Source: Prevotella sp.
GTDB lineage: Bacteria > Bacteroidota > Bacteroidia > Bacteroidales > Bacteroidaceae
Reading direction: 5' to 3'
Length of the DNA stretch: 39,244 nucleotides
NCBI GenBank assembly: GCA_017467535.1
Contig: JAFUST010000047.1
Location: forward strand, 1 to 39,244
This document shows, piece after piece, positions 1-39,244 of the stretch. A program made the position numbers and the translations under genes. Each line of letters opens with the position of its first letter. The stretch's first letter is position 1. Under the pieces are notes generated by a model. The model made no database searches and was not told the origin of the DNA. It worked only from the letters and a program-made list of their open reading frames with translations.

Positions 1-466
1 TGCCATAGATCTCGCGCAGCTGACCCAGAATCTGGTCGAAGTCGCAGTTGTCGCGGTCCAGCTGGTTAATGAGGAAGATGACGGGCTTCTTCAGCTTCTC
101 GGTGTTGCGGAAGGCGTTCATCGTGCCCACCTCGGGGCCGTACTGTCCGTTGACCAGGATGACGGCCTGGTCGGTCACGTTCAGCGCCGTGATGGCACCG
201 CCCACGAAGTCGTCCGAGCCCGGGCAGTCGATGATGTTCAGCTTCTTCTGGTTCCACTCCACATGAAAAACAGTAGAGAACACCGAGTAGCCGTACTCCT
301 GTTCGACAGGGAAGTAGTCGCTCATAGTGTTCTTACCCTCCACGGTGCCGCGGCGCTTGATGATGCCGGCCTCGTAGACCATACTTTCGGCAAGGGTCGT
401 CTTGCCGCTACCCGCACTGCCAAGCAGCGCAATGTTCTTGATTTCGTTAGTCTGATAAACTTTCAT
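1..466 (-). CDS. EF-G-like translational GTPase, N-terminal part (cut by window start)
   Basis: The visible 155 residues are the start of a GTPase G domain of the EF-G-like family. The P-loop reads GSAGSGKTT near residues 16-24. The switch II region reads DCPGSDDF where classical EF-G has DTPGH. The G4 position reads NQLD instead of the usual NKxD. A second, EF-G-like protein beside canonical FusA is common in Bacteroidetes; its precise role is not settled. The ATG at 464-466 follows a short AT-rich leader and a TACTTTTACG promoter-like element at 504-513. The gene is divergent from hemW. The rest of the gene lies left of the window, so domain completeness cannot be judged. The Lys-to-Gln change in G4 could alter guanine recognition, or may be normal for this subfamily. 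Confidence 0.85.
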   Translation of the reverse strand, partial: MKVYQTNEIKNIALLGSAGSGKTTLAESMVYEAGIIKRRGTVEGKNTMSDYFPVEQEYGYSVFSTVFHVEWNQKKLNIIDCPGSDDFVGGAITALNVTDQAVILVNGQYGPEVGTMNAFRNTEKLKKPVIFLINQLDRDNCDFDQILGQLREIYG

Positions 467-503
467 ATCGGTAATATTTTAGGTTTATTATTTCGATAGC
501 GGT

Positions 504-513
504 CGTAAAAGTA
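504..513 (-). promoter_or_regulatory. Bacteroidetes-type -7 element for the EF-G-like gene
   Basis: The minus strand reads TACTTTTACG about 40 bases before the start codon, a variant of the Bacteroidetes TAnnTTTG promoter element. It deviates by A for G at the end, so confidence is moderate. Confidence 0.4.
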
Positions 514-566
514 ATCATTTTCATGCAAAAAACCAACGAAAGCTTCCAAATATTAAACTTTATTAG

Positions 567-576
567 TACTTTTGCA
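567..576 (+). promoter_or_regulatory. Bacteroidetes-type -7 element for hemW
   Basis: TACTTTTGCA ends seven bases before the ATG at 583. This sets the start at 583 rather than an upstream in-frame ATG at 523, which would lie before the promoter, and implies a very short or absent leader. Confidence 0.6.
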
Positions 577-582
577 GTCATT

Positions 583-1746
583 ATGGCAGGATTATACCTT
601 CATATCCCCTTCTGTGCGAGCCGTTGCATCTACTGCGGCTTCTACTCCACCACCCGCGCCGATCTGCGCCAGAAGTACGTCGACGCCCTCTGTCGCGAGA
701 TGGAATTACACAAAAGGGACGGTTCTTTTTGTGTAAATACCGTCTACCTCGGCGGCGGCACGCCCTCGCAACTGACCGAGGCCCAGCTGCGCCAGCTCTT
801 TATATATATTAATAAGGTGTACGCTCTCACCTCTCACCTCTCACCACTCACCTCTGACATCGAGGTCACCATCGAGGTGAACCCCGACGACGTCACGCCG
901 CGCTACGCCGCCCTGCTGCGCCAGCTCGGCGTCAACCGCGTCTCAATGGGCGCCCAGACCTTCGACGACCGCCGCCTCCGCTTCCTCCGTCGCCGCCACA
1001 CCGCCGCCCAGGTCCGCCAGGCCGTCGACGACCTGCGCCAGTCCGGCATCCCGAACCTCAGCGTCGACCTCATGTATGGTTTCCCCGGTGAGAGCCTCGC
1101 CGACCTCGACCGCGACCTGACCGCCCTGCTCGCCCTCGACGTCGACCACATCTCCGCCTACTGCCTCATGGTCGAGGAGGGCACGCCCCTCCACCGCATG
1201 GGCATCGCCCCGTGCGACGAGGAGCTGGAGCGCCAGATGTACTACCACATCGCGGACCGCCTCACCCTGTCCGGCTACGAGCACTACGAAATCTCCAACT
1301 TCGCCCGCCCGGGCCGCCGCTCGCGCCACAACAGCAGCTACTGGCACGACGTCCCCTACCTCGGCCTCGGCGCCGCCGCCCACTCCTACCAGCCCCCCTC
1401 CACCACTCCCGCCGCTTCTCTGGCGGGCTACTCCCCCGCCGTCCGCTCCTGGAACGTTGCCGACCTGCGCGCCTACATCGCCGCCGTCAACCAGGGCCGC
1501 CTGCCCGCGGACCGCGAACTGCTGGACGCCGACACCCACTACAACGACCGCGTGGCCACCGCCCTGCGCACCAGCGACGGCCTCGACCTCCGTACCCTCG
1601 CCCCGCGCCACCGCCGCTACTGCACAGAGGAAGCCCGCCGCTTCCTCAGCGACGGGCTTCTTACCCTCGACGGCGACCGCCTGCGCCTTTCGCGCCGCGG
1701 CCTCTTCGTCAGCGACATGGTCATGGCCGGCCTCATGCTCGTTTAG
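583..1746 (+). CDS. hemW: HemW-type radical SAM protein (coproporphyrinogen oxidase-like heme chaperone)
   Basis: This 387-residue protein carries the radical SAM cluster motif CxxxCxxC at Cys11, Cys15 and Cys18, followed by GGGTPSQL and the VNPDD strand typical of HemN/HemW. The residue after CxxCG is Phe, so the fourth cysteine of true HemN (CxxxCxxCxC) is missing. This points to HemW, a heme-binding chaperone, rather than the oxidase. The C-terminal HemN_C-like part (GLLTLDG..LRLSRRGLF) is present. Three inserted segments interrupt family-like sequence: about residues 42-52 (TTACACAAAA hairpin), 80-92 (TCACCTCT repeats) and 274-283 (palindromic core). All keep the frame. The gene converges on the HU-like gene with a 26-base gap. 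The family assignment is firm; the effect of the insertions is unknown. Confidence 0.9.
   Translation: MAGLYLHIPFCASRCIYCGFYSTTRADLRQKYVDALCREMELHKRDGSFCVNTVYLGGGTPSQLTEAQLRQLFIYINKVYALTSHLSPLTSDIEVTIEVNPDDVTPRYAALLRQLGVNRVSMGAQTFDDRRLRFLRRRHTAAQVRQAVDDLRQSGIPNLSVDLMYGFPGESLADLDRDLTALLALDVDHISAYCLMVEEGTPLHRMGIAPCDEELERQMYYHIADRLTLSGYEHYEISNFARPGRRSRHNSSYWHDVPYLGLGAAAHSYQPPSTTPAASLAGYSPAVRSWNVADLRAYIAAVNQGRLPADRELLDADTHYNDRVATALRTSDGLDLRTLAPRHRRYCTEEARRFLSDGLLTLDGDRLRLSRRGLFVSDMVMAGLMLV
706..736 (+). repeat. In-frame hairpin repeat TTACACAAAA/TTTTGTGTAA in hemW
   Basis: Ten-base perfect inverted arms (706-715 and 727-736) flank a loop reading GGGACGGTTCT. It is read in frame as Leu-His-Lys-Arg-Asp-Gly-Ser-Phe-Cys-Val-Asn, between the helix after the radical SAM motif and the VYLGGGTPS strand, where HemW proteins normally have a short loop. 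Confidence 0.7.
823..856 (+). repeat. In-frame TCACCTCT direct repeats in hemW
   Basis: Four variants of CTCACCTCT in tandem encode Leu-Thr-Ser-His-Leu-Ser-Pro-Leu-Thr-Ser before the conserved IEVTIEVNPDD strand. A 23-base stretch (833-855) is identical to one inside the GH78 gene (23575-23597), but it is read in a different phase there. Confidence 0.7.
1408..1427 (+). repeat. Palindromic coding element, copy in hemW
   Basis: The core is CCCGCCGCTTCTCTGGCGGG, with 7-bp arms containing one G-T pair. It encodes Pro-Ala-Ala-Ser-Leu-Ala-Gly at about residues 276-282, in the loop after the conserved GLGAAAHSY segment. The core starts at codon position 1, as in every other copy in the window. Confidence 0.85.
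1623..1662 (+). repeat. hemW coding segment nearly identical to the hairpin after GH127
   Basis: This stretch matches 14965-15004 over most of its length: the shared parts are CACAGA(A/G)GAAGCCC, GCCGCT and AGCGACGGGCTTCTT. In hemW it encodes EEARRFLSDGLLTL, which looks like native HemW sequence. The relation between a coding segment and an intergenic hairpin is unexplained. Confidence 0.5.
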
Positions 1747-1772
1747 CACCGGCCCGCCGACCGCGCTCCCGA

Positions 1773-2342
1773 TTAGTTAGCGTCGGCACCGCCGCCGGGG
1801 TTATCGCCGCCGCCGGGCGTGACGGTTCCCGTGCCGCCCTCGTCACTGGGAATCGCCGTGTCCGAAGCCACGTACTTCACCTTCTGCGCCTGCTTCTTCA
1901 GGGCAAACTGCTTCGAGAACTTCACGCCTATCGTAGCGCCTAGCGTCCATGTCAGGCGGTCGGGCGTCAGGTCGCTCTCCAAGGCCACCGTGCGGATGGG
2001 TTTCGACGCATCCAGCGCGTGCGCTTCCGTCGTCTCGCGCAGGATGTCGGCATCCGTCACCGAGCCAGTCACCTTCGGGTAGATGGTCACCATGCGCGTG
2101 CCCTGCTCGTCCGACAGACTGATGCGGTTCGACTCCAGCACCTCCTCGTACACAATGTCGGATATCGCAGCCACAATGGCCTGCACCTCGTAGCTCTTGA
2201 AGCCCGTCCGCGCCGCAATCTTCGACGCCAGTTCCTGGTTCGTAATCTCGTTGTCAATCACTGCCTCAGCATAGAAGCTGTGGCTTCCCGGCATGTCGCC
2301 TGTTGCCCGGTACTCGCGGGCCCTCCATTTGTTTTTTGCCAT
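1773..2342 (-). CDS. HU-like DNA-binding protein with Gly-rich tail
   Basis: This 189-residue protein resembles the Bacteroidetes HU/IHF-like proteins with an extended N-terminal region (the HU-HIG type). The pattern TNQELASKIAARTGFKSYEVQAIVAAISDIVYEEV in the first 75 residues is the helical HU-fold dimer core, and RISLSDEQGTRMVTIYPKV follows as strands. The C-terminal 20 residues are a Gly/Pro/Asp-rich tail rich in GGG, probably disordered. The expected role is nonspecific DNA binding and nucleoid organisation. The ATG at 2340-2342 is preceded by AT-rich sequence and then by a tandem TACCTAGGTA array 50-130 bases upstream, which could hold its own control sites. No signal peptide is seen. 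The DNA-binding call is from family resemblance only. Confidence 0.7.
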   Translation of the reverse strand: MAKNKWRAREYRATGDMPGSHSFYAEAVIDNEITNQELASKIAARTGFKSYEVQAIVAAISDIVYEEVLESNRISLSDEQGTRMVTIYPKVTGSVTDADILRETTEAHALDASKPIRTVALESDLTPDRLTWTLGATIGVKFSKQFALKKQAQKVKYVASDTAIPSDEGGTGTVTPGGGDNPGGGADAN

Positions 2343-2391
2343 AATTCCTAAATGTTTTAAACATGTTAATAATAATATTGAAAGAAATTCT

Positions 2392-2473
2392 TACCTAGGT
2401 AAGAGCGGCACGGATACCTAGGTAAGAGTGGTGCGAATACCTAGGTAAGAGTGGTGCGAATACCTAGGTAAGA
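2392..2473. repeat. Tandem 23-bp array with TACCTAGGTA palindromes
   Basis: Three full 23-base units start at 2392, 2415 and 2438, and a 13-base partial unit starts at 2461. Each begins with the perfect palindrome TACCTAGGTA followed by AGAGTGGTGCGAA or a close variant. The array ends are reverse complements of each other (ATTCTTACCTAGGTA at the left, TACCTAGGTAAGAAT at the right). It lies between a terminator and the HU-like start codon, so it may be an operator array. Confidence 0.85.
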
Positions 2474-2496
2474 ATTCCGCGCTTCCCTTGGGAGAC

Positions 2497-2539
2497 TAAA
2501 AATCCCTGCACCGGGCACCGCACCGCCCAAGTGCAGGGA
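2497..2539 (-). terminator. Rho-independent terminator of the secreted protein gene at 2558-3211
   Basis: On the minus strand, arms TCCCTGCAC and GTGCAGGGA (2531-2539 and 2503-2511) enclose a 19-base loop and are followed by TTTTTAG. It lies 18 bases past the stop codon of the minus-strand gene. Confidence 0.7.
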
Positions 2540-2557
2540 ACCGAAACATTTAAGCCA

Positions 2558-3211
2558 TTACAAATCCTTCAGCGGGTCGGCATCCGCCTTGTGCTCCCAA
2601 TCCTTGATCAGGCCATAGTTGTTAGAACCACGTACATATGCAAAATTGTTGGAATACTTGCCTGCACCCTGATAGTATGAATCCCATTCATTACTGTCAA
2701 ACATCGTGGTGCCATCGGCCAGCTCGTAAATTTCAGCGACCCACATACGGCGGCAACTGATGGTACCGTCATTGTTGCGAAGAATATTCCAGTCATCATT
2801 CCTGAAAATGCACTGCACTAACTTGCGGTCTTTGTACCTGTGGTCAGCGGCACGCTTGCGGTTCTCGAACTTCTCATTGTCAAGCAGGAACTCAATCATC
2901 TCCTTCTTGCCCTCCTTGTCGCGGAAGTTCTTCTCCCAGCCCCAAATCTCATCGGCAGTCATGACCTTCATGCTCGCATAGAACTTCTCGACGGTCACCA
3001 TCTCGCCCGTCTTCCAGCTCCTCACCTCGCAGACGCCCTTATCGGTCTTCTTCACCGTAGTCTCCCCCGTCTTCGGGTCTGTAACCTCAACCTTATCCTT
3101 CTTCTTCAACAGCCTTTTACCCAAACCGATAATAGACTGAGCATCCGCCGTCGTCGAGACCGCGAACATGGCAACGAGTGCCATCACTGAAATCCTAATT
3201 GAATGTCTCAT
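2558..3211 (-). CDS. Small secreted protein of unknown function
   Basis: The protein has 217 residues. Residues 1-25 form a signal peptide ending in ADAQ (cleavage after Ala24 or Gln25). A Lys-rich stretch (GKRLLKKKDKVEV) follows, then a Trp/Tyr-rich region without a recognised domain. The signal peptide is nearly identical to that of the protein at 15199-16440 (both contain ISVMALVAM followed by AVST), and both mature proteins begin with a basic amphipathic stretch. The two genes also share a long upstream control region, so they look like diverged or promoter-sharing relatives. A strong promoter (TATCTTTGCA at 3254-3263) and a terminator (2497-2539) make it a single-gene transcript. It is divergent from the methyltransferase fusion. 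I do not assign a function. Confidence 0.75.
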   Translation of the reverse strand: MRHSIRISVMALVAMFAVSTTADAQSIIGLGKRLLKKKDKVEVTDPKTGETTVKKTDKGVCEVRSWKTGEMVTVEKFYASMKVMTADEIWGWEKNFRDKEGKKEMIEFLLDNEKFENRKRAADHRYKDRKLVQCIFRNDDWNILRNNDGTISCRRMWVAEIYELADGTTMFDSNEWDSYYQGAGKYSNNFAYVRGSNNYGLIKDWEHKADADPLKDL

Positions 3212-3253
3212 AATCTTCTCTTTTAATGTTTAATGTTTAAAGTAAATATCGGC

Positions 3254-3263
3254 TGCAAAGATA
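3254..3263 (-). promoter_or_regulatory. -7 promoter element for the secreted protein at 2558-3211
   Basis: The minus strand reads TATCTTTGCA, an exact TAnnTTTGCA element, about 43 bases before the start codon. Confidence 0.7.
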
Positions 3264-3285
3264 CGAATTAATTTGTTAAATAATG

Positions 3286-3311
3286 TACCCCCCCTTAAAA
3301 AACCTTAAATA
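3286..3311 (-). promoter_or_regulatory. Conserved upstream box TTTTAAGGGGGGGTA
   Basis: The plus strand reads TACCCCCCCTTAAAA followed by AACCTTAAATA. The first 15 bases are identical at 16568-16582, and both copies sit 22-23 bases upstream of a TAnnTTTGCA element in front of related secreted proteins. It overlaps or adjoins the -33 position and may bind a shared activator. Confidence 0.5.
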
Positions 3312-3362
3312 GTGACAAACAGCCCCAAAAAACGTCTTAAACATAAAAAACAGACCACGACA

Positions 3363-6583
<3,221 letters not shown>

Positions 6584-6587
<4 letters not shown>

Positions 6588-7291
6588 ACCAGTGAGAACG
6601 CCACGTCCATCATGTGCGTAAAATTGCTCTGGCGCTCCTCGGCCGTCGTCACCTCACCCGTCAGGATGTGGTCCGAAATCGTGCAGATGCCCAGCGCCCT
6701 GTTGCCCGACCGCGCCGCATTCATATAGAGCGCGGCAATCTCCATCTCGACGGCCAGCACGCCCATGTTGATCCACTTGTCGGTGTGCGGATTCTCGCTG
6801 TAGAACGTGTCCGACGACACCACGTTGCCCACCCGGTAGTGGTAGCCCATCCGTTCGCACGACTCCACCGCCTTCCTGATCAGGTCGAAGCTGCCGATGG
6901 GTGCAAACGTGCCCGGCAGCTCGTACTGCGCGGCAAAGTTGCTGTTCGTACAGGCTCCCATCGCAATGGCTAGGTCGCCTATCTTCAGGTCGTGGTTGAT
7001 GGAGCCCGCCGAACCCACGCGGATAATCGTCTTCACGCCGTAGAAGTTGTAGAGCTCGTAGGTGTAGATGCCGATGGACGCCATGCCCATGCCGTGGCCC
7101 ATCACGCTGACGCGCTTGCCCTGGTAAGTTCCCGTAAAGCCCAGCATGCCGCGGACATTATTGAAACATACTGCATCGTCGAGAAACTTCTCGGCCATCA
7201 GTTTCACACGCAGCGGGTCGCCCGCCATGATGACAGTCTCGGCTATCTCGCCGTACTGTGCCCCGATGTGGGGAGTAGGAGTATTTGCCAT
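6584..7291 (-). CDS. deoD: Purine-nucleoside phosphorylase, DeoD type
   Basis: This 235-residue protein has the length expected for trimeric-domain hexameric DeoD enzymes, which cleave purine (deoxy)nucleosides with phosphate to a base and (deoxy)ribose-1-phosphate. It shows GDPLRVK, GHGMGMASIGIY, RVGSAGSI, VEMEIAALY (ribose binding, Met-Glu) and ISDHILTGE, with the catalytic Asp in SDH. It begins MANTPTPHIGA at 7289-7291. A longer frame to 7399 would start before the promoter-like TATCTTCG at 7320-7327 and is rejected. It is cytoplasmic, with no signal peptide. Its stop overlaps the stop of the methyltransferase fusion in a shared TTAA. The neighbours do not suggest a shared pathway, except that nucleoside salvage is housekeeping. 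Confidence 0.95.
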
Positions 7292-7319
7292 AATCTTTTC
7301 GGTTTTAGTTAAGATGCCG

Positions 7320-7327
7320 CGAAGATA
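7320..7327 (-). promoter_or_regulatory. Weak -7 element for deoD
   Basis: The minus strand reads TATCTTCG about 29 bases before the start codon. It differs from TAnnTTTG at one base, so the call is tentative. Confidence 0.35.
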
Positions 7328-7393
7328 CGCATTTTTTCCAAACAGCCAAGAAAACCGCCGATTATTTCGCCGCCGTCGCCCTGGCCGCGGCGG

Positions 7394-7419
7394 TGACAAA
7401 ACCGCGCCCCGTGCGTCTA
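7394..7419 (+). promoter_or_regulatory. Conserved leader box upstream of the beta-helix/GH31 operon
   Basis: TGACAAAACC, then CGCCCCGT and CGTCTA, recurs at 16614-16639 with 24 of 26 bases identical. Both copies are followed by TATATATAA and lie before genes for paralogous beta-helix proteins. No TAnnTTTGC element is visible in either case. The box could be a promoter or operator of a shared regulon, or a dispersed repeat. In both copies the box could be read as a peptide TKPRPVRL. Confidence 0.5.
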
Positions 7420-7440
7420 TATATAAATAATGTATACGTT

Positions 7441-8979
7441 ATGACCCGACTGCTGCTAACCATCATCCTCATGCTGACGGCCCGTTGCGCCCTCGGCGGC
7501 GAAATCATCGTCCACCCCGGCCAGAGCCTGCACGACGCCCTGCGCCAGGCCCGCGAGTGGCGCCGCACGGGCGACCCGCGCTGCCTCGACGGCATCACCA
7601 TCACCCTGAAAGCCGGCCGCTACTACATGCAGCAGCCCCTCTTCCTCCGTCCCGAGGACAGCGGCACTACGGCCTCGCCCCTCGTCATCCGCGGCGAGCA
7701 GGGCACCGTCCTCTGTGGCGACCCGCGCCAGCAGCACACCCAGCTCTGGCCCCGTGAGGGCATGGCCCGCATGCTGGCTTTCAACAAGCAGACCCGCACC
7801 ATCACCATCCCCGCGCCGACCCGCAGCGAGCTCCGCACCCTTCTCAGTGCCAGTTCCGTACGCCGAGGTATCACCTCGGCCAACACCTCGCTTGAGATGG
7901 TGGTCCACCAGCGCTGGGCCATCGCCATCCTCCGCGTCCGCGCCATCACGGTGCACGGCGATTCGGTCGCCGTGTCCTTCATGGAGCCCGAGAGCCGACT
8001 GGAGTTCGAGCATCCGTGGCCGCAGCCCGTCATCGGCGGCGACCGCGGCTCGTCGTCCTTCCTGCTGCGCACCACCGAGCAGCGCGACGGCATCGAGCAG
8101 CTCGTCATCCTCGACGGTGCCAGCCACGTCACCCTCGACGGCCTCACCTTCGAGAACACCTGCTGGAACCGACCGCTGCACCAAGGCCACGTCACCCTGC
8201 AGGGCGGCTTCCCCCTCATCGATGCCTACCAGCTCGCGGTGCCTGGCTTCCCCTGGGACAGCGGGCTCGAAAACCAGGCCTGGATTGAGCGGCCCGTCAG
8301 CGCCGTCACCGTGCGCCATGCCGCCCACGTCAGCATCAGCCAGTGCCGCTTCCAGCACCTCGGCGCCACCGCCCTCGACATCGAGAGCATCGACGGCGGC
8401 ACCGTCGACCGCTGCACCTTCGACGACATCGGCGGCACGGCCATCATGGCCGGCTCGTTTGCCGAGAGTCCCCGCGAGGTGCATCGTCCCTACACCGACC
8501 TTGCCCCGCAGTGCCAGCACCTGACCATCAAGGGCAACACCATCCACGATGCCGCCAACGAGGACTGGGGTGCCGTGGCCATCAGTTGCGGCTACGTGCG
8601 CCACTGCACCATCGCCGACAACCAGGTGAGCCGCGTCAACTACAGCGGCATCTGCGTAGGCTGGGGCTGGACGCCGCTCTTTACCGGCATGCAGGACAAC
8701 CACATTATTAATAACCGCGTCAGCGACTACGCCCGCCAGCTCTACGATGCCGGTGGCATCTACACGCTGTCGAACCAGCCCCACTCCAGCATCCGCGACA
8801 ACATCATCTCGCAGCCCTACCCCGCCCCCTACGCCACCAACGACCGCGGCTTCCGCATCTACCTGGACGCACGCACCGATGGCTTCACCATAGAGAACAA
8901 CGTGACTGAAGGTCGCCCCATCCGCCGCGACGAGATAGGCGACAACCACCCCGGTCCCAACCTCATATTCAAACAATGA
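7441..8979 (+). CDS. Secreted right-handed beta-helix protein, possible glycosidase
   Basis: This 512-residue protein starts with a signal peptide (MTRLLLTIILMLTARCALGG). The N-terminal region has the HPGQSLHDALRQAREWR pattern and PLFLRPEDSG common in beta-helix polysaccharide-active proteins. The centre and C-terminal half are repeated short beta strands (ITVRHAAHVSISQCRFQHLGATALDI, then repeated Asn/Asp turns), ending in NEDWGAVAISCGYV, YSGICVGWGW and YDAGGIYTLSNQP. It is a paralog of 16701-18656. The layout resembles GH141-type beta-helix enzymes, but I cannot assign an activity. It is the first gene of a four-gene operon; its TGA overlaps the ATG of GH31 (ATGA). The start at 7441 is chosen because the signal peptide begins there. 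It lacks the palindromic elements seen in its paralog. Confidence 0.8.
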   Translation: MTRLLLTIILMLTARCALGGEIIVHPGQSLHDALRQAREWRRTGDPRCLDGITITLKAGRYYMQQPLFLRPEDSGTTASPLVIRGEQGTVLCGDPRQQHTQLWPREGMARMLAFNKQTRTITIPAPTRSELRTLLSASSVRRGITSANTSLEMVVHQRWAIAILRVRAITVHGDSVAVSFMEPESRLEFEHPWPQPVIGGDRGSSSFLLRTTEQRDGIEQLVILDGASHVTLDGLTFENTCWNRPLHQGHVTLQGGFPLIDAYQLAVPGFPWDSGLENQAWIERPVSAVTVRHAAHVSISQCRFQHLGATALDIESIDGGTVDRCTFDDIGGTAIMAGSFAESPREVHRPYTDLAPQCQHLTIKGNTIHDAANEDWGAVAISCGYVRHCTIADNQVSRVNYSGICVGWGWTPLFTGMQDNHIINNRVSDYARQLYDAGGIYTLSNQPHSSIRDNIISQPYPAPYATNDRGFRIYLDARTDGFTIENNVTEGRPIRRDEIGDNHPGPNLIFKQ

Positions 8980-11243
8980 AACAAACCAACTACCACCTCT
9001 TCGACTTCATGGACTTCGACCCGTCTTTAGAGAAGGACGAAGCTCTCTGGAAGGCATACGCCCCAACGAAGATAACCGAGCGCGACGGCGACATCGTCGT
9101 CACCATTCCCTATCAGCAGCAACTGCGCCAAGAGGACATGGCCCCCGACGCGTCCGTCCCCCAGCAGAGTTTCGACCTCATCATCCGTGCCTACGAGCCG
9201 AATATCGTCCGTCTGTTTACTACCATGACCGGCGACCCGATGCTGGAACAGGACGACATGCTGCAGCTCTCCCCCGACGTCCGCCGTCAGCCCCTCCGTC
9301 TGGTCGGCAGCGACGTCATCGCCACCGACGGCAAGAAGCGGGCCCGCATCGACCTCTCCGCCCCCGTCCTCGACCACTGGAGCGACCTGCTGCCGGCACC
9401 GCAGCCCGCCCCCGTCATCACCTTCTACCCCGACGGCGACGAGACGAAGGGTATCGCCCTCAGCGACGACCACTTCTCGCCGCCCCGCTACGACGCCCTG
9501 CCCTTAGGCTATGTGACAACCCCGAAAGCCGAGCGCGCCACCGTCAGCTTCCAGTGCGTCCCCGACGAGTGCTTCGTCGGCACCGGCGAGCGCTTCCGCA
9601 AGATGGACCTCAGCGGCCAGACCTTCCAGCTGAAGAACCAGGACGGCCAGGGCGTCAACAACCGTCGCTGCTACAAGAATATTCCTTTCTATATGTCGAG
9701 CCGCATGTACGGCTGCTTCTACCACACCTCGGACTACTGCAAGCTGTCGCTGGCCGACCACTCCACCCGCTCGGTGCAATTCCTCTGCGACCGCGCCACG
9801 CTCGACGTCTTCCTCATCGGCGGCCAGACGCCCGAGCAGATTCTCCGCGCCTACCGCATGCTGACGGGCTTCCCGCAGATGCCACCGCTCTGGTCGTTCG
9901 GCATCTGGATGAGCCGCATGACCTACTTCTCGGCCGACGAGGTCGACGACATCTGCGACCGCCTGCGCCGCGAGCACTACCCCTGCGACGTCATCCATCT
10001 GGACACCGGCTGGTTTCGCACCGACTGGCTCTGCGAGTGGCGCTTCAATCCCGAGCGCTTCCCCGACCCGAAGGGCTTCGTCCAGCGTCTGGCGGATAAG
10101 GGTTTTAAGGTCTCGCTGTGGCAGTTGCCCTACGTCGCCAAAGGTGCCGAACAATTAGAGGAGGCAAAGGCAAACAAATATATCGGTCCGCTGTTGAAAG
10201 AACAAGCATCAGAAGGTTCTAACTTCTCTGCCCTCGACTATGCCGGTACCATTGACTTCACCTACGACAAAGCTACCGATTGGTATAAGAACCAGCTACT
10301 GAAACCCTTGCTCGACATGGGCGTCAAGTGCATCAAGACCGACTTCGGCGAGAATATCCACATGGATGCCATATACCACGGCATGCAGCCCGAGCGGCTG
10401 AACAACCTCTATTCCTTATTATATCAGCGCGCGGCCTTCGACGCCACCCGCGACGTGACGGGCCAGGGCATCGTCTGGGCCCGCTCGGCCTGGGCCGGTT
10501 GCCAACGCTACCCGCTGCACTGGGGCGGCGACTCGGCCTCGTCGTGGGACGGCATGGCCGGTTCGCTGAAGGGCGGTCTGCACTTCGGGCTCTCGGGCTT
10601 CGCCTTCTGGAGCCACGACGTGCCGGGCTTCCACTCCCTGCCCGACTTCATGAACTCGCCCGTCGACCCGCAGGTCTACGTGCGCTGGACGCAGTTCGGC
10701 GTCTTCTCCTCGCACATGCGCTACCACGGCACCTGCAAGCGCGAGCCGTGGCACTACCCCACCGTTGCCCCCATCGTACGGCGCTGGTGGAAGTTGCGCT
10801 ACCGACTGATACCTTATATTATAGAGCAGGGTGAACTCTCGTGCCGTACGGGCTACCCCATGGTGCGCGCCCTGCTGATGCACCACCCGGAGGACCGCCA
10901 GGTGTGGCACGTGGACGACGAGTACTACTTCGGCTCGGACTTCCTCGTCTGCCCGGTCATGGCCAGCGGCCCTGCTGACGCCGCCGACGCGCAGTTCGGC
11001 ACGGCCCGCCGCGACATCTACCTGCCAGAGGGTCTCTGGGTCAACTTCTTCACCGGCGAACGTCTGCAGGGCGGCCGTTGGCTGTATGGCGTCGAGGTGC
11101 CGCTGGACCAGATGCCCGTCTTCGTCCGGCCCGGCGCCCTCATCAAGCTCTATCCCGACGACGTCGACTCTACCGACCAGATGGACCTGAGCCGCGCCGT
11201 CACCATCGAGATTACCAAGGAATATAAAGGCATAGAACTATGA
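8976..11243 (+). CDS. GH31 family alpha-glycosidase (alpha-xylosidase/alpha-glucosidase type)
   Basis: This 755-residue protein has the GH31 architecture: an N-terminal beta-sandwich, then a TIM barrel, then C-terminal beta domains. The nucleophile motif KTDFGEN places Asp456 as catalytic nucleophile. HWGGDS places Asp519 as acid/base, a spacing close to that of the E. coli alpha-xylosidase YicI. FGIWMSRMTYFSADEVDDICDRLR and VIHLDTGWF match the YicI-type barrel start, which favours alpha-xylosidase, although the substrate cannot be fixed from sequence. No signal peptide is seen, so it probably acts in the cytoplasm on imported oligosaccharides. It is translationally coupled to the upstream beta-helix gene and to the downstream symporter by ATGA overlaps, indicating import followed by intracellular hydrolysis. 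Confidence 0.93.
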   Translation: MKQTNYHLFDFMDFDPSLEKDEALWKAYAPTKITERDGDIVVTIPYQQQLRQEDMAPDASVPQQSFDLIIRAYEPNIVRLFTTMTGDPMLEQDDMLQLSPDVRRQPLRLVGSDVIATDGKKRARIDLSAPVLDHWSDLLPAPQPAPVITFYPDGDETKGIALSDDHFSPPRYDALPLGYVTTPKAERATVSFQCVPDECFVGTGERFRKMDLSGQTFQLKNQDGQGVNNRRCYKNIPFYMSSRMYGCFYHTSDYCKLSLADHSTRSVQFLCDRATLDVFLIGGQTPEQILRAYRMLTGFPQMPPLWSFGIWMSRMTYFSADEVDDICDRLRREHYPCDVIHLDTGWFRTDWLCEWRFNPERFPDPKGFVQRLADKGFKVSLWQLPYVAKGAEQLEEAKANKYIGPLLKEQASEGSNFSALDYAGTIDFTYDKATDWYKNQLLKPLLDMGVKCIKTDFGENIHMDAIYHGMQPERLNNLYSLLYQRAAFDATRDVTGQGIVWARSAWAGCQRYPLHWGGDSASSWDGMAGSLKGGLHFGLSGFAFWSHDVPGFHSLPDFMNSPVDPQVYVRWTQFGVFSSHMRYHGTCKREPWHYPTVAPIVRRWWKLRYRLIPYIIEQGELSCRTGYPMVRALLMHHPEDRQVWHVDDEYYFGSDFLVCPVMASGPADAADAQFGTARRDIYLPEGLWVNFFTGERLQGGRWLYGVEVPLDQMPVFVRPGALIKLYPDDVDSTDQMDLSRAVTIEITKEYKGIEL

Positions 11244-12829
11244 ACTCACATTACATGCAAGGCCTCGACTGGCTGATTCTGGGAATCTATTTCGCCGTGC
11301 TCATTGCCATCGGGCTGTGGGCCAGTAGCAAACGCAAGAAGGGCGGTTCGCTCTTCATGGCCGAACACTCGCTGCGGTGGCACCACATCGGCTTCTCCAT
11401 GTGGGGCACCAACGTGGGCCCGTCGATGCTGATAGCCTCGGCGAGTGCGGGCTTCACCACGGGCATCGTCTCGGGCAACTACGCGTGGTACGCCTTCGTG
11501 TTCATTGCTCTGCTGGCCTTCGTCTTCGCCCCGCGCTACCTCGGCGCCCGGGTCCACACGCTGCCCGAGTTCATGGGCCTGCGCTTCGGCCAGTCGACGC
11601 GCAACATCCTGGCGTGGTACACCATCGTCACCATCATCATTTCGTGGCTGGCGCTGACGCTCTTTGCCGGCGGCATCCTCATCCGTCAGGTGTTCGACAT
11701 ACCCATGTGGATGTCGGCGCTGGTCTTGCTGGTCATCTCGGCCTTCTTCACCATGCTGGGCGGACTGAAGGCCGTGGCCTACACCAATGTCTACCAGATG
11801 ATACTGCTCATCGTGGTCTCCGCAGTGCTGGTCATCGTCGGCCTGGACCGCGTGGGCGGCGTCTCGGCGCTGGTCGCCAAGGTGCCTGCCGATTACTGGG
11901 TGATGTTCAAGCCCAACTCGGACGAGGCCTTCCCATGGCTCCCGATAGTGCTGGGCTACCCGGTCATGGGCGTCTGGTTCTGGTGCACCGACCAGTCGAT
12001 GGTGCAGCCCGTGCTGGCCGCCAAGGACCTGCGCGAGGGCCAGCTGGGCACCAACTTCACCGGCTGGCTGAAGATTCTGGACGTCGCGCTCTACATCCTG
12101 CCGGGCATCATCTGCTTCGCCCTGTTCGGCGACACGCTCAAGAATCCCGACGAGGCCTACCTGACGATGGTTGAAAACCTGTTCCCCGTGGGCATGGTGG
12201 GCCTGGTGTTCGCCGTGCTGACTGCCTGCCTCGTGTCGACCATCGGGTCGGCGCTGAACGCGCTGTCGACCGTCTTCACCATGGACATCTACGTGAAGCG
12301 CTTCCGCCCCAACGCCTCGCAGCGACATATTAATTATGTAGGCCGACTGGTGACGGTCATCGGCGCCGCCCTGGCCATCGTGCTCACCGTGGCCATCGAC
12401 GCCATCAAGGGCCTCAACCTATTCAACGTCTTCCAGTCGGTGCTCGGCTTCATTGCCCCGCCCATGGCCGCCGTCTTCCTGCTCGGCATCTTTTGGCGCC
12501 GCACCACCACGCGCGCTGCCAACTTCTGTCTGACCGTGGGCACGGCGTTCTGCCTCGTGGTCGGCGTGCTCTACCTCTGGGGGCCGCAAAGTTATCAATT
12601 GTCAATTGTCAATTATCAATTGAACTTCCATTGGCCCCACTTCATGCTGCTCTCGTTCTACTTGTTCGTCATCCTCGCCGTCTCGATGGTCCTGATCTCG
12701 CTGACCGACCGCGACCGCACGACTTACCAGATTCCCGCCCCGGTCCGCGAGGGCTGGTCGCGCCTGGCCGTCGGCCTGTGGATAGCGCTGGCCGTGGTCA
12801 TGGTTTCCCTTTACGTCTATTTTAATTAA
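11240..12829 (+). CDS. Sodium/solute symporter (SSS family), likely sugar uptake
   Basis: This 529-residue integral membrane protein has about 13-14 hydrophobic helices. It opens with LDWLILGIYFAVLIAIGLWASS and has the SSS signature region around MWGTNVGPSMLIASASAGF and FTMLGGLKAVAYTNVYQMILL, as in SglT-type transporters. The expected activity is sodium-coupled uptake of a sugar or related solute across the inner membrane. It overlaps GH31 by four bases and is 10 bases before GH127, so the operon couples transport and cleavage. Near the C-terminus, a run of CAATTG-rich repeats (12592-12622) encodes YQLSIVNYQLN in frame within the loop before the last helices. The insertion is polar and hydrophobic mixed and would have to be tolerated there. 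Confidence 0.9.
   Translation: MNSHYMQGLDWLILGIYFAVLIAIGLWASSKRKKGGSLFMAEHSLRWHHIGFSMWGTNVGPSMLIASASAGFTTGIVSGNYAWYAFVFIALLAFVFAPRYLGARVHTLPEFMGLRFGQSTRNILAWYTIVTIIISWLALTLFAGGILIRQVFDIPMWMSALVLLVISAFFTMLGGLKAVAYTNVYQMILLIVVSAVLVIVGLDRVGGVSALVAKVPADYWVMFKPNSDEAFPWLPIVLGYPVMGVWFWCTDQSMVQPVLAAKDLREGQLGTNFTGWLKILDVALYILPGIICFALFGDTLKNPDEAYLTMVENLFPVGMVGLVFAVLTACLVSTIGSALNALSTVFTMDIYVKRFRPNASQRHINYVGRLVTVIGAALAIVLTVAIDAIKGLNLFNVFQSVLGFIAPPMAAVFLLGIFWRRTTTRAANFCLTVGTAFCLVVGVLYLWGPQSYQLSIVNYQLNFHWPHFMLLSFYLFVILAVSMVLISLTDRDRTTYQIPAPVREGWSRLAVGLWIALAVVMVSLYVYFN
12592..12622 (+). repeat. In-frame CAATTG repeat in the symporter gene
   Basis: TATCAATTG, TCAATTG, TCAATTA and TCAATTG follow each other in tandem. 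AT content jumps against the GC-rich gene around it. It encodes about residues 451-461 (Tyr-Gln-Leu-Ser-Ile-Val-Asn-Tyr-Gln-Leu-Asn) between two predicted membrane helices. Confidence 0.75.
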
Positions 12830-12839
12830 GCTCAACGAT

Positions 12840-14963
12840 ATGAAAAGACTCCTCCTTTGTATGGTATGTTGCTGTACCGCAGCAACCCAAACCACAGCCC
12901 AAGGCCTGACCGACATGAGCCGCAGCCAGCAGGCCAAGATGCAGAACCTGCCCATGGGCGCCACCCAGTGGACGGGCGGCTTCTGGGGCGACCGCTTCAG
13001 CGTGCTCTCAACCACCGGCATCTGGTCGATGTGGGACACGTGGAACACGCCCTACGAGACCATCGACGCACTGGGCCTGCACGGCTCGCACGGCTTTGCC
13101 AACTTCCAGGTGGCCGCAGGCACCGTCAAGGGCAAGCACCACGGCCCTCCCTTCCACGACGGCGACATGTATAAGTGGCTCGAGGCCTGCGCCGCCGTCT
13201 ATGCCGTCACCCGCGACCAGAAGCTCGACCAGCTGATGGACCAGTTCATCGAGCAGGTCGCCTTGGCCCAGCGCGCCGACGGCTACATCCACACTCCCGT
13301 GGTCATCTCGGAGCGCAACCAGGGCATCGACTCGCACGCTCTCAAAGAAAATGCCGCCGGCATCGAGATTGGCAAGGACCAGCAGCACGCCTTCGCCTCG
13401 CGCCTGAACTTCGAGACCTACAACCTGGGCCACCTCATGACCGCCGGTATCGTCCACAAGCGCGCCACGGGCAAGACCACCCTCTTCGACTGCGGTCGAC
13501 GGGCCGCCGACTTCCTCTACAACTTCCTGACCAACGACGCCGCCGAGCTGTCGCGCAACGCCATCTGCCCCTCGCACTACATGGGCGCTGCCGAGATGTA
13601 CCGCGAGACGGGCGACCGGAAGTATCTGGAGCTGGCCAAGGGCCTCATCGCCATCCGCGACTCGGTGCAGAACGGCGAGGACCACAACCAGGACCGCCAT
13701 AAGTTTCGCGACCAGTACGAGGCCATGGGCCATGCCGTCCGCGCCAACTACCTCTATGCCGGCGTGGCCGACCTCTACGCCGAGACCGGCGAGGCTCAGC
13801 TGATGCGCAACCTGAGCGCCATCTGGGACGACATCACGCAGCACAAGATATACATCATGGGTGGCTGCGGCGCCCTCTACGACGGCGTCTCGCCCGACGG
13901 CACCACCTACAACCAGCCCTCCATCCAGCAGATTCACCAAGCCTACGGCCGCCAGTTCCAGCTGCCCCAGGAGGCCGCCCACAACGAAATCTGCGCCCAG
14001 ATAGGCATGCTGCTCTACTCCTGGCGCATGTTCCAGACCACCGCCGACCCGAAGTACATCGACAACATCGAGAACGAGCTCTACAACGGCATCCTCTCAG
14101 GCATCTCCCTCGACGGCCGCGACTTCTTCTACACCGAGGCCCTGCGCCGCACCAAGGAGTTCCCCTACACCCTCCGCTGGCCCAAGCACCGCCAGCGCTA
14201 CATCACCTGCTTCTGCTGTCCGCCCAACACCCTGCGCACCCTCTGCGAGGCCCAGGAGTACGCCTACAGCATCCACGCCGACCAGCTCTGGGTCAACCTC
14301 TACGGCCAGAACACGCTGAAGACCCGCGACCTGGAGATTGAGCAAGTGACCGACTACCCCTGGGACGGCCGCATCACCCTGACCATCAAGAAGGCCAAGG
14401 CCCTCCAGACCATCCACCTGCACAAGCCCGGCTGGTGCAGCCAGTACGAGGTGAAAGTGAACGGCGAACCGGCCACCACCACTCCCGCCGCTTCTCCGGC
14501 GGGCTCCACCATCACCCTCACCCGCCGCTGGAAGAAGGGCGACGTCATCACCCTGACCCTCGCCATGCCCGTCCGCCTCGTCGAGGCCAACCCGCTGGTC
14601 GAGGAGGCTAAGAACCAGGTCGCCGTCATGCGCGGCCCCATCGTCTACTGCCTCGAGGGCCAGGACATCGCCGCCACTACTCCCGCCGCTTCTCCGGCGG
14701 GCACCATCCGCATCAACGACATCGCCCTGCCCACCGACATCCAGCTGACTCAGAAGCCCATCACCATCGACGGCCACCAGATGATAGCCCTCGAGGGCGA
14801 CGCCCTCCTGGTCAACGACCGCACGTGGGACAACCGCACCCTCTACCGCCCCCTGCAGTCCGCCGCCCGCCGCCAGACGGTCCGCATCCGCCTCATCCCC
14901 TACTACGCCTGGGACAACCGCGGCGTCCAGGACATGTCCCTCTGGCTGCCCCTCGCCCGCTGA
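12840..14963 (+). CDS. GH127 beta-L-arabinofuranosidase-type protein (DUF1680)
   Basis: This 707-residue protein has an N-terminal signal peptide of about 21 residues (MKRLLLCMVCCCTAATQTTA), so it is exported. The (alpha/alpha)6 barrel shows FWGDRFSV, HDGDMYKWLEA, and AAHNEICAQIG, with Glu383 and Cys385 matching the Glu and first Cys zinc ligands of HypBA1. TCFCCPPN supplies the remaining zinc/nucleophile cysteines (about Cys457, Cys459, Cys460). Family members cleave beta-L-arabinofuranosides, as in plant hydroxyproline-rich glycoproteins or rhamnogalacturonan-II. Two palindromic elements insert TTPAASPAG in the C-terminal beta-sandwich (about residues 547-556 and 613-621). It is the last gene of the operon and is followed by a hairpin at 14969-15006. 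Confidence 0.92.
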   Translation: MKRLLLCMVCCCTAATQTTAQGLTDMSRSQQAKMQNLPMGATQWTGGFWGDRFSVLSTTGIWSMWDTWNTPYETIDALGLHGSHGFANFQVAAGTVKGKHHGPPFHDGDMYKWLEACAAVYAVTRDQKLDQLMDQFIEQVALAQRADGYIHTPVVISERNQGIDSHALKENAAGIEIGKDQQHAFASRLNFETYNLGHLMTAGIVHKRATGKTTLFDCGRRAADFLYNFLTNDAAELSRNAICPSHYMGAAEMYRETGDRKYLELAKGLIAIRDSVQNGEDHNQDRHKFRDQYEAMGHAVRANYLYAGVADLYAETGEAQLMRNLSAIWDDITQHKIYIMGGCGALYDGVSPDGTTYNQPSIQQIHQAYGRQFQLPQEAAHNEICAQIGMLLYSWRMFQTTADPKYIDNIENELYNGILSGISLDGRDFFYTEALRRTKEFPYTLRWPKHRQRYITCFCCPPNTLRTLCEAQEYAYSIHADQLWVNLYGQNTLKTRDLEIEQVTDYPWDGRITLTIKKAKALQTIHLHKPGWCSQYEVKVNGEPATTTPAASPAGSTITLTRRWKKGDVITLTLAMPVRLVEANPLVEEAKNQVAVMRGPIVYCLEGQDIAATTPAASPAGTIRINDIALPTDIQLTQKPITIDGHQMIALEGDALLVNDRTWDNRTLYRPLQSAARRQTVRIRLIPYYAWDNRGVQDMSLWLPLAR
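14484..14503 (+). repeat. Palindromic coding element, first copy in GH127
   Basis: This is the consensus core CCCGCCGCTTCTCCGGCGGG in phase 1, encoding Pro-Ala-Ala-Ser-Pro-Ala-Gly. It sits in a beta-turn between the strands YEVKVNGEP and TITLTRRW. Confidence 0.9.
14682..14701 (+). repeat. Palindromic coding element, second copy in GH127
   Basis: This consensus core is read in phase 1 after Thr-Thr, between CLEGQDIAA and TIRINDIALP. Confidence 0.9.
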
Positions 14964-14968
14964 CCACA

Positions 14969-15006
14969 GAAGAAGCCCGCCGCTCCCACGAGCGACGGGC
15001 TTCTTC
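14969..15006. terminator. Long GC hairpin after the GH31/GH127 operon
   Basis: Arms GAAGAAGCCCG-C-CGCTC and GAGCG-A-CGGGCTTCTTC form a 16-bp stem with one mismatch and a CCAC loop. It begins six bases past the GH127 stop. There is no good T run, but ends in CTTCTTC on both strands fit a bidirectional terminator. It is nearly identical to a segment within hemW (1623-1662). Confidence 0.6.
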
Positions 15007-15038
15007 GTCCATCTTTCTGCACCAGTAACCCCACTTTC

Positions 15039-15102
15039 GTAAAAGTATACTTTGAGCACCGTAAAAGTATACTTCCAGCACGCTTAAAGTATACTTTGAG
15101 CA
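15039..15102. repeat. Tandem 22-bp array with AAGTATACTT palindromes
   Basis: Three imperfect units of 21-22 bases (from 15039, 15060 and 15082) each contain the palindrome AAGTATACTT followed by TGAGCAC or CCAGCAC. The array lies between the ends of two converging genes, so it is unlikely to be a promoter operator. I see no coding potential. Confidence 0.85.
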
Positions 15103-15198
15103 AACTCGCAATATCGGGCTTCAACGGCGAAGATACAAAAAGAAATCGGAACTGCCATGGCAATCCCAATTTCATTAACTTGTTTTAACTTTCTGAGC

Positions 15199-16440
15199 TT
15201 ACTTCACCAGCTTAATCGGCTGGTTCCACGTGTCGTTCCGCGGTACAGCATTGCCGTACTTGCCGCCCTTGTAGTCCTCGTGCAGGCCGATGCTGTGCAG
15301 CACCTTGTAGCCCTCCGACTGACAGAGCACGTACACGGCGTGCGAGCGGTAAGTAATGTTGCCCAGCTTGTCGCGGTGAACGGTGTAGTCCTGCGGGTCG
15401 GCCACCTTCACGACCGTGCCCCACTCGGGGTACGTCTTCTGTACGTACGCTTTCATCGACGACTCCGTGGCCGCGCCCTTCGATGCGGGCATCGTGCCGT
15501 ATTTATTCTCCTCAGCAGCCTTCTTGTAAGCCGTCAGCAGCGCGCCGCGGCGCATCTTCGGCTCCTCGCTGTTCGTGCTCGCACCGGCTATGCGCTTGGC
15601 GTCGAAGGCGTCGAAGTCGGCCACCTTGAACGCCGACGGATAGTTAGCCTTCATGTCGCCCTCCAGTCCGTCGTACAGCGCCTGCAGACGGCCCGCAATC
15701 GCGCTCTCGTCGCCGCTGCCCGCAGCTATCTTGCCGAACTTCACGGCCAGCGACGTCGTCTCGAACGCGCGGTCGAAGTAGTACGCCCGGGCACTGGCCT
15801 TGTCAGCCTTCTCGGCACGGCCCAGCAGGCCCTTCACCAGCCCCGCATAGTCCGGACGCTGCGGCAGCCCCTGCGTCACCAGCTTCCACGCCGTCTTCAC
15901 CAGCTGGTCCTTCTCCAGACTCCATTGCCAGACAGCCTCCAGGCCGCGCGCGTCGGCCGACTGGTGGTACTGCTTGTCAAGGAACGTGAAGCTCGGTGCA
16001 CCGACCGTCAGACGGCTCAGCGCCTCGTAGTCCAGTGCCCGCTCGCTGCCGTTCTGCAGGCTCGCCCTCAGCCGCTGGCACCAGTATGCCGCGTCGGCCA
16101 GCACGTCCTGCGTCGGCGACGAGTACGTCCACTGCGTCTCCTTCGCTATCCCGTAGTTCACGTCATACTCGTTCAGGCCCTCCGTCATGTCGCCCATGCC
16201 CGTCGCGCCCGTCGTCGAGCTGACCGTCGCGTCGCCGACCGTCGACGAAGCCTGCTCCGTCACCGTCGTCGTCGCCTGGCTCTTCGCCTCGCTCGCCGAC
16301 TCGCGAGCCTTGTCCTGTACTGCCTTCTTAGCCTTGTTGGCCAGCCCCTTCAGCGAGCCGAACTGCGCCGAGGCCTCCGTGCTGACGGCCAGCATAGCCA
16401 CCAGCGCCATCACCGAAATCTTCACCTTCTGTTTCATCAT
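15199..16440 (-). CDS. Secreted protein of unknown function, signal peptide like that of 2558-3211
   Basis: The protein has 413 residues if the first of two adjacent ATGs (16440, 16437) is used. The signal peptide (KISVMALVAMLAVSTEASAQ) is almost the same as in the protein at 2558-3211. The mature N-terminus is a Lys/Ala-rich amphipathic helix (GLANKAKKAVQDKARESASEAK). A Thr/Ser/Val-rich low-complexity segment and a helical middle region (residues 100-270) follow, then a C-terminal part with DYTVHRDKLGNITYRSHAVYVLCQSEGYKVLHSIGLHEDY. No known domain is recognised. A longer frame reaching 16539 would include the promoter at 16535-16544 and is rejected. The gene is divergent from the second beta-helix gene. 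Confidence 0.75.
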   Translation of the reverse strand: MMKQKVKISVMALVAMLAVSTEASAQFGSLKGLANKAKKAVQDKARESASEAKSQATTTVTEQASSTVGDATVSSTTGATGMGDMTEGLNEYDVNYGIAKETQWTYSSPTQDVLADAAYWCQRLRASLQNGSERALDYEALSRLTVGAPSFTFLDKQYHQSADARGLEAVWQWSLEKDQLVKTAWKLVTQGLPQRPDYAGLVKGLLGRAEKADKASARAYYFDRAFETTSLAVKFGKIAAGSGDESAIAGRLQALYDGLEGDMKANYPSAFKVADFDAFDAKRIAGASTNSEEPKMRRGALLTAYKKAAEENKYGTMPASKGAATESSMKAYVQKTYPEWGTVVKVADPQDYTVHRDKLGNITYRSHAVYVLCQSEGYKVLHSIGLHEDYKGGKYGNAVPRNDTWNQPIKLVK

Positions 16441-16534
16441 CTTAGTCGTTTTAATAGAGTTAAACTTATTCGTTTGGTTGTCATTCCCGTACCCCGGCGA
16501 CCCCGACCCTCGCCAGCATCGCCCGGTACGTCGG

Positions 16535-16544
16535 TGCAAAGGTA
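16535..16544 (-). promoter_or_regulatory. -7 promoter element for the secreted protein at 15199-16440
   Basis: The minus strand reads TACCTTTGCA, an exact TAnnTTTGCA match, about 95 bases before the start codon. Confidence 0.7.
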
Positions 16545-16567
16545 CAAATAATTCCGTTAACGTCCGT

Positions 16568-16592
16568 TACCCCCCCTTAAAATCCTTAAATA
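16568..16592 (-). promoter_or_regulatory. Conserved upstream box, second copy
   Basis: The plus strand reads TACCCCCCCTTAAAA followed by TCCTTAAATA, matching 3286-3311 in sequence and in distance to the -7 element (23 versus 22 bases). Confidence 0.5.
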
Positions 16593-16613
16593 ATCCAAAA
16601 TAACCGCTCCCGA

Positions 16614-16639
16614 TGACAAAACCCCGCCCCGTCCGTCTA
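16614..16639 (+). promoter_or_regulatory. Conserved leader box upstream of the second beta-helix gene
   Basis: This is the second copy of the box at 7394-7419, with two substitutions in 26 bases, followed by TTATATATAA. It starts inside a possible 12-codon leader reading frame (ATG at 16613, stop at 16649) that encodes TKPRPVRL near its start. Confidence 0.5.
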
Positions 16640-16700
16640 CCTTATATATAATATATAGACCCACAACAACAACATAACACTCACCAAACACCCCACCCCT

Positions 16701-18656
16701 ATGCTCAACACCCGCACCCCCCTCCGCCTCCTGGCCGCCCTCCTCCTCGCCGCCACCACCGTCGTCGTTCCCGCCGCCGCCACCACCGTCGTCGTTCCCG
16801 CCGCCGCCACCGTTCCCCTTCCCGCAGGTTCTCCTGCGGGCCCCACCACCCTCTACATCACCCCCGACTCCTCCCTCGCCGACGCCGTCCGCCACGCCCG
16901 CGAGCTGCGCCGCACCGGCCGCGCTACCGCCGTCACCATCCACCTCAGCCCCGGCACCTACCTCCTCACCGAGCCCCTCCGCCTCCGCCCCGAAGACAGC
17001 GGCCTCACCATCCAGGGTCCCGCCACCACTCCCGCCGCTTCTCCGGCGGGCCCCTCTGCCGCCATCATCAGCGGCGCCCTCCCCATCACCGGCTGGCGCC
17101 GCCAGGGCCGCCTCCTCGTCGCCGACGTCCCCGACTTCAACGGCCGCCCCATCGACTTCCGCCAGCTCTGGGTCAACGGCCGCAAGGCCGTCCGTGCTCG
17201 CGACATCCCCGTCACCATTCCCGTCGGTTCTCCGGCGGGCCCCTCTGACCCCTTCGAGCACATGCACCGCATCCTCACCTACGACAAGCAGCACCGCCGC
17301 CTCTGGGTACCCCGCAAGGCCGTCCAGAAAATCCTGAAGGCCCCCTACCCCGAGCTCGTCCTCCACGAAATGTGGTGCACCTCCAACCTCCGCATCCGCT
17401 CCATGACCGTCCAGGGCGATTCCGTCGCCCTCACCTTCCACGACCCCGAGGCCCGCCTCCAGTTCCAGCACCCCTGGCCCTCACCCATGACGCCCTCGAC
17501 CGGCCACCCCTCACCCTTCTACCTCACCAACGCCCTCGAACTGCTCGACGAGCCCGGCGAGTGGTACCACGACCTGCGCACCCCCCGCCTCTACTACATG
17601 CCCCGCCCCGACGACCTCCTGCCCGCCACCGCCGGTTCCGCCGCCACCGTGCCCGGCGGTTCACCGTCGGGTCTCACCGCCCTCGTCCCCGTCCTCGAAA
17701 CCCTCGTCCAGTTCATCGGCACCCCCGAGCACCCCGTCCGCAACATCCAGTTCCGCGGCGTCCAGTTCAGCCACACCACCTGGCTGCGCCCCTCCCTCGA
17801 GGGCCACGTCCCCCTGCAGGCCGGCATGCCCCTCATCGAGGCCTACAAGCTGCGCCCCCAGATAGACCGCCCCAACAACCACAAGCTCGACAACCAGGGC
17901 TGGCTCGGCCGCGCCCATGCCGCCGTCGAGCTGCGCTACGCCGAGGACTGCGGCTTCCACGCGTGCCGCTTCCAGCACCTCGGCGGCTCCGGCCTCGACT
18001 ACGTCCTCGGCTGCCATCGCGGCACCACCGCCAATTGCCTCTTCACCGACATCGCCATGAACGGCTACGTCTGCGGCTCCTTCTCCCCCGAAGGCCTCGA
18101 GACCCACCTGCCCTACCAGCCCGCCGACTTCCGCGACGTCTGCACCGGCCAGCGCGTCGAGCAGTCCCTCTTCCACGACGTCACCAACGAAGACTGGGGC
18201 TGCGTCGCCATCTGTGCCGGCTACGTCAGCGGCATCCTCATCGACCACAACACCATCCACGACGTCTCCTACACCGGCATCTCCCTTGGCTGGGGCTGGA
18301 ACCGCGACCTCGTCTCGATGCGCGACAACGTCGTCCACGCCAACCTCATCTACAACTACGCCCGCCACATGTACGACTGCGCCGGCATCTACACCCTCGG
18401 CAACCAGCCCGGCACCATCATCTCCGAGAACGTCGTCCGCGACATCTGCACCCCCACCTACGTCCACGACCCCAACCACTGGTTCTACCTCTACACCGAC
18501 GAAGGCTCCTCCAACATCACCCTCCGCGACAACTGGACCCCCACCGACAAGTACCTCCGCAACGCCAACGGCCCCGGCAACCTGTGGGAGAACAACGGCC
18601 CCCAAGTGTCCGAAGCCATCAAGCGCGCCGCCGGCTGTCAACAGCAAGAGAGGTGA
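16701..18656 (+). CDS. Secreted right-handed beta-helix protein, paralog of 7441-8979
   Basis: This 651-residue protein has a signal peptide followed by a tandem ATTVVVPAA repeat encoded by a duplicated 27-base unit (16752-16778 and 16779-16805). The N-terminal module (ADAVRHARELRRTGRA, LRLRPEDSGL) and the C-terminal beta-helix (NEDWGCVAICAGYV, YTGISLGWGW, YDCAGIYTLGNQPG) match the paralog. It is longer partly because of four palindromic elements, encoding residues near 41-47, 111-117, 174-180 and 318-324. The fold suggests a polysaccharide-active enzyme, possibly GH141-like; the activity is not assigned. The last residues and stop codon come from a 20-base repeat (18644-18663). Codons end almost only in C or G. 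It converges with the Lrp gene across a hairpin terminator. Confidence 0.82.
   Translation: MLNTRTPLRLLAALLLAATTVVVPAAATTVVVPAAATVPLPAGSPAGPTTLYITPDSSLADAVRHARELRRTGRATAVTIHLSPGTYLLTEPLRLRPEDSGLTIQGPATTPAASPAGPSAAIISGALPITGWRRQGRLLVADVPDFNGRPIDFRQLWVNGRKAVRARDIPVTIPVGSPAGPSDPFEHMHRILTYDKQHRRLWVPRKAVQKILKAPYPELVLHEMWCTSNLRIRSMTVQGDSVALTFHDPEARLQFQHPWPSPMTPSTGHPSPFYLTNALELLDEPGEWYHDLRTPRLYYMPRPDDLLPATAGSAATVPGGSPSGLTALVPVLETLVQFIGTPEHPVRNIQFRGVQFSHTTWLRPSLEGHVPLQAGMPLIEAYKLRPQIDRPNNHKLDNQGWLGRAHAAVELRYAEDCGFHACRFQHLGGSGLDYVLGCHRGTTANCLFTDIAMNGYVCGSFSPEGLETHLPYQPADFRDVCTGQRVEQSLFHDVTNEDWGCVAICAGYVSGILIDHNTIHDVSYTGISLGWGWNRDLVSMRDNVVHANLIYNYARHMYDCAGIYTLGNQPGTIISENVVRDICTPTYVHDPNHWFYLYTDEGSSNITLRDNWTPTDKYLRNANGPGNLWENNGPQVSEAIKRAAGCQQQER
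16752..16805 (+). repeat. Tandem 27-bp duplication at the signal peptide
   Basis: Two identical 27-base units, each encoding ATTVVVPAA, lie back to back, and a third partial unit follows (GCCACCGTTCCC). They lengthen the region around the expected signal peptidase site. Confidence 0.85.
16821..16840 (+). repeat. Palindromic coding element with compensated arms, after the signal peptide
   Basis: The core is CCCGCAGGTTCTCCTGCGGG: perfect 8-bp arms, with both sides changed (CAGG with CCTG), so pairing is preserved. It encodes Pro-Ala-Gly-Ser-Pro-Ala-Gly in phase 1. Confidence 0.9.
17031..17050 (+). repeat. Palindromic coding element, second copy in the beta-helix gene
   Basis: This is the consensus core, preceded by GCCACCACT as in GH127, in phase 1, between GLTIQG and AIISGALPITGW. 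Confidence 0.9.
17220..17239 (+). repeat. Palindromic coding element, third copy in the beta-helix gene
   Basis: The core CCCGTCGGTTCTCCGGCGGG is identical to the variant at 4608-4627 in the methyltransferase fusion, including the T-G pair. It encodes Pro-Val-Gly-Ser-Pro-Ala-Gly. Confidence 0.9.
17652..17671 (+). repeat. Palindromic coding element, fourth copy in the beta-helix gene
   Basis: The core CCCGGCGGTTCACCGTCGGG has 8-bp arms with one G-T pair and a TTCA loop. It encodes Pro-Gly-Gly-Ser-Pro-Ser-Gly in phase 1. It is a diverged copy. Confidence 0.75.
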
Positions 18657-18693
18657 GCCGTCGGCATCCAAACGCAAGAGAGGTGAGCCGTCG
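18644..18693 (+). repeat. 20-bp direct repeat pair at the end of the beta-helix gene
   Basis: GCAAGAGAGGTGAGCCGTCG occurs at 18644-18663 and 18674-18693. The first copy supplies the final residues and the TGA stop (18654-18656) of the beta-helix gene. The second copy forms the left arm of the terminator hairpin. Confidence 0.85.
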
Positions 18694-18707
18694 CTCACCT
18701 CTCTTGC
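18674..18707. terminator. Perfect 15-bp hairpin between converging genes
   Basis: Left arm GCAAGAGAGGTGAGC (18674-18688), loop CGTC, right arm GCTCACCTCTCTTGC (18693-18707). It lies between the stops of the beta-helix gene and the Lrp-family gene and probably serves both strands. The right arm resembles the TCACCTCT repeats seen in hemW and GH78. Confidence 0.7.
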
Positions 18708-18724
18708 CTCTTCCTTCTCACCTC

Positions 18725-19189
18725 TTATATATTAATCCCGTAGTTCTGCTTCATTTCGCTCATCACAAACGTGCTCTCGATGGACGCCAGGCTCTCAATC
18801 TCGCCCAGCTTGTTGAGCACAAACTCCTGATACTGCTTCATGTCACGTGCGCGTACCTTTAATAAATAGTCGTACGAGCCCGACGTGTTGTAGCACTCCG
18901 TCACCTCCGGTATGCGCATGATGCGCCGCGCAAAGGCGTCGGCAATCTCGTGGTTAATCTGCTTAAGCTTCACCTTGCAGAACACCTGCAAGCCCTGTCC
19001 CAGCTTCTCAGGGTCGAGCACGGCCACATACTTCTTGATGTAGCCCCGCTTCTCCAGTCGCTTCTGCCGTTCAAACACCGGCGTCGGCGTCAGGTGCACC
19101 GCGTCGGCCAGCTCCTTGGTGGTCAGTTTCGCATTCCTTTGCAGCGTTTTCAGTATCTGCAAGTCGATTTCGTCTAAGAGTTCAGCCAT
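18725..19189 (-). CDS. Lrp/AsnC-family transcriptional regulator
   Basis: The 154 residues are the normal length for the family. Residues 5-65 are the winged helix-turn-helix (LDEIDLQILKTLQRNAKLTTKELADAVHLTPTPVFERQKRLEKRGYI). Residues 70-150 are the RAM effector domain (VFCKVKLKQINHEIADAFARRI, GSYDYLLKVRARDMKQYQEF, IESLASIESTFVM). Such proteins sense amino acids and form dimers to octamers on DNA. It is divergent from metY, with a promoter on each side of a short interval. Control of metY/cysK or of its own gene is a reasonable inference. A TAATTTTGCA promoter lies at 19279-19288, leaving a leader of about 85 bases with a small GC hairpin. Confidence 0.93.
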   Translation of the reverse strand: MAELLDEIDLQILKTLQRNAKLTTKELADAVHLTPTPVFERQKRLEKRGYIKKYVAVLDPEKLGQGLQVFCKVKLKQINHEIADAFARRIMRIPEVTECYNTSGSYDYLLKVRARDMKQYQEFVLNKLGEIESLASIESTFVMSEMKQNYGINI

Positions 19190-19278
19190 AATATCGTCCT
19201 TTTAGTTGTCCTATTTAGAGTTTTATTCTGTCAGCGGCCCTCGTCGGGCCCCGAAACGGAATGATATTCTTTACGAGT

Positions 19279-19288
19279 TGCAAAATTA
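19279..19288 (-). promoter_or_regulatory. -7 promoter element for the Lrp-family gene
   Basis: The minus strand reads TAATTTTGCA, about 90 bases before the start codon at 19189. Confidence 0.6.
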
Positions 19289-19315
19289 GGTATATTTTCT
19301 GGAATACGCAAGAAA

Positions 19316-19334
19316 TTTGGTAGATATTTCCAAA
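19316..19334. promoter_or_regulatory. Possible operator overlapping the metY -33 region
   Basis: TTTGG-TAGATATTT-CCAAA is a short inverted repeat whose left arm holds the TTG expected at -33 of the metY promoter. It could bind the divergently encoded Lrp-family protein; the arms are only 5 bp. Confidence 0.3.
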
Positions 19335-19339
19335 CTTAG

Positions 19340-19349
19340 TACCTTTGCA
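19340..19349 (+). promoter_or_regulatory. -7 promoter element for metY
   Basis: TACCTTTGCA is an exact match to TAnnTTTGCA, 49 bases before the ATG at 19399. The in-frame ATG at 19345 lies within this element and is rejected as a start. Confidence 0.75.
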
Positions 19350-19398
19350 TCGTCAAACAGAACATAAATTATTAACAAATAACAGAAAGGATAAGATT

Positions 19399-20691
19399 AT
19401 GAGTACAACGAAGAACTATCGCTTTGAGACACTGCAACTGCATGTAGGCCAAGAACAGGCCGACCCCGCAACCGACGCCCGTGCGGTGCCCATCTATCAG
19501 ACCACGTCGTACGTGTTCCGCAACTCACAACACGCTGCCGACCGCTTCGGCCTGCGCGATGCCGGTAACATCTATGGCCGACTGACCAACTCGACCCAGG
19601 GCGTGTTCGAAGACCGCGTGGCAGCCCTCGAGGGTGGCGTGGCCGGACTGGCCGTCGCCTCAGGTGCCGCAGCCATTACCTATGCCCTGCAGAACATTGC
19701 CCAGGCCGGTGACCACATCGTCGCAGCCGACAACCTGTATGGCGGTTCGTACAACCTGATAACCCACACGCTGGCTACGCAGGGCATCACGAACACCATT
19801 ATCAACGTAAACGACCTCGCAGCCCTCGAAGCTGCCATCCGTCCCAACACAAAAGTCATATACGCCGAGACCTTCGGCAACCCTAACAGCGACGTGCTCG
19901 ACCTTGAAGGCGTAGCCGCCGTGGCTCACAAGCACGGCATACCGTTCATCGTCGACAACACCTTTGGCACGCCCTACCTTATCCGTCCCCTGGAGCACGG
20001 CGCCGACATCGTAGTTCACTCGGCCACTAAGTTCCTTGGCGGTCACGGCACCAGCCTCGGCGGCGTCATCGTCGACGGCGGCAAGTTCGACTGGAAGGCC
20101 AATCCCGACAAGTTCCCCACACTAGCCAAGCCCGATCCCTCATACCACGGCATCGTGTTTGCCGACGCCGTAGGTGCTGCGGCCTACGTCACCCGCATCC
20201 GTGCCGTCATCCTGCGCGATACCGGTGCTGCCATCTCGCCCTTCAATGCCTTCATCCTGCTGCAGGGTGTCGAGACGCTAAGCCTGCGCGTCGAGCGTCA
20301 CGTGCAGAACGCCCTGAAGGTCGTCGACTTCCTCAGCAAGCATCCGAAGGTGGCTGCCGTGCACCATCCTGCACTGGAAAACCATCCCGATCACGCCCTT
20401 TATCAGAAGTATTACCCCAACGGCGGCGCCAGCATCTTCACATTCGAAATCAAGGGCGGACAGGAAGAGGCCTGGAAGTTCATCGATGCCCTGCAGATAT
20501 TCTCGCTGCTGGCCAACGTGGCCGACGTGAAGAGTCTGGTCATCCACCCCTACACTACCACCCACTCGCAGCTTTCGCCCGAGGAACTGGCCGAACAGCA
20601 CATCACCCCGGCTACCGTCCGACTGAGCATCGGTACCGAGCACATCGACGACATCATCGACGACCTTTCGCAGGCTCTCGACAAGATTTAA
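19399..20691 (+). CDS. metY: O-acetylhomoserine sulfhydrylase (PLP-dependent, Cys/Met metabolism family)
   Basis: This 430-residue enzyme has the length and motifs of O-acetylhomoserine aminocarboxypropyltransferases, which make homocysteine from O-acetylhomoserine and sulfide. It begins YRFETLQLHVGQEQADPATDARAVPIYQTTSYVF. Y..L.NPT-like YGRLTNSTQGVFEDRVAALEGG, the FVDNTF-like FIVDNTFGTPYL and the PLP lysine in VHSATKFLGGHG (Lys211) are present. The C-terminal LSIGTEHIDDIIDDL is typical. It is cytoplasmic. It is transcribed from its own promoter, opposite the Lrp-family gene and 68 bases before cysK. The homocysteine product could be the acceptor for the methyltransferase fusion at 3363-6587. 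A cystathionine gamma-synthase role is less likely given the length and the YQTTSYVF start. Confidence 0.9.
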   Translation: MSTTKNYRFETLQLHVGQEQADPATDARAVPIYQTTSYVFRNSQHAADRFGLRDAGNIYGRLTNSTQGVFEDRVAALEGGVAGLAVASGAAAITYALQNIAQAGDHIVAADNLYGGSYNLITHTLATQGITNTIINVNDLAALEAAIRPNTKVIYAETFGNPNSDVLDLEGVAAVAHKHGIPFIVDNTFGTPYLIRPLEHGADIVVHSATKFLGGHGTSLGGVIVDGGKFDWKANPDKFPTLAKPDPSYHGIVFADAVGAAAYVTRIRAVILRDTGAAISPFNAFILLQGVETLSLRVERHVQNALKVVDFLSKHPKVAAVHHPALENHPDHALYQKYYPNGGASIFTFEIKGGQEEAWKFIDALQIFSLLANVADVKSLVIHPYTTTHSQLSPEELAEQHITPATVRLSIGTEHIDDIIDDLSQALDKI

Positions 20692-20726
20692 TGACCTCCG
20701 ATGGCAGGAATTAGAGAATTAATTCG

Positions 20727-20736
20727 TAACTTTGCA
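20727..20736 (+). promoter_or_regulatory. -7 promoter element for cysK
   Basis: TAACTTTGCA lies 24 bases before the cysK ATG, so cysK has its own promoter in addition to any read-through from metY. Confidence 0.7.
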
Positions 20737-20759
20737 CCCAATTAATAAACTATAGCATT

Positions 20760-21707
20760 ATGACTAAGATAGCAAAACAGCTGACCGAGCTCGTCGGCAA
20801 CACCCCACTTCTGGAGCTCAACAAGTATTCACAGGCACAGGGTCTCGACACCCCAGTGATTGCCAAAGTAGAGTTTTTCAACCCCGGCGGTAGTGTAAAG
20901 GACCGTATAGCGCTGGCCATGATTGAGGATGCAGAACAGAAAGGCATCCTGAAGCCCGGCGCCACCATCATCGAACCCACCAGCGGAAACACCGGCGTAG
21001 GACTGGCACTGGTATCAGCCGTCAAGGGCTACCATCTTATCCTTACCATGCCCGAGACCATGAGCGTCGAGCGTCGCAACCTTGTCAAGGCCTACGGGGC
21101 CGAGGTACGACTGACGTCAGGCAAGGACGGCATGCCAGGTGCCATCCGCGCTGCCGAGGATCTGCGCGACTCAATTCCAGGAGCCGTCATCCTGCAACAG
21201 TTCGAGAACGCCGCCAACCCCGCCAAGCACTATGCCACCACGGGTCCTGAAATCTGGCGCGACACCGACGGTCAGGTCGACATCTTCATCGGCGGTGTGG
21301 GCACAGGCGGCACCATCAGCGGCGCCGGCAAGTATCTGAAGGAGCAGAATCCCAACGTGAAGATTATTGCGGTAGAGCCCAAGTCGAGCCCCGTGCTGAA
21401 CGGCGGCCAGAGCGGTCCCCACAAGATTCAGGGTATCGGAGCCGGTTTCGTGCCTAAGACCTACGATGCCGACATCATCGACGAAGTGTTCGATGTAGAA
21501 AACGACGAAGCCATCCGCACGGGTCGCGAGATAGCCAAGTCCGAAGGCCTGCTGGTCGGCATCTCTGCCGGTGCTGCCCTCTTCGCTGCCATCCAGGTGG
21601 CCAAGCGTCCTGAGAACAAGGGTAAGAAGATTGTGGTGCTGCTGCCCGATACCGGCGAGCGCTACCTCTCTACCGTGCTCTACGCCTTCGAGGACTATCC
21701 TCTTTAA
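20760..21707 (+). CDS. cysK: Cysteine synthase A (O-acetylserine sulfhydrylase)
   Basis: The 315 residues match CysK length. The PLP lysine lies in [11 protein letters not shown] (Lys47). The substrate loop [10 protein letters not shown], the phosphate-binding [18 protein letters not shown] and the C-terminal [15 protein letters not shown] are all present. The enzyme makes cysteine from O-acetylserine and sulfide in the cytoplasm. It follows metY and has its own promoter. The stop codon overlaps that of the converging metallophosphoesterase in a shared TTAA (21704-21707). The sequence is ordinary and has no inserted repeats. Confidence 0.96.
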
Positions 21708-22786
21708 CGGCGCTTCAGGTGGAGCACCAGGTATTCAGAGCGGGTACCGATGCGAATTTTCGGGCCCCAGATGCCCAGTCCGGAACTGACGTAGTAGCGG
21801 GTATTGCCACGCTGATGGAAGCCCCACGACTTCTCGTACACAGCATCGGTAATCCACGATATGGGCCACACCTGCCCGCGATGCGTATGCCCGCTGAACT
21901 GAAAGTCGATGCCTGCCTGCTCAGCCTCTTCCAAGTGGTAAGGCTGGTGGTCCAGCAAAATAGTAAAGCCCTTCGCCCCTGCGGCAAGGGCTTTTACCGT
22001 TGCACGCCGGAAGGCCGAACGGTCGTTGCGGCCAATCACGTCCACACCCTTGAAGTGGGCCACCGAGTCCTTCAGCAGCACGATGCCAGCCTCCTTGAAG
22101 AAGCGCTCCGCCTCGTCAATCTGGCTGATATACTCGTGGTTGCCGTGAACCGTGAAGACCGGCGCCTGAATGCGGTGGAACTCCTCAGCATAGTTGCCCT
22201 CGTCGACTGGGCGCAGGCTCCTGTCGATGATGTCGCCGCCAATGAGCACCAGGTCGGGATTCTCGCCATTGATCAGGTCCACCCACCGTGCCAGCTCAGC
22301 CTTGCGGTTATGGTAGCCTATATGCAGGTCGCTGGCCAGCACAATGGTCAGCGGCTTTTCTATGGCCTTCTCGGTGGTCAGGGTCAGTTCCTTGCGATGT
22401 TTGTGATGATACTCTACACCGCCCAGCATCATAACGACGGCAATGAGCCCCACGACCGACATCAGCCCTACCGGGTTATCCCGAAGCAGCGACTTGGGCA
22501 GCAGATGGCACAGCGAGGCCACATCGGCCAGCACGAAGGCTATCAGCAGATACAGGAAAAATATCAGCCACGTGGTGCCGACTTCGTAGAGCACAATGGC
22601 CAGCTTGATGGGGACATGGTCCATCACGAAAAAGCCCACAAAGAATACGGCCATCCACAGCAGAAACAGTCCCGTGACGGTCAGCTTCAGCGCCCCGCCA
22701 GCAGGGGCCATTCGCCACAAATGCCAGCTGACATAGGCCGTTAGCGCGACAACCAAGGCCAGAAAGAACACAAACACTTTCATCAT
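21704..22786 (-). CDS. Membrane-anchored metallophosphoesterase (YkuE/YaeI-like)
   Basis: The protein has 360 residues. The N-terminal 130 residues hold four or five membrane helices ([35 protein letters not shown] and two later helices). A calcineurin-type metallophosphoesterase domain follows, with [21 protein letters not shown] and GHTHRGQ supplying the two-metal ligands. The likely substrate is a phosphoester or a lipid-linked pyrophosphate near the membrane (YaeI-like), not assigned. The start at 22784-22786 is chosen because an in-frame ATG at 22819 lies within the promoter TAATTTTGCA (22815-22824). It is divergent from the GH78 gene and converges with cysK. Confidence 0.88.
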
Positions 22787-22814
22787 GCGATACAATAAAA
22801 ACGTTAAATCTCGC

Positions 22815-22824
22815 TGCAAAATTA
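22815..22824 (-). promoter_or_regulatory. -7 promoter element for the metallophosphoesterase
   Basis: The minus strand reads TAATTTTGCA, 29 bases before the chosen start. It lies back to back with the GH78 promoter, 22 bases apart. Confidence 0.65.
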
Positions 22825-22846
22825 GCCATTATTCCCCAAAAAGCCG

Positions 22847-22856
22847 TATCTTTGCA
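22847..22856 (+). promoter_or_regulatory. -7 promoter element for GH78
   Basis: TATCTTTGCA lies 33 bases before the ATG at 22889. Confidence 0.75.
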
Positions 22857-22888
22857 TACATATTTAAATAACTTTATAGAAAACTTGT

Positions 22889-24931
22889 ATGAAGACTACT
22901 GACGCAACATGGATATGGTATCCTGGCGACTTCGAGGTTTGGCTGGGCAACATCTTTAATAATCGGCGCACGGAGCGCGGCGCCATGTTTCCACCGTTCT
23001 GGAAACAAGACTCGCACTACGTGACGGTCGAGTTTTCAAAAGCCTTCGTGCTCGACCGCGACGATACCATTACCATCCACTGCGAGGGGCAGTACAACTT
23101 CAGCCTCGACGGTAAACTGCAATTTCCCAACAACACATACACCATCCCTGCCGGCAAGCACCAACTGAATCTGAAGGTGTGGAACCAGGCCGAGCCGCCA
23201 GCCCTGTACATCAAAGGCGAAACCATCCATACCGACTCCACGTGGCTGGCTACCTACGAGGACAAGCTGTGGATTGACGAAAACGGCGTGGCCCATGGCT
23301 CAGGCATCTACGTTCCTGCATCCTCCTGGCATTTCAACAACCCTGACACGCCGCCCTCGTCCTTCCATCTGAACACCGAGGAGCAACGCCCCGTGTCTGC
23401 CACTGTGCCTGCCAGTTCGCCGTCGGGTATCCTCTACGACTTCGGCCGCGAGACCTTCGGCTATCTGATTGTCAAGAACCTGACGGGCACCGTGCGCGTC
23501 TACTACGGCGAAAGCCGCGAGGAAGCCCTCGACCGGGAGCACTGCGAGACGCTGGACGTGCTCAGTTCCAAACACTCACCTCTCACCACTCACCTCTCCA
23601 GTAAGGCCTTCCGTTATGTCTATATAGAGAAGGAAGCCGGGGCCAGCTACGACGATGTGGCTATGGACTATGCATACGCCCCCTTCGACGAGCAGCATAG
23701 CGGCCATTTCCACTGCTCCGACGAACTGCTGAACAGCATCTGGCAGACCGCTGCACGCACGCTGGAGCTGACCACACAGGAGTTCTTCATGGACGGCATC
23801 AAGCGCGACCGCTGGACCTGGTCGGGCGACGCCATCCAGTCGTACTTGATGAACTACTACCTGCACTTCGACGCGGAGTGCGTCAAGCGCACCATCCGTC
23901 AGCTGCGCGGAAAGGACCCCGTCACCGCCCACGTCAACACCATCATGGACTACACCTTCTACTGGTTCAAGTCCATACTGGACTACTACGAATATACCGC
24001 CGACGCTGCCTTCGTGCGCGAGATGTGGCCCCGCATGGTGACGCTGATGGATTACTGCATCGAGCGAACCAACACGGACGGACTGATGGAGGGACAGCCA
24101 GACGACTGGATTTTCGTAGACTGGGTGGACTTTCCCATGCACAAGCGCGGCACGCTCTGCTTCGAGCAGATATTGTTCGTAGAGGCATTGCATGTAATGG
24201 CTGTCTGCGCACAGATCGCCGATGACGACCATGACGGCTACTACGAAATGGAAGCCCAAAGGATCGCCCAGAAGGTGAAGCAGCTGTTCTGGAGCGACGA
24301 GCAGAAGGCCTACCTGCACGCCATCGAGGACGGCGAACTGAACCCGCAGATCACCAAGTTCCCCAACATGTTCGCCATCCTCTACGGACTGAGCTCCGAA
24401 GAAGAGCGCCGCGACATCATGCAAAGCGTCATGCTGAACCCGCAGATAGACCCCATCACCACGCCCTACATGCGCTTCTACGAACTGGAAGCGCTCTGCA
24501 TGGACGGCCTGCAGACCCGCGTACTCCAGGAGATGCGCGACTACTGGGGCGGCATGCTGCGCGAGGGAGCGACGTCGTTCTGGGAAAAGTATGTGCCAAC
24601 GGAGTCGGGCACGCAACATCTGGCCATGTACGGTCGCCCCTACGGCAAGTCGCTGTGTCACGCCTGGGGCGCCTCGCCCATCTACCTGCTGGGCAAATAC
24701 TACTTAGGCGTACGTCCCACCCGTCCCGGCTATCAGGAGTTCGAAATCCGCCCCGCATTGGGCGATTTGGAATGGATGGAGGGCGACGTCCCCACCCCGC
24801 ACGGCATGATACACATCGAGATGGACCGCCACCACGTCAAGGTGCTCGCCACCGAAGGCTGTGGCAAGCTGATTATTGGCGACCAAACAGTCAACATAGA
24901 AGCCAACAAGCCTGTTGCCATCAACTACTAA
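22889..24931 (+). CDS. GH78 alpha-L-rhamnosidase-type protein
   Basis: This 680-residue protein has no signal peptide and so is probably cytoplasmic. N-terminal beta-sandwich domains come first, then an (alpha/alpha)6 barrel from about residue 280. The acid motif is DGIKRDRWTWSGD, with Asp302, Asp307 (Glu in many GH78 enzymes) and Asp314. Glu566 in SFWEKY is the likely general base. The C-terminal beta-sandwich holds HAWGASPIYLLGKYYLG and ends INY. The expected activity is release of terminal L-rhamnose from pectin-type glycans or glycosides. A diverged palindromic element (23408-23427) and a TCACCTCT insertion (23573-23599) lie in the N-terminal half. It is transcribed from its own promoter; no partner transporter is adjacent. 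Confidence 0.88.
   Translation: MKTTDATWIWYPGDFEVWLGNIFNNRRTERGAMFPPFWKQDSHYVTVEFSKAFVLDRDDTITIHCEGQYNFSLDGKLQFPNNTYTIPAGKHQLNLKVWNQAEPPALYIKGETIHTDSTWLATYEDKLWIDENGVAHGSGIYVPASSWHFNNPDTPPSSFHLNTEEQRPVSATVPASSPSGILYDFGRETFGYLIVKNLTGTVRVYYGESREEALDREHCETLDVLSSKHSPLTTHLSSKAFRYVYIEKEAGASYDDVAMDYAYAPFDEQHSGHFHCSDELLNSIWQTAARTLELTTQEFFMDGIKRDRWTWSGDAIQSYLMNYYLHFDAECVKRTIRQLRGKDPVTAHVNTIMDYTFYWFKSILDYYEYTADAAFVREMWPRMVTLMDYCIERTNTDGLMEGQPDDWIFVDWVDFPMHKRGTLCFEQILFVEALHVMAVCAQIADDDHDGYYEMEAQRIAQKVKQLFWSDEQKAYLHAIEDGELNPQITKFPNMFAILYGLSSEEERRDIMQSVMLNPQIDPITTPYMRFYELEALCMDGLQTRVLQEMRDYWGGMLREGATSFWEKYVPTESGTQHLAMYGRPYGKSLCHAWGASPIYLLGKYYLGVRPTRPGYQEFEIRPALGDLEWMEGDVPTPHGMIHIEMDRHHVKVLATEGCGKLIIGDQTVNIEANKPVAINY
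23408..23427 (+). repeat. Degenerate palindromic coding element in GH78
   Basis: CCTGCCAGTTCGCCGTCGGG encodes Pro-Ala-Ser-Ser-Pro-Ser-Gly in phase 1 after Thr-Val. The arms no longer pair fully, so this may be an old copy or a chance resemblance. The phase and the flanking Thr-Val match the copy at 17652. Confidence 0.5.
23573..23599 (+). repeat. In-frame TCACCTCT repeat in GH78
   Basis: CACTCACCTCTCACC followed by ACTCACCTCTCC encodes Ser-Pro-Leu-Thr-Thr-His-Leu-Ser between VLSSK and SSKAFRYVYIE. It shares 23 identical bases with hemW but is read in another phase. Confidence 0.7.
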
Positions 24932-24945
24932 TCCTTCCCCTTATT

Positions 24946-25050
24946 CTGCCCTTGGTAATCGGCTTGGATAGCAAGGGCGGAAGGGTCGTCCGCCACGTGG
25001 CAGACGCAACGAATACCAAGGGCAGACGGGCTGGATACCAAGGGCAGACG
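24946..25050. repeat. Inverted and direct ACCAAGGGCAGA repeats after GH78
   Basis: ATACCAAGGGCAGACG occurs at 25013-25028 and 25035-25050. The inverted form TCTGCCCTTGGTA is at 24946-24958, and a partial form (ATAGCAAGGGCGG) is at 24968-24980. The inverted pair could form a long hairpin between the converging GH78 and small-peptide genes. No coding potential is seen. Confidence 0.65.
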
Positions 25051-25098
25051 CAGACAGAAGCTAAGGGAACAGAGAATCATTGGCTTGCAAGACTTGAA

Positions 25099-25182
25099 CT
25101 ACTGATTATTCCGTTTGTTGATGTAGATGACGACGCCGATGACGACGAGGGCTACAACGGCTATGATGTGAAGTAAATCCAT
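25099..25182 (-). CDS. 27-residue single-helix membrane peptide
   Basis: An ATG at 25180-25182 opens a 27-codon frame. MDLLH is followed by a hydrophobic stretch of about 16 residues (IIAVVALVVIGVVIYI) and a basic tail NKRNNQ, then TAG. This is the pattern of a single membrane-spanning small protein, with the positive tail probably in the cytoplasm. An exact TACCTTTGCG promoter lies at 25213-25222, about 30 bases upstream, so a short dedicated transcript is likely. No paralog is visible in the window. It is divergent from the PEGA gene and converges with GH78. Function is unknown; a toxin-like peptide and a small membrane regulator are both possible. Confidence 0.55.
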   Translation of the reverse strand: MDLLHIIAVVALVVIGVVIYINKRNNQ

Positions 25183-25212
25183 AATGATGATGATTTAAAT
25201 ATGTTACGATGC

Positions 25213-25222
25213 CGCAAAGGTA
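25213..25222 (-). promoter_or_regulatory. -7 promoter element for the small membrane peptide
   Basis: The minus strand reads TACCTTTGCG, an exact TAnnTTTG match, 30 bases before the peptide start. Confidence 0.6.
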
Positions 25223-25311
25223 CGAAAAAATAAAAGAATAAAAGAATAAAAAGAAAAAAACTCGAGTATTCATTTTTATACCAAAAATTTGGCCAGTTAG
25301 AAAAGAATGCG

Positions 25312-25321
25312 TATCTTTGCA
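25312..25321 (+). promoter_or_regulatory. -7 promoter element for the PEGA/BACON/giant protein genes
   Basis: TATCTTTGCA lies 27 bases before the ATG at 25349. The 166-base interval to the small peptide gene otherwise holds an A-rich AATAAAAG run. Confidence 0.7.
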
Positions 25322-25348
25322 CCATTGCTAATAACAAAAAATGTAAAT

Positions 25349-26887
25349 ATGAGAAGACTACTACTTTCATTATTCGGTTTGTTGGCTGCTGTTTTCTCCA
25401 TGGCTCAAGACATCAAAGTCGTGGATTTCCGCCTATTGGAGAACGACCTGACAGCAAACACCCGAGGTACGGAAAAGATGGACCAGAACGGCGAGCGTGC
25501 AGCCCTGATCAAGATTGTGACCCCTGAGCGCGGCTTTACCTTCGACGGCGGAACGCTGGGCATCGTGGCCTCCGAGGAACATACGGGCGAAATATGGCTC
25601 TACGTGCCCCGCCGCGCCCAGAAGCTGATAGTGAAGCACGACGCCTTTGGCGTGCTGCGCGACTATTACTACCCCATCCCCATCAGTGGCGGACGTACCT
25701 ACGAGATGCTGATAGACATCGGTACGGGTCGCTATGTGACCATTACCTCTGAGATTGCCCGTTCTAAAATCGTCATTGACGGCGAGGACTGCGGCCCTGC
25801 ACCTATTTATAATAAGTATCTGAACTACGGCCGACACATCGTCACGGCCACCAAGGACCGCTACGAGGGCAAGGAGGCCGTCTACATCACGACCGGTGAC
25901 GACCAGAGCACACGTGTGGTCAACATCGGGCAGACCGACATCAGCAACCTCTTTGCCGACGTCACGGTGCGCGTGGACAACAATGCCGACATATACTTCG
26001 AAGGCCAGAACATGGGTACCAGCATCTGGAAGACCCAGTTGCGCGAGGGCAGTTATACGGTGGTGACACGCAAGGCCGACTGCGACTCGGTGAAGACCAG
26101 CTTTATCGTGAAGGCCGGACAGACCAACGAGTTCCATGCCGCACCGCCCATCCCGTACACCGGATTCCTCAGCATTTTCACCCGTCCGCAGAATACGACG
26201 GCCATGCTGGACGGCAAAAGCATTCTGACCGCTGGCGAGACGGTCACGCTGCCTGTAGGCACCCACACGGTCGACTACTCGAGCAAAGGCTATGTGGCCC
26301 AGCGCAAGGAGTACGAGATAGCCCGTAACCTGACCGTCAACGACACGGTGCAGATGGCCGAGATATCCTACCTGCGCCCGAACGCCTTCTACTTTGGCGG
26401 CGGCATCAACGTCAGCACTCTGGGAGGCTACACAGCCACGGTAGGTGCCGTGCTGGGCGACAACGACTTCCAGATAACCTACACCTTCGGCACCAGCGAG
26501 TCGGACATCACCTCGTGGTCAAACAGTAACACTGGCAACCTTGAAAGCCGCGTGGCCTACAAGATGAACTCTGCACAGATACGCTACGGCTACCAGATCC
26601 GACTAATGCGCCGACTGGGACTGACGCCTCAGGTGGGATTCGCCTACAACACACTGTCGGCCGTTGTCAAGCAAGGCAACACCGGCTATGGCGACGGGGC
26701 TTCACAGCAGGCGCTGACCGTCGGAGCCAAGCTGACACTGGTGCCCATGCAGCACGTCTACCTCTTCGCCATGCCCGAAATAGGTTTTGGCCTGAAGAAC
26801 GATGAAAACTACGAGAAGATAGCAGACGCCGCAGGCTTCAGCACCACCAATCTGGGGGTGATAGCAGGCATCATCGTCAGCTTCTAA
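25349..26887 (+). CDS. PEGA-repeat envelope protein with C-terminal barrel-like domain
   Basis: This 512-residue protein has a signal peptide (MRRLLLSLFGLLAAVFSMAQ). After an N-terminal beta domain (residues 20-135), three PEGA-like modules follow, each with a strand, an xDG or EGQ turn and a closing strand: about 136-200 (KIVIDGEDCGPAP), 205-265 (ADIYFEGQNMGTS) and 270-335 (AMLDGKSILTAGETVTLPVGTHTV). The C-terminal 170 residues alternate polar and hydrophobic residues and end in IIVSF, a terminal Phe typical of outer-membrane barrels. It probably sits at the outer membrane and may bind surface structures; its partner is unknown. A start at 25307 would precede the promoter and is rejected. 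It is the first gene of a run of three envelope/secreted genes. Confidence 0.8.
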   Translation: MRRLLLSLFGLLAAVFSMAQDIKVVDFRLLENDLTANTRGTEKMDQNGERAALIKIVTPERGFTFDGGTLGIVASEEHTGEIWLYVPRRAQKLIVKHDAFGVLRDYYYPIPISGGRTYEMLIDIGTGRYVTITSEIARSKIVIDGEDCGPAPIYNKYLNYGRHIVTATKDRYEGKEAVYITTGDDQSTRVVNIGQTDISNLFADVTVRVDNNADIYFEGQNMGTSIWKTQLREGSYTVVTRKADCDSVKTSFIVKAGQTNEFHAAPPIPYTGFLSIFTRPQNTTAMLDGKSILTAGETVTLPVGTHTVDYSSKGYVAQRKEYEIARNLTVNDTVQMAEISYLRPNAFYFGGGINVSTLGGYTATVGAVLGDNDFQITYTFGTSESDITSWSNSNTGNLESRVAYKMNSAQIRYGYQIRLMRRLGLTPQVGFAYNTLSAVVKQGNTGYGDGASQQALTVGAKLTLVPMQHVYLFAMPEIGFGLKNDENYEKIADAAGFSTTNLGVIAGIIVSF

Positions 26888-26888
26888 G

Positions 26889-26936
26889 AAGTGAAGAGTG
26901 AAAAGTAAAAAACGATAAGTGAAAAAACGATAAGAG
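26889..26936 (+). repeat. AGTGAAGAGTGAAAAGT-type low-complexity repeat
   Basis: GTGAAGAGTGAAAAGT is followed by two copies of AAAAAACGATAAG. It fills most of the 51 bases between two genes of the same strand and leaves little room for a separate promoter. Such repeats look like the other dispersed short repeats in the window. Confidence 0.6.
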
Positions 26937-26938
26937 CT

Positions 26939-27940
26939 ATGAATATACTGAAAAACTATCTTTGGCTTGCGGCGGTATTGCTGTCCACAGCCAGTGTGCT
27001 GTCTTCGTGTAAGAAGAGCGAAGACATCGGCGAGGAAATCATCGTCTCAAGCGACTACATCGTGGTCGACGCCAACGTGAATATTGGCGCCACCAGCACG
27101 ATAGCCGTGATGGAGGTCAGGGCGAACTGCAACTGGTACATCACCATTGACGGTGGCTGGCAGGGACTGCAGCTGAGCACTCTACAGGGCACGAACAACG
27201 AGAACGTGAACATAGAGACACCGCGCAACCAGACACAGGACGAGCGCTCGGCCGTACTGACATTCAAGAACGAAGACGGCACCATCAACCGCGCCGTCAC
27301 CGTACGTCAGGCCGCAGGCGACATTGACGTGGAACTGGCTGTTGACCCCGTCAATATCAGCGTCATCGCCCAGGGCGAGGAGAAGACAGCCAAGGTGACG
27401 TGTAACACCGAGTGGACCGTGGCCGTAGACGCCAACGCCCCATGGTGCGTGGCTGACAAGCAGAAAGGCGTAGAGACCGAGGTCATCAAGTTTACCATCC
27501 AAGCCAACCAGACACCCAACGAACGCCGTGCCGAGGTGGTCATCGCATCAGGCAACCGCACTGGCAACAAGAAGGAGCAAATCATTACCATCATACAGAA
27601 CGCTGCACCCAAGCCCTCGCCACTCGTGACGAGCGCCGTGGTGAACGAGGCCAACAACAAGATAACTGTCACGGCCAGTTTCCAGTCCATGTACGACGTG
27701 ACGGACTACGGCTACTGCTATGGCACCAAGCCCCAGCCCACCGCCGACGCCACCGTTGTAGGCACCAACGGTGGAACGAGCAAGGACTTCACCTTCACCA
27801 TCGATGTCGAGGACGGCAGAGTCTACTATATCAGAGCCTATGCCGTGAGCATTGTCGGCACCGGCTACAGCGAGGACTACATCGTGACCGTACCCGGCGA
27901 CACGCCCAATTCTGGTGACAACACGTCGCCCAATCTGTAA
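26939..27940 (+). CDS. BACON-domain lipoprotein
   Basis: This 333-residue protein has a lipoprotein signal with lipobox LSSC (Cys24), followed by Lys-Lys-Ser-Glu-Asp, which may favour the cell surface in Bacteroidetes. Two BACON-like domains follow: about 35-125 (NWYITI.GGWQGL, ERSAVLTFKN, VTVRQAA) and 128-210 (EWTVAVDANAPWC, NERRAEVVIAS, ITIIQNA). The last part (215-320) is a fibronectin-like beta domain with YGYCYGTKPQPT and YYIRAYAVS. BACON domains often bind glycans or mucin, but no specificity is evident. It lies between the PEGA protein and the giant protein and is probably cotranscribed with them. Confidence 0.85.
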   Translation: MNILKNYLWLAAVLLSTASVLSSCKKSEDIGEEIIVSSDYIVVDANVNIGATSTIAVMEVRANCNWYITIDGGWQGLQLSTLQGTNNENVNIETPRNQTQDERSAVLTFKNEDGTINRAVTVRQAAGDIDVELAVDPVNISVIAQGEEKTAKVTCNTEWTVAVDANAPWCVADKQKGVETEVIKFTIQANQTPNERRAEVVIASGNRTGNKKEQIITIIQNAAPKPSPLVTSAVVNEANNKITVTASFQSMYDVTDYGYCYGTKPQPTADATVVGTNGGTSKDFTFTIDVEDGRVYYIRAYAVSIVGTGYSEDYIVTVPGDTPNSGDNTSPNL

Positions 27941-27980
27941 CAAGAAGTAACGGAATATAAACACAAAAGAGTTTTGACTT

Positions 27981-30900
27981 ATGAAAAAATACATAGTTAT
28001 CATAGCAGCCCTGCTGAGTGCGCTGGGCATGAAGGCACAGACAGAAATCAACGGTCTCTGGTATAATCTCCATGACTGGGATAATACGGCAGGTGTTTAT
28101 GTTTACAGCCCTTCTGCGACATTGGCCGACGAGGTCACCATTCCCTCAACTGTTGAATACGACAGCAAGACGTACACCGTCAACAGCATTGAGCAATGGT
28201 ATTATCCCGACAAGCGTGTATCGCTGGTATTGCCGTCAACAATGACAACCGTCTACCTCTCGTCGTTTCAGAGTGAGATAGGCACACTGACCATACCCGC
28301 CACGGCAAGCATTGACGTCAATGCCCACAGTAACGTCGAAGCCTTTGCACTGTCTGGCGACCATGCCAAATATACGGTGAAAGACGGCGTGCTGTTTGAC
28401 AAAGACCAAACCACTCTGGTAGCCTTTCCAGGATTGAAGGACAAGACATCCTACACCGTACCCTCTACCGTCACCGTCATTGGGAGGAGTGCATTCACAG
28501 GCAACGACAAGTTAGAATATCTGACCCTGCCCGAAGGATTGCTGGAGATACAGGAATCTGCCATGAGCAACATGTATCGCCTCAACACTTGCAATATTCC
28601 AAGTAAACTTAAGACGATCGGCAATAGCGCGTTCAATGGTTGTCAGCTGGTGTTTGCAGACAACACGCTGACACTTCCGAAGACATTGAAATCTTTAGGC
28701 AATTACGCATTGGATAATGCTTTCAAATACACCAGTTCGACCACCGTTGTCATCCCGCGTGAGTTAGGCAGCGACCTTGACGGCGGCACGAACCTTTATA
28801 TCGGAGAAAACGCCATCCGCTGTAATAGCATCAAGTCAGAAATACTGAAGCCCATCAGCGTCCACTGGGGCGCATTTTGGGGCGTAGAAGCCATTTTCAT
28901 TCCCGACGGCACCAAGGACCTTTACCTTCAGAAAGAAGGCTGGAACTATAACAACGGCTCGAAGCTGAGAGGTGGAGGCGTGTCGTATAGCGAGACCGTT
29001 GCAGCAATCGCCATCACCGACGTGCTGGACTACGACAACCGTACCGTTTCGGCTAAAATGAGCACGACAACAGAAGGGGCAGTCATTCGCTATAAGATAA
29101 CGACCGACATAAACGACAACAGCGACCCTACGCAATGGGACATCTACGACGGTGGTACCCTCAGCATGGTTAGCAGCTCAGGGGAATACAGCTGGAACAC
29201 CTACTATTTAAGGGCTGTCGCCTTCAAGGACGGCATGAACACGTCGGCCATTGCCTCGCGTTCCTATTATTATAATGACTATGTGTGCAGCAGGCCAACC
29301 ATCAATTGCATTGACAACTCGACAACCCTCACCATTACCTCGCCTGATGCCGATGCAACCATCTACTACACCACGGACGGTAGCGACCCTACGGCCAAAG
29401 AGAGTGCCACATGCTTCAAGTATACAGGGGCTATCACGCTGACTAAAAATGCCACGTACAGAGCCATTGCTGCCAAGGAAGGCAAATTCCCCTCTGACAT
29501 TTCTGACGAACGGCGTGTGACATGGTTCCCTGTAGATCCTGTTGTTGCTGAGCAGGTCGTTGTTGACGGTCAACCCTGCCTGAAACTGACAACGCCGACA
29601 GAAGGGGCTGAGATATGGTACAGCTACAACTGGTACAGTGAGGATTACCGTTATGAAAAGCCTATTCCTGCCAGTAGGAATCAAACCATCTATTTCATTG
29701 GAAAGAAAGATGGATATAACTCTACCAACTGGGAAACTTATAGAATGAACTACGACGACTACACACTCTGTGAAAGTCCGTCGGTGGAAATAAGCAACGA
29801 GGCCCGCACGGTAACCTTGTCGACAACAGAGACAGGGGCCGACATCTGGTATCTCATAGATAAAGACTACAATTCCAACACCTATCCTATACCCAATGCA
29901 AACGGTAGCACCAAATATGACGGCAAACCATTCAGACCTTGGACAAACGGTCTGCTAAAAGTGATCGTGGCGAAGGAAGGCAAAGTGAATTCTGATGTCT
30001 ATCAGACCAATCTTGACGAGGCATTCCGCCTGCGTTATGTTGACTTCGAACCCGTCTTGGGCGAAGAAGAAAACGAGTTCAAGCTGGCCTTCAGTTATCC
30101 CGAAACGGGCATCAATGGCGTCAAGATCTATTACTATTTCTCTGGCATCGACTGGACAGAGTACACTGGCACGCCGGTAAATGTTCCGGCAAACACATAT
30201 GTCTATGCTCAGGCACGGGCAGAAGGCTATGTCGACTCATGGCAGCGCGATTTCTACGTCAGCAGCGATCGCTACACGGTCAGTCAGCCAAACGTCACGG
30301 CCATCAGTCAAGACAAGAAGCTGCGTGTCACCTGCGAGACGAAGGGCGTTACCATCTACTATACGACCGACGGCACAGACCCGACAACCGAGAGTCCAAA
30401 CCACTTCGAGATTAATGAGTACTACACGCCCGACGTCGATGTTCCGCTGAATGGAACTTACAAATTCATGGCCGCCAAGAAGGGCATGTACAACTCGTCT
30501 GTTTCCACAATTGTTATCACTGACTGGTATATGGTTCCCAAGGTCAATATCATCCCATTTGCCAAAGACGGAAAGATGATGGTGAAGCTGACTTGTAAGG
30601 ACGAATGGAAATACAAGTATTATTGGGCCTATAGCGGCAATGTCAACGACGAGGTGATTACAGCCAATTCAGAATACACCATGTATCAAGACATGGAGAT
30701 AGAGCCCGACCGTGAAATCTACTTTACCGCTTATCTCGACGGCTATCGGACCAACTGGGTTTCTAAATGGGTGAACCGGGGTGAGTACACCTGCTCTGCG
30801 CCCAACATCACAGTCAATGCCGACACATTAGTCAACATGACCACCCCTACAGCCGGAGCAAAGATCAAGTACACGTTAGACGGCAATGACCCGTCAACAT

Positions 30901-33900
30901 CATGGACGGCCAAAGAATACAGTGAGCCATTTAAGATTGACAAGAACTATACCATCAAAGCGGTAGCTGTCAAGGATAGCATGTTCAATTCTGGCATTCA
31001 AACAAACTATTACAACAATTTCCGCGTTGCCAACGTTGAATTCGAGCAGATTGTCGATGATGGCCAGCCCAAGATGAAGTTGACGACGGCAACACCCGGA
31101 GCCACCATACGGTACAGCTTCAATGACTGGAATATTGAAAACTGTAAAGTCTACACAGAGCCTATCGCTATGAGTAGAGGTCAGTGGATTCATGCCATAG
31201 CCCAGAAAGACGGCTATAACGACTCAGACTGGCAAGAGAAGAACATGGACTATAGCGATTATACCAACATCTGCGCCACAGCTGGGATGTATACCGACGC
31301 AACGAATCGCACCGTCACCTTAACGACATCGGAACCGGGCGGTGAAATCTATTACATCATTGATACTGACGGCAATTCGAATCCGACGCGCAGTTCCACC
31401 AAGTACGACGGCAAGCCGTTCAGGCCTGCGGTGTACGGCACGCTGAAGGCGATTGTTTTTGCAAAAGACAAGATTTGCTCTGACATTAACAGTTTCGGTC
31501 TCGACGAGGTATTCCGCCTTCGTGAAGTGACTTTCGAGCCTCAGTACGAGGTTGTAGAAGACGAGGAGGTGTATAAGATGCACTTCAGTTATCGCGACAC
31601 GACGATTACGAACCTCAGCGACGTAGAGATTTATTACTGGAATGACGGCGAGGAGCAAAAGAAGTATGACGGAACGCCCGTTACATGCACACTCGGCACC
31701 TATCTGTATGCTTACGCCCGCAAGCCAGGCTATGCCGATTCATGGCAGCGCAGCACATATGTTTCAAAGGACATCTACAGACTGCGCCAGCCCAATGTCA
31801 ACGCAAGAAGCGAGGCCCGGACACTGACCGTGACTTGGGACGATGAGGACGCCAAGGTTTACTGGACAGAAAACGGTGAGGATCCTACTGCATCCAACAG
31901 CAAGACCCTGGATAAATATAATCATCCTGATATTAAGCTGACTCACAACGGAACCTACAAGTTCATGGCGGTAAAGGACAAGATGCTGAGTTCGCCAATT
32001 AACACAGTTACCATCAGCGACTGGTTCCGCGTTCCCGATGTGAAGATTATCCCCTTCGGTGAGAACGACAAGTTTATGGTTAAGCTGGAATGCGAGGGGT
32101 ATAACAATATCTATTGGGCATACGATGATGAAGTGGCTATGGATGCCGTTGTAGGCAATACGCTTTATACAAGCCCGTTTGAGGTGACAGAGGGTAAGCG
32201 TATCTATGCTACGGCATGGAAGGATGGCTATAATGAAAACTGGACCGTGTCTGACTGGCTGTATCGCAACAACTACACCTGCACTGTACCAACTATCGCA
32301 GTGAATAGAGATACGATTGTAACCATCACTAATAATCAGGCTGGCGCAAAGATACGCTACACGCTCGATGGTTCAAATCCTACCATCTATACAGGTACCG
32401 AGTACAAAGCGCCCTTCAAGCTGTTGAATAATGCAACTATCAAAGCAATAGCTTATCAAGACAGCTTGCTGACATCTTCGGTTCGTACTCACCAGTATAC
32501 TGGTTATCGCGTGGCAGAGGTTAAAATCTCGACCTTTATCGAGAACAGCCAAATCATGGTCAAACTCGAAACCCAAACGCCTGACGCCAAGATTTATTAC
32601 AACTTCAACGAAAGGAATAATACCATAACAAGTAATCTCCTTTATACCCAACCGTTTGTCGTTGCTAATGGTTACCGTGTTCAGGCCAACGCCGTCAAGG
32701 ATGGCTACACAGAGGCTGGTTGGACTTCGACTGACTGGTTTGATTATGAGTCGTACACTGCCACTCAGCCAATCATCACCATCTTACCTGACACGACGGT
32801 ATTCATGAGTGCTGATGCTGGTGCAGAAATCTACTATACAACGGACGGTTCAACCCCCGATGAAAATAGTACTAAGTATGAGAATCCTTTCAAGTTGACA
32901 CGCAACTCTGTCATCAAAGCCTTTGCTGTCGTGGCAGGCAAGATTAATTCTTCCATCTCAGAAAACGACTATAACGGATTCCATGTAAAGGCTCCCGTCT
33001 TTGCTCAGAACGGCATTACGATGACTATTACGACTGCGACGCCTGAGGCTACCATCTACTATGCTTACGAGTCGGAGGGTAACAGCGTGAATAAGAATTC
33101 GCACAAGTACACGGGTCCGTTCGACGTCATGGATAATAGTACCATACGTGCCTTTGCCGTTCGCGATGGCTGGTACGACTCCGACGTGAGCACCATCTCG
33201 ACTGGCGACAAGATTACGTGCCCAATGGTTGAAGCTGTGTCTTACGACGGTCACTTCCTGACGTTGAAGGCCATTGACGATGCAACCATCTGGTACACGA
33301 CCAACGGCAATGATCCTCGCGACAATTCGAACAAGACGGTCAGCTGGATTTACGAGTACAAGACGCCTATCGCTATCAACAGTACTGGCCAGATCAAGGC
33401 TATTGCCATCAGAAACTACATGAATCCTTCTGATATTGCAACGTTCGACATCAACTTCTATGCTGGCGAGAACGGTACGACGCTTGAGAAGGCCGGCGTG
33501 CTGGAAGAAGTGATGGCATGGTCGGATGTGACCACGATTACTGAGTTCAACATTGAGGGCCCGCTCAACCAGAAGGACTTGGCATTCATCAAGGAGCACA
33601 TGACCTCGCTGCAGCATCTTGACATGAGTAAGACTACCATCGAGGACGGCACGCTGCCCGATCATGCATTCTCTGGTCTGCCCATCATTTCGTTCACTTC
33701 GCCTGAGAATATCACCCAAGTGGGCAGTGGCATCTTCACTGACTGTCCGGAATTGGCTGCCGTTCGTTGGAATACGACTACCAAACTACCTGACAATTCG
33801 TTCGATGCCAACCACAATCCCAACTTGTTGCTCTTCGTACGATTCGAAATCGCTGCTCCCAGCCATGCTGCTGTCGACAACCAGATTATCAATGGCACAG

Positions 33901-34691
33901 CTCAGTCTATTGTGCTTGTCGACGATTACACCAGCAATTTCTACTGTCCGGAGCGCTTCTACGCCAAGTCTATCAAGTACACTCATAAGTTTGCGATGAC
34001 TTCCGGAAACGGCGGCGGATGGGAATCGTTCACACTGCCATTCACCCCAACGCGCTTCATCCACGAGAGCAAGGGCGAACTGCTACCGTTCAAGAGCTAC
34101 GAGACACAGGAGAATCAGGAGTCCTACAGACCGTTCTGGCTGCGCTCACTCAACGAACTGGGATTCGAAGACGTCGGCACTATGGAGGCTAACAAGCCTT
34201 ACATTATCTGCATGCCTAACAACGAGCGCTATGCTACTCGCTTCCGCTTGGCTGGCAATGTCACGTTCAGCGCCACTGACACCTATGTGCCTGTCACCAG
34301 TCCTGAACCGGCTGAGAAGGGCAATGTGATGTTCGTGCCCAACTTCCTGCACCGCGACAAGGAGATAGGCATCCTCGCCATTAACCTCGAGACCGAAGGC
34401 GAATACATACCTGGCAGTGCATTCCTTGACAACATGCGTGGCTTGCGCCCCTTCGAAGCTTATGCACGCAGCATTGGCGTAGCCCGTCAGGCCATCCGCA
34501 TTGATGATTCAGACTTGTTCATGCCTACAGCTATTCAGGATGTTGAACTCTTAGACGTCAGCGGCAATGCAATCATCAGCGTCTACAACCTCTCAGGCAA
34601 CCTGGTCATCAGAGGCAAGCGTAGCGAGGTTATGCCTAAGCTCACCAATGGTGTCTATATCATCGACGGAAAGAAGATGGTGGTGAAGTAA
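27981..34691 (+). CDS. Giant secreted repeat protein: BspA-like LRR, chitobiase-type repeats, T9SS sorting domain
   Basis: This 2236-residue protein has a signal peptide (MKKYIVIIAALLSALGMKAQ). Residues 35-340 are BspA-type leucine-rich repeats (TIPSTVEYDSKTYTV, VPSTVTVIGRSAFTG). Residues 350-1820 are many chitobiase C-terminal-like beta modules with the turn Y(Y/W)TTDG(S/T)DPT, for example near nucleotides 29360, 30355, 32350 and 32825. They are organised in a larger repeat of about 500 residues (nucleotide period 1488-1503). A second LRR patch (about 1835-1935) and a beta module follow. The C-terminus (VYNLSGNLVI, LTNGVYIIDGKKMVVK) matches T9SS type A sorting domains, so secretion through the outer membrane is expected. 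It probably acts in adhesion or glycan binding. It ends with a strong terminator at 34728-34760. Confidence 0.88.
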   Translation: MKKYIVIIAALLSALGMKAQTEINGLWYNLHDWDNTAGVYVYSPSATLADEVTIPSTVEYDSKTYTVNSIEQWYYPDKRVSLVLPSTMTTVYLSSFQSEIGTLTIPATASIDVNAHSNVEAFALSGDHAKYTVKDGVLFDKDQTTLVAFPGLKDKTSYTVPSTVTVIGRSAFTGNDKLEYLTLPEGLLEIQESAMSNMYRLNTCNIPSKLKTIGNSAFNGCQLVFADNTLTLPKTLKSLGNYALDNAFKYTSSTTVVIPRELGSDLDGGTNLYIGENAIRCNSIKSEILKPISVHWGAFWGVEAIFIPDGTKDLYLQKEGWNYNNGSKLRGGGVSYSETVAAIAITDVLDYDNRTVSAKMSTTTEGAVIRYKITTDINDNSDPTQWDIYDGGTLSMVSSSGEYSWNTYYLRAVAFKDGMNTSAIASRSYYYNDYVCSRPTINCIDNSTTLTITSPDADATIYYTTDGSDPTAKESATCFKYTGAITLTKNATYRAIAAKEGKFPSDISDERRVTWFPVDPVVAEQVVVDGQPCLKLTTPTEGAEIWYSYNWYSEDYRYEKPIPASRNQTIYFIGKKDGYNSTNWETYRMNYDDYTLCESPSVEISNEARTVTLSTTETGADIWYLIDKDYNSNTYPIPNANGSTKYDGKPFRPWTNGLLKVIVAKEGKVNSDVYQTNLDEAFRLRYVDFEPVLGEEENEFKLAFSYPETGINGVKIYYYFSGIDWTEYTGTPVNVPANTYVYAQARAEGYVDSWQRDFYVSSDRYTVSQPNVTAISQDKKLRVTCETKGVTIYYTTDGTDPTTESPNHFEINEYYTPDVDVPLNGTYKFMAAKKGMYNSSVSTIVITDWYMVPKVNIIPFAKDGKMMVKLTCKDEWKYKYYWAYSGNVNDEVITANSEYTMYQDMEIEPDREIYFTAYLDGYRTNWVSKWVNRGEYTCSAPNITVNADTLVNMTTPTAGAKIKYTLDGNDPSTSWTAKEYSEPFKIDKNYTIKAVAVKDSMFNSGIQTNYYNNFRVANVEFEQIVDDGQPKMKLTTATPGATIRYSFNDWNIENCKVYTEPIAMSRGQWIHAIAQKDGYNDSDWQEKNMDYSDYTNICATAGMYTDATNRTVTLTTSEPGGEIYYIIDTDGNSNPTRSSTKYDGKPFRPAVYGTLKAIVFAKDKICSDINSFGLDEVFRLREVTFEPQYEVVEDEEVYKMHFSYRDTTITNLSDVEIYYWNDGEEQKKYDGTPVTCTLGTYLYAYARKPGYADSWQRSTYVSKDIYRLRQPNVNARSEARTLTVTWDDEDAKVYWTENGEDPTASNSKTLDKYNHPDIKLTHNGTYKFMAVKDKMLSSPINTVTISDWFRVPDVKIIPFGENDKFMVKLECEGYNNIYWAYDDEVAMDAVVGNTLYTSPFEVTEGKRIYATAWKDGYNENWTVSDWLYRNNYTCTVPTIAVNRDTIVTITNNQAGAKIRYTLDGSNPTIYTGTEYKAPFKLLNNATIKAIAYQDSLLTSSVRTHQYTGYRVAEVKISTFIENSQIMVKLETQTPDAKIYYNFNERNNTITSNLLYTQPFVVANGYRVQANAVKDGYTEAGWTSTDWFDYESYTATQPIITILPDTTVFMSADAGAEIYYTTDGSTPDENSTKYENPFKLTRNSVIKAFAVVAGKINSSISENDYNGFHVKAPVFAQNGITMTITTATPEATIYYAYESEGNSVNKNSHKYTGPFDVMDNSTIRAFAVRDGWYDSDVSTISTGDKITCPMVEAVSYDGHFLTLKAIDDATIWYTTNGNDPRDNSNKTVSWIYEYKTPIAINSTGQIKAIAIRNYMNPSDIATFDINFYAGENGTTLEKAGVLEEVMAWSDVTTITEFNIEGPLNQKDLAFIKEHMTSLQHLDMSKTTIEDGTLPDHAFSGLPIISFTSPENITQVGSGIFTDCPELAAVRWNTTTKLPDNSFDANHNPNLLLFVRFEIAAPSHAAVDNQIINGTAQSIVLVDDYTSNFYCPERFYAKSIKYTHKFAMTSGNGGGWESFTLPFTPTRFIHESKGELLPFKSYETQENQESYRPFWLRSLNELGFEDVGTMEANKPYIICMPNNERYATRFRLAGNVTFSATDTYVPVTSPEPAEKGNVMFVPNFLHRDKEIGILAINLETEGEYIPGSAFLDNMRGLRPFEAYARSIGVARQAIRIDDSDLFMPTAIQDVELLDVSGNAIISVYNLSGNLVIRGKRSEVMPKLTNGVYIIDGKKMVVK

Positions 34692-34727
34692 AGCGCCCAC
34701 CTGACCGTGATAAAGTATCGCCAAAGA

Positions 34728-34760
34728 AATGGCCCGCAAGCAATTGCGAGCCATTTTTTT
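34728..34760 (+). terminator. Rho-independent terminator of the giant protein gene
   Basis: AATGGCCCGCAA (34728-34739), loop GCAA, TTGCGAGCCATT (34744-34755) with one mismatched pair, followed by five further T. It lies 36 bases past the stop. Confidence 0.88.
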
Positions 34761-34783
34761 GTGTTATCCTGAAATGTATCTTT

Positions 34784-35302
34784 TTACTGTGCGTTGTTGC
34801 GCTGACCACGCGGGCCTCCGAAACCGCCGCGTCCGCCACGTCCACCGCGACGCTGGTGCTGCTGCTGATAGGTCTTATACTGCTCGTCGGTGAGAATATT
34901 CTTCAGCTTCTTGTCGTACTCCTGACGCTTCTCCATCTGCTGCTTCATCTGAGCCTTCTGCTCGTCGGTCAGTTCAGGGCGCTGGCCCTGCTTCTTCTCA
35001 GCCTTCTGCTCGTCGTTCTTCTGTGTGGCACCCGTCTGTCCGTCAGGACGTGGTCCGCGGTGTCCCCTACCCATACCTGGTCCAGGCATCAGGACGTTCT
35101 CGTACTCCTTGTTCAGGTCCAGCACCTTCGACTTCTGCTTGTCGGTCAGTTTGAGGTTCTCGGCCATGCGGTTGGTCATCTCCTCAGGTGTGGGCTTCTT
35201 GAACTCGCGACGCTGACGGTTGTTACTGTTGTTTTCGCTGTTCTGTGCTACAGCTGCTGTCATTGTCAGCAGGGCTACCATTGTCATTACAATCTTTTTC
35301 AT
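34784..35302 (-). CDS. Spy/CpxP-like (DUF4890-type) periplasmic protein
   Basis: This 172-residue protein has a signal peptide (MKKIVMTMVALLTMTAAVAQ). Two LTxxQ-like helical motifs (LKLTDKQKSKVLDLNKEYE and LTDEQKAQMKQQMEKRQEYDKKLKNILTDEQYKTYQQ) frame a Gly/Pro/Arg-rich middle segment. The tail is RGGRGGRGG-rich. The pattern is that of DUF4890-type periplasmic proteins related to Spy/CpxP, which can act as chaperones or stress sensors. The start at 35300-35302 is chosen for the signal peptide; an upstream extension to 35464 crosses a terminator. No clear TAnnTTTG promoter is seen. It converges on the giant gene. Confidence 0.82.
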   Translation of the reverse strand: MKKIVMTMVALLTMTAAVAQNSENNSNNRQRREFKKPTPEEMTNRMAENLKLTDKQKSKVLDLNKEYENVLMPGPGMGRGHRGPRPDGQTGATQKNDEQKAEKKQGQRPELTDEQKAQMKQQMEKRQEYDKKLKNILTDEQYKTYQQQHQRRGGRGGRGGFGGPRGQRNNAQ

Positions 35303-35402
35303 AATCTTCTTAGTTTTTGAATTGTTTATTATTAAATGTTCTTGTGTTGAGTTTTCGTTTCTCAATTCGTAATCTTTGACGCAGCAAGGGCACGAAAAGT
35401 TT

Positions 35403-35434
35403 AACCGCTCGCTAAAAAGTTTCAGCGAACGGTT
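35403..35434 (-). terminator. Terminator of the P-loop/CYTH gene
   Basis: On the minus strand, AACCGTTCGCT and AGCGAGCGGTT form an 11-bp stem with one mismatch and a T-rich loop, followed by AAACTTTTCG. It lies 34 bases past the stop of the minus-strand gene. Confidence 0.65.
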
Positions 35435-35467
35435 ACTTTTCTTCAGCCAAACGTCTAATTGCAACGT

Positions 35468-36565
35468 TCAACGTCTTAGCGCGATGTTATAGTTGTAGTA
35501 TTCGGGATTGCCCGTCACGTCTTCAATCACGCGGATAAACGGTGGCATGTTGACCTGCTCACCAACCTCCACGCCCTTGGTCTGCAGCATCACCAAGTTG
35601 TCCAGCGGTGCATGGAAGGTATCTATCTCAAAGTACTGCCCCTTCCAGATAAACGAACGGCGCGTCTTGCGGATGGTGGCACGGTAGGGGTCGGCCTGCT
35701 GCAAAAGCGACTCATAGAGCGCGTTTGACACTTGGCGTTCCGTCTCCAGCACCTCGGTGGCCGAAATGCGCTTCTTCGTCTTGTGCACGTTCACCACCTC
35801 GCCATCCCAGTTGCGGCGGCGCAGGCGCACCTCGCAGTCGGGGTCGGCCACCAGATAGGTCTGCGTAATCTCGCTCTCCACGCACTCTGGCAACTCGCCC
35901 GTCAGTTCCACGATGTAGACGCGCTCCTCCTTCACCGTCTGCGGCAGTCCCAGCACGTTGCCAATCTCCATGATGACGCGATTCAGCTTGGTGTCGAAGT
36001 CGTCGTGGTTGTTGATGACGCGCAGGTGCGGATGGCCCGTCCAGGCGCGGTTCACCTTCTTGTCCAGGTCGCGAGCCAGTTGCAGTCCCTCCTCGTTGGC
36101 CTGCTCGTAGCGCGCCGAGTTGGTGGCCAGCGTGTAGTACTGTTCGGCGCCGTCGGCAGCCGACACCAGGTGCAGCACGGCATCGTAGCGCTTGCGCAGG
36201 TCGTTCGACGAGGTGCCGCACTTGCCGGTGATGTCTTTCCACATCTCCGGTGCGATGTAGGCTGAGATATCCATGGTGCCGCGGTCGCACACGATGAACG
36301 TCGGTTTCGTACAGACCTCGGCAAGTCGCGTAAACGAATCCTCCAGTGCCAGCTGCGTCTGCAGGATGGCCAGTTCGCCCTCGTAGTAGAGGTCAGGATT
36401 GGGCGTCAGGTAGCTCCAGCCTCCCTGACTGTACATGGTCGGCACTTCGGGCACGGTAAACACCTTGAAGCCCAGATTCGAGAAGTATTCCACAATGCGA
36501 ACCAGAGCCGTGGTCTTGCCTGCACACGGTCCGCCCGTCAGTACGATGCGCTTGATGTCCTTCAT
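35468..36565 (-). CDS. P-loop ATPase/kinase domain fused to a CYTH-like domain
   Basis: This 365-residue protein begins KRIVLTGGPCAGKTTALVRIVEYF, a Walker A motif at residues 11-19 of the AAA_28/NadR-kinase type. FIVCDRGTMDISAYI is a Walker B-like strand, and VLHLVSAADGAEQYYT and the Arg/Lys-rich HLRVINN region follow. The C-terminal 170 residues resemble a CYTH (triphosphate tunnel) domain: alternating strands with EVRLRRR, KTKKR, ETERQVS, FEIDTF and LQTKG. Bacterial proteins of this build exist but their substrate is not established; a phosphotransfer or triphosphate-processing role is inferred from the domains. It is cytoplasmic. The promoter is TACCTTTGT at 36597-36605. Confidence 0.75.
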   Translation of the reverse strand: MKDIKRIVLTGGPCAGKTTALVRIVEYFSNLGFKVFTVPEVPTMYSQGGWSYLTPNPDLYYEGELAILQTQLALEDSFTRLAEVCTKPTFIVCDRGTMDISAYIAPEMWKDITGKCGTSSNDLRKRYDAVLHLVSAADGAEQYYTLATNSARYEQANEEGLQLARDLDKKVNRAWTGHPHLRVINNHDDFDTKLNRVIMEIGNVLGLPQTVKEERVYIVELTGELPECVESEITQTYLVADPDCEVRLRRRNWDGEVVNVHKTKKRISATEVLETERQVSNALYESLLQQADPYRATIRKTRRSFIWKGQYFEIDTFHAPLDNLVMLQTKGVEVGEQVNMPPFIRVIEDVTGNPEYYNYNIALRR

Positions 36566-36596
36566 CTTCTTTTCGTTCGTTTTTAGTTTCTTGGCG

Positions 36597-36605
36597 ACAA
36601 AGGTA
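36597..36605 (-). promoter_or_regulatory. -7 promoter element for the P-loop/CYTH gene
   Basis: The minus strand reads TACCTTTGT, about 31 bases before the start codon. It abuts an AT-rich repeat on its upstream side. Confidence 0.6.
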
Positions 36606-36608
36606 CGA

Positions 36609-36650
36609 AATAATTATGAATTATTCACAACGAATGACGAATTATTTCAC
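36609..36650. repeat. AT-rich ATGAATTATT/ATGACGAATTATT repeat
   Basis: ATTATGAATTATT, CACAACGAATG and ACGAATTATTTCAC form imperfect direct repeats. They reach into the final codon region and stop (36647-36649) of the histidine kinase gene. Confidence 0.55.
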
Positions 36651-37516
36651 ACCGTTGGTGGTGTTCCCTTCGCAAACTCCAGGGCGAACGTGGTCAGATA
36701 GCCACTGCGGGGATGGTCGGTCAGCATCAGGTTGCCGCCTTGCCGTATCATCATCTGGCGCGACAGCGAGAGGCCGATGCCTGAGCCTGTGCGCTTGGTG
36801 GTGAAGAAGGGCACGAAGATGCTCTTGCGGGCCTCTGCGGGAATGGGCTGTCCATCGTTGCTAACAAGCAGTCTGCTGTCGTCATCATACTCCATAGCGA
36901 TGCGGTTGGCTCCGGCCTCGATGGCATTCTTGACCAGGTTGATGAGTATCTGGCGCAGCATGTTGGGGTCGGCGCTGACGACGGCACTGTCAGCCAAACG
37001 GCACTGCCACTGGATGTCGGGATAAAACAGGCTGATGTCCTTCACGACAGCCGCCAGCGCGACCTGCTCTATGGCTGGCGCCTGCAGACTGGACAATTTG
37101 CGGTAGGAGTCGACAAACGAGCTCAGATGCTGCGAGGTGTGGTAGATGGTCTGGATGCCCTCTTCCAATGGCGTGCCCTTCACGTCCTTGCGACTGAGCA
37201 TCGACTGGCTGATGCTGGCAATGGGAGCTGTGGCGTTCATAATTTCGTGGGTCAGCACGCGCGTCAGCCGTTCCCACGACTCCACCTCGCTCTGGTTCAC
37301 CTGCTGACGAATCACGTCGCCCAGCTGGTTCAGCGTCTGCTGCATGGCCCGCTCGCCCGACAGCAGTCCGTTGGTGGGCAGCCGGAAGGTGAAGTCGCGA
37401 TTGCGAATGGCCTCCTGCATCAGGTGAGCCCGCTGCTTCAGCGACCGCTGCCGACGCACCAGCCAAACGGCAATTGCAATCAGCAATACTATACCTATTA
37501 TAATATATATGCTCAC
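36647..37516 (-). CDS. Sensor histidine kinase with one membrane helix
   Basis: The protein has 289 residues and starts at a GTG (37514-37516) that overlaps the regulator's TGA. Residues 3-20 are a single membrane helix, and no periplasmic sensor domain is present. RLTRVLTHEIMNATAPI holds the phospho-acceptor His90. NLVKNAIEAG is the N box, and GSGIGLSLS the G2 box of the ATPase domain. The layout matches NtrB/NtrY-type kinases of Bacteroidetes that pair with NtrC-like regulators. It is the second gene of a two-gene operon with the response regulator. The signal is unknown; without a sensor domain it may sense membrane state or rely on partners. Confidence 0.9.
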   Translation of the reverse strand: MSIYIIIGIVLLIAIAVWLVRRQRSLKQRAHLMQEAIRNRDFTFRLPTNGLLSGERAMQQTLNQLGDVIRQQVNQSEVESWERLTRVLTHEIMNATAPIASISQSMLSRKDVKGTPLEEGIQTIYHTSQHLSSFVDSYRKLSSLQAPAIEQVALAAVVKDISLFYPDIQWQCRLADSAVVSADPNMLRQILINLVKNAIEAGANRIAMEYDDDSRLLVSNDGQPIPAEARKSIFVPFFTTKRTGSGIGLSLSRQMMIRQGGNLMLTDHPRSGYLTTFALEFAKGTPPTV

Positions 37517-38037
37517 AGTCTCTTCATCTTGTTATACAGCGTCTGTCGCGTAATGCCAAGGAGTTCGGCAGCCTGCGAGAGATTGCCGTGACAGTGGTCC
37601 AGCGTGCGGCGAATGTGGTCTTTCTCCACTTCGTCGAGTGTCACGATTTCGTTCTGCATGTCGAGCACGTCCTTCAGTTTGCGGATGAGCTCGTCGTTGT
37701 CCCACGGCTTCGTGATGAAGTCGGCAGCGCCGCTCTTCAGTCCGCGCACCGCCAGCGCCACGTCGGCATATGCCGTCAGCAGCACGACGGGCGTCTGCGG
37801 GTGTTGTTTGCGGATGGTGCGCAGCCAGAAGAGTCCCTCCTGTCCGCTGTTCACGCCAAGGGTAAAGTTCATGTCGAGCAGCACAAGGCTGATGTCTTCC
37901 TGCGCCATCGTTTTCAGGATGTCGTCGGGCCGGTCGAGCGTCAGTATGCGCTCGAAGGTAGCATCCAGACAGTAGCGCAGCGCGGTCAGAATGCTGGGGT
38001 TGTCGTCGACGATCAGTATGGTTCCGTAAGTATTCAT
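37513..38037 (-). CDS. Response regulator: receiver plus Fis-type HTH, no AAA+ domain
   Basis: This 174-residue protein has a receiver with Asp11-Asp12, phospho-acceptor Asp55 (LVLLDMNF), Thr in LLTAY and Lys in FITKPWD. A short linker leads to a Fis-type helix-turn-helix (HIRRTLDHCHGNLSQAAELLGITRQTLYNKMKRL). The sigma-54 interacting AAA+ domain of NtrC proteins is missing, as in RegA/PrrA regulators. It would therefore act without sigma-54 ATPase activity. It overlaps the kinase gene by four bases. TACCTTTG ends five bases before the ATG (38035-38037), so the transcript may be leaderless. The gene is divergent from tolC, with an inverted repeat TGTCTAATTTTTAGACA between them. Confidence 0.88.
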   Translation of the reverse strand: MNTYGTILIVDDNPSILTALRYCLDATFERILTLDRPDDILKTMAQEDISLVLLDMNFTLGVNSGQEGLFWLRTIRKQHPQTPVVLLTAYADVALAVRGLKSGAADFITKPWDNDELIRKLKDVLDMQNEIVTLDEVEKDHIRRTLDHCHGNLSQAAELLGITRQTLYNKMKRL

Positions 38038-38040
38038 GGC

Positions 38041-38049
38041 GCAAAGGTA
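38041..38049 (-). promoter_or_regulatory. -7 promoter element next to the response regulator start
   Basis: The minus strand reads TACCTTTGC, then GCC, then the ATG. The short distance implies transcription starting at or very near the start codon. Confidence 0.55.
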
Positions 38050-38081
38050 CAAAGAATCTGTCTAAAAATCATACGAAGTAC

Positions 38082-38098
38082 TGTCTAATTTTTAGACA
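38082..38098. promoter_or_regulatory. Inverted repeat between the two-component operon and tolC, likely operator
   Basis: TGTCTAA-TTT-TTAGACA is a perfect 7-bp inverted repeat with a half-site TGTCTAAAAA at 38059-38068. It lies between the two divergent promoters and is a candidate binding site for the Fis-type regulator. Confidence 0.5.
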
Positions 38099-38147
38099 AT
38101 CTGCCTCTGAGCACTCGCTAAATATAAAATAAGAGATAAAGAAATCG

Positions 38148-38157
38148 TAACTTTGCA
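38148..38157 (+). promoter_or_regulatory. -7 promoter element for tolC
   Basis: TAACTTTGCA lies 19 bases before the ATG at 38177. Confidence 0.7.
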
Positions 38158-38176
38158 GCAAGAAAACGTAACGGAT

Positions 38177-39244
38177 ATGAAACGACTGACTGGTTTATTT
38201 ATTCTTTATTCTTTTATATTTAGCACCGCAGGGGCGCAAGAACCGTGGACCGTGCAGCAATGCATGCAGTACGCTGTGGAGCATAACCACGAGGTGCGGC
38301 GCGCAGAGCTGGAGCTCGACAACCATAAGGCCAACCGCCTGCAAGCCGTCGGGCGCTTTCTGCCTGAGGTGGATGCAGGCATCGGCGCGCAGTATAACTT
38401 CGGACGCGCCATCGACCCTGAAACCAACGGATATACCGACGTCAGCACCTTCTATAACGGCTACAGCGTGCAGGCCTCTCTGCCCCTATTCGACGGGTTC
38501 AGCCGACTGCATGCGCTGCGGGCCGCACGTGCTGGTGTGCTGATGGGTCGCGAAGCCCTGCGCCAACAGCAGGACCAGACGGCACTCAGCGTGCTGCAGG
38601 CCTTTACCAATGTCGTCTACTACGAAGAACTGGTGAAGATGGCCGAGGAAAAGGTGCAGGAAACCGCCTTGCTCTTACGACAGACGCGCCTCATGGAAGA
38701 GGTGGGCCGCAAGAGTCAGGCCGACGTAGCGCAGATAGAGTCACAACAGGCCGAGGCCGACTACGAGCTGACCCGCCAGCAGAACCTGCGGGCCACAGCC
38801 TTACTGGAACTGAAAAAGGAGATGGGACTGCCTTTAAAAGACAGCCTGAGTCTCGAAAAATTCCCACCTATGGGAAAAATATTTCCCACGGGAGGGAAAA
38901 AGTTTTCCCACGGGTGGGAAAATAGTTTTCCTTTAGATGCCAATTCTGAGCTTCTTCATGCGCAATATCAGATGCAAGTATCACGACATGAGTGGCGCCA
39001 GGCTCGCGCTGCGCTGTATCCTGCTCTCTCGTTGAGTGCGGGCCTGAGCACCACTTACTATCACACGCTGCACACGTCGTCAGCGACCTCGTTCAGCAGC
39101 CAGTTCAAAAACAACATGGGCGAATACGTCGGGGCCACGCTGAGCATTCCGCTCTTCAACCGCCTGCAGACCATCACCAGCATCCGGCGGGCCAAGAATA
39201 ACTACCAGATAGCCCAGGAGAACTACGCGCAGAAGCAGCTGGAA
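38177..39244 (+). CDS. TolC-family outer-membrane efflux protein (cut by window end)
   Basis: The first 356 residues are visible. A signal peptide (about 1-22, ending TAGAQ) is followed by the OEP-type start WTVQQCMQYAVEHNHEVRRAELELD. Coiled-coil helices follow (LVKMAEEKVQETALLLRQTRLMEEVGRKSQADVAQIESQQAEADYELTRQQNL). The beta strand segment YNGYSVQASLPLFDGFSRLHALR and its repeat counterpart YVGATLSIPLFNRLQTITSIRRAKNNY mark the two-fold repeat. The protein would form the outer-membrane channel of an efflux or type I export system; its partners are probably downstream of the window. It is divergent from the two-component genes, which may control it. In-frame TTTTCCCAC hairpins add about 25 residues near 226-252. 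Confidence 0.9.
   Translation, partial: MKRLTGLFILYSFIFSTAGAQEPWTVQQCMQYAVEHNHEVRRAELELDNHKANRLQAVGRFLPEVDAGIGAQYNFGRAIDPETNGYTDVSTFYNGYSVQASLPLFDGFSRLHALRAARAGVLMGREALRQQQDQTALSVLQAFTNVVYYEELVKMAEEKVQETALLLRQTRLMEEVGRKSQADVAQIESQQAEADYELTRQQNLRATALLELKKEMGLPLKDSLSLEKFPPMGKIFPTGGKKFSHGWENSFPLDANSELLHAQYQMQVSRHEWRQARAALYPALSLSAGLSTTYYHTLHTSSATSFSSQFKNNMGEYVGATLSIPLFNRLQTITSIRRAKNNYQIAQENYAQKQLE
38855..38931 (+). repeat. In-frame TTTTCCCAC hairpin repeat in tolC
   Basis: Three adjacent hairpins lie here: TTCCCA-CCTA-TGGGAA, TTTCCC-ACGGGA-GGGAAA, and TTTTCCCAC-GG-GTGGGAAAA with perfect 9-bp arms. They are read in frame as KFPPMGKIFPTGGKKFSHGWEN, between two regions of normal TolC sequence. Confidence 0.8.

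What the first reader, a model, noticed from the sequence alone, without database searches (positions are those of the whole stretch)
1408..23427. A 20-bp palindromic element inserted in frame in five unrelated genes
I count 21 copies of a core like CCCGCCGCTTCTCCGGCGGG: one in hemW, thirteen in the methyltransferase fusion, two in GH127, four in a beta-helix gene and one degenerate copy in GH78. Every copy is in the same strand orientation relative to its gene and starts at codon position 1, encoding Pro-(Ala/Val/Gly)-(Ala/Gly/Ser)-Ser-Pro-(Ala/Ser)-Gly (Leu for the second Pro in hemW). Six phase/orientation choices exist, so chance is unlikely. Copies sit at loops and linkers. This is a dispersed, protein-coding palindrome, similar in concept to Rickettsia palindromic elements.
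Basis: partly seen in the sequence, partly recalled or inferred. Interest (0 to 1): 0.92.

Follow-up and report, generated by a model that had tools for sequence, protein, structure and literature searches.

The report
In-frame palindromic insertion element in Prevotella
A 30-base hairpin-forming DNA element is scattered through many unrelated genes of gut Prevotella and of viral contigs, nearly always in the codon phase that adds a short loop-like peptide, much as described before for coding palindromes in Rickettsia.

Summary
In detail: 21 copies in five genes, all sense strand, all codon phase 0. The unit is about 30 nt: a 9-nt arm, an 8-bp stem, a TTCT loop and one base, usually reading ATVP[DAEVG]GSP[SATP]G. 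It is a genus-wide family: 58 of 398 genomes (own included) hold the exact generic core, and the reversed control holds none. In a named scan 74 of 81 stretches are Bacteroidales, mainly Prevotella. Of 121 distinct copies 109 have a clear frame; 105 of these are in phase 0, 95 reading PxGSPxG and 10 PxGEPxG on the other strand. A stem pair silent in the protein covaries (84 of 92 Watson-Crick, 47.8 expected). Orthologous empty sites exist, and viral contigs carry it, including portal genes. In four copies the loop is inverted relative to the arm. Best reading: a non-autonomous mobile coding palindrome that works like Rickettsia palindromic elements without being shown to be one. No mobilising enzyme was identified. 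New variant of a known kind.

The parts
1399..1428 (+). unit in hemW (core 1408-1427), reads STTPAASLAG
   Evidence: absent from the 19 same-genus HemW homologs aligned
4479..4541 (+). two tandem units in the methyltransferase fusion gene 3312-6587 (cores 4488, 4521)
4599..4727 (+). four tandem units (cores 4608, 4641, 4674, 4707), interdomain linker
   Evidence: relatives have other fillers or shorter linkers here
5061..5150 (+). three tandem units at 30-nt period (cores 5070, 5100, 5130)
   Evidence: site without the units in relatives such as L045
5478..5573 (+). three tandem units at 33-nt period (cores 5487, 5520, 5553)
   Evidence: site without the units in relatives such as L047 and L045
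5907..5936 (+). single unit with compensated stem CCCGCTGG/CCAGCGGG
14475..14504 (+). unit in GH127 gene 12840-14963, site 1
   Evidence: absent from 9 of 9 relatives aligned
14673..14702 (+). unit in GH127, site 2; lies just before a Gly codon of relatives
   Evidence: absent from 9 of 9 relatives aligned
16812..16841 (+). unit in GH141 gene 16701-18656, compensated stem CCCGCAGG/CCTGCGGG
17022..17051 (+). unit in GH141
   Evidence: site empty in L284
17211..17240 (+). unit in GH141
   Evidence: site empty in L284
17643..17672 (+). degenerate unit in GH141 (PGGSPSG)
   Evidence: 4 mismatches; found by the covariance model, E 2.4e-4
23399..23428 (+). degenerate unit in GH78 gene 22889-24931 (ATVPASSPSG); homolog L111 has a better-kept unit at the same site

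Best explanation
It is a 30-bp non-autonomous mobile element whose 20-bp palindromic core (8-bp stem, 4-nt loop) is maintained at the nucleic-acid level. Copies enter genes of Prevotella-like bacteria and of viral contigs. Copies that stay are those in codon phase 0, where both strands encode a turn-rich peptide (P-x-G-S-P-x-G, or P-x-G-E-P-x-G on the other strand) that a loop or linker tolerates. Shown: the phase bias, the silent covariation, the empty sites, occurrence in viral genes, within-genome similarity of the arm, and copies whose loop is inverted relative to the arm. Inferred: that it moves as a hairpin with enzymes supplied in trans, and that counter-selection removes the other phases.
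For: Phase 0 in 105 of 109 copies with a clear frame, 12 more unclear (binomial against 1/3, 9e-45, copies treated as independent). Covariance-model copies: 24 of 24 clear ones in phase 0 (21 sense, 3 on the other strand, two of these in one locus), 3 unclear. The mostly synonymous pair N6-N15 is Watson-Crick in 84 of 92 unique coding copies, shuffled mean 47.8, 0 of 20,000 shuffles. Whole-stem covariation score 0.298 against 0.073 shuffled. Empty orthologous sites: HemW 0 of 19, GH127 0 of 9, and L119/L170 filled against L187 empty. Two viral portal proteins, 68% identical, carry it at different sites. The 9-nt arm is more alike within genomes than between (2.15 against 2.99 differences, 0 of 2000 shuffles). 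Four copies with a sense arm (8 of 9 matches) but the loop reverse-complemented (L190, L333, L337, L377). Host genes are diverse: SUF core, anthranilate synthase, GH2, GH31, a Clp-type ATPase, exonuclease VII, TonB receptor, GH94, phage portal. The seven non-Bacteroidales or untitled hits have free stem positions that do not pair.
Against: No transposition was seen and no mobilising enzyme identified. Net length change against the nearest empty homolog varies: 29 of 46 contexts are +3 to +15 codons, 9 are +1 or less, 8 are +21 or more, some holding tandem units, so a clean 30-nt step is not shown and flanks change too. Non-coding copies are not enriched (8 of 110 copies with a good arm are unclear), although random insertion followed by loss of out-of-phase copies should enrich them. 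Whole units reversed together with their arm are rare in the exact set (4 against 94 sense), and three of the four (L340, L358, L380) sit in one homologous gene, although the two peptides are alike. Exceptions: three copies read best in f1 and one in r2; in viral contigs 5 of 23 have another longest frame. Copies are not phylogenetically independent, and the named and generic sets share 42 contexts. In the own genome the element is confined to 3 contigs, and the bin may be chimeric.
Confidence: 0.7

Rival explanations
1. Protein-level convergence: Pro/Ala/Ser/Gly-rich linkers and loops chosen only for the peptide, the palindrome being a by-product of codon use.
For: Phase 0 nearly throughout; peptide is turn-rich; relatives fill the same linker with other low-complexity peptides.
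Against: A mostly silent pair covaries (84 of 92); near-identical 30-nt DNA in many species and in viral contigs; the loop occurs as an exact reverse complement in copies with a sense arm, at sites where homologs have the usual loop.
Confidence: 0.08
2. A selected mRNA hairpin (for example a pause or processing signal) placed in coding regions, spread by gene conversion.
For: Stable hairpin, -16 kcal/mol against a shuffled mean of -8.4; the sense orientation dominates.
Against: Copies on the other strand exist in frame; at the silent pair, changes leaving a G-U in the sense strand are not clearly favoured (TG 4, CA 6 of 121; TG 4, CA 2 of 77); hosts are unrelated, including viral structural genes; no Rfam match in the window at gathering thresholds.
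Confidence: 0.13
3. A REP-type element moved by a Y1 (RAYT/IS200-like) transposase; this is a specific form of the best explanation.
For: Hairpin form and size; two RAYT-like subtypes, sorted by me after seeing the results, in 9 of 25 rich and 1 of 25 element-free genomes (Fisher 0.011, post hoc; the two groups also differ in completeness).
Against: Any Y1_Tnp: 19 of 25 against 13 of 25 (p 0.14); of 20 inspected loci only L234 held any copies in the fetched stretch, and those lie inside the gene or more than 1 kb away; no GTAG or CGTC end tag; mainly coding, whereas REPs are mostly intergenic (PMC3733652, passages).
Confidence: 0.2
4. Assembly or binning artefact of a metagenome-assembled genome.
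For: Own bin has two hemW genes (C7 and C98, 58% identical) and copies on only 3 of 108 contigs.
Against: Copies in 58 of 398 genomes, in a record not labelled MAG (MN60, two sense phase-0 copies), in one- and two-contig genomes (G290 two, G436 three model matches; the copies read there, L452 and L358, are on the other strand), and in viral contigs.
Confidence: 0.03

Closest known systems
Rickettsia palindromic elements (RPE; Ogata 2000 and 2002, recalled and cited in a review; review PMC10969869, passages read)
   Same: Palindromic, dispersed, inserted in frame in unrelated genes, encodes a conserved peptide.
   Different: RPEs are about 150 bp in ten families; here about 30 bp in Bacteroidales, also in viral genes, with nearly the same peptide on both strands and loop inversion. 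No sequence comparison with RPEs was made.
Intragenic GTAG/CGTC REPs (PMC3733652, passages read)
   Same: Short hairpins, some inside ORFs, encoding amino acids; CGTC repeats are said there to occur in five phyla, Bacteroidetes among them.
   Different: No GTAG or CGTC end tag; here mainly coding, whereas those REPs are mostly intergenic; the paper's main text does not mention Prevotella (0 occurrences).
Coding palindromes of Nematomorpha mitochondria (PMC6649704, start of abstract seen)
   Same: Inverted repeats inside genes.
   Different: Up to 284 bp, animal mitochondria; not a short dispersed family.
Palindromic amphipathic repeat coding sequence (PMC2996958, title and start of abstract seen)
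   Same: Palindromic coding repeat, horizontally distributed.
   Different: Described there among intragenic tandem repeats of repeat proteins, not as single units in unrelated enzymes.

Membership tests
Rickettsia palindromic elements | in-frame insertion in unrelated genes, absent from homologs | tested here: met
Rickettsia palindromic elements | length near 150 bp, families of Rickettsia | tested here: not met
   unit about 30 nt; found in Bacteroidales; RPE length taken from PMC10969869
Rickettsia palindromic elements | sequence homology to an RPE family | not tested
   no RPE sequence was fetched
REP (GTAG or CGTC class) | GTAG or CGTC tetranucleotide at one end | tested here: not met
   consensus ends are GCCACCGTT and GGGY
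REP with RAYT | transposase gene flanked by copies | tested here: not met
   0 of 20 inspected Y1_Tnp loci closely flanked; L234 holds copies inside the ORF and at more than 1 kb
REP | mainly intergenic | tested here: not met
   105 of 121 in phase 0 of a clear coding frame on one strand or the other, 12 unclear
MITE | terminal inverted repeats with target-site duplication | tested here: inconclusive
   no clear duplication in the empty and filled pairs; relatives too diverged
Known structured RNA | match to an Rfam family | tested here: not met
   0 matches at gathering thresholds over the window

The most novel reading that the evidence does not exclude
A two-way coding palindrome: a hairpin element so built that either strand, in phase, adds nearly the same tolerated peptide, that flips its core in place, and that moves between bacterial chromosomes and phages. 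It would be a general route by which loops of core enzymes and phage structural proteins are lengthened, with a still unknown coding- and sense-biased insertion process.
Probability: 0.35. Interest if true: 0.88.

Novelty: new variant of a known kind. Interest (0 to 1): 0.76.

Why it matters
In-frame palindromic elements are described chiefly from Rickettsia. A compact family of near-identical copies in gut Prevotella and in viral contigs offers many empty and filled orthologous sites, which makes it practical to ask how such elements move and why they are found in frame. It also marks Prevotella proteins whose extra loops are probably element-derived rather than functional domains.

Tried and rejected
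Early narrow pattern (7 of 151 genomes matched, own included; in the six others no copy lay in a phase-0 frame longer than 81 codons) wrongly suggested that the element was private to this genome; the relaxed pattern corrected this. itself allowed two mismatches and its reversed control also hit more than 50 of the 398 genomes, so it served only to find variants; the exact generic pattern was used for counts. (own genome, two mismatches) had as many control hits as true ones. Y1_Tnp correlation: not convincing. Target-site duplication: none clear. G-U asymmetry as a test of RNA against DNA: no clear bias at the silent pair. Rfam: nothing. In one search six of the eight fusion homologs were translated from the wrong strand and their rows are meaningless; only L044 and L049 were used from it, and one search covered the others. 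No structure prediction was run, so 'loop' rests on gap positions in homolog alignments. Literature: searches listed no report of this element in Prevotella (open-licence library only, listings capped; 'PDGSPSG' 0 papers). My first reading of orientation as always sense was dropped after one search showed PDGEPSG at homologous sites; the first count of reversed copies was then split into loop-inverted and whole-unit reversed ones.
Full report
OBSERVATION. The window is the whole contig C7 (39,244 bases) of a 2.39-Mb, 108-contig, 79%-complete bin. Pfam names the hosts: a HemW-type protein (Radical_SAM and HemN_C), a fusion with homocysteine S-methyltransferase and B12-binding domains, GH127, GH141 with a beta helix, and a bacteroidetes-type rhamnosidase. 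Thirteen copies lie in the fusion gene, mostly as tandem runs at 30 or 33 nt. At up to three mismatches the bin has two more copies, on C106 and C107, both in phase 0, in a phage portal gene and in a protein with Fer4_20 and Pyr_redox_2 domains. By my own reading of the consensus, all six frames of the unit are open, so phase 0 is not a result of stop codons.

A GENUS-WIDE FAMILY. A relaxed pattern showed variants with changed stems across the same genus (97 of 398 genomes at two mismatches, but its reversed control also hit more than 50 genomes). The exact generic core CCCG-NN-GG-TTCT-CC-NN-CGGG occurs in 58 of 398 genomes, own included, while the pattern read backwards occurs in none. A named scan of the GTDB genome collection with GTT in front gave 81 stretches: 74 are titled Prevotella, Prevotellaceae or other Bacteroidales, many naming ruminant gut samples, with two isolate-like names not labelled MAG (MN60, HUN156); six are from other phyla (Streptomyces twice, Poseidonia twice, Planctomycetota, Coriobacteriia) and one, L183, was listed without a title. 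In these seven the free stem positions do not pair, as for chance hits. That the unnamed genus is Prevotella-like is inferred from copies shared between the two sets (42 identical contexts); the sets are therefore not independent. The conserved unit spans 9 nt before the core to one base after it: 30 nt, ten codons, GCC ACC GTT CCC GAC GGT TCT CCG TCG GGY. Covariance model R1 finds 2 to 23 copies in each of 27 chosen element genomes and 2 matches in all in 13 chosen as element-free (at most 150 candidates scored per genome; some of the 27 supplied training rows).

PHASE. Frames were assigned by open reading frame plus codon-usage score, leaving the element out. Named set: 59 sense phase 0, 4 phase 0 on the other strand, 1 other, 13 unclear of 77. 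Generic set, 121 distinct copies out of about 126 that I count by hand from the table: 95 sense phase 0, 10 phase 0 on the other strand, 3 f1, 1 r2, 12 unclear. Covariance-model copies, mostly outside the exact set: 21 sense phase 0, 3 phase 0 on the other strand, 3 unclear of 27. Read on the other strand in phase 0 the unit gives PDGEPSGTVA, so the palindrome encodes nearly the same peptide both ways. The ten copies so read in the generic set are of different kinds: four have the arm reversed too (L340, L358, L359, L380; three of these in one homologous gene), four have the arm in sense and only the loop reverse-complemented (L190, L333, L337, L377), and two have weak arms. At some homologous sites one species has the usual loop and another the inverted one (L132 and L341 against L337; L111 against L377; L386 against L190). 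An exact reverse complement of four bases is better explained by in-place inversion of the core than by point changes.

NUCLEIC-ACID LEVEL. Positions 6 and 15 of the core are third codon positions, silent on both sides except for Asp/Glu. In 92 unique sense coding copies they form a Watson-Crick pair in 84, against a mean of 47.8 when shuffled, 0 of 20,000 shuffles as high; pair 5-16 gives 78 of 92 against 47.5. On the hand-made alignment A1 the stem has 4 of 8 pairs with both-sided changes and a covariation score of 0.298, against 0.073 shuffled and at most 0.093 when slid (eight rows were picked by hand). Shuffles ignore relatedness. RNA folding gives -16 kcal/mol for the consensus. At the silent pair, changes leaving G-U in the sense strand and in the other strand are 4 and 6 of 121 and 4 and 2 of 77, so RNA and DNA are not told apart.

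INSERTION. HemW of the 19 same-genus relatives aligned and GH127 of 9 relatives lack the segments. In one conserved gene L187 reads VEIE-GATIYHKTE, L119 VEIETAPVPAGSPAGLTIYHKTE and L170 VEIETTVPEGSPSGATIYHKTE. At several sites the unit stands just before a Gly codon of the empty relative. Length change varies, so flanks are altered too. The methyltransferase fusion of eight same-genus relatives (73-82% identity over the best stretch) lacks these runs; some have other fillers in the same linker. Some hosts share an occupied site between species, for example the GH78 site (window and L111), so part of the set is inherited.

VIRAL GENES. In IMG/VR contigs the generic core has 63 copies in 61 stretches, 28 of them with fully complementary free positions; many of the rest look like chance. 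Of 25 copies with a good arm (6 of 9 or better) the longest of the six frames is sense phase 0 in 11, phase 0 of the other strand in 7, another frame in 5, and under 150 codons in 2 (two contigs share one context). Of 10 sense phase-0 ORFs given to PHROGs, 2 are portal proteins, 1 matches head and packaging families, 1 HNH endonucleases, 1 only families of unknown function, and 5 have no match. The two portal proteins are 68% identical and carry the unit at different places. Hosts of these viruses are not known to me, and some contigs may be prophages.

MOBILITY AND MECHANISM. Within a genome the 9-nt arms are more alike than between genomes, as expected for local amplification. The search for a mobiliser was inconclusive: Y1_Tnp in 19 of 25 rich and 13 of 25 element-free genomes; two RAYT-like subtypes, sorted by me after the fact, in 9 and 1; none of 20 loci closely flanked by copies, one with two copies (one a variant) inside its own frame. 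My best account is a non-autonomous hairpin element, moved by an unknown enzyme, with counter-selection leaving phase-0 copies. Two facts do not fit simple random insertion: few copies can be non-coding (8 of 110 with a good arm are unclear), and units reversed together with their arm are rare (4 against 94).

COMPARISON. It works like Rickettsia palindromic elements, whose review description (44 insertions in R. conorii, about 150 bp, ten families, conserved peptides; PMC10969869, passages) matches in concept but not in length or host. It fails the end-tag, location and flanking tests for GTAG/CGTC REPs (PMC3733652, passages). I file it as a new variant of a known kind, not as a member of either. 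The searches named in Tried and rejected listed no earlier report.

CAVEATS. The own bin has two HemW-type genes (C7 and C98), so contig C7 may come from another species; the family does not depend on this bin. Copies are not independent events. Codon-score frame calls are not annotations. No structures were predicted.

Noticed in passing
window 826-855 (hemW) and 23575-23597 (GH78): A second in-frame repeat, CTCACCTCTCACC, reads SHLSPLTS-like; in hemW it lies in a loop that varies in length among relatives. Similar short units lie near 18,649-18,725.
   Followed up: partly
L049, L233, L235, L236 (other genomes and own C108): Permissive linkers hold quite different in-frame fillers (EVRGEKLEVRGE, HGEVHGEV, VVTQAPYVHS), suggesting several repeat families enter loops in this genus.
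   Followed up: partly
G000 contigs C7 and C98: Two hemW-type genes, 58% identical, in one bin: possible chimeric bin or a true paralog.
   Followed up: no
L234 (G213 contig 33): A RAYT-like gene carries two palindromes (one a variant) in frame inside itself, in a region with several more copies.
   Followed up: partly
L129 and L108 (Candidatus Sodaliphilus limicaballi): Copies without a clear reading frame; in L129 three at about 53-bp spacing.
   Followed up: no
L138, L167, L120: In a pyridine-nucleotide-disulphide oxidoreductase gene the empty relative reads TTVPG where the filled ones read ATVPDGSPSG, so the native site resembles both ends of the unit.
   Followed up: partly
L085 (G531 contig 197): A unit with the innermost stem pair changed to T-A (PAVSTAG), a further compensated variant outside the exact pattern.
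   Followed up: partly
L340, L358, L378, L380: PDGEP[ST]G at one homologous site in four genomes; whether this is an inserted unit or native sequence was not tested.
   Followed up: no
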